Part shown: positions 1-64,000 of the stretch, piece after piece | Numbering within the stretch: position 1 is the first letter of the stretch | How the letters are laid out: the number at the start of each line of letters is the position of its first letter | Assembly: GCF_013041615.1 (NCBI RefSeq) | Contig: NZ_JABEPQ010000001.1 | Span: forward strand, 1,356,976 to 1,420,975 | Source: Knoellia koreensis | Lineage (GTDB): Bacteria > Actinomycetota > Actinomycetes > Actinomycetales > Dermatophilaceae | DNA: 64,000 bases | Direction of reading: 5' to 3' | The notes under the pieces: generated by a model | Databases searched by the model: none | Told to the model about the DNA's origin: nothing | The model's input: the letters and a program-made list of their open reading frames with translations, nothing else | Program-made: the position numbers and the translations under genes

Positions 1-1403
1 GCGATGGCCTTGCGCGACTCGGCGCTCGGGTTCGGGATCGACGTGAGGCCGTCCTGCAGGCCCTTGCTCAGCTGGGCCGAACCGGTCTTGAGCTGGTCGA
101 GGCCGGACGCGAGATCGCCGGCACCCTTGCTCAGCTGGGTGGCGCCGTCCAGCGCAGTCTCCTGACCTGCCGACAGCGCGTCGGCGCCCGTGGCGAGCTT
201 GCGGTTGCCTGCCGCGAGGTCCGTGGCGCCGGAAGCGAGCTTCGCGGATCCCGCATGGGCCTGGCTGATGCCGTCGTGGAGTGGTCCCGCGGCGTCGGCC
301 AGCCGGTCGGCGCCGCTGGCCACCTGCTGGGCGCCCGCGGAGAGCTTGGTGAGGTCGTCCGACGCGGCCTGCACCTGGGTGTTGGCATCGCGCAACGGGG
401 TCGCCACCCGGTCCGCGGCCGCCAGCACCCGCTGCACCTCGTCGTCGGTGAACCCGGCGCTGCGCAGCTGCTCCGCGAGCCGGCCGCGCGCCGAGGTGAG
501 GTCACCGGTGATGGTGCTGCTGGCCTTGGCCACCCGTTGGCCGGCCGCCGCCACCTTCGCGTTGCCCGCAGCCACCTGGCTGGCGCCGTCGGCCAGCCGT
601 CGGGTGTCGGTGGGCAGGCTGGCCGTGCGCTGGTCCAGCGTGGCCAGGCCCGACCTCAGGCTCCCGGCTCCCGAGGCGAGCTGGTCGGCACCCGACGCGG
701 CGGCGTTCGCTCCGGTGGAGAGCTCCTTGGTGCCCGCCACGAGCTGCCGCTCCCCCGCGACGAGGTCGGTCGAACCCTTGGCCAGCTGGTGCGCGCCCGT
801 GTCCGCCTTGGCGATGCCGTCGCTCAGCTTCTTGGCTCCGTCCGCCGCCTGCGAGACCTTGTCGTGGATCGTCGTGAACCCGGCCAGCAGCTGGCTCGCC
901 GCTGTCGAGCTCACCTGGGACGCAACGGACTTGGAGACCTCGGCCACGACCTGGTTGGCGATGGTGCGGGCCAGGTAGCCGTTCGCGTCGTTGGTCTCGA
1001 GCTGGAGCTTGGCCTGGCGCGGCTTGTCCTCCGCGCTGGAGGCGAGCGCGGCGGAGAAGTCCGCGGGGACGACCAGGGCGAAGTCGTAGTCGCCCTCCCG
1101 GACGCCGCGGTTCGCCTCCTCGCGGGACACCTGTTTCCACCCGAAGCTGCGGGACTTCACGAGCTCGTCGGCCACCTGGTCCCCGACGTCGAGACGGTCG
1201 CCGTTGGCGAGCGTCGTCCCCTTGTCCTCGACGACGAGGGCGGCCGGCACGCGCGACAGCCCGGCATACGGGTCCTTGTTGGCGTAGAGGTAGAGGCCGC
1301 CGTAGAGCGTCGGGACGAGGACCATCGCGATCACCGCGAGCCGCGGGAGGCGCCCGGCGGTGACGCGACGCAGCTCGGTGAGCGCCAAGCGAATTGCGGT
1401 CAT
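1..1403 (-). CDS. YhgE/Pip family membrane protein (C-terminus outside window)
   Basis: The reading frame starts at the ATG at 1401-1403 and runs off the left edge, giving about 467 residues. The N-terminus (MTAIRLALTELRRVTAGRLP) is followed by a hydrophobic segment at about residues 15-37 and then by YANKDPYAGLSRVPAALVVED, which is typical of YhgE/Pip proteins. From about residue 180 the chain becomes a long run of imperfect 11-residue-type repeats of the form L-x-x-G-A-x-x-L-A-x-G, the extended helical stalk of this family. The missing part should carry the multi-span C-terminal membrane domain related to ABC-2 exporters. Family members are associated with export or envelope functions (the name recalls the phage infection protein), but the substrate is unknown. 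It lies 58 bp downstream of a degenerate ABC-ATPase-like gene on the same strand and probably forms an operon with it. A purine-rich GAGGGGA lies upstream of the start. Confidence 0.85.
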   Translation of the reverse strand, partial: MTAIRLALTELRRVTAGRLPRLAVIAMVLVPTLYGGLYLYANKDPYAGLSRVPAALVVEDKGTTLANGDRLDVGDQVADELVKSRSFGWKQVSREEANRGVREGDYDFALVVPADFSAALASSAEDKPRQAKLQLETNDANGYLARTIANQVVAEVSKSVASQVSSTAASQLLAGFTTIHDKVSQAADGAKKLSDGIAKADTGAHQLAKGSTDLVAGERQLVAGTKELSTGANAAASGADQLASGAGSLRSGLATLDQRTASLPTDTRRLADGASQVAAGNAKVAAAGQRVAKASSTITGDLTSARGRLAEQLRSAGFTDDEVQRVLAAADRVATPLRDANTQVQAASDDLTKLSAGAQQVASGADRLADAAGPLHDGISQAHAGSAKLASGATDLAAGNRKLATGADALSAGQETALDGATQLSKGAGDLASGLDQLKTGSAQLSKGLQDGLTSIPNPSAESRKAI

Positions 1404-1461
1404 GAGAGGTCCCCTCGAAGTATCTGGAGGAGCGCAGCAGGGGAAGAACTTCGTGGGGTAC

Positions 1462-2100
1462 TCATGCGGACACCTCGAGCTCGGTGGTCTCGCCGACGGC
1501 GAAGTGCGGCGGGTCGCCGAGTGCGCGTACGGTTGCGTGGCTGCACCCGACGACGACGGTGAGGCCGGTCGACGCGAGCCGGTGGGCCGCGCGCCACCAC
1601 GCCTCCGGGCTGCCGCCGTGGCGGTCCGGGGCCGCCACGACGAGGACCCGCGTGGTGGCGCGGCTGGCGGCGATGTCCATGAGCAGCAGGGTGCGGTCGG
1701 TGGCGTCCAGCGCCTCGAACCGCTCGTGGGCGTAGTCCTCGAGCCCGTGAGCGGCAAGGACGGCCCGCGTCGCGGCACGGTCCGATGGACGCCCCGCAAG
1801 CGCGAGCTGTTCGGCGACCGCGGAGTGCACGCTCACGGCGTCCTCCGGGGAGGTCACGTCGGGCACATCGACCAGGGACACGTGACGACGGCGCCGCATC
1901 GGGTCGGGGTCTCCGTCGAGGGTCACTGATCCCCCGGCCAGTGGCACACGGCCGCCGATCGCGAGGGCCAGCGCCACCGAGGGGTAGCCGGGGTCGGCCG
2001 CCACGAGCACCGGGTGACGCGGCTCGGCCCGCAGGCTCGTCGGCAGGAGCAGCAGCCCCCTCACCCCTGCGACCTCGACCCGATCGGCGATGAGCTCCAT
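1462..2100 (-). CDS. degenerate ABC-ATPase-like partner of the YhgE protein
   Basis: This 212-residue protein starts at the ATG at 2098-2100 just inside the TetR-controlled intergenic region. Its layout follows an ABC ATPase: an N-terminal strand (VEVAGVRGLLLLP), a stretch where Walker A should lie, then GGRVPLAGGSVTLDG and RRRRHVSLVDV as in the Q-loop region, and later LLLMDIAASRATTRVLVV where Walker B would fall. The Walker A sequence GxxGxGK(S/T) is absent and replaced by ADPGYPSVALAL, and no LSGGQ signature is visible. It is therefore probably not a working ATPase. Its position directly upstream of a YhgE/Pip gene resembles actinobacterial pairs in which an ABC-ATPase-annotated gene sits beside YhgE. 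A scaffolding or regulatory role is inference. The assignment to the ABC fold is moderate. Confidence 0.6.
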   Translation of the reverse strand: MELIADRVEVAGVRGLLLLPTSLRAEPRHPVLVAADPGYPSVALALAIGGRVPLAGGSVTLDGDPDPMRRRRHVSLVDVPDVTSPEDAVSVHSAVAEQLALAGRPSDRAATRAVLAAHGLEDYAHERFEALDATDRTLLLMDIAASRATTRVLVVAAPDRHGGSPEAWWRAAHRLASTGLTVVVGCSHATVRALGDPPHFAVGETTELEVSA

Positions 2101-2122
2101 GGTTTCCGTCCTCAGAACTTTC

Positions 2123-2157
2123 GATACATATCTGTATTCGATACAGGAGTGTATCCT
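2123..2157. promoter_or_regulatory. two tandem TetR operators and -10 element
   Basis: Two 16-bp palindromes stand side by side: GATACA-TATC-TGTATT at 2123-2138 and GATACA-GGAG-TGTATC at 2140-2155, 17 bp centre to centre. The second is a perfect inverted repeat. The hexamer TATCCT (2152-2157) is a good -10 for the rightward TetR gene and overlaps the second palindrome, leaving only 6 bp to the GTG start. The sites also lie 23 bp or more upstream of the leftward YhgE operon, so a repressor bound here could silence both directions. Confidence 0.8.
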
Positions 2158-2163
2158 TAGGCC

Positions 2164-2775
2164 GTGACCACCGCCAGCCAGCTCACTCCCCGCCGCCAAG
2201 CCACCCGGGCGCGTCTGCTCACAGCCGCCGCCGAGGTGTTCGCCGAGCGTGGCTTCCACGGTGCCAGCGTCGAGGACATCTGTGAACCGGCCGGCTTCAC
2301 ACGGGGGGCCTTCTACTCCAACTTCGCCAGCAAGGACGAGCTGGTCATCGAGCTCTACGCCGAGCACGCGGCCTCGCTCCGCCAGGCCATCGCCGAGGTA
2401 GCCGCCCAACCCGGCCTCACCCTCCCCGACCTGCTCGAACGCGTCGTCGACATCTGGACCCGCGACCCGGACGAACGACGTCGCTGGTACCTCCTCACCA
2501 CCGAGTTCGCCCTCCACGCCGTCCGGGACGACGACGCCCGACGCGCCTGGCAGCGGCTCCAGTCGCAGATCCGCAAGGAGCTCGGCGCGCTCATCGAGTC
2601 GATCGCCGCGCGGCACGACCTCGAGCTCGCCGTCCCGACGAGCGACCTCGTCCGGCTGCTCACGATCGTCCTGCAGGGCGGCCTCGGCCAGCACCTGCTC
2701 GAGCCACGAGCCGTGCGCGCCGGGGCACTGGAGCGGGAGTTCCTGCCGCTGCTCGTCGAGGCCACCACGCGCTGA
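2164..2775 (+). CDS. TetR family transcriptional repressor
   Basis: The 203-residue product begins at GTG 2164. Its first 50 residues form a classic TetR helix-turn-helix (RLLTAAAEVFAERGFHGASV, then GFTRGAFYSNFASKDEL). The rest is an all-helical ligand-binding and dimerisation domain of ordinary length. It is divergent from the YhgE/degenerate-ATPase operon, and two near-identical palindromes fill the 63-bp space between them, one overlapping its own -10. Autorepression and control of the YhgE operon are therefore likely. There is no ribosome-binding site and only 6 bp separates -10 from GTG, which suggests a leaderless message. The inducing ligand cannot be read from the sequence. Confidence 0.9.
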   Translation: MTTASQLTPRRQATRARLLTAAAEVFAERGFHGASVEDICEPAGFTRGAFYSNFASKDELVIELYAEHAASLRQAIAEVAAQPGLTLPDLLERVVDIWTRDPDERRRWYLLTTEFALHAVRDDDARRAWQRLQSQIRKELGALIESIAARHDLELAVPTSDLVRLLTIVLQGGLGQHLLEPRAVRAGALEREFLPLLVEATTR

Positions 2776-2798
2776 CCGACAGCCGCCCCCGGCCGCGA

Positions 2799-2811
2799 CC
2801 ACGCGGCATAC
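2799..2811 (-). repeat. intergenic copy of the GTATGCCGCGTGG motif
   Basis: A full 13-bp match to the window-wide motif, read on the minus strand, lies in the 57-bp gap between the TetR gene and the following rightward gene. It is unpaired here and so cannot form a hairpin alone. Confidence 0.7.
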
Positions 2812-2817
2812 GCCACC

Positions 2818-2823
2818 GATAGT
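2818..2823 (+). promoter_or_regulatory. -10 element of a leaderless promoter
   Basis: GATAGT stands 9 bp before the ATG at 2833, and no ribosome-binding site is present between them. This spacing fits transcription starting at or next to the start codon. Confidence 0.5.
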
Positions 2824-2832
2824 CTCGAGCCC

Positions 2833-3945
2833 ATGCCGAAGGCGCCCGCACTCGTCGACGTGACCCCCAGCCGACCCGCCGACCGCGCCTGGCTCGACGA
2901 GGCGGTGCGGCGCATCCACGCCGATGCCAACCGCAGCGCCGACACCCACCTCGTGCAGGTGCCCGTCCCCGGCCTCCCCGACATCGACCTCTACCTCAAG
3001 GACGAGTCGACCCACCCGACCGGCAGCCTCAAGCACCGGCTCGCGCGGTCCCTGTTCCTCTACGCCCTGTGCAACGGTGAGCTGCGCGAGGGCACCACCG
3101 TCATCGAGGCGTCGAGCGGCTCGACCGCGGTGTCCGAGGCCTACTTCGCCCGGATGCTGGGCCTGCCCTTCATCGCGGTGATGGCGCGCAGCACCAGTGT
3201 CGAGAAGATCGCCCTCATCGAACGCGAGGGCGGCCGCTGCCACCTCGTCGACGACGCCGGCGAGGTCTACGAGGTGGCGCGACAGCTGGAGGACGAGCTC
3301 GGCGGCCACTACCTCGACCAGTTCACCTACGCCGAGCGCGCGACCGACTGGCGCGGCAACAACAACATCGCCGAGTCGATCTTCGAGCAGATGGGGCGCG
3401 AGCGGCACCCCGTCCCCCGGTGGGTCGTCGTGGGCGCCGGCACCGGCGGCACGAGCGCGACCATCGGCCGGTTCGTGCGCTACCGGGGGCTCGCAAGCCA
3501 GGTGTGCGTGGTCGACCCGGAGCACTCCGCGTTCCTGCCGGCGTTCGCCGAGGACCCCGAGGGTGTCGCCAACGCCTGCGGGTCGCGCATCGAGGGCATC
3601 GGGCGTCCGCGCGTGGAGCCGAGCTTCATCCCCGCCGTGGTCGACCGCATGATGCTCGTCCCCGACCCCGCGTCCGTGGCCGCGATGCGCTTCCTCGCAG
3701 ACCGCACCGGGCTGCGCGCCGGCGCCTCGACCGGCACGAATCTCGTTGGGGCACTTCGCCTTGCGTGTGAGATGAAGGCGCGTGGCGAGAGCGGGAGCAT
3801 CGTCTCGCTGCTGTGCGACGGCGCCGACAGGTATGCCGGGACGTACCGTTCCGATGCCTGGGTCACCGAGTGCGGTTGGGACCTCACGGGACACACCGCG
3901 ACCCTCGCGCACGCCTGGGACGAGGGCATCTGGGCGGACGCCTGA
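2833..3945 (+). CDS. PLP-dependent cysteine synthase/desulfhydrase family enzyme
   Basis: The 370-residue product has the fold type II PLP architecture. The Schiff-base lysine is in [11 protein letters not shown] (about residue 67), a phosphate or substrate loop is seen in [12 protein letters not shown], and the glycine-rich PLP phosphate loop is [15 protein letters not shown]. The sequence most resembles the actinobacterial group that includes mycobacterial Cds1, a cysteine desulfhydrase that releases sulfide, rather than CysK or CysM. The reaction could be breakdown of cysteine or synthesis of a cysteine-like amino acid. The start at 2833 is preceded by a -10-like element but no ribosome-binding site. 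It is convergent with a MoaD-like sulfur-carrier-type gene, which may be chance. Confidence 0.85.
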
Positions 3946-3960
3946 CGGCGCGCCCCGCCT

Positions 3961-4248
3961 TCAGCCGCCGGAGACCGCGTTGATGACGTGCACGGTCGAG
4001 GTCGCACCCACCTCGGTGTCGACGCCCTCGGCCCGCTTGGCGTCCTCGCCATCGACGAAGACGTTGACGTGCCGGCGGATCTCGCCGCGCTCGTCCCGGA
4101 CCCGACGAGCGAGGACCGGCCACGGCTCGAACGCCCGGTCGAGCACCGTGGACAGCGGCGCCGCACCGCCGTCCAGCTCCACCGGCAGCTCGGCCGCACC
4201 GTCGGCGAGGTCGCGCAACAGTCCCGGCAGCACCACGCGCACCGTCAT
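3961..4248 (-). CDS. MoaD/ThiS-like small ubiquitin-fold protein
   Basis: This 95-residue protein has the beta-grasp pattern of MoaD/ThiS proteins: MTVRVVLPGLLRDLA at the start, a RHVNVFVDGED strand in the middle, and a C-terminus ending in Ser-Gly-Gly. The terminal Gly-Gly is the residue pair that MoaD and ThiS use to carry sulfur as a thiocarboxylate. Its start overlaps the stop of the upstream BNR-propeller gene by 4 bp (ATGA), so the two are translationally coupled. No molybdopterin or thiamine gene is nearby, so its partner is more likely the BNR protein or an unlinked E1-like enzyme. The true function is unknown. Confidence 0.8.
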   Translation of the reverse strand: MTVRVVLPGLLRDLADGAAELPVELDGGAAPLSTVLDRAFEPWPVLARRVRDERGEIRRHVNVFVDGEDAKRAEGVDTEVGATSTVHVINAVSGG

Positions 4249-5336
4249 GGCAGCGTGCCCGCCCGCACGACGAGCACGTCGGGCAGCTGGCTCGCGACGA
4301 GCGAGAACGACTCGCCGTCGTCTGTGGAGGCGTAGACCTCGCCGTTGCGCGTGCCGACGTAGAGCCCCGGCTGGTCGTGGGTGTCGGTGCCTGCGGCGTC
4401 ACGCAGCACGTTGGTCCAGCTGTGGGGCAAGCCCGTGGTGAGCGCCCGCCAGGTGGCACCGGCGTCGTCGGACCGGGCCAGCTGGAGCTGGGCGTCCGGC
4501 GGGATGCGCTCTCCGTCCGAGGCGATGGGCACGAGCCACACGGAGTCGCCGCGCCGCGGGTGGGCGACCGCCGTCATGCCGAAGTTCGTCGGCAGCCCGG
4601 CCTCGATCGAGGTCCAGGTCACGCCGTTGTCGTCGGAGCGGTAGACGCCCTTGTGGTTCTGCGCGTAGAGCCGCGTCGGGGTGGCGCTGTCGCGCGCGAC
4701 CTTGTGCACGCACTGCCCGAACTCCGGCCACTCGTCGTGCGGCATGAAGTAGGCGTGGATGCCGGTGTTCCCCGGCGACCACGACTGCCCGCCGTCGGTC
4801 GTGTTGTAGACACCGCCGGTGCTCATCGCGACCAGCATCGAGTCGGGGTCGGCCGGGCTGGGCAGCACCGTGTGGATCGCGCCGCCCCCGAACCCCTCGC
4901 CCCACTCGGGCCGGTGCGGGTGGTCCCAGAGGCCACGGTTGAGCTCGAACGTCTCACCACGGTCGGCGCTGCGCCACAAGCCCTGGGGCTCGGTGCCCGC
5001 CCACACCACGTTCGGGTCGTGCGGGTCGGCGACGAGCTGCCACGTCGCCTTGAGCGCGGTGTCGGTGTCGGCCGGGAACTGGATCGAGCCCTCCGGGTGC
5101 TCGACCCACGTCGCTCCGAGGTCGTCGGTGTGCTGCAACGACGGTCCCCAGTGCGAGGACCGGAATCCCACGAGCAACCGGGTCGGGTCGGTGCGCGTGT
5201 CGAACAGCAGCGACAGCACCTCGCTCATGAGGAAGTGCGGGCCGTCGAGCGACCACTCCTGCCGGTCCTTGCTGCGTGCCAGCCACAGCCCCTTGCGTGT
5301 GCCGATCCCGACGATGGTCTCGCTCATGGGGCTCAT
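4245..5336 (-). CDS. BNR/Asp-box beta-propeller protein (sialidase-like repeats)
   Basis: The 363-residue protein carries six Asp-box-type motifs: TDDLGATW, SADRGETF, TTDGGQSW, SDDNGVTW, SDDAGATW and STDDGESF. These are spread evenly over the chain, as expected for a six- or seven-bladed propeller. There is no signal peptide, so it appears cytoplasmic, unlike secreted sialidases; databases often label such proteins exo-alpha-sialidase, which I would not infer here. The first ATG (5334-5336) is preceded by GAGGAG at good spacing and is preferred over the internal Met four codons in. It is coupled to the downstream MoaD-like gene by a 4-bp overlap. This pairing is the best clue to function, which remains unknown. 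Confidence 0.8.
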   Translation of the reverse strand: MSPMSETIVGIGTRKGLWLARSKDRQEWSLDGPHFLMSEVLSLLFDTRTDPTRLLVGFRSSHWGPSLQHTDDLGATWVEHPEGSIQFPADTDTALKATWQLVADPHDPNVVWAGTEPQGLWRSADRGETFELNRGLWDHPHRPEWGEGFGGGAIHTVLPSPADPDSMLVAMSTGGVYNTTDGGQSWSPGNTGIHAYFMPHDEWPEFGQCVHKVARDSATPTRLYAQNHKGVYRSDDNGVTWTSIEAGLPTNFGMTAVAHPRRGDSVWLVPIASDGERIPPDAQLQLARSDDAGATWRALTTGLPHSWTNVLRDAAGTDTHDQPGLYVGTRNGEVYASTDDGESFSLVASQLPDVLVVRAGTLP

Positions 5337-5426
5337 GCTGGCACTCCTCGTGGTCGGTGGACACCGGTCAGAGGGGTCGACTTGGGCACGTCGTGAAACT
5401 CATCGGCGCACCGACGGCGAGCGCGC

Positions 5427-6353
5427 CTACAGGTCCACGAGGTTGCGCAGCGGCCGCCCCGCGGCATACGCCCCCAGCTGCTCCTGGAGGAGCCGGGTCG
5501 CGCGCGGCGTGAACGCCGTGGATGCGCCGCCCACGTGCGGGCTGATGAGTATGCCGGGTGCGGACCAGAGCGGGTGGTCGGCCGGGAGCGGCTCGGGGTC
5601 GGTGACGTCCACCGCGGCACGGATCCGGCCCGTCTGCAGGTGGCGGACGAGCGCGTCCGTGTCGACGATGCCGCCCCGGGCCACGTTCACGAGCAGCGCA
5701 CCATCGGGCATGGCGGTGAGGAACGCGTCGTCGACGAGGCCGGCCGTCTGCGGCCCCAGCGGCAGGATGAGGATGACGACGTCGTGGCGGGGCAGCAGCT
5801 CGGGCAGCTCGTCGACACCGTGCACCGACGGCACCAGCTCGTCACCCCCGCGTGCCCGGGAGGCCACCGCGGTGACGGTCACCTCGAACGGCAGGAGCCG
5901 TGCGGCGATCGCCCGACCGATCGAGCCATAACCCACGACCAGCACCCGCTTGTCGGCGAGTGCCGGCCAAAAGCCCTGATAGGGCAGCCAGCGCCGATCC
6001 TGTTGTGCAGCAACGAACTCCGGGATGCCACGCAACGCCGACAGCGTCAGCGTCAAGGCAAGCTCGGCCGTCGACGCGTCGTGCACCCCTGCGGCATTGG
6101 CGAGTCGGGCGCCGGCCGGCAGGTGCTCCGGCACACCGTCGTAACCGGCCGTGAGCAGCTGCACGAGCTCGAGGTTGGGCAGCTGCTCCAGCGCCCGGAG
6201 CCGTGGTCCGGCCCCGATGTAGGGCGGCACCACGACCCGCACTTCCTCGGGCCGGCTCGGTGGGCCGTCGAGGTCCCAGACCTCGATCTCGAGTCCCGGC
6301 ACCGGGCCCACCGCCTCGACCCAGTCCTGTCCCGGCAGCGTCACGAGTGGCAT
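5427..6353 (-). CDS. D-isomer specific 2-hydroxyacid dehydrogenase
   Basis: The 308-residue protein contains the NAD-binding Rossmann motif VLVVGYGSIGRAIAARL at about residue 140, and the conserved catalytic elements Arg in NVARGGIVD, Glu in TDPEPLP and His in SPHVGG. It belongs to the family of phosphoglycerate, glyoxylate and hydroxypyruvate reductases; the substrate cannot be chosen from sequence. A longer frame reaches 6422, but the ATG at 6353 begins the family-like sequence MPLVTLPGQDW. TAGCGT on the minus strand (6361-6366) ends 7 bp before it, suggesting a leaderless promoter divergent from the sugar dehydrogenase gene. Confidence 0.85.
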   Translation of the reverse strand: MPLVTLPGQDWVEAVGPVPGLEIEVWDLDGPPSRPEEVRVVVPPYIGAGPRLRALEQLPNLELVQLLTAGYDGVPEHLPAGARLANAAGVHDASTAELALTLTLSALRGIPEFVAAQQDRRWLPYQGFWPALADKRVLVVGYGSIGRAIAARLLPFEVTVTAVASRARGGDELVPSVHGVDELPELLPRHDVVILILPLGPQTAGLVDDAFLTAMPDGALLVNVARGGIVDTDALVRHLQTGRIRAAVDVTDPEPLPADHPLWSAPGILISPHVGGASTAFTPRATRLLQEQLGAYAAGRPLRNLVDL

Positions 6354-6430
6354 GGGTTTCACGCTAGTCCGGGGCCTCCGCCCGGCGTCGCCCGAGTCCA
6401 CGTCGCGGCCGCCATCACGCACAATGGGGT

Positions 6431-7582
6431 ATGCCGCCGAGCCGACGCCGCAGGTCCGTCACCACCGTGGTCGCCACCGCTGGCGCCCTCGCCCTCGCCG
6501 CCTGCAGTGGCGAGACGTCGCGGGCCGGGAACGGCGTGACCTCGCCGTCGATGTCGACGTCGTCGGACCCCACCAGCTCGTCGCCGACGAGCTCCAACGG
6601 CTCGAGAGCGACAACGAACACCCGCAGGTCCACGGTGGCGAGCGGCCTGGACGTGCCATGGGGCATCGCCTTCCTGCCCGACGGGTCGGCGCTCGTCACA
6701 CTGCGCGACCAGGCCCGCCTCGTGCACGTCCGCGACGGCGCCGAACCGGTCACCCTCGGCACCATCCCCGGCGTGCAGCCGGACGGCGAGGGCGGCCTCC
6801 TCGGCGTCGCGGTCTCCCCGGACTACGCCCGCGACCGCCGGGTCTTCCTCTCCTACACCGCCGCCGAGGACAACCGAGTCGTGCGGCTCGCCTTCGACGG
6901 CACCCGGGCGAGCCGACCCGAGGCGATCCTCACCGGCATACCCAAGGCCGGCAACCACAACGGAGGGCGGCTCGCGTTCGGTCCCGACGGCTACCTCTAC
7001 GTCACCACCGGCGACGCGAGCGATTCGGCCCGCGCCCAGGACCGCGACAACCTCGGCGGCAAGATCCTGCGCATCACCCAGGACGGTGCGGCGGCGCCCG
7101 GCAACCCGTTCGGCAACCGCGTCTGGACCTGGGGCCATCGCAACGTGCAGGGCATCGCGTGGGCACCGGACGGGCGCATGTACGCCAGCGAGTTCGGCCA
7201 GAACACGTGGGACGAGCTCAACCTCATCGAGCCCGGCAGGAACTACGGGTGGCCGACCGTCGAGGGACGGGCGGGCCGCTCGGGGCTCACCGACCCGCTC
7301 GTCCAGTGGCCCACCTCGGAGGCGTCACCCAGCGGTATCGCCGTGGCCGACGGCGCCGTGTGGATGACGGCGCTGCGCGGCGAGTCGTTGTGGCGGATCC
7401 CGTTGACCAGCAACGGTGTCGGCACACCGCAGCGACTGCTCGAGGGTGAGTACGGCCGGCTGCGTGACGCCGTGCTCGGACCCGACGGACGGCTCTGGGT
7501 GCTCACGAGCAACACCTTCCGCGGCGACCCGCGCGAGGGCGACGACAAGGTGCTGGCGATCCCGCCGGGGGCCCTCGCCTGA
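6431..7582 (+). CDS. PQQ-type glucose/sorbosone dehydrogenase lipoprotein
   Basis: The 383-residue product starts with Arg-rich residues, a hydrophobic segment and the lipobox ALAAC (Cys about residue 25), so it should be exported and lipid-anchored outside the membrane. A Ser/Thr-rich linker of about 35 residues follows. The rest matches the soluble aldose sugar dehydrogenase/GDSL beta-propeller family: LDVPWGIAFLPDGSALVT, GGLLGVAVSPDY, NHNGGRLAFGPDGYLYVTTGD, NLGGKILRI, GHRNVQGIAW and YGWPTVEG. The family oxidises sugars or sorbosone with PQQ; no PQQ synthesis genes are in this window. The start codon is embedded in a GTATGCCG motif, with CACAAT 5 bp upstream. It is convergent with the response-regulator gene, 5 bp apart. 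Confidence 0.88.
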   Translation: MPPSRRRRSVTTVVATAGALALAACSGETSRAGNGVTSPSMSTSSDPTSSSPTSSNGSRATTNTRRSTVASGLDVPWGIAFLPDGSALVTLRDQARLVHVRDGAEPVTLGTIPGVQPDGEGGLLGVAVSPDYARDRRVFLSYTAAEDNRVVRLAFDGTRASRPEAILTGIPKAGNHNGGRLAFGPDGYLYVTTGDASDSARAQDRDNLGGKILRITQDGAAAPGNPFGNRVWTWGHRNVQGIAWAPDGRMYASEFGQNTWDELNLIEPGRNYGWPTVEGRAGRSGLTDPLVQWPTSEASPSGIAVADGAVWMTALRGESLWRIPLTSNGVGTPQRLLEGEYGRLRDAVLGPDGRLWVLTSNTFRGDPREGDDKVLAIPPGALA

Positions 7583-7587
7583 ACCGG

Positions 7588-8253
7588 TCAGGCACCCGGC
7601 GTCACGACACCGTTCTCGTAGGCGAACACCACGGCCTGCGCCCGGTCACGCACGCCCAGCTTGGTGAGCATCCGGCTCACGTGGGTCTTGACCGTCTGCT
7701 CCGAGACGACGAGCCGGCTGGCGATCTCAAGGTTGGACAGGCCGCCGGCGACGAGCTCGAGCACCTCGAGCTCGCGGGGCGTCAGCTCGGCCAGCCGCGG
7801 CGACTGTCGTGGCACGACCCCGCGACGCGACGTCACCTGGGCGATGAACCGGCGCGTGATCGCGGGTGCCAGCAGGGCATCACCGCGAGCCACCACGCGC
7901 ACCGCGTGCGCGAGCTCGTCGGCCGGAGCGTCCTTGAGCAGGAACCCGCTCGCCCCGATCCGCAGCGCCTCGTAGACGTAGTCGTCGATGTCGAACGTCG
8001 TGAGCATCAGGACGTGCGAGCGGCTCGGGCTGGGTGTGCCGAGGATCGCGCGGGCCGCCTCGAGCCCGTCCATCTCGGGCATGCGCACGTCCATGAGGAC
8101 CACGTCCGGTTGCAGCCGCGCGACCTCGCGCACCCCCTGCGCCCCGTCGGCCGCCTCACCGATCACGCTGATGTCCGGCTGCGCCCCGAGCAGGGCCCCG
8201 AACCCCTGTCGCACCATCGCCTGGTCATCGACGATGACCACGGAGATCGACAT
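7588..8253 (-). CDS. NarL/LuxR-type response regulator
   Basis: The 221-residue protein has an N-terminal receiver domain with the acidic pair in VVIVDDQAMVRQG, the phosphoacceptor Asp in VVLMDVRMPEMDG (about residue 54) and the conserved Lys in GFLLKDAPADEL. The C-terminal LuxR helix-turn-helix follows (LTPRELEVLELVAGGLSNLEIASRL and VSEQTVKTHVSRMLTKLGVRDR). It lies 9 bp downstream of its cognate sensor kinase gene. A palindrome upstream of the kinase gene is a candidate binding site. Confidence 0.95.
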   Translation of the reverse strand: MSISVVIVDDQAMVRQGFGALLGAQPDISVIGEAADGAQGVREVARLQPDVVLMDVRMPEMDGLEAARAILGTPSPSRSHVLMLTTFDIDDYVYEALRIGASGFLLKDAPADELAHAVRVVARGDALLAPAITRRFIAQVTSRRGVVPRQSPRLAELTPRELEVLELVAGGLSNLEIASRLVVSEQTVKTHVSRMLTKLGVRDRAQAVVFAYENGVVTPGA

Positions 8254-8262
8254 GGCGCGACC

Positions 8263-9489
8263 TTATGCCCCGGCCGGGCGCCCGCCGGCCAGGGGTAGGC
8301 GCGCGGACACCTGCCAGCGGTCCGCCTCACGACCCGCGGTCAGGTCGCCGCCGACGGCTTCGGCGCGCGTGCGCATCCCGAGCAGCCCACTGCCACCCCC
8401 GCCCTCAGCAGGCAACGAGTCTGCCCCGATTGCGTTGGCCACGAACAGGTGCAGGGCCTCCTCGTCCGCGTCAATGCGCACATGGCAGGCCTCGCCTGGG
8501 GCGTGGCGCGAGGCGTTGGACAGCGACTCCTGGACGATCCGGTATGCCGCGAGGCCGACGGCCGCGGGCACGTCACCGAGGGTGGGCGGCAGCGCATCCC
8601 ACGTGAGCGGCATACCCGCCGCCTGTGCGGAAGCGAGCAGTGACGCCACGTCGCCGCCGCCGGGCACCGGCGCGACGAGCCGTTCGCCCTCGTCGGACCG
8701 CAGCACGCCGAGCACGCCACGCACCTCGGTGAGCGCGGCGCGGGCCGACCGCTCGATCGAGGTGAACTCCTCTCGCGTTGCCGCGTCGACGTCCGCGAGC
8801 CGGTAGGGCGCCGACTGCGCCTGCACCACGATGAGCGACATGTGGTGCGCGACGACGTCGTGCAGCTCGCGGGCGATCATGCTGCGCTCCTCCAGCACCG
8901 CACGGCGGGCGCGTTCCACCTCGCCGAGCTCGGCCTCACGGGCGAGCTGGCGGCGCGACAGGATCAGCCAGCGCACCAGCAGCGCGACGATGGCGAGCAC
9001 CGCCTGCCCCCACGCCCAGTTCTTGAGGTCGCCGTCCAGCACCACCCCGAAGACCGCGCCGGTGCCACCGATGGCGATGAGCACCTCGGGCCACGGTGCG
9101 CGCAGGCAGACCCCCACGAGCAGCGCGAGCAACACGAGGAAGTACACGACCGGCCACGGCATCGGCCAGTCGGGCAGCGCCGACCGCGAGGCCCAGAAAC
9201 CGACCCCGACGGCGAGCGCCAGCCCCCAGGCGAGCAGGGGCCGGGCGCGCGCCAGCAACAACGGCCCCACCTCCCAGAGGGCCACCACCGGCAGCAGGCT
9301 GGGGGTCACGGCATTGGTCAGCGGCAGGGTCGGCCAGGCGATGGAGAACAGCAGGGCGGCGACCAGCGCGAGGGTGATGTCGACGTTGCGGCCTGCCAGC
9401 CGGCCGGGCAGCGCCAGAGCCCGACCGGCACCGCGGGCGAGACCGCGCAGGCGCTGCCGGCGCGGACGGGGCTGCTTGGTCGACTTCAT
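8263..9489 (-). CDS. sensor histidine kinase (HisKA_3 type)
   Basis: The protein of about 408 residues has five or six hydrophobic segments in its first 190 residues (for example ITLALVAALLFSIAWPTL and VVYFLVLLALLVGVCL), then a linker helix and the dimerisation/phosphoacceptor motif MIARELHDVVAHHMSLIVVQ, whose His is the phosphorylation site. The C-terminal HATPase domain follows, with AAYRIVQESLSNASRHAP and GGSGLLGMRTRAEAVGG. There is no large extracellular loop, so it may sense the membrane or a small signal. An in-frame GTG two codons upstream (9495) is an alternative start. It is the partner of the response regulator immediately downstream. Confidence 0.92.
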   Translation of the reverse strand: MKSTKQPRPRRQRLRGLARGAGRALALPGRLAGRNVDITLALVAALLFSIAWPTLPLTNAVTPSLLPVVALWEVGPLLLARARPLLAWGLALAVGVGFWASRSALPDWPMPWPVVYFLVLLALLVGVCLRAPWPEVLIAIGGTGAVFGVVLDGDLKNWAWGQAVLAIVALLVRWLILSRRQLAREAELGEVERARRAVLEERSMIARELHDVVAHHMSLIVVQAQSAPYRLADVDAATREEFTSIERSARAALTEVRGVLGVLRSDEGERLVAPVPGGGDVASLLASAQAAGMPLTWDALPPTLGDVPAAVGLAAYRIVQESLSNASRHAPGEACHVRIDADEEALHLFVANAIGADSLPAEGGGGSGLLGMRTRAEAVGGDLTAGREADRWQVSARLPLAGGRPAGA

Positions 9490-9529
9490 GAACACGCGGC
9501 GAGCCTACGGGCCGCCGGGGCCGGGGCGC

Positions 9530-9547
9530 GTCACTCCCAGGAGTGAC
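9530..9547. promoter_or_regulatory. 18-bp palindrome, candidate response-regulator site
   Basis: GTCACTCC-CA-GGAGTGAC is a perfect inverted repeat in the 171-bp divergent space between the histidine kinase gene and the phospholipase-like gene. A looser CTAC/GTAG pair lies just to its right at about 9553-9568. Dimeric NarL-type regulators bind such short inverted repeats. No hairpin role is expected because both neighbouring genes are transcribed away from it. Confidence 0.5.
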
Positions 9548-9660
9548 ATCCGCCTACCCCACGAGTAGACGGTCGGGGCCCGCGAGAGACCAGAACAGTA
9601 GGCGAACTCCCCTCTCGCGCATGACGATCCGTTGCGTCAGGCGTTCCTAGCTTCGCGGTC

Positions 9661-10320
9661 ATGAAGACCGCAACCAAGTACCTCACCATCTGCCTCGTCA
9701 TCGGCACGTGCCTGTGGGCCATGCTCGAGTCGCCCCAGGCCCTGGGCGGTCGCGACGGCACCGAGACCGCCAGCGCGGTGGCCGTCGACGCCCTCGTGCA
9801 CGAACCGGGCGAGCGCGCCGAGGTGACCATCCCCCGTGGCTTCGGCCGGGCCATGGGCTATGCGCCACGGCTCCAGCAGGGGCTGCTCGTCGACCCGACC
9901 GGCGAGTGCTCCGGGCCGCTTCCGCTGCCGGCCAGCTTCGACGCCGTCTGCCGCCGGCACGACCTCGGCTACGACCTCCTGCGCTACGCCGACGAGTCCG
10001 GTCAGCCGCTGCCCACGTCGGCCAGGCGCGCCATCGACGACCAGTTCGACGCGGGCCTGCACGCGGCCTGTACCAGCGGTGACTGGAGTTGCGTGGCCCT
10101 CGCCGACACGGCCTCAGCGGCCGTGCGGGTCAACTCCTGGCGCCAGCACTGGGCGGCCCCTTGGCACGAGACACCCGCGAGCATCGTCCAGGCCGCCAGC
10201 GGGATCACGGTCCTGCTCTCCGCGCTCGGCCTGGCCGGCGTGGGCCTGGGCCGGCTGCGCCCCCGCAGGCTCCGCCGCCCGGTCGCCGCCATCGCGACCA
10301 CCTCGGCGGTGTCGGCATGA
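9661..10320 (+). CDS. prokaryotic phospholipase A2-like membrane protein
   Basis: The 219-residue protein has an N-terminal hydrophobic segment (about residues 7-24), an extracytoplasmic middle and a C-terminal hydrophobic segment (ITVLLSALGLAGVGLG) with a basic tail. The middle carries FDAVCRRHDLGYDLLRYA at about residues 95-112, matching the secreted PLA2 active-site motif C-x-R-H-D-x-x-Y with the catalytic His-Asp pair. Further Cys residues (ECSG, AACTSGDWSC) could form disulfides. Such enzymes cleave the sn-2 ester of phospholipids. Its stop overlaps the start of the following membrane hydrolase by 4 bp (ATGA), so the two are likely produced together. Whether the Asp network and calcium loop are complete cannot be judged. 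Confidence 0.75.
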   Translation: MKTATKYLTICLVIGTCLWAMLESPQALGGRDGTETASAVAVDALVHEPGERAEVTIPRGFGRAMGYAPRLQQGLLVDPTGECSGPLPLPASFDAVCRRHDLGYDLLRYADESGQPLPTSARRAIDDQFDAGLHAACTSGDWSCVALADTASAAVRVNSWRQHWAAPWHETPASIVQAASGITVLLSALGLAGVGLGRLRPRRLRRPVAAIATTSAVSA

Positions 10321-11552
10321 GCGTCGCCGTCGCGACGCGAACTGCGTTGCACCCCAGGGCAGTCGAGCTTCCCGCGCCGCCGCGGGTGTCCGCCAGCATC
10401 GCCGTCCTCTTGGGTGTCGTCGCCGGGCTGTTCCCGTCGCTCATCCCCCATGGACCGATCCTGCGCGGCGTCTCGGTCGGCTTGTTCGTCTTGGCGACCA
10501 CCGCCCTCACCCGTCGTCTCCGACCCGCCGCCCCGCGACTCAGGCCGCCCACACGACGGCTCACCCTCGCCGCCACGGCGGTCGTGCTGCCCGCATTCGC
10601 GTGGTGGGCCATCGGCGTGGAGGCAGCGCAGCGGGCGGCCGCGGGCATGCCGCCGGCGGGCCCCGTCCACTGGGCGGCGGCTGCCTGCGTGGCGGTCGCG
10701 ACCGCCACGCTCCTGCGCGGCATCGGGTGGCTCGCACGCCACTGGCGCCGGACCTGGCGACCGGTCCTCGGTGCGGCCGTCGCGGTCGCCTTCCTCGCCC
10801 CAGCCGTCCCCGTCCAGGCCGCCGGCTCGTCCGGCCAGGTCCTCCAGCAGGGCTCACCCGTGGGTGCCGTGCGGGCGTATGCCGCGGAGCGGGCCGACGA
10901 GTCGCTGGGCCAGCGGGCGGAGCGCGCCGCCGACCTGCTCGTGTCGCGTGGCGGCCTCGCCAAGGAGCACGTCGTCGTCGCCGTGCCGACGGGCTCGGGG
11001 TGGGTCGACCCGGCGGCGGTCACGGGCTTCGAGAAGAGGTTCCGGGGCGACGTGGCCACCGTGTCGCTCCAGTACGCCACCACACCCAGCTGGGTTGCGT
11101 TCCTCTTCCAGCGCGACTCGGCGAACACCGGTGCGCGCGCCCTGCTCGACGCGGTCCTGGCCCGCGTCGACACACTCCCCGAGGCCGAACGCCCGCAGGT
11201 CCACCTCTACGGCGAGAGCCTCGGCGCCCTCGCCGGGCAGGCGGCGGTCAGCGCCCCCGGACGGACCGACCGGCTCTGCTCGGCCCTCTGGGTGGGCTCC
11301 CCCGGCGGCGGCCGGGCCGGTGTCGACCGCGAGGTGCTGGTCAGCAACGCCGACGACCCGGTGGTGCTCGCGACGCCATGGCTGGCCGTTCGCCCGGCCG
11401 AGGCGGACGCTCCGTGGCTGCCCGGTGTCAGCTACGCGCAGGCGGCCTTCGACTTCGTCGGTTCGCTGGCCGTGCCCGAGGGACACGGCCACCGCTACGG
11501 AACCGACCAGGCGCTGGCCATGCCGACCTGCCCCAAACCCTCGCTAGGTTGA
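10317..11552 (+). CDS. membrane alpha/beta-hydrolase family protein (DUF2319-like)
   Basis: The chosen ATG at 10317 overlaps the previous stop. The 411-residue product has about four N-terminal membrane segments (for example VSASIAVLLGVVAGLFPSL, LTLAATAVVLPAFAWWAI, VLGAAVAVAFLAPAVPV), then a large domain. Within it VHLYGESLGALAGQAA gives the nucleophile elbow G-E-S-L-G (Ser), and the ordering RADESLGQRAERA, YATTPSWVAFLFQRD and WVGSPGG fits the actinobacterial alpha/beta-hydrolase family Abhydrolase_9. The C-terminal GHGHRYGTDQA could supply the catalytic His. The hydrolase part should face outside. The substrate is unknown; coupling to a PLA2-like gene suggests envelope lipid or ester turnover. 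Confidence 0.8.
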   Translation: MSVAVATRTALHPRAVELPAPPRVSASIAVLLGVVAGLFPSLIPHGPILRGVSVGLFVLATTALTRRLRPAAPRLRPPTRRLTLAATAVVLPAFAWWAIGVEAAQRAAAGMPPAGPVHWAAAACVAVATATLLRGIGWLARHWRRTWRPVLGAAVAVAFLAPAVPVQAAGSSGQVLQQGSPVGAVRAYAAERADESLGQRAERAADLLVSRGGLAKEHVVVAVPTGSGWVDPAAVTGFEKRFRGDVATVSLQYATTPSWVAFLFQRDSANTGARALLDAVLARVDTLPEAERPQVHLYGESLGALAGQAAVSAPGRTDRLCSALWVGSPGGGRAGVDREVLVSNADDPVVLATPWLAVRPAEADAPWLPGVSYAQAAFDFVGSLAVPEGHGHRYGTDQALAMPTCPKPSLG

Positions 11553-11593
11553 CCGCACCGGGGAAACCTCACGCGCCCAGAAAGGGACGACCC

Positions 11594-12172
11594 ATGTCAG
11601 CAGTGGACGAGATCCTGTCGCAGGTCGACATCAACCAGCTCGCACAGCAGGTGGACGCACAGCCGCAGGAGGTGGAGCAGGCCGCCCGCACCGCGCTGCC
11701 CGCGCTGCTCGGCGGGCTCGAGGCGAACGCTGCCGACCCGGCCGGCAACGCCTCCCTCCAGCAGGCACTGGGCCAGCACAGCTCCTCGCTCATCGACGGC
11801 GGTGTCGACCTGTCGCAGGTCGACACGGCCGACGGCGCCAAGATCGCGTCGAACATCTTCGGCTCCAACGAGGAGCAGGTCGTCAACCAGCTCGGCGGCG
11901 TCGGGGGCGGCGCATCGAAGGGCCTCATCAGCAAGCTGATCCCGATCCTCGCGCCGATCGTGCTCTCCTGGCTGGTCAAGCAGGTCACGGGCAAGACCGG
12001 CGGCGCGACGCCGTCTGCCCAGGGCGGTCAGGCCGGCTCGGGCGGGCTCGGCGACATCCTCGGCCAGGTGCTCGGTGGCGCCACGCAGGGTGCCCAGCAG
12101 GGCAGTGGCGGCGGCGCGGGCAACATCATCAGCGACGTCCTGGGCGGCCTCCTCGGCGGTGGGCGCCGCTAG
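11594..12172 (+). CDS. DUF937 (YidB-like) domain protein
   Basis: The 192-residue protein starts at the ATG at 11594, preceded by the ribosome-binding site AAAGGGA. The N-terminal half contains QVDINQLAQQVDAQPQEVEQ and ALPALLGGLEANAADPAG, and the middle contains SNIFGSNEEQVVNQL and LISKLIPILAPIVLSWL, which match the DUF937 family. The C-terminal 60 residues are Gly/Gln/Ser-rich and low in complexity, ending in DVLGGLLGGGRR. The family's role is unknown. It follows the hydrolase gene by 41 bp and is the last gene of a rightward run, ending at a hairpin terminator. Confidence 0.8.
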   Translation: MSAVDEILSQVDINQLAQQVDAQPQEVEQAARTALPALLGGLEANAADPAGNASLQQALGQHSSSLIDGGVDLSQVDTADGAKIASNIFGSNEEQVVNQLGGVGGGASKGLISKLIPILAPIVLSWLVKQVTGKTGGATPSAQGGQAGSGGLGDILGQVLGGATQGAQQGSGGGAGNIISDVLGGLLGGGRR

Positions 12173-12185
12173 CAGCGCCCGCCGG

Positions 12186-12224
12186 CCACGCGGCATACCG
12201 GCATGACGTCGGTATGTCGCGTGG
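12186..12224. terminator. bidirectional hairpin terminator built from the GTATGCCG motif
   Basis: The 15-nt arms at 12186-12200 and 12210-12224 are complementary except at one position that forms a G-U pair on one strand. They flank a 9-nt loop. The hairpin sits between the convergent DUF937 and gatB genes and touches the gatB stop. The left arm contains CCACGCGGCATAC, the reverse of the window-wide motif. No T-run follows. Confidence 0.8.
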
Positions 12225-13775
12225 TCAGGTGAGCTTGGCGAGGATCAGCTCGCGCGCCTTGCCGGCGTCGGCCTGACCCTTCATCTCCTTCATGACCTGG
12301 CCGATGAGCGCCCCCGCGGCCTGCACCTTGCCGTCGCGGATCTTCTGTGCCACATCGGGATTCGCGTCGATGACCTTGTCGACGGCCGCCTCGAGTGCGC
12401 CGTCGTCCTGCACCAGCTCGAGCCCACGCGCGTCAGCCACTTGCGTCGGCGTGCCCTCGCCGGCGATGACACCGTCGAGCACCTGGCGGGCGAGGTTGTC
12501 GTTGAGCCGGCCGGCCTTGACCAGCCCGTCGAGCTCGGCCACGTGGGCCGGGGTGACGCCGAAGTCCTCGACGCCCTTGCCCTGGGCGTTGGCGCGACGG
12601 GCCAGCTCACCGAGCCACCACTTGCGGGCGGCCGCCGGAGTGGCCCCGGCCGTCACGGTCTCCTCGATGAGCTCGAGCGCGCCCGCGTTGACGACGTCGC
12701 GCATCTCGAGATCGCTGTAGCCCCAGTCGGACTGGAGCCGTGCCCGTCGTTCGGCCGGGGGCTCGGGCAGGGTCGCCCGCAGCGCCTCGACCGTCTCGGC
12801 GCTCGGCGCGACCGGCACGAGGTCGGGCTCGGGGAAGTAGCGGTAGTCCTCGGCGTCGGACTTCTCGCGACCGGCGGTGGTGACCCCGGTGTCCTCGTGC
12901 CAGTGGCGCGTCTCCTGGGTGATCTTGTGGCCCGCGTCGAGCACCGCGGCGTGCCGCGAGATCTCGTAACGCACAGCACGCTCGACCGAGCGCAACGAGT
13001 TGACGTTCTTGGTCTCGGTGCGGGTGCCGAGCGGCACCTCTGCCTGCTCGGCACTGGTCGGGTCGCCGACGCGCGGACGCAGCGACACGTTGGCGTCGCA
13101 GCGCAGCGACCCCTGCTCCATCTTCACGTCCGAGACGTCGAGCGCGCGCAGCAGGTCGCGCAGCGCGGCGACGTAGGCTCGCGCGACCTCGGGGGCGCGC
13201 TTCCCCGCACCGGTGATCGGCTTGGTGACGATCTCGATGAGTGGGATGCCGGCGCGGTTGTAGTCGACGAGGGAGTGGTCGGCGCCGTGGATGCGGCCCG
13301 TCGCGCCACCGACGTGCAGCGACTTGCCGGTGTCCTCCTCCATGTGGGCGCGCTCGATCTCGACCCGGAACGTCTCGGTCCCCGGGCCCGACTCGGCCGG
13401 CACCTGCACGTCGAGGTACCCGCCCGCCGCGATCGGCTCGTCGTACTGGCTCGTCTGGAAGTTCTTCGGCATGTCCGGGTAGAAGTAGTTCTTCCGCGCG
13501 AACCGGCTCCACGGCGCGATCGAGCAGTTCAGGGCGAGCCCGATCCGGATGGCCGACTCGACGGCCTTCTCGTTGACGACGGGCAGCGCGCCCGGCAGCC
13601 CGAGGCACACCGGGCAGACCTGGCTGTTGGGCTCGGCCCCGAACCCGGTCGCGCAGCCGCAGAACATCTTCGAGGCCGTGCCGAGCTCGACGTGCACCTC
13701 GAGCCCCATCACGGGGTCGTAGCGCTTGATCGCCTCGTCGTAGTCCACGACCTCGTCGGTGACGGTGGTGGTCAT
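12225..13775 (-). CDS. gatB: Asp-tRNA(Asn)/Glu-tRNA(Gln) amidotransferase subunit B
   Basis: The 516-residue protein has the GatB N-terminal catalytic region ([13 protein letters not shown] near residue 19), the zinc-type cysteines MFCGCATGF and [11 protein letters not shown], and the signature [11 protein letters not shown]-type sequence as [16 protein letters not shown]. The C-terminal YqeY-like tail contains [21 protein letters not shown], used to bind the tRNA. GatB phosphorylates and amidates misacylated Glu-tRNA(Gln) or Asp-tRNA(Asn) with ammonia channelled from GatA. Length is normal. It is the third gene of gatC-gatA-gatB, 4 bp after gatA. Confidence 0.97.
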
Positions 13776-13779
13776 CTGG

Positions 13780-15297
13780 TCAGGCTCCCTTCACGCCGAG
13801 CTCCGGCGCCTTTGCGAGCAGCGGCCCGCCCCACTTCTCCAGCAGCATGGCCTCCAGCGCCGCACCGACGCCGTAGAGCCGCTCGTCCTTGGTCGCCGGT
13901 GCGAGGACCTGGATGCCGGTCGGCAGCCCGTCCTCGTCGGCGAGGCCGCTCGGCAGCGACATGCCCGGCACGCCGGCGAGGTTGGCCGGGATGGTCGCGA
14001 CGTCCTGGAGGTACATCGACATCGGGTCCTGGAGCTTGTCGCCCAGCTTGAACGCCGTCGTCGGCGAGGTCGGGCTCACGAGCACGTCGACCTGCTCGAA
14101 GGCCTTGGCGAAGTCGTTCGCGATGAGGCGACGCACCTTCTGCGCCTGCCCGTAGTAGGCGTCGTAGTAGCCGCTGGACAGCGCGTAGGTGCCGAGGATG
14201 ATGCGGCGCTTGACCTCGTCGCCGAACCCGGCGTCGCGGGTCGCGGCCATGACCTGCTCGGCGCTCGGGTCGCTGACGCCCTCGGGCAGCACCCGCAGGC
14301 CGTAGCGCATGGCGTCGAACTTCGCGAGGTTCGACGACGCCTCGCTGGGCAGGATCAGGTAGTAGGCCGCGAGCGCGTAGTCGAAGCTCGGTGCCGACAC
14401 CTCGACGACCTCGGCACCGGCACCCTCGAGCAGCGCGACGGCCTCGTCGAAGCGCGCCCGCACGCCGGCCTGGTAGCCCTCGCCGCCGAGCTCCTTGATG
14501 ACGCCGACCTTGAGACCCTTGACGTCCGCGCGGCGCGCGGCCTCGACGACCGGTGGCACCGGTGCGTCGATCGAGGTGGAGTCCATCGGGTCGTGCCCGC
14601 CGATGACCGAGTGCAGCAGCGCGGCGTCGAGGACGGTGCGCGTGACCGGCCCGGCCTGGTCGAGGCTGGACGCGAGCGCCACCAGGCCGTAGCGCGAGAC
14701 GCCGCCGTAGGTGGGCTTGACGCCCACCGTGCCCGTGACCGCGCCGGGCTGGCGAATGGAGCCGCCGGTGTCGGTGCCGATCGCCAAGGGCGCCTCGTAT
14801 GCCGCGACGGCGGCCGAGCTGCCGCCTCCCGACCCGCCGGGGATGCGGTCGAGGTCCCACGGGTTGTGCGTGGGGCCGTAGGCGGAGTGCTCGGTGGAGG
14901 ACCCCATGGCGAACTCGTCCATGTTGGTCTTGCCGAGGATGGGCAGGCCGGCCTCGCGCAGCTTGGTCACGAGGGTCGCGTCGTACGGCGGCACCCAGCC
15001 CTGGAGGATGCGCGACCCACAGGTCGTCGGCATCCCCTTGGTGGCCATGACGTCCTTGACCGCGATCGGCACACCGGCCAGGACGTGCAGGTCCTCACCG
15101 GCCGCACGACGGCGGTCGACGTCCGCGGCAGCGGCGAGGGCACCCTCGCCGTCGACGTGGAGGAAGGCGTGCACGTCGCCGTCGACGGCACCGATGCGGT
15201 CGAGGTGGGCCTGCACGACCTCGGTCGAGCTGACCTCGCCGCGGGCGAGGAGGTCGGCCAGCGAGGCAGCGCTGGCGCGGGTGATGTCAGTGTTCAC
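13780..15297 (-). CDS. gatA: Asp-tRNA(Asn)/Glu-tRNA(Gln) amidotransferase subunit A
   Basis: The 505-residue protein is an amidase-signature enzyme. The catalytic Lys is in [10 protein letters not shown] (about residue 78), the Gly/Ser-rich signature is [15 protein letters not shown], and the nucleophile Ser is in [15 protein letters not shown]. GatA hydrolyses glutamine and passes ammonia to GatB. It stands between gatC (24 bp upstream) and gatB (4 bp downstream), and the three should form one complex and one transcript. The sequence shows nothing unusual. Confidence 0.97.
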
Positions 15298-15321
15298 GGT
15301 GGTCCTTGGATCGGGTCCGGC

Positions 15322-15618
15322 TCAGTCTTCGGCGAGGATGCGCGGCACGGAGAAACGCTCCTGCTCCTGCGCCGGCGCCATCGCGAGCGCGACCTCGGCG
15401 CCGAGCGACGGGCGCACCTCGTCGGGGCGGGTCACGTTGGTGATGGGCAGCGGGTGCGACATCGGCTCGATGTCGTCCGCCGCGACCTCCTGCACCTTGG
15501 CCACGGACTCGAGGATGACCCCGAGCTCGCCGACCATGCGGTCGAGCTCGGCGTCGGAGAGGTCGATGCGGGCGAGGCCGGCGAGGTGCGCGACGTCATC
15601 CCTGGACAGTGCGGACAT
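15322..15618 (-). CDS. gatC: Asp-tRNA(Asn)/Glu-tRNA(Gln) amidotransferase subunit C
   Basis: The 98-residue protein begins MSALSRDDVAHLAGLARIDL, the standard GatC N-terminus, and continues with SHPLPITNVTRPDEV and a C-terminal RFSVPRILAED. GatC wraps around the GatA-GatB interface and stabilises the complex. A frame extends to 15642, but the ATG at 15618 matches family starts. It heads the gatCAB operon and is divergent from the epimerase gene at 15696. Confidence 0.95.
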   Translation of the reverse strand: MSALSRDDVAHLAGLARIDLSDAELDRMVGELGVILESVAKVQEVAADDIEPMSHPLPITNVTRPDEVRPSLGAEVALAMAPAQEQERFSVPRILAED

Positions 15619-15683
15619 GCCCGTCAGTCTAGGGGTGAGCAAGCCCTCATCCCGACGCGGTGTCGGGCCCGCCGGACCCGCCC

Positions 15684-15689
15684 TACAGT
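15684..15689 (+). promoter_or_regulatory. -10 element of a leaderless promoter
   Basis: TACAGT lies 6 bp before the ATG at 15696 with no ribosome-binding site between, as in a leaderless transcript. Confidence 0.55.
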
Positions 15690-15695
15690 GAACGC

Positions 15696-16139
15696 ATGAG
15701 CAGCAGCCTGCCCATCAACCTGTTCACCGCGATCGACCACGTGGGCGTCGCCGTGACCGACCTCGACGAAGCGATCGCGTTCTACCGCGACACCTTCGGC
15801 ATGGAGCTGGCCCACCAGGAGGTCAACGAGGAGCAGGGGGTCCGCGAGGCGATGATGGCCGTCGGCGGCAGCGGCTCGCACATCCAGCTGCTGGCACCGC
15901 TGTCCCCCGAGTCGACCATCGCCAAGTTCCTCGACCGGTCCGGCCCCGGCGTGCAGCAGGTCGCCTACCGCGTCGAGGACGTCGAGGCGGTCAGCCAGAC
16001 CCTGCGCGAGCGCGGCCTGCGGATGCTCTACGACGAGCCCCGCCGCGGCACCTCCAACTCGCGGGTCAACTTCATCCACCCCAAGGACGCCGGCGGCATA
16101 CTCGTCGAGCTGGTCCAGCCCGCGCACGAGACCCACTGA
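15696..16139 (+). CDS. methylmalonyl-CoA epimerase
   Basis: The 147-residue protein is a two-module glyoxalase/VOC fold enzyme. Metal-binding positions are visible as His in FTAIDHVGVAV (about residue 15), His in SGSHIQLLAPL, His/Gln around GVQQVAYRVEDV and Glu in GGILVELVQP near the C-terminus. Methylmalonyl-CoA epimerase interconverts the (R) and (S) forms of methylmalonyl-CoA, and related enzymes also act on ethylmalonyl-CoA. This fits the ccr and ecm genes elsewhere in the window. The in-frame ATG at 15660 is rejected because the TACAGT element and family length point to 15696. A GTATGCCG motif copy (reverse) forces the rare ATA codon in GGILVEL. Confidence 0.9.
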   Translation: MSSSLPINLFTAIDHVGVAVTDLDEAIAFYRDTFGMELAHQEVNEEQGVREAMMAVGGSGSHIQLLAPLSPESTIAKFLDRSGPGVQQVAYRVEDVEAVSQTLRERGLRMLYDEPRRGTSNSRVNFIHPKDAGGILVELVQPAHETH

Positions 16140-16188
16140 CGCGCGGGGCCCCTCCCGAGGCGACCTGTGCGTCGGCGAGACTGGGCGA

Positions 16189-16833
16189 ATGACCGAGACC
16201 AACGACTCGACCGCCTGGTTCGAGCAGCTGTATGCCGCGGCCGCGGCCGGTGAGATGCAGGTGCCCTGGGATCGGGGCACCCCGGCCGTGCCACTGGTGG
16301 AGTGGGCCGAACGCGAGGGCCTGAGCGGCGTGACCGCGGATGGCCAGACCAGGACGGCGATGGTCGTGGGTGCCGGCTACGGCCGCGACTCGGAGTACGT
16401 CGCCAGCCTGGGCTTTCGCACCACGGCCTCCGACATCGCCCCGACCGCCGTCAGGGACACGAAGGCGCGCTTTCCCGACAGCCGGGTCGACTACGTCGTG
16501 GCCGACCTGTTCGACCTGCCCGAGCAGTGGCGCGGCGCCTTCGACCTGGTCGTCGAGGACATGAACGTCCAGGCCCTCCCTGAGTCGGTTCGCCCCCAAG
16601 CCACCCAGGGTGTCGCCTCGCTGGTGGCACCGGGCGGGACGCTCGTGGTCATCATGGTTGCCCGCGACGAGGGCGTGGTCGTCGACGGACCACCGTGGCC
16701 GTTCACCGCGGGCCAGCTCGACGGCTTCGGTGCCGGTGGGCTGACCACGGTCACCCGCGAGCGCCTTCCCTCGGCCAGCGCCCCCGGCGTCAGCATCTGG
16801 CGCGAGGTCCTGCGCAGACCTCGCGAGAACTGA
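16189..16833 (+). CDS. class I SAM-dependent methyltransferase (TPMT-like)
   Basis: The 214-residue protein shows N-terminal MQVPWDRGTPAVPLVEW, as in thiopurine-methyltransferase-like proteins, then motif I AMVVGAGYGRDSEYVASLG for S-adenosylmethionine binding, the acidic loop TTASDIAPTAV, and DYVVADLFDLP. The C-terminal part has LVAPGGTLVVIMVAR (motif III-like). The methylated substrate is unknown; small halide or thiol acceptors are known in related proteins. It stands 49 bp after the epimerase gene on the same strand and could share its transcript. Confidence 0.82.
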   Translation: MTETNDSTAWFEQLYAAAAAGEMQVPWDRGTPAVPLVEWAEREGLSGVTADGQTRTAMVVGAGYGRDSEYVASLGFRTTASDIAPTAVRDTKARFPDSRVDYVVADLFDLPEQWRGAFDLVVEDMNVQALPESVRPQATQGVASLVAPGGTLVVIMVARDEGVVVDGPPWPFTAGQLDGFGAGGLTTVTRERLPSASAPGVSIWREVLRRPREN

Positions 16834-16944
16834 CCACGGGTCGGCCGAACGGCCGAGATGTGATGCAAACTCGGGCATATGCCGCCTGCCCACAGCAGAA
16901 TGCAGCAGGCCACCGCTTTCGCCCCCCTCCCCGTAGGACCTCGC

Positions 16945-18354
16945 ATGAGACTTCGTGTGCTCCTTGCCGCCGTGCTCGGACTCGCCACCACCGCGGCCCT
17001 GGGCGCACCGGCCGCCGACGCGGCCGTGCCCACCCCGAGCGCCTTCACCGCCGTCACCGCCACTCCGGGTCCACGCGCCGGTGAGATCACCTTCACGTGG
17101 AAGCAGGACGGCCGGAACACCACCGGCTTCGTGATCGAGACCGGCCTGACCACGTTCAGCCCGGTCGACAGCTCCCAGCCGCTGCACGGCCGCGGCTCCA
17201 AGACCTTCGCGGTGGGCCGGACCAGCAGGTCGGTGACCCTCACCGCCAGCCAGGTCGCGTCCGCCGGCGCCGCCCTGGGTTCGGGCAACCACCTCTTCTA
17301 CCGGGTCAAGGCTGTCAACGTGACGCGGTCCGGGTCGACCACCCGGTGGTGGCCGTACCTCCAGAGCGTCGGCGTGCGGCCCACCACCGCCACGGCCGGT
17401 AGCACCCTGGTGCGCGTCGGCACCTACAACGTGCACACGGCCAACACGCAGCCGGGCGTGCGCGCGTGGTCGACGCGGGTCGGTGGCATCGTCGACGAGA
17501 TCAAGCGCACCAACCCCGGCGTGGTCGGTCTCCAGGAGCTCGGCATCACGCCCGCCAACGGGTCGTCCCAGGGCAGCCTCACGGCCACCACCCAGGCCCA
17601 GAGCCTGGTCAACACGCTCGCGTCCAGGGGCGTTGGCAAGTACCGGCTCGTGCGCACCACGCGCTATGTGAAGCCCGGCACGGCCTCCGCCATCCAGGGC
17701 GCGCGCATCCTCTACGACTCCTCGCGCTACCGCCTGGTGACATCCTGCCCCGAGACCACCGACGGGTCCCCCTGGTCGTCCGCGTGCATCATCCCCATGC
17801 CGATGCGGCCCGGTGACAGCGAGTGGGTGCGGCGCCACGCGGCATACGCGACCCTGCAGGACCTGCGCACCGGCCGGCAGTTCATGGTCGTCTCCGCCCA
17901 CCTCGACCAGCGCCACTCGACCACCGCCAGCACCGACCGCATCTACGAGCAGCTGCGTGCCGACCAGGTCGCCACCGTCATGAACCGCGTGAACCAGCTC
18001 AACACCGCCGGCCTGCCGGTGGTCTTCACCGGCGACATCAACACCTACCAGAGCAACGTCGGCGGCTACCTCGCGCACGACGCCCTGGTCCGCGGCGGCT
18101 ACTACGACACGTCCGCCGCGCTCACCCAGGTCAACCTGCGGTACTCCACGGTGAACAAGTTCGCCTGCACCGTGGCCGTGCCGATGGTCGGCAAGTTCCC
18201 GGGCTGGGGCTCGCGCATCGACGTCGTCATGGTCAAGGGCCTGGGCAGCGCCGTCGCTGGGAGAACGCCCTGGTGCGCACCGACTGTGCGCGCCCGACGG
18301 ACCACAACCTCGTCCTCGCCGACATCCGCATCTGAACCGCCCGGTCACCCGTGA
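16945..18354 (+). CDS. secreted FN3-endonuclease/exonuclease/phosphatase protein, frameshifted near its end
   Basis: The start at 16945 gives a signal peptide (MRLRVLLAAVLGLATTAALG, cut near APAADA) and is preceded by AGGACC at suitable spacing; an ATG at 16879 is less likely. Residues about 30-140 look like a fibronectin type III domain. The EEP domain follows with VGTYNVHTAN, VVGLQELG, VVSAHLDQRHS and FTGDINTYQSN. The last motif, D-H-N, is not in this frame. It appears in another frame (ENALVRTDCARPTDHNLVLA) that ends at 18335, just before a terminator hairpin at 18341. The main frame instead ends at 18354 inside that hairpin with an Arg/Thr/Ser-rich tail. A missing base between about 18245 and 18262 would explain this. 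It is either a sequencing error or an inactive nuclease gene. Confidence 0.82.
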   Translation: MRLRVLLAAVLGLATTAALGAPAADAAVPTPSAFTAVTATPGPRAGEITFTWKQDGRNTTGFVIETGLTTFSPVDSSQPLHGRGSKTFAVGRTSRSVTLTASQVASAGAALGSGNHLFYRVKAVNVTRSGSTTRWWPYLQSVGVRPTTATAGSTLVRVGTYNVHTANTQPGVRAWSTRVGGIVDEIKRTNPGVVGLQELGITPANGSSQGSLTATTQAQSLVNTLASRGVGKYRLVRTTRYVKPGTASAIQGARILYDSSRYRLVTSCPETTDGSPWSSACIIPMPMRPGDSEWVRRHAAYATLQDLRTGRQFMVVSAHLDQRHSTTASTDRIYEQLRADQVATVMNRVNQLNTAGLPVVFTGDINTYQSNVGGYLAHDALVRGGYYDTSAALTQVNLRYSTVNKFACTVAVPMVGKFPGWGSRIDVVMVKGLGSAVAGRTPWCAPTVRARRTTTSSSPTSASEPPGHP

Positions 18355-18374
18355 GCCACGTCACGGGTGACCGG
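18341..18374 (+). terminator. hairpin terminator after the nuclease gene
   Basis: CCGGTCACCCGTG (18341-18353) and its perfect complement at 18362-18374 flank an 8-nt loop. The stem begins 6 bp after the stop of the frame carrying the DHN motif. No T-run follows. Confidence 0.8.
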
Positions 18375-18389
18375 CGTCTCACGCCCCGG

Positions 18390-18402
18390 CCACGCGGCAT
18401 AC
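18390..18402 (-). repeat. intergenic copy of the GTATGCCGCGTGG motif
   Basis: A full 13-bp match read on the minus strand, unpaired, 75 bp upstream of the ccr start and 16 bp after the terminator. Confidence 0.7.
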
Positions 18403-18476
18403 GCGCCAGTAGGTTCGCAGGCACGCACCGTGCCCCGAGCCCGCTGGGCCCACGACGACGCCGAGGAGCAGTTCCA

Positions 18477-19817
18477 GTGCAGGAGATCCGCGACGCCATC
18501 CTTTCCGGTGACCGGACCGAGCAGACGTATGCCGGCCTCACCATTCCCGAGTCCTATCGCGCCGTGACGGTGCACAAGGACGAGGTCGACATGTTCGAGG
18601 GCATGGCCACCAAGGAGAAGGACCCGCGCAAGTCCCTCCACCTCGATGACGTGCCGCTGCCCGAGCTCGCGCCCGGTGAGGCCCTGGTCGCGGTCATGGC
18701 GAGCGCGATCAACTACAACACCGTGTGGACCTCGATCTTCGAGCCGGTGTCGACCTTCGGCTTCCTGGAGCGCTACGGCCGCACCTCCGAGTACGCCAAG
18801 CGGCACGACCTGCCCTACCACGTGGTCGGCTCCGACCTCGCCGGCGTCGTCCTGCGCACCGCCCCCGGCGTCACCAAGTGGAAGCCCGGCCAGGAGGTCG
18901 TCGCCCACTGCCTGTCGGTCGAGCTCGAGGACGCCGACGGCCACAACGACACGATGCTCGACCCGCAGCAGCGGATCTGGGGCTTCGAGACCAACTTCGG
19001 CGGCCTCGCCGAGCTGGCCATCGTCAAGTCCAACCAGCTCATGCCCAAGCCCGCCCACCTGTCGTGGGAGGAGGCGGCCTCGCCCGGTCTGGTGAACTCC
19101 ACGGCATACCGCCAGCTCATCTCCAAGAACGGCGCCGCCATGAAGCTCGGCGACCGCGTCCTCATCTGGGGCGCCTCCGGTGGCCTCGGGTCGTACGCCA
19201 CCCAGATGGCGCTCGCCGGCGGTGCGACCCCGATCTGTGTCGTCTCGTCGCCGGAGAAGGCGCAGATCTGCCGCGACATGGGAGCCGAGCTGATCATCGA
19301 CCGCAGCGCCGAGGGCTACCAGTTCTGGAACGAGGACGGCACCGAGCAGAACCCCCGCGAGTGGCAGCGGCTCGGCAAGAAGATCCGCGAGCTCACCGGT
19401 GGCTACGACGTCGACGTCGTCTTCGAGCACCCCGGCCGCGAGACCTTCGGCGCCAGTGTCTACGTGGCGCGCAAGGGCGGCACCATCGTCACCTGCGCCT
19501 CGACGAGCGGCTACCTGCACGAGTACGACAACCGCTACCTGTGGATGAACCTCAAGCGGATCGTGTCGAGCCACTTCGCCAACTACCGCGAGGCATGGGA
19601 GGCCAACGAGCTCATCAACCGGGGCCTCATCAACCCGACCCTGTCCAAGACCTACTCGATGGAGGAGGTCGGGCAGGCCGCGCTCGACGTGCACCGCAAC
19701 GCCCACCAGGGCAAGGTCGGCGTCCTCACCCTCGCGCCGCAGGAGGGGCTCGGTGTCACCGACCCCGACAAGCGCGAGGCGCTGCTGCCGCAGATCAACC
19801 GCTTCCGCAACGCCTGA
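18477..19817 (+). CDS. ccr: crotonyl-CoA carboxylase/reductase
   Basis: The 446-residue protein aligns in order with actinobacterial Ccr: VQEIRDAIL at the start, IPESYRAVTVHKDEVDMFEG, INYNTVWTSIFEPVSTFGFLE, a MDR-type NADPH-binding loop in VLIWGASGGLGSYATQMALAGG, and VFEHPGRETFGASVYVARKGG. The enzyme carboxylates crotonyl-CoA reductively to (2S)-ethylmalonyl-CoA with NADPH and CO2. GTG 18477 is chosen because GAGGAG lies 9 bp upstream and the protein start matches relatives. Length is normal for the family. It is the key enzyme of the ethylmalonyl-CoA pathway, and it also supplies ethylmalonyl-CoA for polyketides in some actinomycetes. It ends at a strong terminator, so it appears monocistronic. 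Confidence 0.95.
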   Translation: MQEIRDAILSGDRTEQTYAGLTIPESYRAVTVHKDEVDMFEGMATKEKDPRKSLHLDDVPLPELAPGEALVAVMASAINYNTVWTSIFEPVSTFGFLERYGRTSEYAKRHDLPYHVVGSDLAGVVLRTAPGVTKWKPGQEVVAHCLSVELEDADGHNDTMLDPQQRIWGFETNFGGLAELAIVKSNQLMPKPAHLSWEEAASPGLVNSTAYRQLISKNGAAMKLGDRVLIWGASGGLGSYATQMALAGGATPICVVSSPEKAQICRDMGAELIIDRSAEGYQFWNEDGTEQNPREWQRLGKKIRELTGGYDVDVVFEHPGRETFGASVYVARKGGTIVTCASTSGYLHEYDNRYLWMNLKRIVSSHFANYREAWEANELINRGLINPTLSKTYSMEEVGQAALDVHRNAHQGKVGVLTLAPQEGLGVTDPDKREALLPQINRFRNA

Positions 19818-19845
19818 ACCACGCCCAAGCCCCTGACCTGCGCAA

Positions 19846-19895
19846 ACACCCGCGCGACCCGACCTGCCCCCGGGCGGTGAGGGTCGCGCGGGTGT
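19846..19895. terminator. hairpin terminator after ccr
   Basis: The 15-nt arms ACACCCGCGCGACCC (19846-19860) and its exact complement (19881-19895) enclose a 20-nt loop that can itself pair partly (CCTGCCC/GGGCGG). It lies 28 bp after the ccr stop. The -10-like CATAGT of the next gene starts directly at its end. Confidence 0.82.
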
Positions 19896-19910
19896 CATAG
19901 TCTTCCGCCC

Positions 19911-21221
19911 ATGTCACTCCTTCGACGCTGGCGCGAGTTCGGCCGCACGCAGCGCGAGTCGCTGCGTGCGAGCAACCACCCGCACGAGCGGGAGCAGGGC
20001 GACCCCACGCCCGTACCCGACGACATCCTCGCCGATGTGCTGCCGACCTCGGCACAGTCGACAGGCGCACCCGTCACCACCGGCGACGGCGAGAAGGGCT
20101 CGGACGACGGTGCCACGGACGGCGACGCCAAGGAGGGCTTCTTCACCCCGCACCCGGAGCGCTACGGCCGCCTGGGGCGTCCCCTCAACCGGCAGTCGCC
20201 GTTCTACATGGGGTTCTTCGGCGGCATCGGCGTCCTCGCGGCGCTCCTGCTCTGGCACACCATCGGACGCCTGACGACGACGATCACCCTGCTCGTCGTG
20301 GCGTTCTTCCTCACCCTCGCGCTCAACCCGCTCGTCGAGGCCCTCACCAAGCGCCGCGTCAACCGCGGGCTGGCGGTCACGATCGTCTTCGCCGGCCTCG
20401 TCGGGGTGTTCGCACTGCTCGGCTACGTCGTCGTCCCCCCGGTGGTCTCCCAGGGCAGCGAGCTCGTGCAGGCCGCCCCCGGCTGGCTCAACGAGGTGCT
20501 CGCCAGCAAGTGGGTGCAGGACCTCGACGCCAGCTACCACGTGGTCGACAAGGTGCAGGAGGAGTTCAACAAGCGCATCACCGACGGCAACTTCCTCAGC
20601 CAGGTCTTCGGCGGGGTGCTCGGCGTCGGCGCGGCCGTGATCGGTGGCATCTTCCAGGCCTTCACCGTCCTGGTGCTGACCCTCTTCCTGCTCGCGTCGT
20701 TCCCGCGGGTCAAGCAGGCGGCATACGCGATGGTCCCGGCCTCGCGCCGCCCGCGCGTCACCTCGCTGTCCGAGGAGATCATGCGCCGCACCGGCTCCTA
20801 CGCGATCGGGCAGGTCGCGGTCGCCTCGATCAACGCCGTGTGCTCCTACGTCATGATGACGATCGTCCACATCCCGTATGCCGCGGTGCTCGCCGTCGCG
20901 GTCGGCTTCCTGGGCCTGATCCCGATGGTGGGTGCCACCATCGGCGCCGTCGTCGTCTGCGTCGTCGCCGTCTTCGACGAGCCGCGCAAGGCGATCATCG
21001 CCGCCGTCTACTTCGTCATCTACCAGCAGGTCGAGAACTACATCGTCGCGCCGCGGGTCATGCAGCGGACGGTCTCGGTGCCGGGTGCGGTGACGGTCGT
21101 GGCGGCCCTGGCCGGCGGCACCCTGCTGGGCGTCCTGGGCGCGCTCCTGGCCATCCCCGTCGCGGCCGGCCTGCTGCTCCTCTACGAAGAGGTCCTACTC
21201 CCCCGGCAGGCCAGGCACTAG
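19911..21221 (+). CDS. AI-2E family transporter-like permease
   Basis: The 436-residue protein has a soluble, acidic and probably disordered N-terminal extension of about 90 residues, unusual in length for the family. Eight or so membrane segments follow, including FFGGIGVLAALLLWHTIG, LAVTIVFAGLVGVFALLGYVVVP and VLAVAVGFLGLIPMVGATIG. The conserved family motifs P-x-x-G and VENYIVAPRVMQRTVSV are present. Members export or import varied small molecules, and some are Na+/H+ antiporters; AI-2 transport is shown only for a few. The start at 19911 has CATAGT 9 bp upstream and no ribosome-binding site, so it may be leaderless. Confidence 0.88.
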   Translation: MSLLRRWREFGRTQRESLRASNHPHEREQGDPTPVPDDILADVLPTSAQSTGAPVTTGDGEKGSDDGATDGDAKEGFFTPHPERYGRLGRPLNRQSPFYMGFFGGIGVLAALLLWHTIGRLTTTITLLVVAFFLTLALNPLVEALTKRRVNRGLAVTIVFAGLVGVFALLGYVVVPPVVSQGSELVQAAPGWLNEVLASKWVQDLDASYHVVDKVQEEFNKRITDGNFLSQVFGGVLGVGAAVIGGIFQAFTVLVLTLFLLASFPRVKQAAYAMVPASRRPRVTSLSEEIMRRTGSYAIGQVAVASINAVCSYVMMTIVHIPYAAVLAVAVGFLGLIPMVGATIGAVVVCVVAVFDEPRKAIIAAVYFVIYQQVENYIVAPRVMQRTVSVPGAVTVVAALAGGTLLGVLGALLAIPVAAGLLLLYEEVLLPRQARH

Positions 21222-21224
21222 CCG

Positions 21225-21241
21225 GCCGGGACTGCCCCGGC
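21225..21241. terminator. short hairpin between convergent genes
   Basis: GCCGGG-ACTGC-CCCGGC forms a 6-bp perfect stem in the 25-bp gap between the AI-2E-type gene and the zinc-ribbon gene. It is small, so the assignment is weak. Confidence 0.4.
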
Positions 21242-21246
21242 GCGAG

Positions 21247-21546
21247 TCAGCGGTAGGAGCCGCCGGGCTGTCGCCGCTCGCGGGCCGACCAGCACGTGCC
21301 GTGCCAGTGGCGGCGGTCGTCGATGCCGCCGAGTCCGTCCGCGGGCCACGCGACGACGTGCGGGACCCCCGGCGGGATCTGCTGCTGGCACCCGGGGCAC
21401 AGGTAGGAACGCTGCGACGACGCCCCGGTGACGCGGCGCACGAACCACTCCCCACCGGCATACCGCTCACGCCTGGGTGCGCCCCCGACCGCACGGTCGA
21501 GGTTCAGCGGGACCTCGTCGCGGCGGCGTCGGTTGGCACGGGGCAC
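21247..21546 (-). CDS. small zinc-ribbon-like protein
   Basis: The 99-residue protein starts at GTG 21544-21546 with VPRANRRRRDEVPLNLDRA, a start typical of a conserved actinobacterial family sometimes annotated as ATP/GTP-binding without clear support. A likely metal site is LCPGCQQQIPPGVPHVVAWP followed by HWHGTCW, giving Cys-x2-Cys, His and His/Cys ligands. The start overlaps the end of the sigma-factor gene by 43 bp in another frame, so translation may be coupled. Function unknown. Confidence 0.72.
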   Translation of the reverse strand: MPRANRRRRDEVPLNLDRAVGGAPRRERYAGGEWFVRRVTGASSQRSYLCPGCQQQIPPGVPHVVAWPADGLGGIDDRRHWHGTCWSARERRQPGGSYR

Positions 21547-22073
21547 GGCTGCGATTCTCCCAGAGCCGGCAGCCGCTCCCGCAGCCTGCCCATGGCCTTG
21601 TGGGCGGCGACCCGGACCGACACCGCCGAGCAGCCGAGCACCTCGGCGATCGCTGCGTCCGGCAGGTCGTCGTAGTAGCGCAGGACCAGCACCGCGCGCT
21701 GTCGCGGCGGCAACGTGGCCAGCAGCTGCCACACCTGGTCACGGTCCTCGGTGGCACCGGCCGGCGAGGCGACCGACCCGGCCGCGTCACTCGTGACGAG
21801 GTCGTGGGAGACCACCTCGCGGCTCGAGCGGCGCCGCTTCCCCGACACGAACGTGTTGACCATGACCTTGCGCACGTAGGCGTCGACGCTGTCGGCCTGC
21901 TCCACCCGCCGCCAGTGGAGCAGCACCTTGGCCAACGTGTCCTGGACGAGGTCCTCGGCGTCGTGCCGGTTCCCGGTGAGCGACATCGCAGCACCCATGA
22001 GGCGCGGCAGGGCAGCTTCGACGTACCGCGTCGCGGCGTCCGGCCGCCCGCGCCCGCCCCCGAACAGCCCCAT
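21504..22073 (-). CDS. SigE-family (ECF-type) RNA polymerase sigma factor
   Basis: The 189-residue protein has sigma region 2 (AMSLTGNRHDAEDLVQDTLAKVLLHW) at about residues 29-54 and region 4 (LPPRQRAVLVLRYYDDLPDA then IAEVLGCSAVSVRVAAHKAM) at about 120-165. It belongs to the actinobacterial SigE-family group of ECF factors. Its gene starts 3 bp after the stop of a large exported protein gene, which probably controls it. No classical zinc anti-sigma gene is adjacent. Confidence 0.92.
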   Translation of the reverse strand: MGLFGGGRGRPDAATRYVEAALPRLMGAAMSLTGNRHDAEDLVQDTLAKVLLHWRRVEQADSVDAYVRKVMVNTFVSGKRRRSSREVVSHDLVTSDAAGSVASPAGATEDRDQVWQLLATLPPRQRAVLVLRYYDDLPDAAIAEVLGCSAVSVRVAAHKAMGRLRERLPALGESQPCPVPTDAAATRSR

Positions 22074-22076
22074 GCC

Positions 22077-23585
22077 TCAGCGCCCCGTCGCAGCCGGTAT
22101 GCCGCTGGCCGTCACCTTGGCCGTGACGATCTTGTTGATGCGGATCGCCTCGGCGCGCGCCTCGGCGGGCGGCAGGTCGTTCACGACCACCGAGACGATG
22201 ACGTCACCGACGCGACGTGCCGCGAGGTACCCGTTGACGCCCAGCTGCTCCCCGGACGACAACCACGTGGTCGCAGGGTCCTCACCCGGCCACGCCTCCT
22301 GCTGCTGCGGCGGGCTCCAGCGGCAGCTGCCCTCGTTGCGCCGCAGGTCGGCGAACCGGTCCGGCCCGGTGCCCGTGGCCCAACCCGTCACCCCGATGGT
22401 GACGCTTGCGTCGCCCAGCGTGCCCTTGGCGGCCCAGGCCATCTGCTGCACACCCGACACCGGGTCGGGCTTCGCATCACGAGCCGCCTGGTCCGGCTGC
22501 CCCGTGTTGTCGCACATCTGCGCACCGGGGGCGGCCGGCGTGAGCGGGCTGGGGACGGGAGTGCCGTGGTACTTCATGTCGAACCGCAGCTGGCTCGCAG
22601 CCGGGAAAACGTCGCCGAAGTCGTACTGTGCCTGGGGACGCACCGGTTTCCCTTGTGCCGCACCGGGTTTCGACGCGGCGTTGGGTGCGGTGGCACTCCT
22701 GCCCAGTGGCTGCCCCAACGCCGGCGGGAACTTCTCGTCCAGCAGCGTCGTGGCGGCCCCGCCGGCCAGCTCGGTCGCGATCCGTCGGGCCTCAGCCGCG
22801 GAGGCGTCCGACCGGGCCGAGCCCGCGACCAGCACGTCACCCACCCGCACCACTGCCAGAGCGGTCGTCTGCGTGATGTCGTTGGTCGTGGCCGTGTCGG
22901 TCCACAGGACCGAGTCGTCGCCCGGCCCTTCCCACGCGGCCGTCTTCATCGCGGGCGTGGTGCACGGCAACGCGCCGTTGCGCAGGTCCGCCATCGCCTC
23001 CGCCCCGGTGCCGGTTGTGAAGCCGGCGACCCCAAGGTTGGCCAGCCATCCCGGACCGGCGTCGGGCACCTCGAACTGGTTGGACCACCCGGCGACGGCC
23101 TGGCGCCGGTCCTTCAGCTCGGCCCAGTCGCAGCCACCCGCGACTCCAGCCAGGTCCGCCTGGGAGATCGGCCCCGACATCTCGCGCACCCCGCTCGGCA
23201 ACGGGTCGGGCGTCAGGTCCGGAAAGCGGTAGGCCGCGGTCCCGGACTGCAGCGCGTACCTGCTCCAGTCCGGGTCGGTCCCCGTCGCGGAGGTCGCCGT
23301 CGCGGCCGTCACGGTCGCAGAGCGGGTTGCGGTGGAGGCCGCCGGAGCCGGCGCGGTCCGCGGCGCACCACCCCACATGCTGCTCCCGAGGAGCACGGCG
23401 ACGGCAGTGGCGGCCACAGCACCGCTGACCGTGGCCCCGCCGACGAGAGCTCGGCGCCGCCGCAACCGGTCGGCGCGCGCCCAGCTCGCGTCGCGCAGGC
23501 CGGTCAGGTCGTCGGCCGGTCCCGGCCGGGCCGCGGCGAACGTGTCGCGCAGCAGGTCCTCGACGCCCTCGTCGCCTCGCAGCAT
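22077..23585 (-). CDS. exported two-repeat protein, probable partner of the sigma factor
   Basis: The 502-residue protein has a cytoplasmic N-terminus of about 45 residues (MLRGDEGVEDLLRDTFAAAR and SWARADRLRRRR), one membrane helix (ALVGGATVSGAVAATAVAVLLG) and a long extracytoplasmic part. That part contains two related units, each with a GC/SC-W motif, a WATGTG or FTTGTG loop and a final strand RVGDVLVAGSA or RVGDVIVSVVV, so it looks like an internal duplication. Similar fold-level patterns occur in sensor domains of actinobacterial receptor kinases, but I cannot name the family. Immediate linkage to the sigma gene suggests it acts as the sensor or anti-sigma-like regulator, although no ZAS zinc motif (HxxxCxxC) is present. 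Confidence 0.7.
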   Translation of the reverse strand: MLRGDEGVEDLLRDTFAAARPGPADDLTGLRDASWARADRLRRRRALVGGATVSGAVAATAVAVLLGSSMWGGAPRTAPAPAASTATRSATVTAATATSATGTDPDWSRYALQSGTAAYRFPDLTPDPLPSGVREMSGPISQADLAGVAGGCDWAELKDRRQAVAGWSNQFEVPDAGPGWLANLGVAGFTTGTGAEAMADLRNGALPCTTPAMKTAAWEGPGDDSVLWTDTATTNDITQTTALAVVRVGDVLVAGSARSDASAAEARRIATELAGGAATTLLDEKFPPALGQPLGRSATAPNAASKPGAAQGKPVRPQAQYDFGDVFPAASQLRFDMKYHGTPVPSPLTPAAPGAQMCDNTGQPDQAARDAKPDPVSGVQQMAWAAKGTLGDASVTIGVTGWATGTGPDRFADLRRNEGSCRWSPPQQQEAWPGEDPATTWLSSGEQLGVNGYLAARRVGDVIVSVVVNDLPPAEARAEAIRINKIVTAKVTASGIPAATGR

Positions 23586-23651
23586 GGGTGCCCCCTCGGT
23601 CGGTGGGACACGGTTCGCGTCCCCTCACCCTCCAGACGGCCCGACCTGCCC

Positions 23652-23701
23652 GTGACGTTACCCCGGTATGCCGCCCACGCGGCATACCGGGGTAACGTCA
23701 C
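23652..23701 (-). terminator. perfect 23-bp inverted repeat, terminator carrying paired motif copies
   Basis: The arms at 23652-23674 and 23679-23701 are fully complementary over 23 bp, with a 4-nt loop (CCAC). Each arm includes one GTATGCCG motif copy, so the hairpin is an inverted motif pair. It begins 1 bp after the stop of the leftward dehydrogenase gene and lies 67 bp before the next leftward start, so it should end the dehydrogenase transcript. Confidence 0.88.
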
Positions 23702-23702
23702 C

Positions 23703-25481
23703 TCACGCGTAGGTGCGGAACCCGCGTCCGGTCTTGCGACCGAGGTAGCCGGCGGTCACGAGGTGCTCGAGCAGCGGTGCCGGGGCGAACCCGCGCTCAC
23801 GGAACTCGAGGTAGAGCTCGCGCTGGATCGCGAGGGACACGTCGAGCCCGACCACGTCGAGCAGCTCGAACGGGCCCATCGGGAGGCCACAGCCGGTCTT
23901 CATCGCGGTGTCGATGTCGTCGGCGGTGGCGTAGTTGGCCTCGAGCATCTTGACCGCGTCGTTGAGGTAGGGGAACAGCAGCGCGTTGACGATGAAGCCG
24001 CTGCGGTCCCCACAGGTGACGGCGTGCTTGCCGACCTTGGCGCACAGGTCCTGGACGGTGGCGACCACGTCGGGCGCGGTCGAGACGGTGTGCACGACCT
24101 CGACCAGCTTCATGATCTGCGCCGGGTTGAAGAAGTGCATGCCGATGACGTCCTGCGGCCGGGAGGTGACCGCGGCGAGCTCGACGACGGGCAGGCTCGA
24201 GGTGGTGGTCGCCAGGATCGCGCCGGGCCTCGCGATCTCGTCGAGGTTCTCGAACAGCGCCTGCTTGACCGCGAGGTCCTCGACGACGGCCTCGACCACG
24301 ATGTCCACGCCAGCGAGCGCCTCGAGCGAGGTGGTGCCGGTGAGGTGGCCAAGGGCCTCGTCGCGGGCCGACTCCTCGAGCTTGCCGCGCTGGACGGCCT
24401 TCTCGAGCGACTTGGTGATCGCGGCCGTGACGGCATCGACCTTGGCCTGGCTGCGCGTGACGTAGGTGACGTCGTAACCGGCCTTGGCGAAGACCTCGAC
24501 GATGCCCGTGGCCATCGTGCCCGAGCCGACCACGCCGACCGTGCGGATGGGGCGCACCTCCGCGGCCGCGCCCTCGCGCGCACCGGGCGTCAGGGCGTCG
24601 TCGACGACGGTCGAGGAGCCGGGCTCGGCGTAGGTGTAGAACCCGCGGCCGCTCTTGCGACCCTTGAGGCCGGCGCTGACCATCTGCTTGATGATCGGGC
24701 TCGGCGCGTGCAGGCGGTCGCGCCCCTGCTTGTACATCGTGTCGAGGATCTCGTAGGCCGTGTCCAGGCCGATGAGGTCCATGAGCGCAAGCGGACCCAT
24801 CGGGTAGCCGCAGCCCAGCTTCATGGCTGCGTCGATGTCTTCCCTTGTCGCGTAACGGCTTTCGTACATCGACACCGCGTGGTTGAGGTAGCCGAAGAGC
24901 AAGGCGTTGGCGATGAACCCGGCCTTGTCGCCCACGACGACGGGCTGCTTGCCGAGCCGCTGGGCGAGCGCCTTGACGTCCTCGAACACCTCGTCCTCGG
25001 TCACGACGGTGCTGATGACCTCGACGAACTGCAGCACCGGCGCCGGGTTGAAGAAGTGCATGCCGACGACCCGCTTGGGGTTGCTCGTGGCGACGGCGAT
25101 CTCGGTGACCGACAGGCTCGAGGTGTTCGTCGCGAGGATGGCGTCGGGCCCGACGATGGTGTCGAGCTTGCCGAAGATCTCCTTCTTGAGGTCGAGGTGC
25201 TCCGGCACCGCCTCGACGACCAGCTGGCAGTCGGCCAGGTCGTCCATGGCGGCCGAGAACCGCACGCGGCCGTGCAGCGCCGCCTGGTCTTCCTCGCTCA
25301 GCTTGCCGCGGCTGACGGCCCGGTCGGTGGAGTGCTGCAGCACGCCGCGCCCCTTCTCGACCGCACCCTCGTCGACCTCCACGGCGACGACGTCGATGCC
25401 GTTGCGCGCGAACACCTCGACGATGCCGGCACCCATGGTGCCGAGACCGACCACTCCGACCGTGTTGAACTCCCGAGCCAT
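23703..25481 (-). CDS. tandem-duplicated 3-hydroxyacyl-CoA (3-hydroxybutyryl-CoA) dehydrogenase
   Basis: The 592-residue protein is two complete dehydrogenases fused end to end. The first unit has the NAD loop VGVVGLGTMGAGIVEVFARN near residue 8 and VGMHFFNPAPVLQFVEVI. The second has VGVVGSGTMATGIVEVFAKA near residue 317 and IGMHFFNPAQIMKLVEVV. Each includes a C-terminal half ending in GRKSGRGFYTY or GRKTGRGFRTY, and the catalytic His is in MHFFNPA in both. Such enzymes reduce acetoacetyl-CoA to 3-hydroxybutyryl-CoA or act in beta-oxidation. With ccr and ecm nearby, a role feeding the ethylmalonyl-CoA pathway is plausible. It is followed by a perfect hairpin terminator. Confidence 0.93.
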   Translation of the reverse strand: MAREFNTVGVVGLGTMGAGIVEVFARNGIDVVAVEVDEGAVEKGRGVLQHSTDRAVSRGKLSEEDQAALHGRVRFSAAMDDLADCQLVVEAVPEHLDLKKEIFGKLDTIVGPDAILATNTSSLSVTEIAVATSNPKRVVGMHFFNPAPVLQFVEVISTVVTEDEVFEDVKALAQRLGKQPVVVGDKAGFIANALLFGYLNHAVSMYESRYATREDIDAAMKLGCGYPMGPLALMDLIGLDTAYEILDTMYKQGRDRLHAPSPIIKQMVSAGLKGRKSGRGFYTYAEPGSSTVVDDALTPGAREGAAAEVRPIRTVGVVGSGTMATGIVEVFAKAGYDVTYVTRSQAKVDAVTAAITKSLEKAVQRGKLEESARDEALGHLTGTTSLEALAGVDIVVEAVVEDLAVKQALFENLDEIARPGAILATTTSSLPVVELAAVTSRPQDVIGMHFFNPAQIMKLVEVVHTVSTAPDVVATVQDLCAKVGKHAVTCGDRSGFIVNALLFPYLNDAVKMLEANYATADDIDTAMKTGCGLPMGPFELLDVVGLDVSLAIQRELYLEFRERGFAPAPLLEHLVTAGYLGRKTGRGFRTYA

Positions 25482-25503
25482 GCCGGCGATCCTCCCAGAC
25501 CTC

Positions 25504-25516
25504 GTATGCCGTGTGG
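25504..25516 (+). repeat. intergenic copy of the GTATGCCG motif
   Basis: GTATGCCGTGTGG differs from the consensus 13-mer at one position. It lies upstream of the dehydrogenase gene and beyond the terminator of the next gene. Confidence 0.6.
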
Positions 25517-25565
25517 TCAGGCGGGCGGCGTGAGCCTCACCACGCGCAGCCCCCCGGCGCGCTTG

Positions 25566-25619
25566 CGAGTCTTCGGAAGAATTCGTACGTTCCAGCGTCG
25601 GGATTCTTCCGAAGACTCG
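25566..25619 (-). terminator. 17-bp perfect hairpin terminator
   Basis: CGAGTCTTCGGAAGAAT (25566-25582) and its exact complement (25603-25619) enclose a 20-nt loop. The arms are AT-richer than their surroundings. The hairpin stands 15 bp after the stop of the leftward small membrane protein gene. Confidence 0.82.
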
Positions 25620-25634
25620 GGGGTCAGGGGTGGT

Positions 25635-26039
25635 TCACCAGTCGTGGCCGGCGCCGATGAGGGCGGACTCCATGTGGAACCGCTGCTCGCGGGACAGGCC
25701 CCGGATCGCCGTGGGCACCGGGATGTCGACGGCGCGGCAGTAGTCGCGCAGCGCGTGGTCGTAGGCCAGCCGCGCGGCCATGAGTCGCTCGGCCTTGTTC
25801 GGGTGGTTGGACTGCTCGACGTAGCGCACGTGGGAGGCGAGCCGACTCAGCTCGAGCGCGAGCAGCACCGGCGGGATCGGCTCGGGCACCGGTCTGCGCG
25901 CAGCACGCCACGCCTGCGCCCGGCGGACCAGCGGGCGCAGGACCAGCGGCGGCCTGCCGCCGGTCAGCCAGCGCACCGCACTCGCCAGTGAGCCGAAGAC
26001 CAGGGCGAGCGCCGTCAGGTTGACGAGCATGTACGGCAT
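25635..26039 (-). CDS. small membrane-anchored protein of unknown function
   Basis: The 134-residue protein begins with a hydrophobic segment (MPYMLVNLTALALVFGSLA) and a basic stretch (LVRRAQAWRAARRP), so the rest should lie in the cytoplasm. The remaining part is helical and charged, with LELSRLASHVRYVEQSNHP and ERLMAARLAYDHALRDYC. I do not recognise the family. It is divergent from nucS across 75 bp and is followed by its own terminator. Its start carries a reverse GTATGCCG motif within the first codons. Confidence 0.6.
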   Translation of the reverse strand: MPYMLVNLTALALVFGSLASAVRWLTGGRPPLVLRPLVRRAQAWRAARRPVPEPIPPVLLALELSRLASHVRYVEQSNHPNKAERLMAARLAYDHALRDYCRAVDIPVPTAIRGLSREQRFHMESALIGAGHDW

Positions 26040-26100
26040 ACCGACTCACCTCTGTGAGATCGAGTGTGCGCCCACGCACACCGCCACGCAACGCCCTGCG

Positions 26101-26106
26101 TAGAGT
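26101..26106 (+). promoter_or_regulatory. -10 element of a leaderless nucS promoter
   Basis: TAGAGT lies 8 bp before the GTG start at 26115, with no ribosome-binding site in between. Confidence 0.55.
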
Positions 26107-26114
26107 TGCGCCTC

Positions 26115-26810
26115 GTGCGGCTGGTGATTGCGAAGTGCTCGGTGGACTACGACGGGCGGCTCTCCGCCCACCTGCCCCTGGCGACGCGGCTGCTGCTGGT
26201 CAAGGCCGACGGGTCGGTGCTGGTCCACAGCGACGGCGGCTCCTACAAGCCGCTGAACTGGATGTCGCCGCCGTGCGCGATGGCGGAGGTGTCACCCGAG
26301 GAGCACGAGGCCGCCGACGGGGTGACCGCCGTCTGGCAGGTCCAGCACGCCAAGTCCGACGACCGGCTGCGGGTGCTCATCCACGAGGTGCTCCACGACT
26401 CGAGCCACGAGCTCGGTGTCGACCCGGGCCTGGTCAAGGACGGCGTCGAGGCCCACCTGCAGAAGCTGCTCGCCGAGCACATCCACACCCTCGGTGACGG
26501 GTTCACGCTGGTGCGCCGCGAGTACATGACGGCGATCGGGCCGGTCGACATCCTGGCCAAGGACCCCGGAGGGGCGAGCGTGGCCATCGAGATCAAGCGG
26601 CGCGGCGACATCGACGGCGTCGAGCAGCTGACCCGCTACCTCGAGCTGATGAACCGCGACCCGCACCTCGCGCCGGTGTCGGGGGTCTTCGCCGCGCAGG
26701 AGATCAAGCCGCAGGCGCGCACGCTGGCCACCGACCGCGGCATCCGCTGCGTCACCCTCGACTACGACGAGCTGCGCGGCATCGACAACAGCGAGCACCG
26801 CCTCTTCTAA
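26115..26810 (+). CDS. nucS: mismatch-specific endonuclease NucS/EndoMS
   Basis: The 231-residue protein starts [20 protein letters not shown], the family N-terminus. The catalytic centre is in the C-terminal nuclease domain: Asp in [10 protein letters not shown], and Glu and Lys in VAIEIKRRG. The tail ends SEHRLF, like the beta-clamp-binding end reported for mycobacterial NucS. NucS cuts both strands at mismatches and replaces MutS/MutL mismatch repair in many actinobacteria. GTG 26115 is preferred over upstream in-frame starts because of the family start and the TAGAGT element. It is convergent with the phosphatase gene across a strong bidirectional terminator. Confidence 0.95.
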
Positions 26811-26813
26811 CGC

Positions 26814-26863
26814 CGGTTCGAGGTAAAAACGCCGGGGATCACCGGCGTTTTTACCTCGAACCG
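26814..26863. terminator. 22-bp bidirectional terminator with A/T tracts
   Basis: Arms at 26814-26835 and 26842-26863 are perfect complements over 22 bp with a 6-nt loop. The stem contains an AAAAA/TTTTT tract, so each direction has a U-run within the stem. It lies between the convergent nucS and phosphatase genes, 3 bp after the nucS stop. Confidence 0.9.
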
Positions 26864-26870
26864 CGGGGGG

Positions 26871-27494
26871 TCAGACGACCGCTCGGTCGGTCTTTCCCGG
26901 CCAGGTGCGCACGTCGAACCCGTCGGCGTCGACCGAAACCTCGGCCGGCACGCAGTTGGGCAGGTACTTCGCGGCGGCCAGGTCGGCGCGAACCATGCCG
27001 TTGATGCGCGGCAGGACGAACGACATGACCCCGCCGTGCGTGAACACCAGGACGGTCTCACCGCGGTGCAGGTCGGCGATCGACTGGAGCGCGTCGCGGT
27101 AGCGGGTGATGACCTCGGCGCCGGACTCAGCGCCGGGGATGCGGCGTTCGAGGTCGCCATGCACCCACGACTTGAAGATCGACGCCAGCTCGGGGTCGTC
27201 GTGGGGGCGGCCGGCGAGTGTGCCGACGGCATACTCCTGCAGGCCCTCGACCGTCACCGCGTCGGTGCCGAGGAGCTGGGCCGCCAGCTCGCCCGACTGC
27301 TGCGCCCGGTGCATCGTGCTGTTGAACACTCGTACGACGTTGCGACCGCGCAGCGACTCGGCGAGGTCGCGCACCTGCTGCTCGCCGAGCGGCGTCAGCC
27401 AGCCGCCGTCGTCGGAGAGCACCGACGGGTTGCCGTACTCCGCGTCGCCGTGGCGCGTGACGAGCAGCGTCGCGGGGCAGTGCAGGTCGCTCAC
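26871..27494 (-). CDS. histidine phosphatase family protein (phosphoglycerate-mutase-like)
   Basis: The 207-residue protein has the phosphohistidine motif LLVTRHGDAEYG near residue 15, the second Arg in FNSTMHRAQQSGELAAQL, the acid residue region VEGLQEYAVGTLAG and the second His in VLVFTHGGVMSFVL. GTG 27494 gives the usual short lead before RHG. The substrate is a phosphoester that cannot be specified. It is the last gene in a leftward run after the aldolase, kinase and ROK genes, 52 bp downstream of the aldolase, so it may act on a sugar phosphate in that pathway. Confidence 0.87.
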   Translation of the reverse strand: MSDLHCPATLLVTRHGDAEYGNPSVLSDDGGWLTPLGEQQVRDLAESLRGRNVVRVFNSTMHRAQQSGELAAQLLGTDAVTVEGLQEYAVGTLAGRPHDDPELASIFKSWVHGDLERRIPGAESGAEVITRYRDALQSIADLHRGETVLVFTHGGVMSFVLPRINGMVRADLAAAKYLPNCVPAEVSVDADGFDVRTWPGKTDRAVV

Positions 27495-27546
27495 CCTCGT
27501 GACCCTAGCTGCTTGCGTCCCGGTCACCGGTTGTCCGAGCCACCGT

Positions 27547-28380
27547 TCACGCAGACGCAAGCAGACGCAGGAGGCGGCCGGCCTCCTCGCGCATCGCCTC
27601 GCGACCGGGGCCGAGGTACTTGCGGGTGTCGACCAGCCCGGGGTCGGCGTCGAGCCGCTCGCGGGCGACCCCGGTGAACACCGACTGGAGGTGGGTGGCG
27701 ATGTTGACCTTGGTCATGCCCGACCGCACGGCCGCCGCAAGCCCCTCGTCGGGCACACCGGACGAACCGTGCAGCACGAGGGGCACGGGCACCGCGCCGC
27801 GGATCGCCGCGATGAGGTCGAGGTCGAGGGCGGCGTCGCGGGTCGTCATGGCGTGCGACGAGCCCACCGCGACGGCGAGCGCGTCGACACCGGTGTCGCG
27901 GACGAATGCCGCGGCGTCACCTGGGTCGGTACGCGCGCCGGGCGCGTGGACGCCGTCCTTGCCACCGATCTCACCCAGCTCCGCCTCCACGCTCACCCCC
28001 ATCGCGTGGCACTCGGCCACGACGGCGCGCGTCTCCTCGCGGTTGTGCGCGTCGGGCAGCGTCGAGCCGTCGAACATCACCGAGGTGAAGCCGAGGTCGA
28101 CGGCTTCGCTGACGAGGTCTCGTGAGACGGCGTGGTCGAGGTGCAGGACGACGGGCACCTCCGCCTGCTCCGCCAACACCCTGGTCGCTGCCGCGAGGGG
28201 CGCGAGCTGCCCGTGCCACTTCACGGTGTTCTCGCTGATCTGCAGCACGACGGGCAGGTCGGCGTCCTCGGCGGCGCCCACCAGCGCCTCGGCGTGCTCG
28301 AGGTGGATCACGTTGAACGCACCCACCCCGCGCCCGGCCGAGCGCGCCTCCTCCAGCACGGGAACAAGGGGCACCAGCAC
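27547..28380 (-). CDS. class II ketose-bisphosphate aldolase (tagatose/fructose type)
   Basis: The 277-residue protein is a zinc-dependent class II aldolase. It has the substrate region GVGAFNVIHLEHAEAL, the zinc His and catalytic Asp in VVLHLDHAVS, SVMFDGSTLP and the Glu in SVEAELGEIGG, a second His in AVAVGSSHAM and a third in LVLHGSSGVP. The sequence is closer to KbaY/GatY tagatose-1,6-bisphosphate aldolases than to long FbaA. The gene abuts the PfkB kinase gene: the kinase stop at 28381 directly follows. The pair would phosphorylate tagatose-6-phosphate and split the bisphosphate into glyceraldehyde-3-phosphate and dihydroxyacetone phosphate. Confidence 0.88.
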   Translation of the reverse strand: MLVPLVPVLEEARSAGRGVGAFNVIHLEHAEALVGAAEDADLPVVLQISENTVKWHGQLAPLAAATRVLAEQAEVPVVLHLDHAVSRDLVSEAVDLGFTSVMFDGSTLPDAHNREETRAVVAECHAMGVSVEAELGEIGGKDGVHAPGARTDPGDAAAFVRDTGVDALAVAVGSSHAMTTRDAALDLDLIAAIRGAVPVPLVLHGSSGVPDEGLAAAVRSGMTKVNIATHLQSVFTGVARERLDADPGLVDTRKYLGPGREAMREEAGRLLRLLASA

Positions 28381-29313
28381 TCAGCTCACCTCTTCGACGT
28401 CAACGGTCACGGACTCGCGCAGCTCTGCGATGTCGCTCGCGGACACTTCGCCCGCCACGGGCTGCAACACGGCGGCGGCCGACCAGGCCACTGCATCGGC
28501 CAGCACCTCCGGCCAGGCACGGCCGGTGGCGAGGCCGTGCGCGATCGCGGCCACACCGGCGTCCCCCGCACCGGTGGCGTTGCCGCGCAGGATGCGTCCG
28601 AGGCGAGCCCGGTGCACCGTGCCGTCCGGGGCGACGTGCACCATCCCCTCCGACCCCATGGATGCGACGACATGGCGAGCGCCTTTGTCCTGCAACGCCT
28701 TTGCGCCAGCGGTCGGGTCGTCGAGACCGGTCACCTCGCGCAGCTCGTGCTGGTTGGGCTTGACGACGTCGGGTTGCGCGGCGAGGCCGCCGACGAACGC
28801 CTCCAACGATGCGTCGAGGACGACGAGTGCACCGGCTTCGCGGGCGGCGGCGACGAGCGCGGCATACCCGTCGGGCCGAAATCCAGGCGGGACGCTGCCC
28901 GACGCGACCACGACGGCGGGGCGCATGCTGGTCACCACCTCGGTGACGTGCTGCACGAGCGCCTCGCACTCGGCGTCAGACCATGGGCGTCCCGGTTCGT
29001 TGAACGCCGTGGCCTCCCCGTCGGCCTCGGAGACGATGGTGACCGTGCGCCGGCTGGGCACGTCGCACTCGCGCAGGTCGTGGCGTATGCCGCGTGCGTC
29101 CAGGTCGGCGCGGATGCGCGCCCCTGGACCGCCGCCCACCAGTCCGACGGCCACGACGTCGTGGCCGAGGCCGGTGAGCACTGAGGCGACGTTGAGCCCC
29201 TTGCCACCGGCCAGCTCGCGGACGCGCAGGACGCGGTGGCTCGCGTGCGGCACGAGCCGCTCGAGGTCGTAGGTGAGGTCGAGCGCCGGGTTGGGGGTGA
29301 CTGTGACGATCAC
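28381..29313 (-). CDS. PfkB-family 1-phosphofructokinase/tagatose-6-phosphate kinase
   Basis: The 310-residue protein begins VIVTVTPNPALDLTY, the standard start of the LacC/FruK subfamily, followed by ELAGGKGLNVASVLTGLG. The C-terminal PfkB signature is GNATGAGDAGVAAIAHGL, in which the catalytic Asp lies in the G-A-G-D motif. GTG 29313 overlaps the stop of the ROK gene by 4 bp (GTGA); an ATG at 29325 is possible. In this context tagatose-6-phosphate or fructose-1-phosphate are the likely substrates. It is followed without gap by the aldolase gene. Confidence 0.87.
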   Translation of the reverse strand: MIVTVTPNPALDLTYDLERLVPHASHRVLRVRELAGGKGLNVASVLTGLGHDVVAVGLVGGGPGARIRADLDARGIRHDLRECDVPSRRTVTIVSEADGEATAFNEPGRPWSDAECEALVQHVTEVVTSMRPAVVVASGSVPPGFRPDGYAALVAAAREAGALVVLDASLEAFVGGLAAQPDVVKPNQHELREVTGLDDPTAGAKALQDKGARHVVASMGSEGMVHVAPDGTVHRARLGRILRGNATGAGDAGVAAIAHGLATGRAWPEVLADAVAWSAAAVLQPVAGEVSASDIAELRESVTVDVEEVS

Positions 29314-30224
29314 ACGAGATCCCATGCCAGACAAGCGGATCCGAGGCTGCCGGCACGATCGCCGAGGGTCGCGCGTTCGATGCGCGGCATGCGCTGGAAG
29401 GTCAAGGTGGCCTTCACCTGCGCGCGCAGCGGCTCGAGCAACAGCTCGCCGCTCTGGGACAGCCCGCCGCCGACGAGCACGTGGTCGACACCGGTGGCGC
29501 TGACCAGCATGGCGACGGCGCGTGACAGGGCGTCCACGGCACGGTCCCACACGGCCACCGCGGCGGGCTCGCCCTCGGCGACCAGCGCGGCGACGCCCTT
29601 GGCGTCGACGGGCGGGGCGCCCGCGGGCACATGCGCGGCATACCCACGCGCCACGGCGGCCGCGGAGGCGAGCGTCTCGAGGCACCCACGGGCCCCGCAC
29701 GGGCACTGGGGTCCACCCGGCTCGACGATGACGTGCCCGACCTCGCCGCTCCACCCGTCGGCCACGACGAGGTGGCCGTCGAGCATGAGTGCGCCCGCGA
29801 TACCGGTGCCGAGCGGCAGGAAGAGGACGTTCCGGCTCCCGCGGGCGGCGCCCCACTCCACCTCGGCACGCAAACCGGCGCGGACGTCGTGACCCAGTGC
29901 CACCGGCACGCCGAGCCGCTCAGCCAGCGGCTTTGCGACCGGGACGTCGCGCCACCGCAGGTTGCTCGCGTAGACGGCCACCCCGCGGGCGTCGTCGACG
30001 ATGCCGGGGACGACGGCCCCGCAGGCGACCACCTCGGCCTCCGGCGCCTCGGCCCGCAGCCGGTCGAACGTCGCCGCGAGGGCGTCGACGAGCGCGCCGG
30101 GTCGGTCGAGGTCGCCCGGGGTCGGGGTCAGCGTGGTCGCGACCTGGGTGCCGTCGCGGTCGACCAGGGCCGCCTTGATGCGCGTGCCACCGAGGTCGAT
30201 GCCCGCGACGACGGGTGCGGGCAC
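29310..30224 (-). CDS. ROK-family sugar kinase
   Basis: The 304-residue protein has the ATP-binding motif VVAGIDLGGTRIKAAL near its start, the catalytic Asp region ALGHDVRAGL, the zinc motif CPCGARGCLE and the adenosine motif VGGGLSQSGE. No helix-turn-helix is present, so it is a kinase and not a ROK repressor. The usual substrates are glucose, N-acetylglucosamine or N-acetylmannosamine. Together with NagA and an AgaS-like protein it may phosphorylate an N-acetylated hexosamine entering by the ABC transporter. GTG 30224 follows the DeoR stop by 2 bp, and GAGGTGG in the DeoR end is its ribosome-binding site. Confidence 0.88.
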   Translation of the reverse strand: MPAPVVAGIDLGGTRIKAALVDRDGTQVATTLTPTPGDLDRPGALVDALAATFDRLRAEAPEAEVVACGAVVPGIVDDARGVAVYASNLRWRDVPVAKPLAERLGVPVALGHDVRAGLRAEVEWGAARGSRNVLFLPLGTGIAGALMLDGHLVVADGWSGEVGHVIVEPGGPQCPCGARGCLETLASAAAVARGYAAHVPAGAPPVDAKGVAALVAEGEPAAVAVWDRAVDALSRAVAMLVSATGVDHVLVGGGLSQSGELLLEPLRAQVKATLTFQRMPRIERATLGDRAGSLGSACLAWDLV

Positions 30225-30226
30225 CC

Positions 30227-31036
30227 TCAGACCACCTCGACCGTGACGCCTGCCGCGCGCAGGTCGGCGACGGCACCCGGGTCCGCAGAGTCGTCGGTGA
30301 CCAGCAGGTCGATCTCGGTGACCGGGCAGATCCGCGCGAACGCCCGGGCGCCGACCTTGGCGCCGGTCGCGACGACCACGACGCGGTCGGCGCGCTGGAC
30401 CATGATCGAGTTGATCCCCGCCTCCCCCTCGTGGAAGCACATGGCGCCCTCACTGCCGGAGACGGCGTCGACGCCCAGGACCAGCGTGTCGAGCCAGAGC
30501 TCACCGAGCACCATCGTGGCCAGCGGACCCGAGAGCTCGTAGGACTCCGGGCGCGCGACACCACCCAGGGAGACGCACCGCACGAACGGGCGCAGCACCA
30601 TCTCGGTCGCGATGTTGAGGGCGTTGGTGACCACGGTGATGGCCGGGCGCGTGGTCGCCATGGCGAGGTCGGAGCGGGCTGCCAGCCGACGGGCGACGGC
30701 GCTGGTCGTGGTGCCGCCGTTGAAGCCCACGACCGTGCCCTCCTGCGGCAGGTCGGCGGCGTGGGCGGCGATGCGCTCCTTGGCGGTGTCGTTGCCGGCC
30801 TGCTTGTAGCGGGCGGGCAGGTCGTAGGCCACCGCGGTCGCCACGATCCCGCCGTGGGTGCGCGTCACGAGCTGTTGGGCCGCGAGGTCGGAGAAGTCGC
30901 GGCGCACGGTGGCCTCGGAGACGCCGAGGGTGTCGACGACCTCGCCGACGCTGAGGCGGCCCCGCTCGGCCAGCAGCGCGAGCAGCGTGCTCCACCGGGC
31001 GCCGCGGTCCGCGGTCTTGATCTGTCTGGCGCTCAT
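30227..31036 (-). CDS. DeoR-family sugar-phosphate-responsive repressor
   Basis: The protein has 269 residues. Its N-terminal winged helix contains RWSTLLALLAERGRLSVGEV and DTLGVSEATVRRDFSDLAAQ, then the DeoR-type sensor domain with VVGFNGGTTTSAVARRL and the conserved DTLVLGVDAVS and ADRVVVVATGAKVG. DeoR family members (including AgaR of enterobacteria) bind phosphosugars and repress sugar genes. It heads the leftward ROK-kinase-aldolase operon and faces the SIS/NagA genes across a 247-bp space filled with repeated operator-like sequences, so it likely represses both. ATG 31036 has AGGGAG upstream. Confidence 0.92.
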   Translation of the reverse strand: MSARQIKTADRGARWSTLLALLAERGRLSVGEVVDTLGVSEATVRRDFSDLAAQQLVTRTHGGIVATAVAYDLPARYKQAGNDTAKERIAAHAADLPQEGTVVGFNGGTTTSAVARRLAARSDLAMATTRPAITVVTNALNIATEMVLRPFVRCVSLGGVARPESYELSGPLATMVLGELWLDTLVLGVDAVSGSEGAMCFHEGEAGINSIMVQRADRVVVVATGAKVGARAFARICPVTEIDLLVTDDSADPGAVADLRAAGVTVEVV

Positions 31037-31060
31037 GCCCGCTCCCTGGCCGTGGCTGTC

Positions 31061-31232
31061 GTGATCGAATCTAATCGCTTTCGGCGCCATCCGATCAATA
31101 TGCGGGATGGATCGGGCAGCGACCGAGCGCGGGAGTGATCATGCAGGGCCGGCTGAGCCGATCGCGGGACCGATGGCTTGACTGATCGAATCCGATCGAA
31201 CATGATTCGAACCAGTCGAATCTAATCACATT
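31061..31232. promoter_or_regulatory. operator/promoter region of the amino-sugar genes
   Basis: Three similar direct repeats occur: GTGATCGAATCTAATCG (31061-31077), CTGATCGAATCCGATCG (31182-31198) and CAGTCGAATCTAATCA (31213-31228); the inverted core GATTCGA is at 31204-31210. A plausible rightward promoter is TTGACT (31178-31183), 17-bp spacer, CATGAT (31201-31206), whose spacer is almost entirely the second repeat. On the minus strand TAGATT (31068-31073) could be the -10 of the DeoR operon and lies inside the first repeat. This is a typical arrangement for DeoR repression of both directions. The rest of the 247-bp gap shows no gene. Confidence 0.65.
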
Positions 31233-31283
31233 CCGTCAGTGATTGCCGCCATCCACGTGCCCGTCAGAGAGGTCCCTGTGGTC

Positions 31284-32186
31284 ATGACCGAGTACTCGAG
31301 CCACCTCGCCGCGGAGATCGCGACCCAGCCCGACGACTGGGAGGCCGTGCAGGGCCGGCTCGACGAGGCGCGCGGCGTCCTCCCCCAGCCCGGCGAGACC
31401 GTCGCCGTCGTCGGGTGCGGCACCTCCGCGTTCATGGCGCAGGCGTATGCCGCGCTGCGCGAGGCCTCGGGTGCGGGACGCACCGACGCGCACGTGGCCA
31501 GCGAGTTCCCCCACACCCGCGAGTACGACCGCGTCGTCGCCATCTCCCGTTCCGGCACCACGACCGAGGTCATCGACCTGCTCACCGCCCTCAAGGAGCG
31601 CGACCAGCGCACCACCGCCCTCGTCGCGACCGCCGGGACACCGATCCCGCAGATCGCCGACCAGTCGTTCCTGCTGCCGGAGGTCGACGAGCAGTCGGTT
31701 GTCCAGACACGGTTCGCCACCACCACGCTGGCGCTGCTGCGCGCCTCCCTGGGCGAGGACCTCACCGAGGTCGTGAGCCAGGCCCGCGCCGTGCTCACCG
31801 AGGACGAGAAGTCCGTGCTCGAGGGCGTCGTCGACGCCGAACAGGTCACCTTCGTCGGTCGTGGCTGGAGCATCGGCATAGCTCAGGAGGCCTCGCTCAA
31901 GCTGCGCGAGTCGGCGCAGTTCTGGACCGAGAGCTACCCCGCCATGGACTACCGCCACGGCCCGATCAGCATCGCCGCACCCGGTCGAGCCGTGTGGTCC
32001 TTCGGTCCGGCGCCCGAAGGGCTGGCCGCCGACGTCGCCGCGACCGGTGCGTGGTTCGAGGACCGCGCGATCGACCCCATGGCCGACCTCGTGCGCGTGC
32101 ATCGCCTCTGCCTCGCCAAGTCGGCGCAGGCCGGGCTCGACCCCGACCAGCCGCGCCACCTCGCGCGGTCCATCATTCTGTCGTGA
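31284..32186 (+). CDS. SIS-domain aldose-ketose isomerase/deaminase (AgaS-like)
   Basis: The 300-residue protein has two SIS domains: VAVVGCGTSAFMAQAYAALR and VVAISRSGTTTEVIDLL in the first, and VTFVGRGWSIGIAQEASLKL, ESAQFWTESYPAMDYRHGP in the second. It lacks the glutaminase domain of GlmS. AgaS-type proteins deaminate and isomerise galactosamine-6-phosphate to tagatose-6-phosphate, whereas other relatives act on glucosamine-6-phosphate; the nearby tagatose-type kinase and aldolase favour the former. The start at 31284 is ambiguous with GTG 31278, since GAGAGG lies upstream of both. It overlaps nagA by 4 bp. Confidence 0.87.
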   Translation: MTEYSSHLAAEIATQPDDWEAVQGRLDEARGVLPQPGETVAVVGCGTSAFMAQAYAALREASGAGRTDAHVASEFPHTREYDRVVAISRSGTTTEVIDLLTALKERDQRTTALVATAGTPIPQIADQSFLLPEVDEQSVVQTRFATTTLALLRASLGEDLTEVVSQARAVLTEDEKSVLEGVVDAEQVTFVGRGWSIGIAQEASLKLRESAQFWTESYPAMDYRHGPISIAAPGRAVWSFGPAPEGLAADVAATGAWFEDRAIDPMADLVRVHRLCLAKSAQAGLDPDQPRHLARSIILS

Positions 32187-33391
32187 CCACTGACACGACG
32201 ACGCCGAGCGAGTCCGCCCCCACTCTGCTGACCGGGCGGCTCGTCACCGACGGCGGCATCGTGCCCGACGGGGCCGTCATCGTCGTGGGCGACCGCATCG
32301 CCTGGAGCGGTGCCAAGGGCGAGCTGCCGGCCGAATTCCGTTCAGCGGCAACACCCCGGGGCTGGCGGGACGACCTCACCCTCCTGCCCGGGCTGGTCGA
32401 CATCCACTGCCACGGCGGCGGTGGCGGCGAGTTCGGGCCTGATGCGTCGGCCGCGACTCCGGCGATCGACCACCACCACCGCAGCGGCACCACGAGCCTC
32501 GTCGCGTCGCTCGTCTCGGCCCCGCGCGAGGCGATGCTCGCCGGGATCGACGCCTTGGTGCCGCGCGCCACGGCCGGCGACCTCGCCGGCATACACCTCG
32601 AAGGGCCGTTCCTCTCGCACGCTCGATGCGGCGCCCAGGACCCGGAAGCCCTCGGTGACCCGGACCCGGCCTTCATCGATGCGGCCGGCGAGGCGGCGCG
32701 GGGATGGCTCGCGCAGATGACGTTCGCGCCCGAGCTGGCCGGCGCCGACGCGGTGCCGGCGAGGCTGGCTCGGTGGGGGGCGCTCGGTGCGGTCGGCCAC
32801 ACGGACGCCGAGTGGGCGGTCGCGGCCGCAGCGCTGGCCGGTGCGAGCGAGGGCGTGCGCGGTGGCCGCCCGCTGGTGACCCACCTCTTCAACGGTATGC
32901 CGCCCATGCACCACCGCGCCCCCGGCCCCGTCGCGGCCGCCCTCTCGGCGGCGGCGCGCGGTGAGGCGGTCGTCGAGGTCATCGCCGACGGTGTGCACCT
33001 GGCCGATGGGACGGTGCGGATGGTGTTCGACACCGTCGGGCCGGCCAACATCGCACTCGTCAGCGACGCCATGGCGGCTGCGGGCCTGCCGGAGGGCGAC
33101 TACACGCTGGGGCGCTTCAACGTTCGCGTGAGCGGCCGTGAGGCCCGGCTCGAGCCAGGCGGCTCGTTGGCGGGCGGCGTGTCGACCCTGCTGGAGCAGG
33201 TGCGCTGGTTGGTGCGCGACCTGGGGATCTCGCTCGAGGATGCCGTGGCTGCTGCATCGCTTACTCCCGCAACGGCTTTGGCTCTCGACGACGTCGGTTC
33301 GCTGGCGGCCGGCAAACTCGCCGACGTGGTCGTGGTCGACGACTCGCTCGAGCTGCAGCGTGTGCTGCGCCGGGGTGCCCGGATCGCCTGA
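32183..33391 (+). CDS. nagA: N-acetylglucosamine-6-phosphate deacetylase
   Basis: The 402-residue amidohydrolase starts at GTG 32183, inside the SIS gene stop (GTGA overlap). It has the metal motif LLPGLVDIHCHGGGG, the Glu in AGIHLEGPFLS, the His in GAVGHTDAEW and THLFNGMPPMHHRAPG, and the catalytic Asp in NIALVSDAMAA. The C-terminus closes the barrel with SLAAGKLADVVVVDD. It removes acetate from GlcNAc-6-phosphate or GalNAc-6-phosphate to give the hexosamine phosphate for the SIS protein. It is probably transcribed with the SIS gene under the DeoR operators. A GTATGCCG motif copy forces an ATA codon in AGIHLEG. Confidence 0.93.
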   Translation: MTTDTTTPSESAPTLLTGRLVTDGGIVPDGAVIVVGDRIAWSGAKGELPAEFRSAATPRGWRDDLTLLPGLVDIHCHGGGGGEFGPDASAATPAIDHHHRSGTTSLVASLVSAPREAMLAGIDALVPRATAGDLAGIHLEGPFLSHARCGAQDPEALGDPDPAFIDAAGEAARGWLAQMTFAPELAGADAVPARLARWGALGAVGHTDAEWAVAAAALAGASEGVRGGRPLVTHLFNGMPPMHHRAPGPVAAALSAAARGEAVVEVIADGVHLADGTVRMVFDTVGPANIALVSDAMAAAGLPEGDYTLGRFNVRVSGREARLEPGGSLAGGVSTLLEQVRWLVRDLGISLEDAVAAASLTPATALALDDVGSLAAGKLADVVVVDDSLELQRVLRRGARIA

Positions 33392-33674
33392 GCTCTCTCG
33401 CAGGGCACCACCGCAGCTGGGGCGAGAGGTGACCCGCTCCTGTGAACGGTTGGGGCACAACCGCTTTGGACGGGTGGGGGTGCCGGGGGCGCGTCCGTCT
33501 TGCCTCACCAGGTGTCGCACTGATCGACATCTCGCTCGTGAACCCGTCGCCTCCTGACTCGGCTCAGCCGCCCTGAACGGGCAGCACCTGTGCTGGGCCG
33601 TTCCGTCTCGGGTCAGATCGACACTTGTGAACGAATTCTCTTGGAAACACACAGGATTCGGTGTGGACAAGTTC
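33392..33674. other. gene-free stretch between nagA and the HNH gene
   Basis: This belongs to the 319-bp gap before the HNH start at 33711. It holds a weak hairpin (CGGTTG-GGGCA-CAACCG, about 33448-33464) that could end the nagA transcript. No convincing gene, tRNA or repeat element is seen. Base composition becomes AT-richer towards the right end, where the HNH promoter lies. Confidence 0.5.
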
Positions 33675-33703
33675 TTGTCGCTGTCGGTGAATCCGAGTAC
33701 AAT
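33675..33703 (+). promoter_or_regulatory. strong leaderless promoter of the HNH gene
   Basis: TTGTCG (33675-33680) and TACAAT (33698-33703) are separated by exactly 17 bp. TACAAT lies 7 bp before the ATG at 33711, so transcription should begin at or next to the start codon. It is the best sigma-70-type promoter visible in the window. Confidence 0.75.
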
Positions 33704-33710
33704 CGAACAC

Positions 33711-35861
33711 ATGATCGATATCGTGGGGCTGTTGCGGACGGTGAGCGCTGACGCTGCCCGTCTGGCGGATGCCCCACGACGTGAGTCGATCGACGACTTC
33801 GTCCAGCTCGTCGGTGACACCCAGCGCCTGGTCAGCATGGTGCAGGCCGTGCAGACGGTGGCGATCGCGAACGTGTCCGCGATCGAGGACGTCGTCGACC
33901 CGGGCACCGGTGAGGTCGTCGAGCAGTTCCGCGGGTACGGCCACCACCGCATGGACGCCGCCGCCCTCGTCAGCGACGAGCTGGGCGTGACCGCCCGTGG
34001 TGCGGAGACCAGGGTCGGGGTCGCAGCCCAGCTGGCGGGGCGGTACCCGTGCGTGCTCGAAGCGATGGGTCAGGGACGGATCGACCCGTACCGGGCCAGC
34101 ATCATCGAACACGAACTGGCCGATGCCCCCGACGACGCCGTTGAGGCGGTGCTGGCCAAGATCGAACCCCACCTCGGCAAGGAGACCGGTGGGCGGTTGC
34201 GGCAACGCGTGCGCCGCGTCCTGGGACAGGTCGCGGCCGAGTTCCTGCGGCAGAAAGCCGCCCAAGCGCGTAAGGAGCGGTCGCTGCAGCGCTGGCCCGG
34301 TGACGGGCCCGGGGTCGACACCTGGGTCGCGTCGTTGCCGGTGGAGCAGTCGCAGAAGGCGTGGTCCGCGATCGACACCCTCGCCCGCGAATACGTGCGC
34401 GCCGGACACAACACGTGCATTGAGCAGGCGCGGGCGGACGCGATGCTGGCGTTCATCGACGGCAACACCCGCGCCGAGTACGTCATCCAAGTCGCCGTGC
34501 CCGAGTCCCGCCTCAATGGTGCGCTGGCAAACGTCACCGAAACCCAAACATCACCGCACGCCACAGGCCAGCCCGCGACCGCTGCCCGCATGACAGGTGC
34601 AGCCACGGAACGGTTCGTTGAGGCAGCGGCGGCCCCTGCCGAGAATGCTGCTGACTTGGTCGAGACGGCCGACCTCGACGCGTGGGTGCGGCAAGTGCTA
34701 CGCGACAACGGAATCGGTAAACATTGCACCGCCACCGGGCCACCCGCACTCACAGGACCCCCCACCCGAACCATCCCTGAGGACTGGGGCGTCGACGGCG
34801 AAGGCAAGGGCAAGGGCCGCAAGAGGAAGAAGCTGCGTGCCGCCGCGACCGCAGATGGTCGACCGGTGGCCTTGCCGGCGCTGGCTCCTCGGCGGGTGCG
34901 CATCGACATCCTGCCCTGCGACGATTCGACCGGCGCCTACACCTCCACCCCGGTCAGCAGCTGGACCATCACCCCCACCCGTCAGGACCAGGCCGGTCGT
35001 GGCAGCGACCACGTCACCGCGATGGCAGCCACCAGCCGGAGCGGAAGTGATGGCTCGGGAGGCAACTCGGGCTCGACTGGAAACGCGGGCCTGACCGGCT
35101 CGTCCGGCGTGGCGTCGATTGAGGCAGCCTTCGCCGACGCGGTCGTGCGGCGGTGCGCGGTCCCGGAACCGGTCGTGATCGGGTACCGACCCACTGAAGC
35201 CATGATCCGCACCGTCAAAGCCAGGGACGGGCACTGCCGGTTCCCCGGCTGCACCGTCGCCGCCACGTTCTGCGACCTCGACCACGTCAGCCCCTGGCGT
35301 GAAGGGGCCACCCTGACCCGGGTGAGCAACCTGATCTGCCTGTGCCGACGACACCACCGCACCAAACAACTCCGCCGCTGGTCCGTACGCATGCTCCCCG
35401 GCGCCGTCATCGAATGGACCGACCCCACCGGCCGCACCCGAACCACCCACCCGGTCAACCACCTGGACCCCGACCCCGAACCCTGGCTCGACCCCACCGG
35501 CCGACCCATCACCGACGCCCACCTCAACCACACCAACGCCACCACCGACCACACGGACGGCACCGACAGCACCGACAGCACCGCTTCCGACGGACCCAGC
35601 CGCCGGGTCGAGCTGCCCTCACTGCTCGAGGAAACCCTCGAGTACACGATCGACCGGTTCTACGCCGACACCGGAACCCCAGCCGAACGCCTCGCCGAAG
35701 GGCCAACCCCACGCGCCCGACGCGCACACCGCTGCGACTTCCACCCCAACGGCATCCAGCTCACGGCACAAGTGCACGGCGCCCTGCGCCACGCACCCGA
35801 CACCAGGACCAGCACGCGCGCCCAGCGCCGCCCAGACGACTACCCGCCACCGCCGTTCTGA
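33711..35861 (+). CDS. DUF222-HNH endonuclease-like protein
   Basis: The product of about 716 residues (from ATG 33711) has an N-terminal helical DUF222 region (for example VRRVLGQVAAEFLRQKAAQA and AWSAIDTLAREY), a low-complexity middle with KGKGRKRKKLRAAA and Gly/Ser repeats, and a C-terminal HNH domain: GHCRFPGCTVAATFCDLDHV then NLICLCRRHHRTKQLRRW. A Thr/Asp-rich stretch (HTDGTDSTDSTAS) precedes the tail, which ends DYPPPPF. Such DUF222-HNH genes are multicopy in many actinobacterial genomes, their role unresolved, with mobile or restriction-like activity suspected. It splits the amino-sugar catabolic genes from the ABC transporter. An in-frame ATG at 33627 is rejected because it lies upstream of the promoter. 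Confidence 0.85.
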   Translation: MIDIVGLLRTVSADAARLADAPRRESIDDFVQLVGDTQRLVSMVQAVQTVAIANVSAIEDVVDPGTGEVVEQFRGYGHHRMDAAALVSDELGVTARGAETRVGVAAQLAGRYPCVLEAMGQGRIDPYRASIIEHELADAPDDAVEAVLAKIEPHLGKETGGRLRQRVRRVLGQVAAEFLRQKAAQARKERSLQRWPGDGPGVDTWVASLPVEQSQKAWSAIDTLAREYVRAGHNTCIEQARADAMLAFIDGNTRAEYVIQVAVPESRLNGALANVTETQTSPHATGQPATAARMTGAATERFVEAAAAPAENAADLVETADLDAWVRQVLRDNGIGKHCTATGPPALTGPPTRTIPEDWGVDGEGKGKGRKRKKLRAAATADGRPVALPALAPRRVRIDILPCDDSTGAYTSTPVSSWTITPTRQDQAGRGSDHVTAMAATSRSGSDGSGGNSGSTGNAGLTGSSGVASIEAAFADAVVRRCAVPEPVVIGYRPTEAMIRTVKARDGHCRFPGCTVAATFCDLDHVSPWREGATLTRVSNLICLCRRHHRTKQLRRWSVRMLPGAVIEWTDPTGRTRTTHPVNHLDPDPEPWLDPTGRPITDAHLNHTNATTDHTDGTDSTDSTASDGPSRRVELPSLLEETLEYTIDRFYADTGTPAERLAEGPTPRARRAHRCDFHPNGIQLTAQVHGALRHAPDTRTSTRAQRRPDDYPPPPF

Positions 35862-35885
35862 CGTGACGCCGAGTCGGCAGTAGAC

Positions 35886-36785
35886 CTACTTGAGCGTGCC
35901 CTGCGAGAGCGAACCCTGGAGCTGGCGCTGGGAGAAGATGTAGACGACGAGCACCGGCACGATTGTGATGACGACCGCAGCGAACAGCTGACCGAAGTCC
36001 ACGGCATACCCGGCCTGTGAGGCAAAGCGCGCCATCCCTTGGGAGAGAACGTAGTTGCTCTCGTTCGTGTTGAGGGCGACGGGAAGGAGGAACTGGTTCC
36101 ACAGGCCCAGGAAGTTGAAGATCGCGATCGCCACGATGCCCGGCCGCGCCATCGGCAGCATGACCTGCGCGAACGTCCGCCACTCCCCCGCTCCGTCGAG
36201 CTCGGCCGCCTCCGCGATCTCCTGCGGCAGCGCCCGGAAGAACGGGTAGAGGAAGAACACCGTGAACGGGAACGCGAACGCCACGTAGGTCGCGATGAGG
36301 CCCGGCAGTGTGTTGAGCAGGCCGGCGTTCTTCAGGACGAAGAACAACGGCACGATCGCGAGGAAGATCGGGAAGGTCAGGCCGGCGAGGATGAGGTAGT
36401 AGACGATCCCGCTGCCCGGGAAGGGATAACGCGCGAGGGAGTATGCCGCCGCGGCGCCCAGGATCATCACGAGGACCAGTGAGCACGTCACGACGATCAC
36501 CGAGTTGAGCAGGTAGCGGCCGATGTTGGAGTCGTTCCACGCCTTGACGTAGTTGTCGAAGCTCCAGTGCTGTGGCAGGGCCAGCGGCGAGGAGAAGATC
36601 TCGCCCGTGGTCTTCCACGAGGACAGGAAGACCCAGACAAGCGGCAGGATCACGATGATCGACCAGAGGGTCAGCACGATGTGCGACACGACCGTGACCG
36701 TGCGGTCCCCCTTGGAGGCGGGACTCTCGTTGGGCGCGACGACCTTGGTGTCGCCCGCGGTGCGGGGCGGGTTGGCGACGGCCAT
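35886..36785 (-). CDS. carbohydrate ABC transporter permease (MalG/NgcG type)
   Basis: The 299-residue protein has six membrane segments (for example VVSHIVLTLWSIIVILPLVW and LVLVMILGAAAAYSLARYPF) and the EAA motif FRALPQEIAEAAELDGAGEWRTF near residue 195, with the conserved Gly for ATPase contact. MalG-type permeases end in a cytoplasmic tail, here SQRQLQGSLSQGTLK. It overlaps the upstream permease by 1 bp (TGATG). No ATPase gene is in the operon, so a shared MsiK-type ATPase must be encoded elsewhere. The convergent HNH gene ends 24 bp away. Confidence 0.93.
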   Translation of the reverse strand: MAVANPPRTAGDTKVVAPNESPASKGDRTVTVVSHIVLTLWSIIVILPLVWVFLSSWKTTGEIFSSPLALPQHWSFDNYVKAWNDSNIGRYLLNSVIVVTCSLVLVMILGAAAAYSLARYPFPGSGIVYYLILAGLTFPIFLAIVPLFFVLKNAGLLNTLPGLIATYVAFAFPFTVFFLYPFFRALPQEIAEAAELDGAGEWRTFAQVMLPMARPGIVAIAIFNFLGLWNQFLLPVALNTNESNYVLSQGMARFASQAGYAVDFGQLFAAVVITIVPVLVVYIFSQRQLQGSLSQGTLK

Positions 36786-37768
36786 CAGCGGTCCTTCCCC
36801 TTGGTGAGGCGGTTGACGAGGAAGACGACCGCAGCGAAGAGCAGCGTCACGACGGCGAGGAAGACGCCCATCGCGCTGGCCATGCCGAACTGGCCCTTCT
36901 TGAAGGCTGTGTTGAACAGGTCCTGGGTCATCGTCAGGGTGGAGTTCTGCGGGCCGCCGCTGGCGTTGAGGGCGGCCATGTAGACGAACGCGTCGAGGGC
37001 GAGGATGCCGAGGTAGACGTAGGCGGTCTGGATCGTCTCGCGCACCATCGGCAGCGTGACCATGAACGTCATCCGCAGTCGGCCCGCGCCGTCGACGCGC
37101 GCGGCGTCGTAGAGCTCGGCGGGGATTCCCTTGATCGCCGCGATGAACAGCACCATGTAGAACCCGACGAAGCCCCAGATGATGACGAACATCGTCACCG
37201 GCATGGCGGTCGTGACCTCACCCAGCCAGGCGAAGGACTTGAACTGGTCGAGCCCGATCCCGGTGAGCAGCGCGTTGACCAGGCCGCTGGACGGGTCGAA
37301 CATCTGCGACCAGATGAGGCCGATCACGATCGCGGGGATCGTGTAGGGAAAGAAGGACACGATCCGGTAGAACGAGGACCTCGAAAGGCCGCGCACGGCA
37401 CCGGTGCTCGAGCCGCCAACCGTCACCATCGTGGCGAGGGCCAGCGACAGCGCGATCGTCACGAACGGGACGACCAGGGCGAGCAGCAGGTTGTTGCGGA
37501 CAGCCTTGAGGAAGATGTCGTCCTGGAGCAGTGCCTTGTAGTTGGCCAGACCGACGAACTCGAATGTGTCGGAGAACCCGCTCCAGTTGGTGAGCGAGTA
37601 GATGAACGCCTGGACGAACGGCCACAGCACGAACACCGCGTAGAAGGCGAACGGCAGGCCGAGGGTGACGAGGACGAAAACCCGACGACTCCACGGCATA
37701 CGACGACGCCTGCGACGGGCCACCTTGCCGGCGGCTTGGGGAGGGGCGGTCGCAACGACAGCGCTCAT
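36785..37768 (-). CDS. carbohydrate ABC transporter permease (MalF/NgcF type)
   Basis: The 327-residue protein has an Arg-rich cytoplasmic start, a first helix (VFVLVTLGLPFAFYAVFVLW), five further helices and the EAA motif AAIKGIPAELYDAARVDGAGR near residue 225. It pairs with the overlapping MalG-type permease to form the channel for the solute delivered by the binding protein encoded upstream. Closest family features are those of the N-acetylglucosamine/diacetylchitobiose NgcF type, but specificity cannot be fixed from sequence. Confidence 0.93.
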   Translation of the reverse strand: MSAVVATAPPQAAGKVARRRRRRMPWSRRVFVLVTLGLPFAFYAVFVLWPFVQAFIYSLTNWSGFSDTFEFVGLANYKALLQDDIFLKAVRNNLLLALVVPFVTIALSLALATMVTVGGSSTGAVRGLSRSSFYRIVSFFPYTIPAIVIGLIWSQMFDPSSGLVNALLTGIGLDQFKSFAWLGEVTTAMPVTMFVIIWGFVGFYMVLFIAAIKGIPAELYDAARVDGAGRLRMTFMVTLPMVRETIQTAYVYLGILALDAFVYMAALNASGGPQNSTLTMTQDLFNTAFKKGQFGMASAMGVFLAVVTLLFAAVVFLVNRLTKGKDR

Positions 37769-37847
37769 GGACGGATTCTCCGATTCCGCAGGGGGTTGGA
37801 CAAGGACGTGCCCGGCCCGGCTGCGAGAGCCGGGCCGGGCACGAGGG

Positions 37848-39263
37848 TCACTTGACCTCGACCTTCTTGACCGACGGGTCGTTGGCGACCTTGTCGGTGA
37901 TCTTCTGCAGCTGGGTCGTCAGCGCCTTGGCGTCGATCTGCCCGGCCAGGAACGCGTTCCACGGCACGAGCATGTCCTGGTTCATGCCGTAGTTGTCGAC
38001 GAAGTTCCAGGTGAAGACGTCGGTGCCGGCGTCCTTGAGCATCTTGCCCTGCGACTGCAGCGCCGTGGAGCCGAAGCCGTCCTCGGGCACGGTGTCCTTG
38101 ACGATGGTCGGCGCCAGCTTCGTCTTGGCGAAGTTGGTGGCCGCCTCCTTCGAGAGCATCGTGCGCAGGATCTCCTTGCCCGCAGCCACGTTCTTGGCCT
38201 TGGCGGGCACGATGAACGGCTCACCAGCAGCCGAGTGCAGCGCCGTGTACGGCATCTTCGACCCGGACGTCAGGGTCATCTCCGGGATGCCCGTCATCTT
38301 GAAGTCGGCCTTGGTCTGCTTCTTCATCTCGTTCTCGATCCACGAACCCGAGGGGTAGAGCAGTGCGGCCTGGTCGTTGCTCCACTGGGCCTGCGCCGCG
38401 GTGAACTGGGTGCCACCACCACCGGGCTTCATGTAGCCGTTCTTGATGATCGTCTCGAGCGCCTTGAACACGCCCTGGATCGAGGCGTTCGACCAGCAGT
38501 CCGGCTTGAGGTTCTCCAGCGCAAGGCGCACCTCGTCGCCGCCCTCCTTGATGGCCGAGCCGATGGCGAGCGTCTGGTAGTAGGTCGCCGCCTCCTTGCC
38601 CCACAGGAAGAGGAACTTGTTCTTCTTCTTGGCCTCGGCGCCGAGGGCGATCGCCTCGTCCCACGTCTTCGGCGGGGTCCAGCCGTTCGCCTCGAACAGC
38701 GACGCGGAGTACCAGACCGCGTAGATCGTCTGGACGTAGTTGATCGCGATCATCTTGCCGTTGATCGTGCCCGGCGCCTCGACACCGGGGTACAAGGTGT
38801 CCTTGATCGTGGTGCCCTCGAGGTTCTTGGCCTCGAAGACGTCGGTCAGCTCGGACAGCTGGTCGGCGATGGTGTTGAGGCCGATCGAGTTGGCGCCGGA
38901 GTTGTCGATGAGGTCCGGCGGGTTGCCACCGACGAACCGCGGCTGCAGCTCCTGGGCGATCTGGGTCGAGGGCTTGACCGTGACCTTGCTGCCGGCGTGG
39001 TTCTTCTCGACGAGCTGCGCGGCGAAGGTGACGTAGTCGTAGCCGTAACCGCCGTTGAAGATGACCGCCTCGGCCGTGCTCTTGTCGGCCATGCCGAACG
39101 GGTTCTTGTCGCTCTTGGTGCCGCCTGCGCTGCTCGAGCTCGAGCTCGAGCCGCCGCCACCGGTGGCGCACCCGGCCAGCGAGAGAGCGGGGATGGCGAC
39201 ACCTCCCGCGACCGTCAGCTGCAGAATCGTGCGCCGATCCACCTGCTTGCCTCGAGGGTCCAT
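37848..39263 (-). CDS. sugar-binding lipoprotein of the ABC transporter (NgcE-like)
   Basis: The 471-residue protein has a twin-arginine-like start (DRRTILQLTVAGGVAIPALS) and the lipobox LAGC, then a Gly/Ser linker, so it should be exported folded and lipid-anchored. The body is a cluster-B extracellular binding protein with PPDLIDNSGANSIGL, YAVWYSASLFEANGW and ALLYPSGSWIENEM, resembling the NgcE N-acetylglucosamine/chitobiose group. ATG 39263 has GAAGGAC at good spacing; an upstream TTG is unlikely. It is 79 bp upstream of the permease genes in the same operon. GlcNAc, GalNAc or oligomers are likely ligands given the neighbouring catabolic genes. Confidence 0.9.
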   Translation of the reverse strand: MDPRGKQVDRRTILQLTVAGGVAIPALSLAGCATGGGGSSSSSSSAGGTKSDKNPFGMADKSTAEAVIFNGGYGYDYVTFAAQLVEKNHAGSKVTVKPSTQIAQELQPRFVGGNPPDLIDNSGANSIGLNTIADQLSELTDVFEAKNLEGTTIKDTLYPGVEAPGTINGKMIAINYVQTIYAVWYSASLFEANGWTPPKTWDEAIALGAEAKKKNKFLFLWGKEAATYYQTLAIGSAIKEGGDEVRLALENLKPDCWSNASIQGVFKALETIIKNGYMKPGGGGTQFTAAQAQWSNDQAALLYPSGSWIENEMKKQTKADFKMTGIPEMTLTSGSKMPYTALHSAAGEPFIVPAKAKNVAAGKEILRTMLSKEAATNFAKTKLAPTIVKDTVPEDGFGSTALQSQGKMLKDAGTDVFTWNFVDNYGMNQDMLVPWNAFLAGQIDAKALTTQLQKITDKVANDPSVKKVEVK

Positions 39264-39358
39264 CAAGTCCTTCTTCCCGGGTCCCGGGCGGCCTCATTAC
39301 CGCCCGTGCGTGGACGACACGCAAAACGGTGCCGCAATCAGCACATCGTGCTGCGGCG

Positions 39359-39407
39359 TGATCGATTGTGTCAAGGAACTTGACCGAAGCAATCACGATC
39401 GATCACA
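39359..39407. promoter_or_regulatory. operator-like inverted pair upstream of the ABC transporter
   Basis: TGATCGATTGTG (39360-39371) and, on the minus strand, TGATCGATCGTGATT (39392-39406) share the TGATCGA(A/T)T core with the repeats in the DeoR intergenic region. TTGACA on the minus strand (39369-39374) could be the -35 of the leftward transporter operon and overlaps the first copy. No convincing -10 was found. Confidence 0.5.
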
Positions 39408-39416
39408 GTTCGTGAC

Positions 39417-41363
39417 GTGCGAGAACCCCGCCCGACGTCGGTCCGTCTCGGCTCCCTCCCCGTCATCGGGTCCCCTCCCGGGACCCCGAGCACGCTGCCC
39501 CAGCTCCGTCCGGTGCGTGCCGCCGGGACCACCCGGGTGAGCGACGGGGCGCCGCCGGACATGCTAGAGCGCGTAGCCCGCGGACGCCTGTCGTCACCAC
39601 TGCCCTACGGCGTGTTGAGCGACTACGACCGCGGGGATCACGAGCTCGAGCTGCCCATGGTCGAGCTCGACAACGGGCACGTGCGCGTCCAGGTCCTCCC
39701 CTCGCTCGGGGGCCGGGTCTGGTCGATGGTCGACCTGGCCACCGGTCGCGAGCTGCTCCACCGCAACCCGCGACTGCGCTGGGCCAACTTCGGGCTCACC
39801 GATGCGTGGTTCGCCGGCGGCATCGAGTGGAACCTCGGCTCCACCGGCCACGCCACCACCTCGAACCTGCCCATGCACGCGGCCGTCCTCGACACCGAGC
39901 TGGGGCCGGTCGTCCGGCTCTGGGAGTGGGAGCGCACCCGTGACCTCGTCCTTCAGGTCGACCTCTGGCTGAGCGGCCCGCGCCTCCTGGCCTCCACCCG
40001 GGTCATCAACCCCGACCCGGAGCCCAAGCCGCTCTACTACTGGACCAACATCGCGGTCCCCGAGACCGCCGGCTCCCGGGTCCTCGTCCCGGCGGACACG
40101 GCGTGGCGCACGGACTACAAGGGCGTGCTCGAGCGGGTGGCCATCCCCTTCCCCGACGGTGACGTCGACGTGAGCATCCCTCGCGCGAGCCGGTATGCCG
40201 CGGACTACTTCTTCGAGGTCGGCGGCCAGCGTGGGCGCGTGGTCACCGCTGTCGAGCCCGACGGCCACGGCTTTGCCCAGACCTCGACCGACGCCCTGCG
40301 GGGACGCAAGCTCTTCCTGTGGGGCCACGGCCCGGGCGGCCAGCGGTGGCAGGACTGGCTGGGCGTTCCCGGCACCCGTTACCTCGAGATCCAAGCCGGC
40401 GTCTGCACCACCCAGCTCGAGCACGACGTCATCAAGGGGCACGAAACCCGTTCGTGGACAGAGGCTTTCGCCGCACTCGACCTCGACCCGGCTGTCGTGA
40501 CGGACGAGTATGCCGCGGCGTCGGCTGCCGCTCGCGACGCCGTCCACGCGACGACGCCGCCTGACTGGCTCGAGGAGCAGCACGCCCGGTGGCTCGCCTC
40601 GGTCGCCCACACCGACCCCGGCACGCCAACCCACACCGGCTCCGGCTGGGGCCGCGTCGAGCTCGCCCTGCGCGGCATCGACGCACCCCACGGCCTGGTC
40701 TTCCCGGAGGTGGACGACGACAGTCGTCTCCTCGCGCCACTCGCCGAGACCACGGATCCCACTGGCCTGCAAGCGATCTCGCCCGAACGCCCCGTCCTGC
40801 CCGTGGTCTCCGACCGCTGGTTCGCCCGGCTGGCCGACACCACCACCAACGGCGACGGCGCCTGGTGGGTCGAGTACGCGCTGGCGACCAACCACCACCT
40901 CCGCGACGACCGCCCGGCCGCGCACGCGGCATACACCCGCAGTGTCGACCTGCAGCCGAGCGCGGTCGCCCTGCGCGGGCTCGCCGTCCTCACCGACGAT
41001 GCGGCGCAGCGCGCCGACCTCTATGCGCGGGCTCGCGAGCTCGCGCCCGACGACCGGCGGCTGGCGGTGGAGGCCCTGGCCGACCTGCAGGCGGCCGGTC
41101 GCCATGAGGACGTCGTCCACCTGGTGGCCGAGCTCCCCCGAGCGATCCGCGAGCACGGCCGTACCCGCATGATGCTCGCCGAGTCGCTGGCGGCCCTCGG
41201 CCGCGCCGACGAGGCCCTCGTGATCCTCGCCGACCTCGAGGTGCCCGACCTCGCTGAGGGCGACCGCGCGCTCGCCGAGGTGTGGGAACGGCTGCGCCCC
41301 GACGAGCCGGTGCCCAACCGGCTGGACTTCCGGATGTCAGGCGACGCCGGCGACGGCACCTGA
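39417..41363 (+). CDS. DUF5107 (glycoside-hydrolase-like) protein with TPR-like tail
   Basis: The 648-residue frame opens at GTG 39417; ATG 39561 is an alternative, and the start is uncertain. The body resembles DUF5107 proteins with PYGVLSDYDRG, VRVQVLPSLGGRVWSMVDL, ELLHRNPRLRWAN and GGIEWNLGSTGHA, which has features of a galactose-mutarotase-like sandwich. The C-terminal third is helical with Ala-rich TPR-like units (RDDRPAAHAAYTRSVDLQPS and DLYARARELAPDDRRLAVEA). Such proteins often sit beside sugar ABC transporters; their chemistry is not established. It is divergent from the transporter operon across about 150 bp and its last 27 bp overlap the convergent MFS gene. Confidence 0.78.
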   Translation: MREPRPTSVRLGSLPVIGSPPGTPSTLPQLRPVRAAGTTRVSDGAPPDMLERVARGRLSSPLPYGVLSDYDRGDHELELPMVELDNGHVRVQVLPSLGGRVWSMVDLATGRELLHRNPRLRWANFGLTDAWFAGGIEWNLGSTGHATTSNLPMHAAVLDTELGPVVRLWEWERTRDLVLQVDLWLSGPRLLASTRVINPDPEPKPLYYWTNIAVPETAGSRVLVPADTAWRTDYKGVLERVAIPFPDGDVDVSIPRASRYAADYFFEVGGQRGRVVTAVEPDGHGFAQTSTDALRGRKLFLWGHGPGGQRWQDWLGVPGTRYLEIQAGVCTTQLEHDVIKGHETRSWTEAFAALDLDPAVVTDEYAAASAAARDAVHATTPPDWLEEQHARWLASVAHTDPGTPTHTGSGWGRVELALRGIDAPHGLVFPEVDDDSRLLAPLAETTDPTGLQAISPERPVLPVVSDRWFARLADTTTNGDGAWWVEYALATNHHLRDDRPAAHAAYTRSVDLQPSAVALRGLAVLTDDAAQRADLYARARELAPDDRRLAVEALADLQAAGRHEDVVHLVAELPRAIREHGRTRMMLAESLAALGRADEALVILADLEVPDLAEGDRALAEVWERLRPDEPVPNRLDFRMSGDAGDGT

Positions 41364-42776
41364 CGCCGGCTCCCGGGCGTACGCCGCGGACAGCGTGCGG
41401 TAGGGCCGGGAGGCGAAAGCGATGAGCACCGCGATGAGGGCGATGAGCCCTGCGATCACGAACACGAGGGCGATGCCACGCGCCTCACCGGCGCCGAGCA
41501 GCCAGCCGAACCGGTCCTGTCCGGCCTCGCTGCGCATGTACGGGATGAGGCCATACTGCGCGATCGGCCCGATGAGGAAGGCCGAGATCGGGCTCGCCGC
41601 GACCTCCACGCTCTGCGCGAAGCCGAAGACCCGCCCCTGCTTCGCGAACGGCACGACCCGCTGGAAGATCGTCTGCTCCGCCGCCTCCGCCATCGGGATC
41701 AGCGACATGAACACGAGCATGCCCGCGGCGTACAGCCACCACCACTCCCGGATCGTGAAGGTCATGCCGAGGATCGCGACCCCGACATTGACGAGCAGGA
41801 GCGTGCGCAGGGGCGAGGAGCCGAGGCCGAACTTCGCCACCAGACCGCCACCGACGATGAAGCCCACGCTCGTGACGCCGAGGACGATGCCCCACACCTC
41901 GACGCTGAACAGGGTGAGGCCGTAGGGGTCCATGAGCGCCATGTAGACGCCACCGACCAGGTTGTTGAAGGTCGAGAAGATGATGAGCGCGAGCAGCCCC
42001 GGCACCGCACGGATGGCGGACCAGGCGCTGGCGAAGTCGACCGCGCGGCGCGGGCCCTCCTCCACCTCGGGCTCACGCTCGGGGATCTCGATGGTGAGGA
42101 TGTGCGCGAGCGCCAGCCCGGTGAGGGCGATCGCGATCGCCACGGTCCAGCCCATGCCCACCAAACCGACCGACAGCCCGCTGAAGACGCTGGTGACCAT
42201 GAAGGCGACGCCCTGCACGGTGCCGACGAGGCCGTTGGCCTTGGCCCGCTCGTCACCCGGCACCAGCAGTGTGACCGTTGTCGACAGGGCGATGTTGCGC
42301 ATGCTCTCGACGACGCTGCCGATGAGGATCACGCCCGCAAACACCCAGAACAGCGGGCCGTTCCAGTCCACCAGCGTACTGGCCGGGAAGGCGAGGAACA
42401 TCGCGCCCGCGACCAGGTATGTGACGAAGGTGACCGTCGACGAGGCGGCCATCACCTGCTTCTTGCGGTGCCGGTCGACGATCGTGCCGAACAGCGTGCC
42501 GCACACGGCGATGAGCAGCATGAACGAGCCGCCGATGATCGACGTCGCCAGCACCGACTTGGTCTCGAGGTAGGCCCAGAAGGTCAGGGCGAACCACAGG
42601 TAGCTGCTGGTGACGTTGGCGACGAGGGTGTTCGCCAGCACCTTGCGGAAGGCACGCAGGGTCTGTGGTCCCTGCGTCACGCCGTCGGGCAGGTGCGCCT
42701 CGTGCGTCACTCCGGGCGGCAGCTCGACGTCGGGACTGGCCCCTTGGCTCGGCTCCTCCATCGGTGCCATGGACAT
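41337..42776 (-). CDS. MFS transporter (MFS_3/enterobactin-exporter-like)
   Basis: The 479-residue protein has a soluble start of about 40 residues and then 12 hydrophobic segments with FALTFWAYLETKSVLATSII, GTIVDRHRKKQVM (loop 2-3 motif), and FRVV-type SLIPMAEAAEQTIFQRVVPFAKQGRVFGFAQS. This resembles the MFS_3 family of drug or siderophore exporters. It starts at ATG 42776 after GAAGGAG. Whether it belongs with the leftward hydroxyacid dehydrogenase gene upstream (113 bp away) is unclear. It overlaps the convergent DUF5107 gene by 27 bp at its 3' end. Confidence 0.88.
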   Translation of the reverse strand: MSMAPMEEPSQGASPDVELPPGVTHEAHLPDGVTQGPQTLRAFRKVLANTLVANVTSSYLWFALTFWAYLETKSVLATSIIGGSFMLLIAVCGTLFGTIVDRHRKKQVMAASSTVTFVTYLVAGAMFLAFPASTLVDWNGPLFWVFAGVILIGSVVESMRNIALSTTVTLLVPGDERAKANGLVGTVQGVAFMVTSVFSGLSVGLVGMGWTVAIAIALTGLALAHILTIEIPEREPEVEEGPRRAVDFASAWSAIRAVPGLLALIIFSTFNNLVGGVYMALMDPYGLTLFSVEVWGIVLGVTSVGFIVGGGLVAKFGLGSSPLRTLLLVNVGVAILGMTFTIREWWWLYAAGMLVFMSLIPMAEAAEQTIFQRVVPFAKQGRVFGFAQSVEVAASPISAFLIGPIAQYGLIPYMRSEAGQDRFGWLLGAGEARGIALVFVIAGLIALIAVLIAFASRPYRTLSAAYAREPASGAVAGVA

Positions 42777-42889
42777 CGCGAACTCCTTCGGCGTGGTGCG
42801 GTCGTGAGGGTTGACCGGTGTGCGGACCGGAACTCATCGCCCACCCCTCACCGTAGGAGCACCTGCGGACAGTTCCTGACCGGTTTTCC

Positions 42890-43909
42890 TCACGCCTGGC
42901 GGGCGAGGTCCTCCAGGGTGACCGGGCGTAGCGGCGGCGCACCGGCCGCCAGCCGCTCGACCTCCTCGACCGCCGCGTCGCCGAGACGGAACAGCTCCGT
43001 GCCGAGCGATCCCGCGACGTGCGGAGTGACCAGCGCGTTGGGCAGCGCCAGCAGCGCCGAGTCGGCCGGCAGCGGCTCCGGCGTGGTCACGTCGAGGACA
43101 GCATTGACCCGTCCGCTGCGCAGCTCGCGGGTCAGCGCGTCGTGGTCGACCAGCGCGCCGCGCGCGGTGTTGATGAACGTCGCGCCGTCCTTCATCGCCG
43201 CGAGCCGTTCGGCATTCACGAGGTGCCGCGTCTCGGGGAGGTCGGGCGCGTGCAGCGTGACGATGTCACTGGTCGCGAACAGCTCCTCGAGCGTCACCAG
43301 CCGGGCGCCCAGTGCGCACGCACCGCCGTCGTCGAGGTAGGGATCGGCGATCACGACCTCGAAGCCGAACGGCCGCAACAGGTCACAGACCAGGCGGCCG
43401 ATGCGAGATGCGCCGATGACGCCGACCCGTTTGGCATAGTTGCCGATGGTCGGCCAGTCGGTGACGTGGATGCCTTCCGGATCCGCGCGGTATGCCGCGG
43501 CGGCGGCGAGGATTCCCTTGCCCGCCAACAGGATCGTCGCCAACGTGTACTCGGCCACCGGGACCGCGTTGACGTCGGCCGCCGAGGTCACCACGACCCC
43601 TCGCGTCCACACGTCGGGCGTCAGGTGGTGCTTCACCGACCCGGCCGCATGGACGACCGCCCGCAAGTGTGGCGCCCGCTCCAGCTGTCCGGCGTCGAGC
43701 AGGGGCGCGCCCCACGACGTCAGCAGGATCTCGCTGCGCGCCAACACCTTTCGTGCTGCGTCGGACTCGAGCTCGGTCAACACCGGGCCCGGCTCGACCT
43801 CCGCCACCGCAGCCAGCCGTTCGAGCGCCGTGGCGCTGAACACCGTGTCCCGCAAGCCTTCCCGCATCGCGAAGGCAACTCGCGGCCGACGTGCGCTTCC
43901 CTCAGCCAT
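42890..43909 (-). CDS. 2-hydroxyacid dehydrogenase (phosphoglycerate-dehydrogenase-like)
   Basis: The 339-residue protein has RVGVIGASRIGRLVCDLLRPFG for NAD binding, the catalytic Arg in INTARGALVDHDAL, Glu in VTTPEPLPADS and His in LVTPHVAGSLG. The Gly-x-Gly pattern is a variant, GASRIG instead of GxGxxG, which occurs in this subgroup. The ATG at 43909 overlaps the TIM-barrel gene end by 8 bp. Substrate unknown; the isomerase neighbour suggests a sugar acid. Confidence 0.85.
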   Translation of the reverse strand: MAEGSARRPRVAFAMREGLRDTVFSATALERLAAVAEVEPGPVLTELESDAARKVLARSEILLTSWGAPLLDAGQLERAPHLRAVVHAAGSVKHHLTPDVWTRGVVVTSAADVNAVPVAEYTLATILLAGKGILAAAAAYRADPEGIHVTDWPTIGNYAKRVGVIGASRIGRLVCDLLRPFGFEVVIADPYLDDGGACALGARLVTLEELFATSDIVTLHAPDLPETRHLVNAERLAAMKDGATFINTARGALVDHDALTRELRSGRVNAVLDVTTPEPLPADSALLALPNALVTPHVAGSLGTELFRLGDAAVEEVERLAAGAPPLRPVTLEDLARQA

Positions 43910-44747
43910 GCCATTCCCCCAGCCAGGTGGCAGTGGCCGCGAGCGCGGCATCGAGGTCGGGTATGCCGTCGAACCAAGCCTTCTCCCACTCGAGCATGAG
44001 CGGTCCGTGGATCCCGCGTGCGTCGAGGGCCTGCAGCACCTCGTCGAGCGGCAGCACCCCCTGACCGGTCAGGGCGGGTGTGGCGCCTCGTTGGCGCGCC
44101 ACCACGTCCTTGACCTGGGTGTGTGCCAGCCAGGGCTCGAGCGCTGCCACCGTCTGGACCGGCTCCTCCCCCGCGGTCCACGGGTGGGCGGCGTCCCAGA
44201 TGGCCCCGACCGACGCACCGTGCAGCTCGGACGAGCCCAGGACCCGCGCCACGTCGACACCCCGCGGATGGCTGTCGTGGGTCTCCAGCAGCAGCCGGAC
44301 ACCCCGCGCCTCGGCCTCGTCCGCCACCGCGGCCAGGCGCCGCACCGCCCGCGCGTCGTCGTCGCCGACCTGCTCGCCGCCGACCCCACCGGGAAACACC
44401 CGCACGCCACCGGCACCGACCTGCTGCGCCAGCTCGAGGTGCCGACGCAGTGCCTCCACCACCGGCCCATCCTCGCCGGGAGCACACACCTGCACGTAGC
44501 TCGCGAGCGCCAGCACCTCCAGCCCGGCGGCGCGAAACGTCTCGCCGACGGCAGCAGCATCCGCAGCCGACAGGTCGCGCCGCACCGGCTCGTCCGGCCC
44601 CACGCGCAGCTCCACCCCCGAGCAACGGTGAGCCGACGCGACGGCGACGAACTCACCCAGCGAGGCACGCGGCATACCCAGGCTGGAGACGCCCAACGAC
44701 GACGAAGGCCACTGCCACGGTTGCGCGCTCACGCGCGCCAGTCTCAC
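43902..44747 (-). CDS. TIM-barrel sugar phosphate isomerase/epimerase
   Basis: The 281-residue protein is a xylose-isomerase-like TIM barrel: ASAHRCSGVELRVG, LEVLALASYVQVCAPG, LLLETHDSHP (metal Glu), GAIWDAAHPW (metal Asp and His), HTQVKDVV and LMLEWEKAWF (metal Glu). These ligands suggest a divalent-metal isomerase or epimerase of sugars or inositols. GTG 44747 overlaps the ecm stop by 4 bp (GTGA); an in-frame GTG 15 bp downstream is possible. It overlaps the dehydrogenase gene downstream by 8 bp, so the two form a tightly coupled unit. Confidence 0.85.
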   Translation of the reverse strand: MRLARVSAQPWQWPSSSLGVSSLGMPRASLGEFVAVASAHRCSGVELRVGPDEPVRRDLSAADAAAVGETFRAAGLEVLALASYVQVCAPGEDGPVVEALRRHLELAQQVGAGGVRVFPGGVGGEQVGDDDARAVRRLAAVADEAEARGVRLLLETHDSHPRGVDVARVLGSSELHGASVGAIWDAAHPWTAGEEPVQTVAALEPWLAHTQVKDVVARQRGATPALTGQGVLPLDEVLQALDARGIHGPLMLEWEKAWFDGIPDLDAALAATATWLGEWHG

Positions 44748-46903
44748 ACGGGCGCGGGTGTCGCCACCGGCAGGTCTCGCGCCTCACGGATGATCTGCAC
44801 GAACCGCCCCATGATGTCGGTGAGGCCAAAGTCCTTGGGGGTGAACACTTCCGCGACCCCGAGCGCCTTGAGGGCGCGGGCGTCGGAGTCGGGGATGATG
44901 CCGCCGACGATGACCGGCACGTCGCCCGCGCCAGCCGCCCGCAACCCTTCGAGGATCTCCGGCACGAGCGCCATGTGCGACCCCGACAGGATCGAGATGC
45001 CGACGAGGTGCACGTCCTCGGCAACGGCGGCCGCGACGATCTGCTCGGGCGTGAGGCGGATGCCCTGGTAGACGACCTCGAAGCCGGCGTCGCGCGCCCG
45101 CACCGCCACCTGCTCGGCGCCGTTGCTGTGGCCGTCGAGACCGGGCTTGGCCACGAGCACGCGCAGCTTCTCCCCCAGCTCCTCGCCGGTGAGCCGGACC
45201 TGCTCGCGCACCTCGCGCAGCTCCGCGCTGCCCGGTCCACCACCCGACACCGAGCCGCTGACCCCGGTGGGCGCCCGGAACTCGCCGAAGACGTCACGCA
45301 GCGCCTGCGCCCACTCGCCGGTGGTCACCTCGGCGCGGGCGGCCTCGATCGAGGCCGCCATGAGGTTGGTGCCCGAGCGGGCGTCGTCCTGCAGCCGCGC
45401 GATGGCGGCCTGCGCGCGGTCGCGACGGGCGGGATCGGCGTCGCGCTCGTCGCGCCACCGCCGCACCGCCTCGGCCGCCTTGACCTCGACGTCGTGGTCG
45501 ACGGTCTGGATCGCGGTGTCGAGGTCAGCGGTGAGCGGGTTCGGCTCGGTGGTCTCGAACCTGTTGACGCCCACGACGATGTCCTCGCCGGCCTCGATGC
45601 GCGCCCGCCGCAGGGCGTGCGAGGCAACCAGGGCCGACTTCATGTAGCCGCTTTCGACGGCCGGCACCGCGCCACCAAGCTCGGCCACCCGCGCCATCTC
45701 GGCCCGCGCGCCCTCGACGAGCTCGGCGACCTTGGCCTCCACGACGGTCGAGCCGGCGAACAGGTCGTCGTACTCGAGCAGGTCGGACTCGAACGCCAGC
45801 ACCTGCTGCATCCGCAGCGACCACTGCTGGTCCCACGGCCGCGGCAGCCCGAGCGCCTCGTTCCACGCCGGCAGCTGCACCGCGCGGGCGCGGGCGTCCT
45901 TCGACAGCGTCACCGCGAGCATCTCGAGCACGATGCGCTGGATGTTGTTCTCCGGCTGTGCCTCGGTGAGCCCGAGGCTGTTGACCTGCACGCCGTACCG
46001 GAACCGCCGCTGCTTGGCGTCCTGTACGCCGTACCGCTCGCGCGTCACCTCGTCCCACAGCTGGACGAAGGCGCGCATCTTGCACATCTCCTCGACGAAC
46101 CGCACGCCGGCGTTGACGAAGAACGAGATCCGCGCGACCACCTCGCCGAAGCGCTCCTGCGGCACCTGCCCCGAGTCGCGCACCGCATCGAGCACCGCGA
46201 TCGCGGTCGACATCGAGTAGGCGATCTCCTGCACCGGCGTCGCACCGGCCTCTTGCAGGTGGTAGCTGCAGATGTTGATCGGGTTCCACTTGGGGATCTC
46301 GGCCACGGTGTAGGCGATCATGTCGGTGATCAGCCGCAGCGACGGCTCGGGCGCGAAGACGTAGGTCCCGCGCGAGAGGTACTCCTTGATGATGTCGTTC
46401 TGGGTGGTGCCCGCGAGGGCACGCACCGCGGCGGCCGGGTCCTCGCCCGCGGCCTCGGCCTGCTCCTGCGCCGCGACCTGGTACATCGCGAGCAGCCACA
46501 TCGCCGTCGCGTTGATGGTCATCGAGGTGTTCATCGACGCGAGCGGGATCTGGTCGAACAGCGCCCGCATGTCGCCGATGTGCGAGATCGGGACGCCCAC
46601 CTTGCCGACCTCACCGCGGGCCAGCGGGTGGTCCGGGTCGTAACCGGTCTGCGTGGGCAGGTCGAAGGCGACGGACAGACCGGTCTGCCCCTTGGCGAGG
46701 TTGCGCCGGTAGAGGGCGTTGCTCGCCGCGGCACTGGAGTGACCGGCATACGTGCGCATCACCCAGGGGCGGTCGCGCTCGGGTCGGGCCGGCTGCGCGG
46801 CCTCGGTCGCAGACCCCTCGGTATGCCGCGGGGCCGGCGCGGGCGCGCCACTCACGTCGTCGCTGCCCGCGTCGCCTGCCGCGTCGTCTGTGTGCTCGGC
46901 CAT
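44744..46903 (-). CDS. ecm: ethylmalonyl-CoA mutase (MeaA-type, B12-dependent)
   Basis: The 719-residue protein has a disordered N-terminus of about 45 residues, then DRPWVMRTYAGHSSAAASNAL, GQTGLSVAFDLPTQTGYDPD and IPLASMNTSMTINATAMWLL, characteristic of the Ecm/MeaA mutases rather than methylmalonyl-CoA mutase. The C-terminal B12-binding domain has LVAKPGLDGHSNGAEQVAVR, in which Asp-x-His-x-x-Gly holds the cofactor, then SILSGSH and VIVGGIIPDSD. It rearranges (2R)-ethylmalonyl-CoA to methylsuccinyl-CoA, the step after ccr and the epimerase. Its cofactor is adenosylcobalamin, supplied by the PduO-type enzyme nearby. It overlaps the following isomerase gene by 4 bp. Confidence 0.92.
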   Translation of the reverse strand: MAEHTDDAAGDAGSDDVSGAPAPAPRHTEGSATEAAQPARPERDRPWVMRTYAGHSSAAASNALYRRNLAKGQTGLSVAFDLPTQTGYDPDHPLARGEVGKVGVPISHIGDMRALFDQIPLASMNTSMTINATAMWLLAMYQVAAQEQAEAAGEDPAAAVRALAGTTQNDIIKEYLSRGTYVFAPEPSLRLITDMIAYTVAEIPKWNPINICSYHLQEAGATPVQEIAYSMSTAIAVLDAVRDSGQVPQERFGEVVARISFFVNAGVRFVEEMCKMRAFVQLWDEVTRERYGVQDAKQRRFRYGVQVNSLGLTEAQPENNIQRIVLEMLAVTLSKDARARAVQLPAWNEALGLPRPWDQQWSLRMQQVLAFESDLLEYDDLFAGSTVVEAKVAELVEGARAEMARVAELGGAVPAVESGYMKSALVASHALRRARIEAGEDIVVGVNRFETTEPNPLTADLDTAIQTVDHDVEVKAAEAVRRWRDERDADPARRDRAQAAIARLQDDARSGTNLMAASIEAARAEVTTGEWAQALRDVFGEFRAPTGVSGSVSGGGPGSAELREVREQVRLTGEELGEKLRVLVAKPGLDGHSNGAEQVAVRARDAGFEVVYQGIRLTPEQIVAAAVAEDVHLVGISILSGSHMALVPEILEGLRAAGAGDVPVIVGGIIPDSDARALKALGVAEVFTPKDFGLTDIMGRFVQIIREARDLPVATPAPV

Positions 46904-46945
46904 GGGGCCGAAGGTACCTGCGGGTAGGGCCGTGCAGGGAGGTGC

Positions 46946-47311
46946 TCAGGCGGTGACAGCCACCACAGTGGGCTCGTCGACGGCCTCGCGCAGCACCAGC
47001 GAGCGGTGCAGCCGTGACGCACGCAACAGGCGTCCGGTGCGGTCCGACATGTCGACGACGGCGAGGCGACGACCCGCCCGGCGGGCCCGGTTGTAGGCCT
47101 CGACGAGGACGCCGAGCCCGGTGGCGTCGCCGATCTCGGCGTCGGCCAGCCGCATGAGGACGTCACCGCAGCCGGTGTCGATGATCTCGTGCAGGAGCAG
47201 GCGCACGTCGGGCACGGTGTGCACGTCGATCCGGCCGGTGATCTCGACTTCCTGCGCCGTGCCCATGGTGCGGACCACGACCGGCAGGACACCGACGGTG
47301 CTGACCGACAT
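46946..47311 (-). CDS. STAS-domain anti-anti-sigma factor-like protein
   Basis: The 121-residue protein is a single STAS domain, starting at ATG 47311 with GAGGGGG upstream. The core is EITGRIDVHTVPDVRLLLHEII followed by RLADAEIGDATGLGVLVEAYNRA. In SpoIIAA-like proteins the phosphoserine lies in D-S-S-G-L-G; here the sequence is D-A-T-G-L-G, so Thr may be the acceptor or phosphoregulation may be lost. No anti-sigma kinase is adjacent. It follows the murA gene on the same strand but has its own promoter. Confidence 0.85.
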   Translation of the reverse strand: MSVSTVGVLPVVVRTMGTAQEVEITGRIDVHTVPDVRLLLHEIIDTGCGDVLMRLADAEIGDATGLGVLVEAYNRARRAGRRLAVVDMSDRTGRLLRASRLHRSLVLREAVDEPTVVAVTA

Positions 47312-47366
47312 TGCGAACCCCCTCGCCTTGCGTGCCGACATTCACTCATACCGACGGCCGAGAATG

Positions 47367-47394
47367 GGTCTACGGTTGTGGGCGATCAGGTCAA
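47367..47394 (-). promoter_or_regulatory. promoter of the STAS gene
   Basis: Read on the minus strand, TTGACC (47394-47389) and TAGACC (47372-47367) are 16 bp apart and lie 56 bp upstream of the STAS start. Confidence 0.6.
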
Positions 47395-47450
47395 GATCTG
47401 ATAAAGGTCGCGGACCCGAGCCTGCACCGGCCTCTGGTCGCCGGGGCGGC

Positions 47451-48734
47451 TCAGACGAAGGGGACGTCGTCCGGCTCGCGCGTGACGTCGGCGCCGAGCC
47501 CCTGCATGGCCTCGGCGAACCCGGCATACCCGCGGTCGATGTGCTGCGCCCCGCTCACCGTGGTGACCCCGTCGGCCACCAGTCCCGCGATGACCAGCGC
47601 CGCCCCGGCCCGGATGTCGCTGGCCTCGACGGGGGCGCCGGAGAGCCGCTCGACGCCGTGGACCATGACGTGGTGGCCGTCGATGCGGGTCTCGGCGCCG
47701 AGCCGGTTGAGCTCCTGGACCGTGCGGAAGCGCGCCTCGAAGAGGTTCTCGGTGATCATCGCCGAGCCGTCGGCCACGGCGTTGGCGGCGAGCGCGAACG
47801 GCTGCAGGTCGGTCGGGAAGCCCGGGTACGGCAGCGTTGCCACGTCGAAGGCGAGCGGGCGACGGCCACCGCTGTCCACGCGGAAACCGCGAGCGGTCGT
47901 CACGACCTCGGCGCCGCTGGCCCGCACGAGCTCGAGCGCCGCGGCGAGGTGCTCGGGCACTCCCCCGACGACCTCGACGTCGCCGCGGGTAGCCACGGCG
48001 GCGAAAGCCCACGTGCCGGCCGCGATGCGGTCGGCCACGACGGCGTGCTCCGTGGGCGCGAGGGCCTCGACACCCTCGATCTCGATGACCGACGTGCCCG
48101 CGCCGGTGATCCTGGCGCCCATCGAGGAGAGCATCGCGGCGATGTCGACGATCTCGGGCTCGCGGGCGGCGTTCTCCAGCCGGGTGGTGCCGCGCGCGAG
48201 GACAGCCGCCGTGAGGACGTTCTCGGTGGCACCGACACTGGGGAACTCCAGGCGGATGTCGGCCCCGTCGAGCCCCGACGGCGCCTCGGCCACGAGGAAG
48301 CCGTGGGTGACGTGCACCTGCGCGCCGAGCGCCTCCAGCCCGGCGGCGTGCAGGTCGAGGCCGCGCGACCCGATGGCGTCGCCGCCCGGGATCGCCACGT
48401 CGGCCGAGCCGGTGCGCGCGACGAGCGGCCCCAGCACGGCGGTCGAGGCGCGCAGCGCCCGCACGAGGTCGTAGTCGGCCCGGTGGCCGATCTGCTCGGG
48501 GACGTCGATCTCGACGACACCGGCGGCCGCGTCGTAGTCGACGGTGCAACCGAGCCGGCGCAGCAGCTCGGCCATGATCGTCACGTCGAGAATGGCCGGG
48601 ACATTGGTCAGCCGGGTGCGTCCGACCGCCAGCAGGGCAGCCGCCATGAGCTTGAGCGCGCTGTTCTTCGCACCCCAGACCTGCACCTCGCCGCGCAGGG
48701 CACTGCCACCGACGACCCGAAACCTCTCAGCCAC
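47451..48734 (-). CDS. murA: UDP-N-acetylglucosamine 1-carboxyvinyltransferase with Asp at the active-site Cys
   Basis: The 427-residue protein has the MurA N-terminus ([26 protein letters not shown], Lys and Asn of the active site) and two six-fold EPSP-synthase-like domains. The loop that holds the catalytic Cys in Escherichia coli (PGGCTIG) reads PGGDAIGSR here, so the Cys is Asp, as in mycobacteria. This substitution gives natural resistance to fosfomycin and still allows catalysis. The first committed step of peptidoglycan synthesis is catalysed. GTG 48734 has TAGGGT 6 bp upstream, so the gene may be leaderless. It is divergent from the PduO-type gene. Confidence 0.96.
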
Positions 48735-48740
48735 CGGCCC

Positions 48741-48746
48741 ACCCTA
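48741..48746 (-). promoter_or_regulatory. -10 element of a leaderless murA promoter
   Basis: Read on the minus strand, TAGGGT lies 6 bp before the GTG start of murA, with no ribosome-binding site between. Confidence 0.5.
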
Positions 48747-48752
48747 CGTGAG

Positions 48753-48788
48753 CCCGCGGCATACCAACGCCGACCGGTATGCCGCGGG
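48753..48788. repeat. inverted pair of GTATGCCG motifs between divergent genes
   Basis: CCCGCGGCATACC (48753-48765) and its perfect complement (48776-48788) are 10 bp apart. The flanking genes murA and the PduO-type gene are transcribed away from each other, so this pair cannot be an ordinary terminator. It covers where the -35 of murA would lie. It is the clearest example of a motif pair outside a termination context. Confidence 0.8.
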
Positions 48789-48818
48789 GCTGGCGCCCGA
48801 GGCCACCTCGCCGCGGCA

Positions 48819-48824
48819 TAGAGT
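48819..48824 (+). promoter_or_regulatory. -10 element of a leaderless promoter
   Basis: TAGAGT lies 6 bp before the ATG of the PduO-type gene at 48831, with no ribosome-binding site in between. Confidence 0.5.
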
Positions 48825-48830
48825 CGCGTC

Positions 48831-49478
48831 ATGGTCAACCTCACCCGCATCTACACGCGCACCGGTGACGACGGGCAGACCCACCTCGGCGACATGAGCC
48901 GCACCAGCAAGAACGACCTGCGGCTGCTCGCCTACGCCGACACCAACGAGGCCAACGCCCAGATCGGCGTCGCGCTCGCCGCCAGCAGCGACCTCCCCGA
49001 GGACGTCCGCACCACCTTGACGCGGGTGCAGAACGACCTGTTCGACGTCGGCGCCGACCTGTGCACGCCGCTACAGCAGACCTACGAGTTCCCGCCGCTG
49101 CGGGTGCAGCAGGAGTGGATCGACGAGCTCGAGGCGGACTGCGACACCTATCTCGAGCGGGTCGAGAAGCTGCGCTCGTTCATCCTCCCCGGCGGCACCC
49201 TCACCTCGGCCCACCTGCACGTCGCGACCACGGTCGTGCGCCGCGCCGAGCGCCAGGCCTGGGCGGCGATCGAGGCCTGCGGCGACCAGCCGGGCGACGG
49301 CACCAAGGGCGTCGGCGGCGTCAACGTGCTGACCGCGAAGTACCTCAACCGGCTCTCGGACCTGCTGTTCATCCTCGCCCGGGTCGCGAACCTGCCGATC
49401 GGCGGCGACGTGATGTGGCAGCCCGGCGGCGGCCGCGCCGAGGCACCGCAGCGCCGCCAGAAGCCGGCCACCGACTGA
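48831..49478 (+). CDS. PduO-type cob(I)alamin adenosyltransferase
   Basis: The 215-residue protein begins MVNLTRIYTRTGDDGQTHLG, the ATP-binding start of PduO-type enzymes, and continues with the conserved YADTNEANAQIGVALAAS, FILPGGTLTSAHLHVATTVVRRAER and YLNRLSDLLFILAR. It transfers adenosine from ATP to cob(I)alamin, making adenosylcobalamin, the cofactor of the mutase encoded at 44744. Its position opposite murA beside the ATP synthase operon is conserved in mycobacteria. Confidence 0.95.
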   Translation: MVNLTRIYTRTGDDGQTHLGDMSRTSKNDLRLLAYADTNEANAQIGVALAASSDLPEDVRTTLTRVQNDLFDVGADLCTPLQQTYEFPPLRVQQEWIDELEADCDTYLERVEKLRSFILPGGTLTSAHLHVATTVVRRAERQAWAAIEACGDQPGDGTKGVGGVNVLTAKYLNRLSDLLFILARVANLPIGGDVMWQPGGGRAEAPQRRQKPATD

Positions 49479-49547
49479 GCAGAACCGGCCAGCGGGGTGC
49501 CAAGGGCGCGGCACACTGCGCCTCTGGCAGCCCGCAGCGCGAAACCC

Positions 49548-49976
49548 TCAGGCGACGTTGACGTTGAAGCCCGGGGGCGAGCTCTCCAGCCAGGTGCGCA
49601 TGGCGGTGTATGCCGCTGGCGCGAGGGCGAGGGCGAAGGTGTCGTCGCCGTGCTGGCACTGCACCGCCACGGCGTCGGGCAGACCCGGGATGGCCACCTC
49701 TGGACGCGTCGGCGGGCCGAGCTCGAGTCGCGGCCGCTCCCACACGCGTGCCGGGCGTGGTGACGGTCCGACGAGGGTGAACCACTCGAGCGTGCTGCCT
49801 GAGAAACGCAGCAGCCCCAGCCGGAAGACGTTCCGGTCACGGGGCTGCAGGGCGCAGAGCATGAGTGGGGCGCCAGCGGACAGGATCCGGCGCCGCACGA
49901 AGATGTAGACCAGGGCCAGGACCAGGAGCAGCACGAGCACGCCGGCGACGATCTCCGCGGACGTGACGATCGACAT
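49548..49976 (-). CDS. DUF2550 membrane protein downstream of the ATP synthase genes
   Basis: The 142-residue protein has one N-terminal membrane helix (IVAGVLVLLLVLALVYIFV) followed by a basic RRRI and a soluble domain with FRLGLLRFSGSTLEWFTLVG and ELGPPTRPEV. It matches DUF2550, a conserved actinobacterial protein that follows atpC in many genomes. Function is unknown; its conserved place suggests a role with the ATP synthase or envelope. It is 23 bp after the atpC stop. Confidence 0.88.
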   Translation of the reverse strand: MSIVTSAEIVAGVLVLLLVLALVYIFVRRRILSAGAPLMLCALQPRDRNVFRLGLLRFSGSTLEWFTLVGPSPRPARVWERPRLELGPPTRPEVAIPGLPDAVAVQCQHGDDTFALALAPAAYTAMRTWLESSPPGFNVNVA

Positions 49977-49999
49977 GGCGCGCTGCCCTCCTGACCTGG

Positions 50000-50266
50000 C
50001 TAGCCGATCTGGGAGGCGTCGACCGCCTCGGCGACGATGATGACCTTGTCGCGGTCGACCGACAGGAAGCCGTTGTCGATCGTCGCGACGTTGGTGGAGC
50101 CACCGGTGCTGATCCGCACGTCACCCTCGACCAGCACGCCGAGCAGCGGCGTGTGGCCGGGCAGGATGCCCAGCTCGCCCTCGATGGTGCGGGCCTGGAC
50201 CATGTCGGCCTCGCCCTCCCAGACCTTGCGGTCGGCAGCGACGAGTTCAACCTGCAGAGAGCTCAC
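50000..50266 (-). CDS. atpC: ATP synthase epsilon subunit
   Basis: The 88-residue protein contains the beta-sandwich domain (LQVELVAADRKVWEGEADMV, GELGILPGHTPLLGVLVEGDV). It is shorter than many epsilon subunits and seems to lack most of the C-terminal helical domain used for inhibition, a common state in some actinobacteria. It is the last subunit gene of the operon, separated from atpD by 134 bp holding a hairpin and a motif copy. Confidence 0.93.
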   Translation of the reverse strand: MSSLQVELVAADRKVWEGEADMVQARTIEGELGILPGHTPLLGVLVEGDVRISTGGSTNVATIDNGFLSVDRDKVIIVAEAVDASQIG

Positions 50267-50332
50267 GGTGTCCTCCGGGTGGTGCTTGAGATTTCAGTCT
50301 ATCGGGCCGTGCGTGGTGCTTGCGCCCGGCCG

Positions 50333-50371
50333 GTATGCCGTGGGGCCAGCCGATACCGGCCGGCCCCACGG
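50333..50371 (-). repeat. atpD-atpC intercistronic hairpin with motif copy
   Basis: A 14-bp stem (50338-50351 with 50358-50371, one mismatch) with loop GATACC stands within the atpD-atpC gap. The left arm overlaps GTATGCCGTGGGG (50333-50345), a variant of the motif. It may slow decay or transcription between the cistrons. Confidence 0.65.
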
Positions 50372-50400
50372 TTGGTGCTTGGTCTTCGCTCGGGACGAGG

Positions 50401-51894
<1,494 letters not shown>

Positions 51895-51900
51895 CTACTA

Positions 51901-52800
51901 CTAGCTGGCGTCGGCGAGGGCGCTGGCGCCGCCCACGATCTCGCTGATCTCTTGGGTGATCTCGGCCTGGCGGGCCTGGTTGGCCAGCCGGGTGTACTTC
52001 TTGACGAGCTCCTCGGCGTTGTCCGTCGCCGACTTCATCGCGCGCTGGCGCGAGGCGAGCTCGGAGGCAGCGGCCTGCAGGAGGCAGTTGAAGATGCGGG
52101 CGCTGACGTACTTCGGCAGCAGCGCGTCGAGGACCTGCTCGGCGCTCGGCTCGAACTCGTACAGCGGCAGCACGTCGTCGGGCTCGGGGGCCTCCTCGCC
52201 CTCGACGACCTCCAGCGGCAGCATGCGGATGACGTCGGGCTCCTGGGTCACCATGTTGACGAAGCGCGTGAAGACCACGTGCACCTCGTCGACGCCGCCC
52301 TCGTCCTCGGGCTGGACGAACCGGGCCACCAGCGTCTCGCCGATCTCGCGGGCGATCTCGAAGGTCGGCTGGTCGGTGAAGCCGGTCCACTCCTGCGCGT
52401 ACTCGCGCTTGCGGAACTTGTAGTAGCTCACCGCCTTGCGACCGACGAGGTAGGGCACGACCTCCTTGCCCTGCTCACGCAGCTCCCCGATGAGCTTCTC
52501 GCTCTCGCGGATCACGCTGGAGCTGTAGGCACCGGCGAGGCCACGGTCGGAGGAGATGACCAGGACGGCCGCGCGCTTGACGTCGTCCTTCTCGGTCGTC
52601 AGGGGGTGGTCGACGTTGGAGAACGTCGCCACCGCCGACACCGCGCGGGTCAGCGCCCGGGCGTACGGCGAGGACTCACGCACCCGCTGCTGCGCCTTGA
52701 CCACCCGGGATGCGGCGATGAGCTCCATCGCGCGGGTGATCTTCTTGGTCGAATTGACGGCGCGGATGCGCTGGCGGTAGACCCGCGTCTGCGCTCCCAT
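51901..52800 (-). CDS. atpG: ATP synthase gamma subunit
   Basis: The 299-residue central-stalk subunit has the N-terminal helix [31 protein letters not shown] and the C-terminal helix [38 protein letters not shown]. An extra acidic segment ([13 protein letters not shown]) is inserted in the middle, as in other actinobacteria. It rotates in the alpha-beta ring to drive ATP formation. Confidence 0.97.
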
Positions 52801-52862
52801 ACGTTTCCGCCTCTCCTGAAATCTCTTGCGTGACTGACGTTTTGAGTGTTGCTGCTTCGTCG

Positions 52863-52915
52863 GTATGCCGCGTGGCGGCCAAGGTGCCGGGTGCGCCTTG
52901 CGGGCGCACCCGGCA
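52863..52915 (-). repeat. atpA-atpG intercistronic hairpin with motif copies
   Basis: A perfect 13-bp stem (52885-52897 with 52903-52915, loop TTGCG) lies in the 119-bp gap between atpA and atpG. The full 13-mer GTATGCCGCGTGG sits at 52863-52875, and a reversed motif overlaps the right arm (52911-52918). Confidence 0.7.
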
Positions 52916-52919
52916 TACC

Positions 52920-54557
52920 TCAGCGCTTCTGCTTGACGATCTGCTCCTGGGCGACGTCGTGCCCGAGCTCCTCCGGGTCGGCCTCGTGGCCGACCGGGGT
53001 GTTCTCGGTGCCCGAGCCCTGGAACTGCTGCTTGAACTTGCCGATCGCCTCCTCGAGGCCCGCGCGGGTCTCGTCGGCGAACTTGCCGGTCTCGCGGATC
53101 GCGTCGAGCAGGCCCTTGTTCTCGCGGCGCAGGTAGTCGAGGAACTCGGCCTCGAACTTGCGCACGTCCTCGACGGCGACCGAGTCCAGCTCACCGGAGG
53201 TACCGGCCCAGATGGACACGACCTCCTCCTCGACCGGGAACGGGTCGGACTGCGGCTGCTTGAGCACCTCGACGAGGCGACCACCGCGGGCCAGCTGGGC
53301 ACGCGAGGCCGGGTCGAGGTCCGAGGCGAACATGGCGAACGCCTCGAGCGCACGGAACTGGGCCAGGTCGAGCTTGAGTCGGCCGGACACGTCCTTCATG
53401 GCCTTGATCTGCGCGGCACCACCGACGCGGGAGACCGAGACACCCACATCGATCGCCGGGCGGACGTTGGCGTTGAACAGGTCGGCCTGCAGGTAGATCT
53501 GGCCGTCGGTGATGGAGATGACGTTGGTCGGGATGTACGCCGAGACGTCACCGGCCTTGGTCTCGATGATCGGCAGACCCGTCATCGATCCGGCACCGAG
53601 CTCGTCGGAGAGCTTGGCGCAGCGCTCGAGCAGCCGGCTGTGCAGGTAGAACACGTCGCCGGGGTAGGCCTCGCGGCCCGGCGGGCGACGCAGCAGCAGC
53701 GACATCGCGCGGTAGGCCTCGGCCTGCTTCGACAGGTCGTCGAACACGATGAGGACGTGCTTGGCGTCGTACATCCAGTGCTGGCCGATGGCCGAGCCGG
53801 TGAACGGCGCGAGGTACTTGAAGCCCGCGGCGTCGGAGGCGGGGGCCGCGACGATCGTCGTGTACTCGAGGGCGCCGGCCTCCTCCAGGGTGCCGCGCAC
53901 CGAGGCGATGGTCGAGCCCTTCTGGCCGACGGCGACGTAGATGCAGCGGACCTGCTTCTCCGGGTCGCCGCTCTCCCAGTTGGCCTTCTGGTTGAGGATC
54001 GTGTCGATCGCGACCGTGGTCTTGCCGGTCTGGCGGTCGCCGATGATGAGCTGGCGCTGGCCGCGACCGATCGGGGTCATGGCGTCGACGGCCTTGATGC
54101 CCGTCTGCAGCGGCTGGTGCACCGACTGGCGCTGGACCACGTTGGGGGCCTGGAGCTCCAGCGCGCGGCTCTCGGTCGACTCGATCTCGCCGAGGCCGTC
54201 GATCGGCTGGCCGAGCGGGTTGACCACGCGGCCGAGGAACGCGTCACCGACGGGGACCGAGAGGATCTCGCCGGTGCGCTTGACCTGCTGGCCCTCCTCG
54301 ATCTTGGAGAAGTCACCGAGGATGACGACGCCGATCTCGTGGACGTCGAGGTTGAGCGCGAGGCCCAGGGTGCCGTCCTCGAACTCGAGCAGCTCGTTGG
54401 TCATGGCCGAGGGCAGGCCCTCGACGTGGGCGATGCCGTCACCGGCGTCGGTGACGCGGCCGACCTCTTCGCGGGACGCCGCGCCGGGCTCGTAGGACTG
54501 GACGAAGTTGTCCAGAGCGTCCCGGATCTCCTCCGGACGGATCGAAAGCTCCGTCAT
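52920..54557 (-). CDS. atpA: ATP synthase alpha subunit
   Basis: The 545-residue regulatory subunit has the nucleotide motif [16 protein letters not shown] near residue 170, [15 protein letters not shown], and the signature [22 protein letters not shown] with the catalytic Arg. The last 30 residues are an acidic extension ([18 protein letters not shown]), typical of actinobacteria. Its role is to bind nucleotide and complete the beta catalytic site. Confidence 0.98.
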
Positions 54558-54579
54558 CTGATCTCTTCTCCTCGGTTGC

Positions 54580-54597
54580 CGGCCCCGGGTGGGGCCG
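54580..54597 (-). repeat. atpH-atpA intercistronic hairpin
   Basis: CGGCCCC-GGGT-GGGGCCG is a perfect 7-bp stem in the 116-bp gap upstream of atpA. A full GTATGCCGCGTGG copy lies 44 bp to the right. Confidence 0.55.
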
Positions 54598-54641
54598 AAG
54601 TCTGGTGTGGCTCTTGGTGTGTGAGTGCCGCTGCGTTGTGG

Positions 54642-54654
54642 GTATGCCGCGTGG
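54642..54654 (+). repeat. intercistronic copy of the GTATGCCGCGTGG motif
   Basis: The full 13-mer lies between atpH and atpA, 19 bp before the atpH stop on the plus-strand numbering. It is unpaired. Confidence 0.7.
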
Positions 54655-54673
54655 TTGCGTCAGGGGGACGCTG

Positions 54674-55485
54674 TCAGCCGCTGATCCGGCGTCGGACCTC
54701 ATCGAGGCGCCGCACGACCGTGCCGTCGACGACCTCGTCGCCGACCTGGACGCGGATGCCGCCGACGACCTGCGGGTCGAGGACCTGCTGGAGCAGGACC
54801 GGCTTGCCGTAGATGCCCTGCAGGGCGCTGGCGAGCCGCTCGCGCTGCTGCTCGGTCAGGTCGGTCGCGACCGTCACCACGGCGGTGACCTGGTCGCGAC
54901 GCTGCGCGGCCAGGTCGAGGTAGTGCTCCATGGTGCGCTCGAACTTGCGGCCACGACCGGACAGCACCGCCTGGCGGACCAGGCGCTGGGTGTCCGGTGC
55001 GGCCTTGCCGTCGAGGAGACGGTCGACCAGCTGGCCCTTGGCCCGGGCGTCGCCCTGCCGATTGGTGAGGGCGTCGCGCAGCTCGGGGCTGGCCGCGACG
55101 GTCCGCTCGAACCGGAAGAGCTCGTCCTCGACCCGGTCGATCTGGCCGTCCTGCTCGGCGCCGGCCAGCAGGGCCGAGACCCCGAGGTCCTCGAGGGTGT
55201 CGGTGAGGTCGCGCTCGGTGGCCCACCGCTGCCCGACGACGTCCTGCACGACCGCGAGGGTCGGTGCCGACACCTTGCCGCCGAGCAGCCGCTCGGCGAG
55301 CGCCTTGCGGTCGGCCGGTTCCCGCGAGGGGTCGGCCACCGCACGGCGCAAGGTGGCCGAGCCGTCGAACGCGCCGACGACGGCGAGCAGCTCGTCCCCG
55401 AGCGCGCGCCGGTCGGCATCGCCCGAGAGGGCGGCGTCGAGCGCCTTGCCCGAGGCCACGGCTGCGGCCCGCGACGACCCACGCA

Positions 55486-55486
<1 letters not shown>
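54674..55486 (-). CDS. atpH: ATP synthase delta subunit
   Basis: The 270-residue peripheral-stalk subunit is longer than the usual ~180, as in many actinobacteria. It contains ADPSREPADRKALAERLLGG and the C-terminal RDQVTAVVTVATDLTEQQRERLASAL and VLDPQVVGGIRVQVGDEVVDGTV. It connects F1 to the b subunit. Its start overlaps the atpF stop by 1 bp (TGATG). Confidence 0.95.
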
Positions 55487-56064
<578 letters not shown>

Positions 56065-56117
56065 TTATCTGTTGAAACGGAACAGCTTGGTGAGCCTGGG
56101 CTCGAAAGCGGTGAGCG

Positions 56118-57252
<1,135 letters not shown>

Positions 57253-57412
57253 AGCCTCTCCTCCAGTGACATGTCGAGCGATCGCACCGCCGATCCGGGG
57301 CGGATGTCAGTGCGGCAGAAGTTGCGCGGACGGACGAGAGCCGGAGTCGCGGGGGACGACAGCCCGTACGCTACCGGACGGTTTGCCGGGGCCGCGACGC
57401 GGGATCGGAAGC

Positions 57413-57877
57413 TCACGAGGCGCTCCTGTCCAAGGTCGAGTCGGCCCCGTCCGCGCGCTCCCGGTAGACCGGAACCCGGGCGCGCCGCCAGGCGCGCATC
57501 TGGGCGCCCTGCCACACGAGGACAGACACGAGCAACGCGATGCCCGCGGCATACGAGTCGAACACCTCGATGCGGCGGGCGATGACCAGGACGCCGAGCA
57601 GGAGCAGCACCTGGGCGAAGTAGACCGCCATGCCGACCGCCATGAACAGCATCGGCTCGGTGGTGTCCTTGACGAACCGGCCGACGATGAACAGGCCGGA
57701 GGCGAAGAACGCGAGACCGATCGCGACGCCGATGAGGCCGGCCACCCCGCCGTCGACGCCGCGGAAGAAGGCGAGGACGATCGAGGTCAGGACGCCTGCC
57801 ACCGCGGTCGGCAGAAGGGCCCCGCGCAGCACCACGTGGAAGAGGTTGTCTCCCTGGGGCGCGGTCTGCTGCGTCAT
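57413..57877 (-). CDS. AtpI-like membrane protein of the ATP synthase operon
   Basis: The 154-residue protein starts at ATG 57877 (MTQQTAPQGDNLFHVVLRGA) and has four membrane helices, among them GGVAGLIGVAIGLAFFASGLF and MFMAVGMAVYFAQVLLLLGVLVI. A Lys/Arg-rich tail ends it. It occupies the atpI place before atpB; such proteins are linked to c-ring assembly or Mg2+ uptake. A frame between 57249 and 57515 has no recognised coding features and is not counted. Confidence 0.78.
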   Translation of the reverse strand: MTQQTAPQGDNLFHVVLRGALLPTAVAGVLTSIVLAFFRGVDGGVAGLIGVAIGLAFFASGLFIVGRFVKDTTEPMLFMAVGMAVYFAQVLLLLGVLVIARRIEVFDSYAAGIALLVSVLVWQGAQMRAWRRARVPVYRERADGADSTLDRSAS

Positions 57878-58004
57878 CGGTCTGGCCTGCCTGGTCGTCG
57901 CGGCTGGAGTGCTCGGCGAGAGGTGGTCTGGGCGCCGTCCTCGGCGCTTGTGAAAGCTATCACAAGCTCTCCCGGGGCCGCCAATCGCGCACTTCGACAG
58001 CAGC

Positions 58005-58017
58005 GTATGCCGCGTGG
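58005..58017 (+). repeat. intergenic copy of the GTATGCCGCGTGG motif
   Basis: The full 13-mer lies between the start of the atpI-like gene and the stop of the WecA-like gene, unpaired. Confidence 0.7.
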
Positions 58018-58026
58018 CAACCCCCG

Positions 58027-59148
58027 TCAGCGGACCTTGCGGGGGCGGTGGCCGGGCGCGGAGAAGCGCGGCAGCCAGAGGGTGAGGACCCAGACGACCG
58101 CGATGGCGAGCACCACTCCCCCGACGGCGAGGCGGGGGTCGCCGACGAAGATGAAGCTCACCGAACCGAGCGAGGCGACCGCAGCCCAGAGCCACAGCAG
58201 CAGGACGGCCCGCCGGTGGCCGTGGCCGATCTGGAGCATCCGGTGGTGCAGGTGCTGCTTGTCCGGCTGCCACGGCCGCTCCCCCCGCCGGGTGCGACGC
58301 ACCACCGCCAGCAGGATGTCGACGAGCGGCAGCAGGATGATCGCCGCAGGGATGACGAGCGGCAGCAGCGTCGCCGCGAGCGGGTTGGCGCTCACCTGGG
58401 TCGGCGTGACGTTGCCGGTGGTCGAGATGATCGCGGCCGCGAGCAGCAGGCCCAGCAGGAGTGCGCCGGAGTCACCCATGAACAGCCGCGCCGGGTAGAA
58501 GTTGTGCGGCAGGAACCCCAGGCAGCACCCGATGAGCGCGGCCGAGATGAAGGTGGCCGAGGAGAACACGTTGGGTGGGTCGAAGGTGCGCGAGATGAAG
58601 TAGCTGTAGACGAAGAACGACAGCGCGGCGATGGCGACCACCCCGGCCGCGAGACCGTCGAGCCCGTCGATGAAGTTGACGGCGTTGGTGCACAGGACCA
58701 CCGCGAAGACGGTGAGCGCCACGATGATCGGCGTCGGCAGGACCGTCACGCCACCACCGATGGGCAGCTGGAGCAGCTGCACCCCGCTGAAGGCCATGAT
58801 CCCGGCCGCGATCATCTGGCCGCCCATCTTGGTCAGCCAGTCGAGCTCGCGGATGTCGTCGATCGCGCCGAGCAGGCACACGATCGCCGCACCCCAGAGG
58901 ATGCCCTGGAGCTCCGGGCCGAGCTGGAAGACCTGACCGAGCCGCGGCAGCTGGCTGGCCACCAGCATCGACGCGGCGAACCCCAGGAAGATCGCCACCC
59001 CACCGAGGCGCGGGATCGGCACCGAGTGCACGTCGCGGTCCCGGACCGGTGTGAACGCCCTGGTGCGCACGGCGACGGCGCGCAGCAGCGGCGTCGCGGC
59101 ATACGTGATGACCGCGGCGACCAACAGGACGAGCAGATACTCGCGCAC
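58027..59148 (-). CDS. WecA-like polyprenyl-phosphate GlcNAc-1-phosphate transferase
   Basis: The 373-residue protein has about 11 membrane helices and the family motifs RDVHSVPIPRLGGVAIFLGF, GAIDDIRELDW (Mg-binding Asp-Asp), NAVNFIDGLDGLAAG and RLFMGDSGALLLGLLLA; the C-terminal loop RPWQPDKQHLHHRMLQIGH carries the His motif. It transfers a HexNAc-phosphate to a polyprenyl phosphate, the first step of cell-wall linkage or polysaccharide synthesis, as in mycobacterial WecA/Rfe. It precedes the ATP synthase genes, as in mycobacteria. Confidence 0.92.
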   Translation of the reverse strand: MREYLLVLLVAAVITYAATPLLRAVAVRTRAFTPVRDRDVHSVPIPRLGGVAIFLGFAASMLVASQLPRLGQVFQLGPELQGILWGAAIVCLLGAIDDIRELDWLTKMGGQMIAAGIMAFSGVQLLQLPIGGGVTVLPTPIIVALTVFAVVLCTNAVNFIDGLDGLAAGVVAIAALSFFVYSYFISRTFDPPNVFSSATFISAALIGCCLGFLPHNFYPARLFMGDSGALLLGLLLAAAIISTTGNVTPTQVSANPLAATLLPLVIPAAIILLPLVDILLAVVRRTRRGERPWQPDKQHLHHRMLQIGHGHRRAVLLLWLWAAVASLGSVSFIFVGDPRLAVGGVVLAIAVVWVLTLWLPRFSAPGHRPRKVR

Positions 59149-59173
59149 TTACGCGGCGCCTTCCGAGGTGGTG

Positions 59174-60454
59174 TCAGCCTCGAGGGTATGCCGGGAAGCG
59201 GGTGACGAGGTCCGTCACGCCCGCGCGCACCTCCTTGGAGACCGCGTGGTCGGGGTCGGCGTCACCCTTGGTGACCGCGGTCGCGATGAGGTCGGCGATC
59301 TCGCGCATCTCCTCGGTGCCCATGCCCTGGGTGGTGACGCACGGGGTGCCCACGCGGATGCCGCTGGCGATGTTGGGCTTCTGCGGGTCGAACGGGATGG
59401 CGTTCTTGTTGAGCACGATGCCCGCGGCGTCGGCGCGGGCCTCGGCGTCGGCGCCGGTGACCTCGATGCCCTGGAGGTCGTGCAGCGACAGGTGGGTGTC
59501 GGTGCCACCGGTCGTGGGCCGGATCCCCTTCTCCCCCAACGCTTCCGCGAGCACCGCAGCGTTCTCGATGACCCGCTTGGCGTAGGTCTGGTACTCGGGC
59601 GTCGCACACTCCTTGAAGTTCACGGCCTTGGCCGCGATGGTGTGCATCTGGGGGCCGCCCTGCATCATCGGGAAGACGGCCTTGTCGAGCTTGGCGGCGT
59701 GCTCCTCCTTGCACACCAGGGCACCAGAGCGCGGGCCGCGCAGCACCTTGTGCGTCGTGAAGGTGACGACGTCGGCGTGCGGCACGGGGCTCGGGATCGC
59801 CTGTCCCGCAACGAGACCGATGAAGTGGGCCGCGTCGACCCAGAAGATCGCGCCGACCTCGTCGGCGACCCGGCGGAAGAACTCGAAGTCGATCAGGCGC
59901 GGGATGGCGGAGCCGCCGGCGAGGATCACCTTGGGCCGGTGTTCCTTGGCGAGCCGCTCGACCTCTGCGTAGTCGATGTCCTCGGTCTGCTTGTCGACGC
60001 CGTAGTGGACGGCGTTGAACCACTTGCCCGAGAAGGACACCTTGGTGCCGTGGGTGAGGTGGCCACCCATCGGCAGCGCCATCGCCAGGATGGTGTCGCC
60101 GGGCTGCATGAACGCGCCGTAGACCGCCTGGTTGGCGCTGGCGCCGGAGTGCGGCTGGACGTTGGCGTGGTCGGCGCCGAACAACGCCTTGGCCCGCTCG
60201 ATCGCGAGGTTCTCGGCCCGGTCCACGACCTCGCAGCCACCGTAGTAGCGGCGGCCCGGGTAGCCCTCGGCGTACTTGTTCGACAGGGTCGAGCCGAGCG
60301 CCGTGAGGACCTCGGGGCTGGACATGTTCTCGGAGGCGATGAGCTGCAGGCCACCGCGGATCCGCTCGAGCTCGTCGACGAGGATGCCGGCGATGTCGGG
60401 GTCGAAGGACTCCAGCGCGCCGTAGTCGGAGCCGTAGAAGGTGTCAGCGCTCAT
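59174..60454 (-). CDS. glyA: serine hydroxymethyltransferase
   Basis: The 426-residue PLP enzyme has the Lys site in VVTFTTHKVLRGPRSGALV (about residue 230) and ANVQPHSGASANQAVYGAFM and IWVDAAHFIGL. It interconverts serine and glycine while loading one-carbon units on tetrahydrofolate. The first 20 residues (TFYGSDYGALESFDPDIAGI) are usual. The C-terminus carries a GTATGCCG copy (reverse) in FPAYPRG. Its start overlaps the TsaC-like gene stop by 11 bp. Confidence 0.97.
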   Translation of the reverse strand: MSADTFYGSDYGALESFDPDIAGILVDELERIRGGLQLIASENMSSPEVLTALGSTLSNKYAEGYPGRRYYGGCEVVDRAENLAIERAKALFGADHANVQPHSGASANQAVYGAFMQPGDTILAMALPMGGHLTHGTKVSFSGKWFNAVHYGVDKQTEDIDYAEVERLAKEHRPKVILAGGSAIPRLIDFEFFRRVADEVGAIFWVDAAHFIGLVAGQAIPSPVPHADVVTFTTHKVLRGPRSGALVCKEEHAAKLDKAVFPMMQGGPQMHTIAAKAVNFKECATPEYQTYAKRVIENAAVLAEALGEKGIRPTTGGTDTHLSLHDLQGIEVTGADAEARADAAGIVLNKNAIPFDPQKPNIASGIRVGTPCVTTQGMGTEEMREIADLIATAVTKGDADPDHAVSKEVRAGVTDLVTRFPAYPRG

Positions 60455-61220
60455 GGGTGTCTCCCTCGGGTCGGGCAGCGGTGCCGGGTCGGGCGGCGGG
60501 GTCCGCCGGCAACTCTATTGCGTCGTCGTCGGCGGCTTCCGGCGCGTCCGCGTCGCTCACGGGGGCGGCGTCCTCCTGCGGCTGGCGCGCGGCAATGACG
60601 ACGTCCTCGATGTCGTCCCACGAGATCGCACCGGCGCGCAGCACCACCGGCTCGTCGCCGGTGCAGTCGACAATGGTCGACACCTCGTTGCTGGTCGTCG
60701 GCCCGCCGTCGAGGTAGACGGTCACGGCCGCACCCAGCTGCGCGGCCGCGTCGGTCACGGTGGTGGCCGGGGGCTGACCGGTGAGGTTGGCGCTGGTGAC
60801 GGCCATCGGCCCCACCTCGCTGAGCAGCGCGATGGCGACGTCGTCCTGCGGCATGCGCAGCGCGACGGTGCCGTTGGTGTCGCCGAGGTCCCACATGAGC
60901 GAGGGCTGCGCCTCGAAGATCAGCGTCAGCGGCCCGGGCCAGAACTTCGCGATGAGGGCGCGCGCCCACGGCGGCACCGAGGTCGCGAGCCCGTCGACGG
61001 TGCGCACGCTCGGCACCAGGACCGGCGGTGGCATCTCGCGCCCGCGCCCCTTGGCGGCCAGCACGGAGGCGACCGCCTCAGCGGAGAACGCGTCCGCGCC
61101 CACGCCGTAGACGGTGTCGGTCGGCAGTACGACGACCTCGCCGTCACGGACGGCGGCCGAGGCCTTGGCGACCCCTTCGGCGAGACCCTCGGGGGTGGTG
61201 CAGTCGTAGACCGGGCTCAT
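60444..61220 (-). CDS. L-threonylcarbamoyladenylate synthase (TsaC/Sua5 type)
   Basis: The 258-residue protein has the YrdC motif VVVLPTDTVYGVGADAFSAEA and the nucleotide/carbamoyl site region AKFWPGPLTLIFEAQPSL and AVTSANLTGQPP. It makes threonylcarbamoyl-AMP for t6A modification of tRNA. The C-terminal 45 residues are acidic and low in complexity. It lies between prmC and glyA. Confidence 0.93.
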   Translation of the reverse strand: MSPVYDCTTPEGLAEGVAKASAAVRDGEVVVLPTDTVYGVGADAFSAEAVASVLAAKGRGREMPPPVLVPSVRTVDGLATSVPPWARALIAKFWPGPLTLIFEAQPSLMWDLGDTNGTVALRMPQDDVAIALLSEVGPMAVTSANLTGQPPATTVTDAAAQLGAAVTVYLDGGPTTSNEVSTIVDCTGDEPVVLRAGAISWDDIEDVVIAARQPQEDAAPVSDADAPEAADDDAIELPADPAARPGTAARPEGDTHER

Positions 61221-61242
61221 GCGCCCAATGCTAGGACCCGCG

Positions 61243-62103
61243 TCAGGCGCGGGTGGCGACAGTCGCGCGCGGGCGGCCGTTGAGATCGACGTGGTCGACG
61301 ACGTCGGTCCAGTTTCCGTTGCGGCGCAGCGACTCCGGCAGTGTCGCCCCCTGGGTGTCGGCGTGCTCCATGACGAGGACGCCGCCCGGGCGCAGCAGCG
61401 CCGCCGCCCGGGCCGCGACCGCGAGCGGAATCGCCAGGCCGTCGTCGCTGCCGCCGTAGAGCGCGACCTGCGGGTCGTGGTCGCGCACCTCGGGGTCGAG
61501 CGGCACCATCCCGACGGGGATGTAGGGCGGGTTGCTCACCACGACGTCGACCCGCCCTTCGAGCTCCGGGTATGCCGTCGTGGCATCTCCCAGCGACAGC
61601 TCCACCGCCAGCCCGGTCGCCTCGACGTTGCGCTGCGCCCAGGCGTGCGCCTCGGGCGACAGCTCCACGGCATACACGGTCGAGGTCGGCGCCTCCTTCG
61701 CCACAGACAGGGCGATGGCGCCCGAGCCGGTGCACAGGTCGACGACGATCGGCGACTCCCCCGCCGTCGCGCCGGCAGTGATGGCCAGACCCGCGGCGAG
61801 CTCGGTCTCCGGACGCGGCACGAAGACGCCCGGTCCGACCTCCAGGGTCAGGTGGCGGAAGTGGGCGCGACCGGTGAGGTGCTGCAACGGAACCCGCGCT
61901 GCGCGCTCGCTGAGCAACGCGGCATACCGCTGGGAGACAACGGCATCGAGCTCGTCACCCATCACCACCCGGCGTCGCACCTCGGATGCGTCGACCCCCA
62001 GCACGTGGGCGGCGAGGGCCAGGGCGTCCGCCTCGGGCGACGGCACCCCGGCGTCCCGGAGCGTGAGGGTCGCCGACGCGACCCCCTGCTTGAGGGAGGT
62101 CAC
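61243..62103 (-). CDS. prmC: peptide-chain release factor glutamine N5-methyltransferase
   Basis: The 286-residue protein has [20 protein letters not shown], motif [21 protein letters not shown], the acidic [10 protein letters not shown]-type loop ([14 protein letters not shown]) and the catalytic [14 protein letters not shown]. It methylates the GGQ glutamine of RF1/RF2. It starts at GTG 62103, overlapping the prfA stop by 4 bp (GTGA). Confidence 0.96.
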
Positions 62104-63179
62104 GCGGTCTCGGCCACGGCCGCGAGCCGGGCGGCCTCGTCGGCGTCGACCGCCGACTGGATCACCGGCTCGAGGTCACCGTCGAGCACCGCGTCGAGGT
62201 TGTAGGCCTTGTAGCCCGTGCGGTGGTCGCTGATGCGGTTCTCGGGGAAGTTGTAGGTGCGGATCCGCTCGCTGCGGTCGACGGTGCGCACCTGGCTCTT
62301 GCGGGCCTCGGCCGACGCTGCGGCCGCCTCGTCCATCGCGATCTGGTGCAGCCGGGCCCGGAGCACCCGCAGCGCCGACTCCTTGTTCTGGAGCTGGCTC
62401 TTCTCGTTCTGGCAGCTGACGACCACACCGGTCGGCAGGTGCGTGATCCGCACGGCCGAGTCCGTGGTGTTGACGCTCTGCCCGCCTGGGCCGGAGCTGC
62501 GGTAGACGTCGATCTTGAGGTCGTTCGGGTCGATCTCGACCTCCACGTCCTCGGCCTCCGGCATCACCCAGACCCCCGCGGCGGAGGTGTGGATGCGGCC
62601 CTGGCTCTCGGTGACAGGGACGCGCTGCACCCGGTGCACACCACCCTCGAACTTGAGCCGGGCCCACGGGGCCTCCCCCGGCTCGGGCGTGCCCTTGGCC
62701 TTGATCGCGACCTGGACGTCCTTGTACCCGCCGAGGTCGGACTCGGTCGCGTCGATGACCTCGGTCTTCCAGCCCCGCCGCTCCGCGTGCCGCAGGTACA
62801 TCCGCAGCAGGTCGCCGGCGAACAGCGCGGACTCCTCGCCACCCTCCCCCGCCTTGACCTCGAGGATGACGTCGCGGTCGTCGTCGGGGTCGCGCGGCAC
62901 GAGCAGGCGGCGCAGCTTGTCCTCGGCCGCGGCGAGGTCCGCCTCCAGCCCGGGCACCTCGGCCGCGAACCCCTCGTCCTCGGCGGCGAGCTCGCGCGCG
63001 GCGGCGAGGTCGTCCTTGGCCCCGACCCACGCGTGGTATGCCGCGACGGTCGGTGCCAGCGCGGCATACCTCTTGTTGATGGTGCGCACGGCGTCGGGGT
63101 CGGAGGCGACGGCAGGGTCGGCCAGCTGCCGCTCGAGGGCGGCGTGCTCCTCGACGAGGGCGGCGGCGGACTCCAGCAT
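62100..63179 (-). CDS. prfA: peptide chain release factor 1
   Basis: The 359-residue protein carries the GGQ motif in [20 protein letters not shown] (about residue 240) and the codon-reading region with [12 protein letters not shown] before it. It ends translation at UAA/UAG. Nothing unusual is seen. It follows rpmE by 84 bp with a terminator-like hairpin in between and is coupled to prmC. Confidence 0.97.
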
Positions 63180-63216
63180 CGAAAGCTCCCGGTGGATGGG
63201 TCGTACGGGGAAACGA

Positions 63217-63255
63217 ATGCGCCGGCCCCGACCACAAGGGTCAGGACCGGCGCAT
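63217..63255 (-). terminator. hairpin after rpmE
   Basis: ATGCGCCGG (63217-63225) and CCGGCGCAT (63247-63255) form a 9-bp outer stem with a partly paired inner part (GACC/GGTC). Read leftwards it is followed by T-rich TTCGTTTCC. It lies 8 bp after the rpmE stop and just before prfA. Confidence 0.65.
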
Positions 63256-63263
63256 CGGAAAAG

Positions 63264-63488
63264 CTAGGCGTTCTTCGCGTCGGCCTTCTTGCCGTAGCGG
63301 GCCTGGAAGCGGGCCACGCGACCACCGGTGTCGAGGATCTTCTGCTTGCCGGTGTAGAACGGGTGGCAGTTCGAGCAGACCTCGGCGCGGATGGCGCCGT
63401 CGGCAGCGGTGCTGCGGGTCTCGAACGTGTTGCCACAGGTACAGGTCACCGTGGTGGCGACGTACTCGGGGTGGATGTCCTTCTTCAC
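63264..63488 (-). CDS. rpmE: 50S ribosomal protein L31 (zinc-binding form)
   Basis: The 74-residue protein starts at GTG 63488 ([20 protein letters not shown]) after AAGGAG, with zinc cysteines CTCGNTFE and [13 protein letters not shown]. It is the Cys-containing (zinc) L31 type. It belongs to the large ribosomal subunit at the bridge to the small subunit. A longer frame to 63581 has no ribosome-binding site. Confidence 0.96.
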
Positions 63489-63615
63489 TGCGTGCTCCTT
63501 GGGATTCGTCCGGGTCGGCGGGCCCATCGCGTCTCGATGCAGACCCCGCATGTCAGGCATGCCAGCCGTGAACCGGTCCAACTAGGGAAGTGTGCCAGAA
63601 AGGTGGCACGTCCTC

Positions 63616-64000
63616 CTAAACGGCAGGGACGTGCTCGTCATTCCCCGCCGGATCCGCGGCATCGGGCGTGACCAGCGGTAGCCGGATGCGCACGGTGGTC
63701 CCCTCGCCCTCGGTCGACTCCAGCGTCAGCTGGCCGTCGTGCCCCTCGACGATCTGGCGCACGATGGCCAACCCGAGACCGGTGCCCGGGATCGCGGCCG
63801 CGGTGGCGTTGCTGGCGCGGAAGAACCGGCCGAAGAGCTGGTCGAGGTCGGCCGCGGGGATGCCGATGCCCGAGTCGGCGACCGTGACCACGACGTCGTT
63901 GCCGTCCCTGACCGCCGTCAGCTCGACGCGCCCGCCAGCGGGGGTGAACTTGACCGCGTTGGAGCCCAGGTTGAGCAGGGCCCGCTCGAGGTGGCGTGGC
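63616..64000 (-). CDS. sensor histidine kinase, C-terminal ATPase domain (N-terminus outside window)
   Basis: The stop is at 63616 and the frame is open to the right edge. The visible 128 residues include the N box LLNLGSNAVKFTPAGG, the G1 box VTVADSGIGIPAADLD, the F box LFGRFFRASNA and the G2 box GTGLGLAIVRQIVEGHDG. It is the HATPase_c domain of a histidine kinase. The C-terminal tail (PDAADPAGNDEHVPAV) is short. The gene lies upstream of rpmE and is not part of the ribosomal genes. Confidence 0.9.
   Translation of the reverse strand, partial: PRHLERALLNLGSNAVKFTPAGGRVELTAVRDGNDVVVTVADSGIGIPAADLDQLFGRFFRASNATAAAIPGTGLGLAIVRQIVEGHDGQLTLESTEGEGTTVRIRLPLVTPDAADPAGNDEHVPAV

What the first reader, a model, noticed from the sequence alone, without database searches (positions are those of the whole stretch)
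1..64000. A short motif, GTATGCCG, is greatly over-represented throughout the window in both orientations
Reading both strands by eye I found about 62 copies of GTATGCC, 30 on the plus strand and 32 on the minus strand, roughly one per kb. Every copy I listed is followed by G. With about 70% GC, chance alone should give only a handful. Copies occur in coding and intergenic DNA and are interspersed without strand bias (for example plus at 8542, minus at 8609). Density near 1 per kb, both orientations and paired copies in intergenic hairpins resemble the DNA uptake sequences of Neisseria and Haemophilus. Other explanations are a recognition site for a nucleoid protein or a DNA methyltransferase. 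Balanced orientation argues against KOPS or Chi, which are strand-biased. I know of no described element of this kind in Actinomycetota.
Basis: partly seen in the sequence, partly recalled or inferred. Interest (0 to 1): 0.8.

Follow-up and report, generated by a model that had tools for sequence, protein, structure and literature searches.

The report
Genome-wide DNA self-tag in actinobacteria
A short DNA word is written about once per thousand letters, evenly along each strand, through the genome of this actinobacterium and, in several spelling dialects, through most of its family; it looks like a tag by which cells recognise DNA of their own kind, a device known to us mainly from two Gram-negative families.

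Summary
GTATGCCG occurs 62 times in the window (chance about 1) and 3,986 times in the 4.28 Mb genome, 1,983/2,003 by strand (reversed-pattern control 114). The host is probably a Pedococcus-like member of the Dermatophilaceae. Outside genes the word extends to about GGTATGCCGCGTGG. Converging pairs can form strong hairpins. Sites in the two regions compared are kept in four congeners at 50-57%, against about 20% expected. Of 186 family genomes, 104 hold at least 300 copies. Others hold one-base dialects (GGATGCCG, GAATGCCG), mixtures, or a different word, CGAAGGGGG; 46 hold none of the four. It is not so enriched in 362 sampled genomes of 19 other families.

New here: spacing is regular on each strand separately. 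Same-strand neighbours are depleted below about 1.5 kb; opposite-strand ones are not. Lost sites tend to be replaced nearby on the same strand. So the word is probably read directionally.

Best reading: a self-DNA recognition (uptake-type) sequence. Neither uptake nor a receptor is shown. A Chi-like signal is the main rival.

The parts
1262..1269 (-). GTATGCCG copy
2804..2811 (-). GTATGCCG copy
3831..3838 (+). GTATGCCG copy
5462..5469 (-). GTATGCCG copy
5549..5556 (+). GTATGCCG copy
6429..6436 (+). GTATGCCG copy
6934..6941 (-). GTATGCCG copy
8542..8549 (+). GTATGCCG copy
8608..8615 (-). GTATGCCG copy
10877..10884 (+). GTATGCCG copy
12191..12198 (-). GTATGCCG copy
14797..14804 (+). GTATGCCG copy
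16094..16101 (-). GTATGCCG copy
16230..16237 (+). GTATGCCG copy
17840..17847 (-). GTATGCCG copy
18395..18402 (-). GTATGCCG copy
18527..18534 (+). GTATGCCG copy
19102..19109 (-). GTATGCCG copy
20719..20726 (-). GTATGCCG copy
20876..20883 (+). GTATGCCG copy
21456..21463 (-). GTATGCCG copy
22097..22104 (+). GTATGCCG copy
23666..23673 (+). GTATGCCG copy, left arm of intergenic hairpin with 23680
23680..23687 (-). GTATGCCG copy, right arm of intergenic hairpin
25504..25511 (+). GTATGCCG copy
26034..26041 (-). GTATGCCG copy
27227..27234 (-). GTATGCCG copy
28860..28867 (-). GTATGCCG copy
29085..29092 (+). GTATGCCG copy
29636..29643 (-). GTATGCCG copy
31445..31452 (+). GTATGCCG copy
32587..32594 (-). 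GTATGCCG copy
32895..32902 (+). GTATGCCG copy
36002..36009 (-). GTATGCCG copy
36441..36448 (+). GTATGCCG copy
37694..37701 (-). GTATGCCG copy
40193..40200 (+). GTATGCCG copy
40508..40515 (+). GTATGCCG copy
40927..40934 (-). GTATGCCG copy
43490..43497 (+). GTATGCCG copy
43961..43968 (+). GTATGCCG copy
44670..44677 (-). GTATGCCG copy
46744..46751 (-). GTATGCCG copy
46821..46828 (+). GTATGCCG copy
47522..47529 (-). GTATGCCG copy
48757..48764 (-). GTATGCCG copy, diverging pair with 48777
48777..48784 (+). GTATGCCG copy, diverging pair with 48757
49608..49615 (+). GTATGCCG copy
50333..50340 (+). GTATGCCG copy
51007..51014 (-). GTATGCCG copy
52863..52870 (+). GTATGCCG copy, converging pair with 52911
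   Evidence: the predicted fold of this stretch is weaker (z -3.5) and does not pair the two copies cleanly
52911..52918 (-). GTATGCCG copy, converging pair with 52863
54642..54649 (+). GTATGCCG copy
57547..57554 (-). GTATGCCG copy
58005..58012 (+). GTATGCCG copy
59097..59104 (-). GTATGCCG copy
59186..59193 (+). GTATGCCG copy
61570..61577 (+). GTATGCCG copy
61668..61675 (-). GTATGCCG copy
61920..61927 (-). GTATGCCG copy
63036..63043 (+). GTATGCCG copy, converging pair with 63062
   Evidence: fold z -2.0
63062..63069 (-). GTATGCCG copy, converging pair with 63036
23655..23698 (.). hairpin built from two converging copies in the gap between two predicted minus-strand genes, -41.1 kcal/mol on the plus strand (z -9.9)

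Best explanation
GTATGCCG, with the softer extension GGTATGCCGCGTGG, is a self-DNA recognition sequence of the DNA-uptake (DUS/USS) type in a Gram-positive family. Shown: genome-wide enrichment, family dialects, conservation beyond expectation, and even spacing kept separately for each strand. Inferred: competent cells capture free DNA with a Tad-type pilus and ComEA; a surface component that I could not identify binds the word in one polarity and favours entry, through ComEC, of the strand and flank lying to one side of it; recombination of such fragments returns the word to the chromosome and keeps one copy per strand about every 2 kb. Changes of the receptor would give the dialects, and mixed genomes would be transitions.
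For: Density is about 0.9 per kb, strands are 1983/2003, copies are 35 times the reversed-pattern control and 90-140 times the masked Markov expectation. The intergenic logo extends to about 14 bases, also at the 61 unpaired sites. Sites are denser outside predicted genes, 1.77 against 0.78 per kb. Consecutive sites within 60 bp are 19 converging, 5 diverging, 1 same-strand; hairpins reach -50 kcal/mol. Sites of the window and L069 are conserved in four congeners, 20/39, 32/56, 30/54 and 26/52, against 7.7-11.5 expected; TAT codons inside the word are kept 51/86, outside it 3/26. Dialects run along genera, with five mixed genomes: G046 and G047 carry GTATGCCG plus GGATGCCG; G056, G057 and G059 GTATGCCG plus GAATGCCG. 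CGAAGGGGG is at 797-1,939 copies in 19 of 19 genomes of two genera and at 11-80 in the other 167. ComEC is in 180 of 186 genomes, and ComEA lies beside ComEC in the own genome. The two longest site-free stretches of the 544 kb sample hold a serine recombinase and a phage integrase, as foreign DNA would. Same-strand gap CV is 0.65 against 0.94 +/- 0.04 for random, and turnover is compensatory on the same strand only.
Against: No uptake assay exists here. No type IVa pilin by PF07963, the class to which ComP belongs, was found in the own genome at E<=1. ComEC, ComEA and Tad genes also occur in motif-free genomes; none of the 46 motif-free genomes is among the six without a ComEC hit, so the machinery does not predict the word. 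Tad-1 minor pilins, where my gene caller found them, and ComEA show no obvious dialect-specific change (judged by eye and identity). Near-miss octamers are not in general excess, 319 against 288 expected, though some at positions 1 and 2 are (GGATGCCG 78 against 41, GAATGCCG 14 against 5-7, CTATGCCG 11 against 3). Identity beside sites is not raised, 0.77-0.79 against 0.81 overall, so recent cross-species import is not visible. Classical uptake is reported as orientation-independent (PMC1939737, passages), which does not by itself predict strand-specific spacing. The spacing effect is weak or absent for CGAAGGGGG.
Confidence: 0.6

Rival explanations
1. A Chi-like signal: a strand-specific octamer that switches a helicase-nuclease (not RecBCD; perhaps AdnAB or an unknown one) to recombination mode at broken or imported DNA ends. 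Equal need from both ends gives balanced strands and separate even spacing on each strand.
For: Same-strand-only spacing and same-strand compensation point to a word read in one polarity. It is an asymmetric octamer, missing from two sampled stretches with an integrase or recombinase, and family-specific with variants.
Against: Chi of E. coli occurs about every 5 kb and lies on the leading strand (PMC8022716, passages); here density is about 1 per kb and all 21 stretches are near 1:1. RecC occurs in 89 of 186 genomes without following the word: 10 of 10 congeners of G000 lack a RecC hit yet hold 625-2551 copies, and motif-poor G011, G018, G048 and G094 have one. The 14-base extension and converging pairs are not features I know of Chi (recalled). 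AddAB and AdnAB were not tested.
Confidence: 0.2
2. A HIP1-like word made by methylation-coupled repair: a DNA methyltransferase recognises it and a biased mismatch repair creates and keeps it.
For: HIP1 words are also replaced by others in some relatives, which then have a matching methyltransferase (PMC4390886, passages). Dialect replacement is seen here.
Against: The word is not palindromic, and I see no reason why such a repair drive should give same-strand spacing or compensation. No methyltransferase was searched for.
Confidence: 0.08
3. A binding site of a nucleoid or chromosome-organising protein.
For: Regular spacing along each strand.
Against: Opposite-strand positions are not spaced apart; absence from part of the family and change of word between and within genera are odd for a structural protein. 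Position relative to origin and terminus was not tested.
Confidence: 0.07
4. A by-product of codon or oligonucleotide usage, or of a dispersed repeat.
For: In genes it falls mostly in frames reading Tyr-Ala or Ala-Tyr.
Against: It is commoner outside genes, uses the rare codon TAT (18-24 of the 23-31 alignable TAT codons in each comparison lie in the word), exceeds masked Markov expectation 90-140-fold, and flanks differ between copies.
Confidence: 0.01

Closest known systems
DUS of Neisseriaceae (ATGCCGTCTGAA and dialects, receptor ComP)
   Same: Thousands of copies; dialects that differ by single bases and follow species groups, one genome with two dialects at once (Simonsiella muelleri), relatives without any (PMC3630211, abstract and section 6). 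Inverted pairs in hairpins (PMC1852404, passages).
   Different: Gram-positive host; no ComP-type pilin found; a word not evidently related (it shares only ATGCCG, probably chance); spacing regular on each strand separately; one dialect of wholly different sequence (CGAAGGGGG).
USS of Pasteurellaceae (AAGTGCGGT; proposed receptor ComN/PpdA, PMC12616744, passages)
   Same: About 1,470 copies in H. [quoted passage not shown] pairs in terminators (PMC1852404, passages); two dialect groups (PMC12616744, passages).
   Different: Different word, phylum and pilus type; uptake there reported independent of orientation (PMC1939737, passages).
Chi (RecBCD/AddAB recombination octamers)
   Same: Asymmetric octamer probably read in one polarity, variants between lineages, commoner in core than in acquired DNA (PMC8022716, passages).
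   Different: Five times denser than E. coli Chi, not polarised, not linked to RecC.
HIP1 of cyanobacteria
   Same: Very abundant octamer with alternative words in some relatives (PMC4390886, passages).
   Different: HIP1 is a palindrome tied to methyltransferases; this word is asymmetric with strand-specific spacing.

Membership tests
DNA uptake sequence (DUS/USS type) | Short word at hundreds to thousands of copies, far over expectation | tested here: met
DNA uptake sequence (DUS/USS type) | Both orientations, no replication-strand bias | tested here: met
   21 of 21 stretches near 1:1 (chi2 5.4, 21 df); 110 genomes with at least 300 copies, strand z mean -0.07, sd 0.77
DNA uptake sequence (DUS/USS type) | Core with softer flanking consensus | tested here: met
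   intergenic logo G-GTATGCCG-CGTGG in 101 sites, also in the 61 unpaired
DNA uptake sequence (DUS/USS type) | Inverted pairs used as transcription terminators | tested here: inconclusive
   converging pairs and some strong hairpins found; termination not tested, T-tails not evident in the few sequences printed
DNA uptake sequence (DUS/USS type) | Dialects among relatives | tested here: met
DNA uptake sequence (DUS/USS type) | Host has natural-transformation genes | tested here: met
   ComEC, ComEA and Tad-like clusters; DprA not looked for; the same genes stand in motif-free relatives
DNA uptake sequence (DUS/USS type) | Sequence-specific receptor, in Neisseria the type IV minor pilin ComP | tested here: not met
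   no PF07963 pilin in G000 at E<=1 (very divergent pilins could be missed); any other receptor unknown. So it is not filed as a member of the ComP-DUS system
DNA uptake sequence (DUS/USS type) | DNA with the word is taken up better | not testable with these tools
   needs an assay
Chi | Polarised with replication | tested here: not met
Chi | RecBCD (RecC) or AddAB reads it | tested here: inconclusive
   RecC does not follow the word; AddAB/AdnAB not tested
HIP1-type word | Palindrome | tested here: not met
   the sequence itself
HIP1-type word | Matching methyltransferase | not tested
   -
KOPS/AIMS | Strand skew from origin to terminus | tested here: not met
   no strand excess in any of 21 stretches nor genome-wide

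The most novel reading that the evidence does not exclude
A self-recognition word in Actinomycetota that is read in one polarity: each strand of the chromosome is marked independently and evenly, so that every stretch of about 2 kb can be imported (or recombined) from either side.
Probability: 0.5. Interest if true: 0.92.

Novelty: new variant of a known kind. Interest (0 to 1): 0.85.

Why it matters
A 2016 review describes sequence-specific uptake in several species of two families, Pasteurellaceae and Neisseriaceae (PMC5031613, passages). A further, independent case in a Gram-positive family, with a different pilus type and a rich set of dialects and transition genomes, would allow the open questions (why such words evolve, how receptors and words change together, whether they isolate species) to be tested by comparison. 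The strand-specific spacing gives a new handle on the direction of DNA import. Practically, adding the word to constructs might make these environmental actinobacteria easier to transform.

Tried and rejected
Presence or absence of ComEC as the explanation: rejected, 180 of 186 genomes have it and the six misses are all motif-bearing. Type IVa pilins (PF07963): none in G000; 3 of 15 genomes searched gave hits at E<=1 (G062, G094, G096), one over the cut-off. The Tad-1 cluster as specificity locus: present in motif-free G153; its minor pilins, where called (missing for many loci because of my gene caller), are no more diverged in Janibacter-type loci than elsewhere. The helicase-neighbourhood Tad cluster: TadA found in 17 of 17 loci read, in dialect and motif-free genomes alike; Flp, TadE-like and Rv3654c-like frames were read by eye in the 13 loci with a Flp hit, without finding a dialect mark (no Flp hit in G001, G010, G015, G093; the short G124 piece L239 was fetched but not read). 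ComEA: the aligned C-terminal part looks alike in 19 of 19 loci. RecC/Chi.

Further dialects: the 14-base repeat in G184 did not increase beyond the first 40 kb sampled; TGGTACAC in Nostocoides L155 and GGACAACC in Cellulomonas L202 lie in longer repeats, so both were dropped; GTACGCCG in G012, G025 and G100, CGTACGCC in G024, CGATGCGG in G093 and GAGGTCTAC in G018 are enriched several-fold but were not verified genome-wide. Higher identity around shared sites: not found.

Choices: the threshold of 300 copies for 'carries it strongly' is mine; 7 genomes at 150-299 are counted apart. GAATGCCG is graded: besides the three mixed genomes, G097 has 352 (control 51) and several others 200-270. GGATGCCG has a high background, 241-1,336 outside the seven genomes named. 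For the spacing tests I chose 16 of the 80 named loci because they carried the word; some of them are Pedococcus or Phycicoccus, so that set is not wholly outside the own genus. The word CGAAGGGG(G) gave mixed results: 8-mer in four sources 29 same/34 opposite; G103 38/53 with the 8-mer and 17/29 with the 9-mer, not significant; all loci with the 9-mer 22/44 (p 0.009), same-strand CV not reduced. Not significant alone: G003 9/16, G044 8/15, L165 3/6, and G093's CGATGCGG 23/25. Four control octamers of the own genome show no significant alternation, one of them with only 4 pairs.

Literature: ten searches of a CC-licensed library; in the listed titles and abstract starts (lists capped at 10-20) I saw no paper on such a word in Actinomycetota. 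Subscription papers are not held. One search found 643 papers holding the string GTATGCCG; only the 20 listed were seen, none on this.


Full report
1. Observation. The window holds 62 GTATGCCG (30 plus, 32 minus), with 0.99 expected by shuffling. All 62 GTATGCC are followed by G. The genome in which the window lies (4,282,418 bases, 15 contigs) holds 1,983 plus 2,003 copies; the reversed pattern holds 114. In 464 kb of it (the window and 20 stretches), 420 copies stand against 3.0-4.7 expected with the motif masked.

2. Host. The closest named relatives of a Tad ATPase of this genome are Pedococcus bigeumensis and Phycicoccus sp. Root101 (90% identity).

3. Anatomy. Sites outside predicted genes (102 of 420) are denser than inside (1.77 against 0.78 per kb; my own gene caller). 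In 101 intergenic sites the consensus runs G-GTATGCCG-C-G-T-G-G (74% G before; 61, 77, 51, 72 and 65% after), and it is seen in the 61 unpaired sites too. In genes most sites read Tyr-Ala sense or Ala-Tyr antisense, using the rare codon TAT in the sense frame. Within 60 bp, consecutive sites of the enlarged sample (483 sites, 544 kb) are 19 converging, 5 diverging and 1 same-strand. I folded five of these pairs, one of them on both strands, so six stretches: four folds gave -41 to -50 kcal/mol (z -6.9 to -11.8) and two were weaker against shuffles (z -3.5 and -2.0). T-tails are not evident.

4. Maintenance. In the window and one further own stretch (L069), compared with four congeners at about 81% identity, the octamer is kept at 20 of 39, 32 of 56, 30 of 54 and 26 of 52 alignable sites, against 7.7, 11.5, 10.6 and 11.0 expected from other octamers of equal local identity and frame. 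TAT codons inside the word are kept 51 of 86, others 3 of 26 (the four comparisons share one reference and are not independent). The two longest site-free stretches of the sample (at least 10.5 and 7.7 kb, both cut by the end of the stretch) hold a serine recombinase and a phage integrase.

5. Strand-specific spacing (new). Consecutive own sites more than 60 bp apart lie on opposite strands in 294 of 433 cases (p 7e-14); the effect is strong up to 1.5 kb and gone beyond, and absent at lags 2-4. Put otherwise, same-strand gaps are regular (CV 0.65 against 0.94 +/- 0.04; 7% under 500 bp against 21%), while opposite-strand sites are if anything closer than chance, hairpin pairs included. At 60-1500 bp the pattern recurs in loci of congeners (21 same, 76 opposite), in other GTATGCCG loci of the family (46, 100) and in the GGATGCCG genome G178 (26, 56), but it is weak or absent for CGAAGGGGG, and some small sets are not significant alone. 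Four control octamers of the own genome do not show it. When an own site is missing in a congener, a new same-strand site within 1 kb is found 20 times per 85, against 9 per 110 when it is kept (p 0.008, treating the four congeners as independent, which they are not quite); new opposite-strand sites are 9 and 11. A word whose use did not depend on direction should repel copies on both strands. I infer that it is read in one polarity with a reach of 1-2 kb.

6. Family map. In 186 family genomes (53 genera), 104 have at least 300 GTATGCCG (up to 4,724) and fall in no other class. Five have mainly GGATGCCG (3,619-4,480; 241-1,336 in the rest of the family apart from the two mixed ones). Two carry both (G046 1,217 and 2,195; G047 1,189 and 2,099). 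Three carry GTATGCCG with GAATGCCG (G057 1,025 and 3,135; G056 2,311 and 730; G059 3,097 and 388); G097 has a lesser excess (352). Nineteen of nineteen in two genera have CGAAGGGGG (797-1,939; the other 167 genomes 11-80). Seven are weak (150-299 GTATGCCG) and 46 have none of the four. Named loci rich in CGAAGGGG are Janibacter limosus (11 in 21 kb) and Marihabitans asiaticum (18 in 21 kb). In 362 sampled genomes of 19 other families of the order the highest GTATGCCG count is 180, with its control at 195; a few exceed their control three- to fourfold at low counts (for example G195, 88 against 29). Within genera g33, g4 and g42 single species lack the word (G094 19, G018 37, G124 50 copies), so loss or replacement can be quick.

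7. Machinery. ComEC is in 180 of 186 genomes; the six misses are all motif-bearing and mostly incomplete or fragmented assemblies. The own genome has comEA-comEC and four loci with Tad-like gene order (gene names partly mine, ATPase and a TadE confirmed by Pfam), one beside a DECH helicase (TIGR03817/TIGR03819), but no type IVa pilin hit. In Micrococcus luteus comEA/comEC and a tad cluster are needed for transformation, and the term 'uptake sequence' does not occur in that paper's main text (PMC8467076, passages). Tad-1 pilins and ComEA show no obvious dialect mark.

8. Comparison. Neisseriaceae DUS come in eight dialects, one species carries two at once, and some relatives have none (PMC3630211, abstract and section 6): the same picture. 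Uptake words form terminator hairpins (PMC1852404, passages). The passages on spacing and orientation that I read (PMC1939737, PMC2346458; [quoted passage not shown] none reports same-strand repulsion. Chi of E. coli is five times rarer and polarised (PMC8022716, passages), and RecC does not follow the word here.

9. Verdict. That the word is functional and kept by selection or drive is very likely. That it is an uptake-type self-tag is my best reading (0.6); a Chi-like signal (0.2) is the rival that the strand-specific spacing makes serious. Ten literature searches in the held library listed no description in Actinomycetota (lists capped; titles and abstract starts seen).

Noticed in passing
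window 26813-26869 and 25554-25661: Intergenic inverted repeats (one GAGGTAAAAACGCCGG...CCGGCGTTTTTACCTC between convergent genes, one CGAGTCTTCGGAAGAAT...ATTCTTCCGAAGACTCG) that recur at many places of the own genome (sequences). Probably multi-copy bidirectional terminators; neither holds the octamer.
   Followed up: partly
L049, L050 (G184): A 14-base word GTCGAGTAGGTGCG, about 15 copies in the first 40 kb sampled with no more in a further 40 kb; a local repeat of unknown nature.
   Followed up: partly
L093, L094, L238, L247 (G093): CGATGCGG(T) is enriched (47 in 40 kb, 8.8 expected) and might be a further dialect; not verified genome-wide, and no strand alternation.
   Followed up: partly
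L155 (Nostocoides sp. F2B08), L202 (Cellulomonas edaphi): Over-represented TGGTACAC and GGACAACC sit in longer repeated sequences.
   Followed up: partly
own genome C10:305703-306716: A RecC hit is present in the own genome but in none of its 10 congeners searched, a patchy RecBCD distribution within one genus.
   Followed up: no
whole window: The word shares ATGCCG with the Neisseria DUS ATGCCGTCTGAA; probably coincidence.
   Followed up: no
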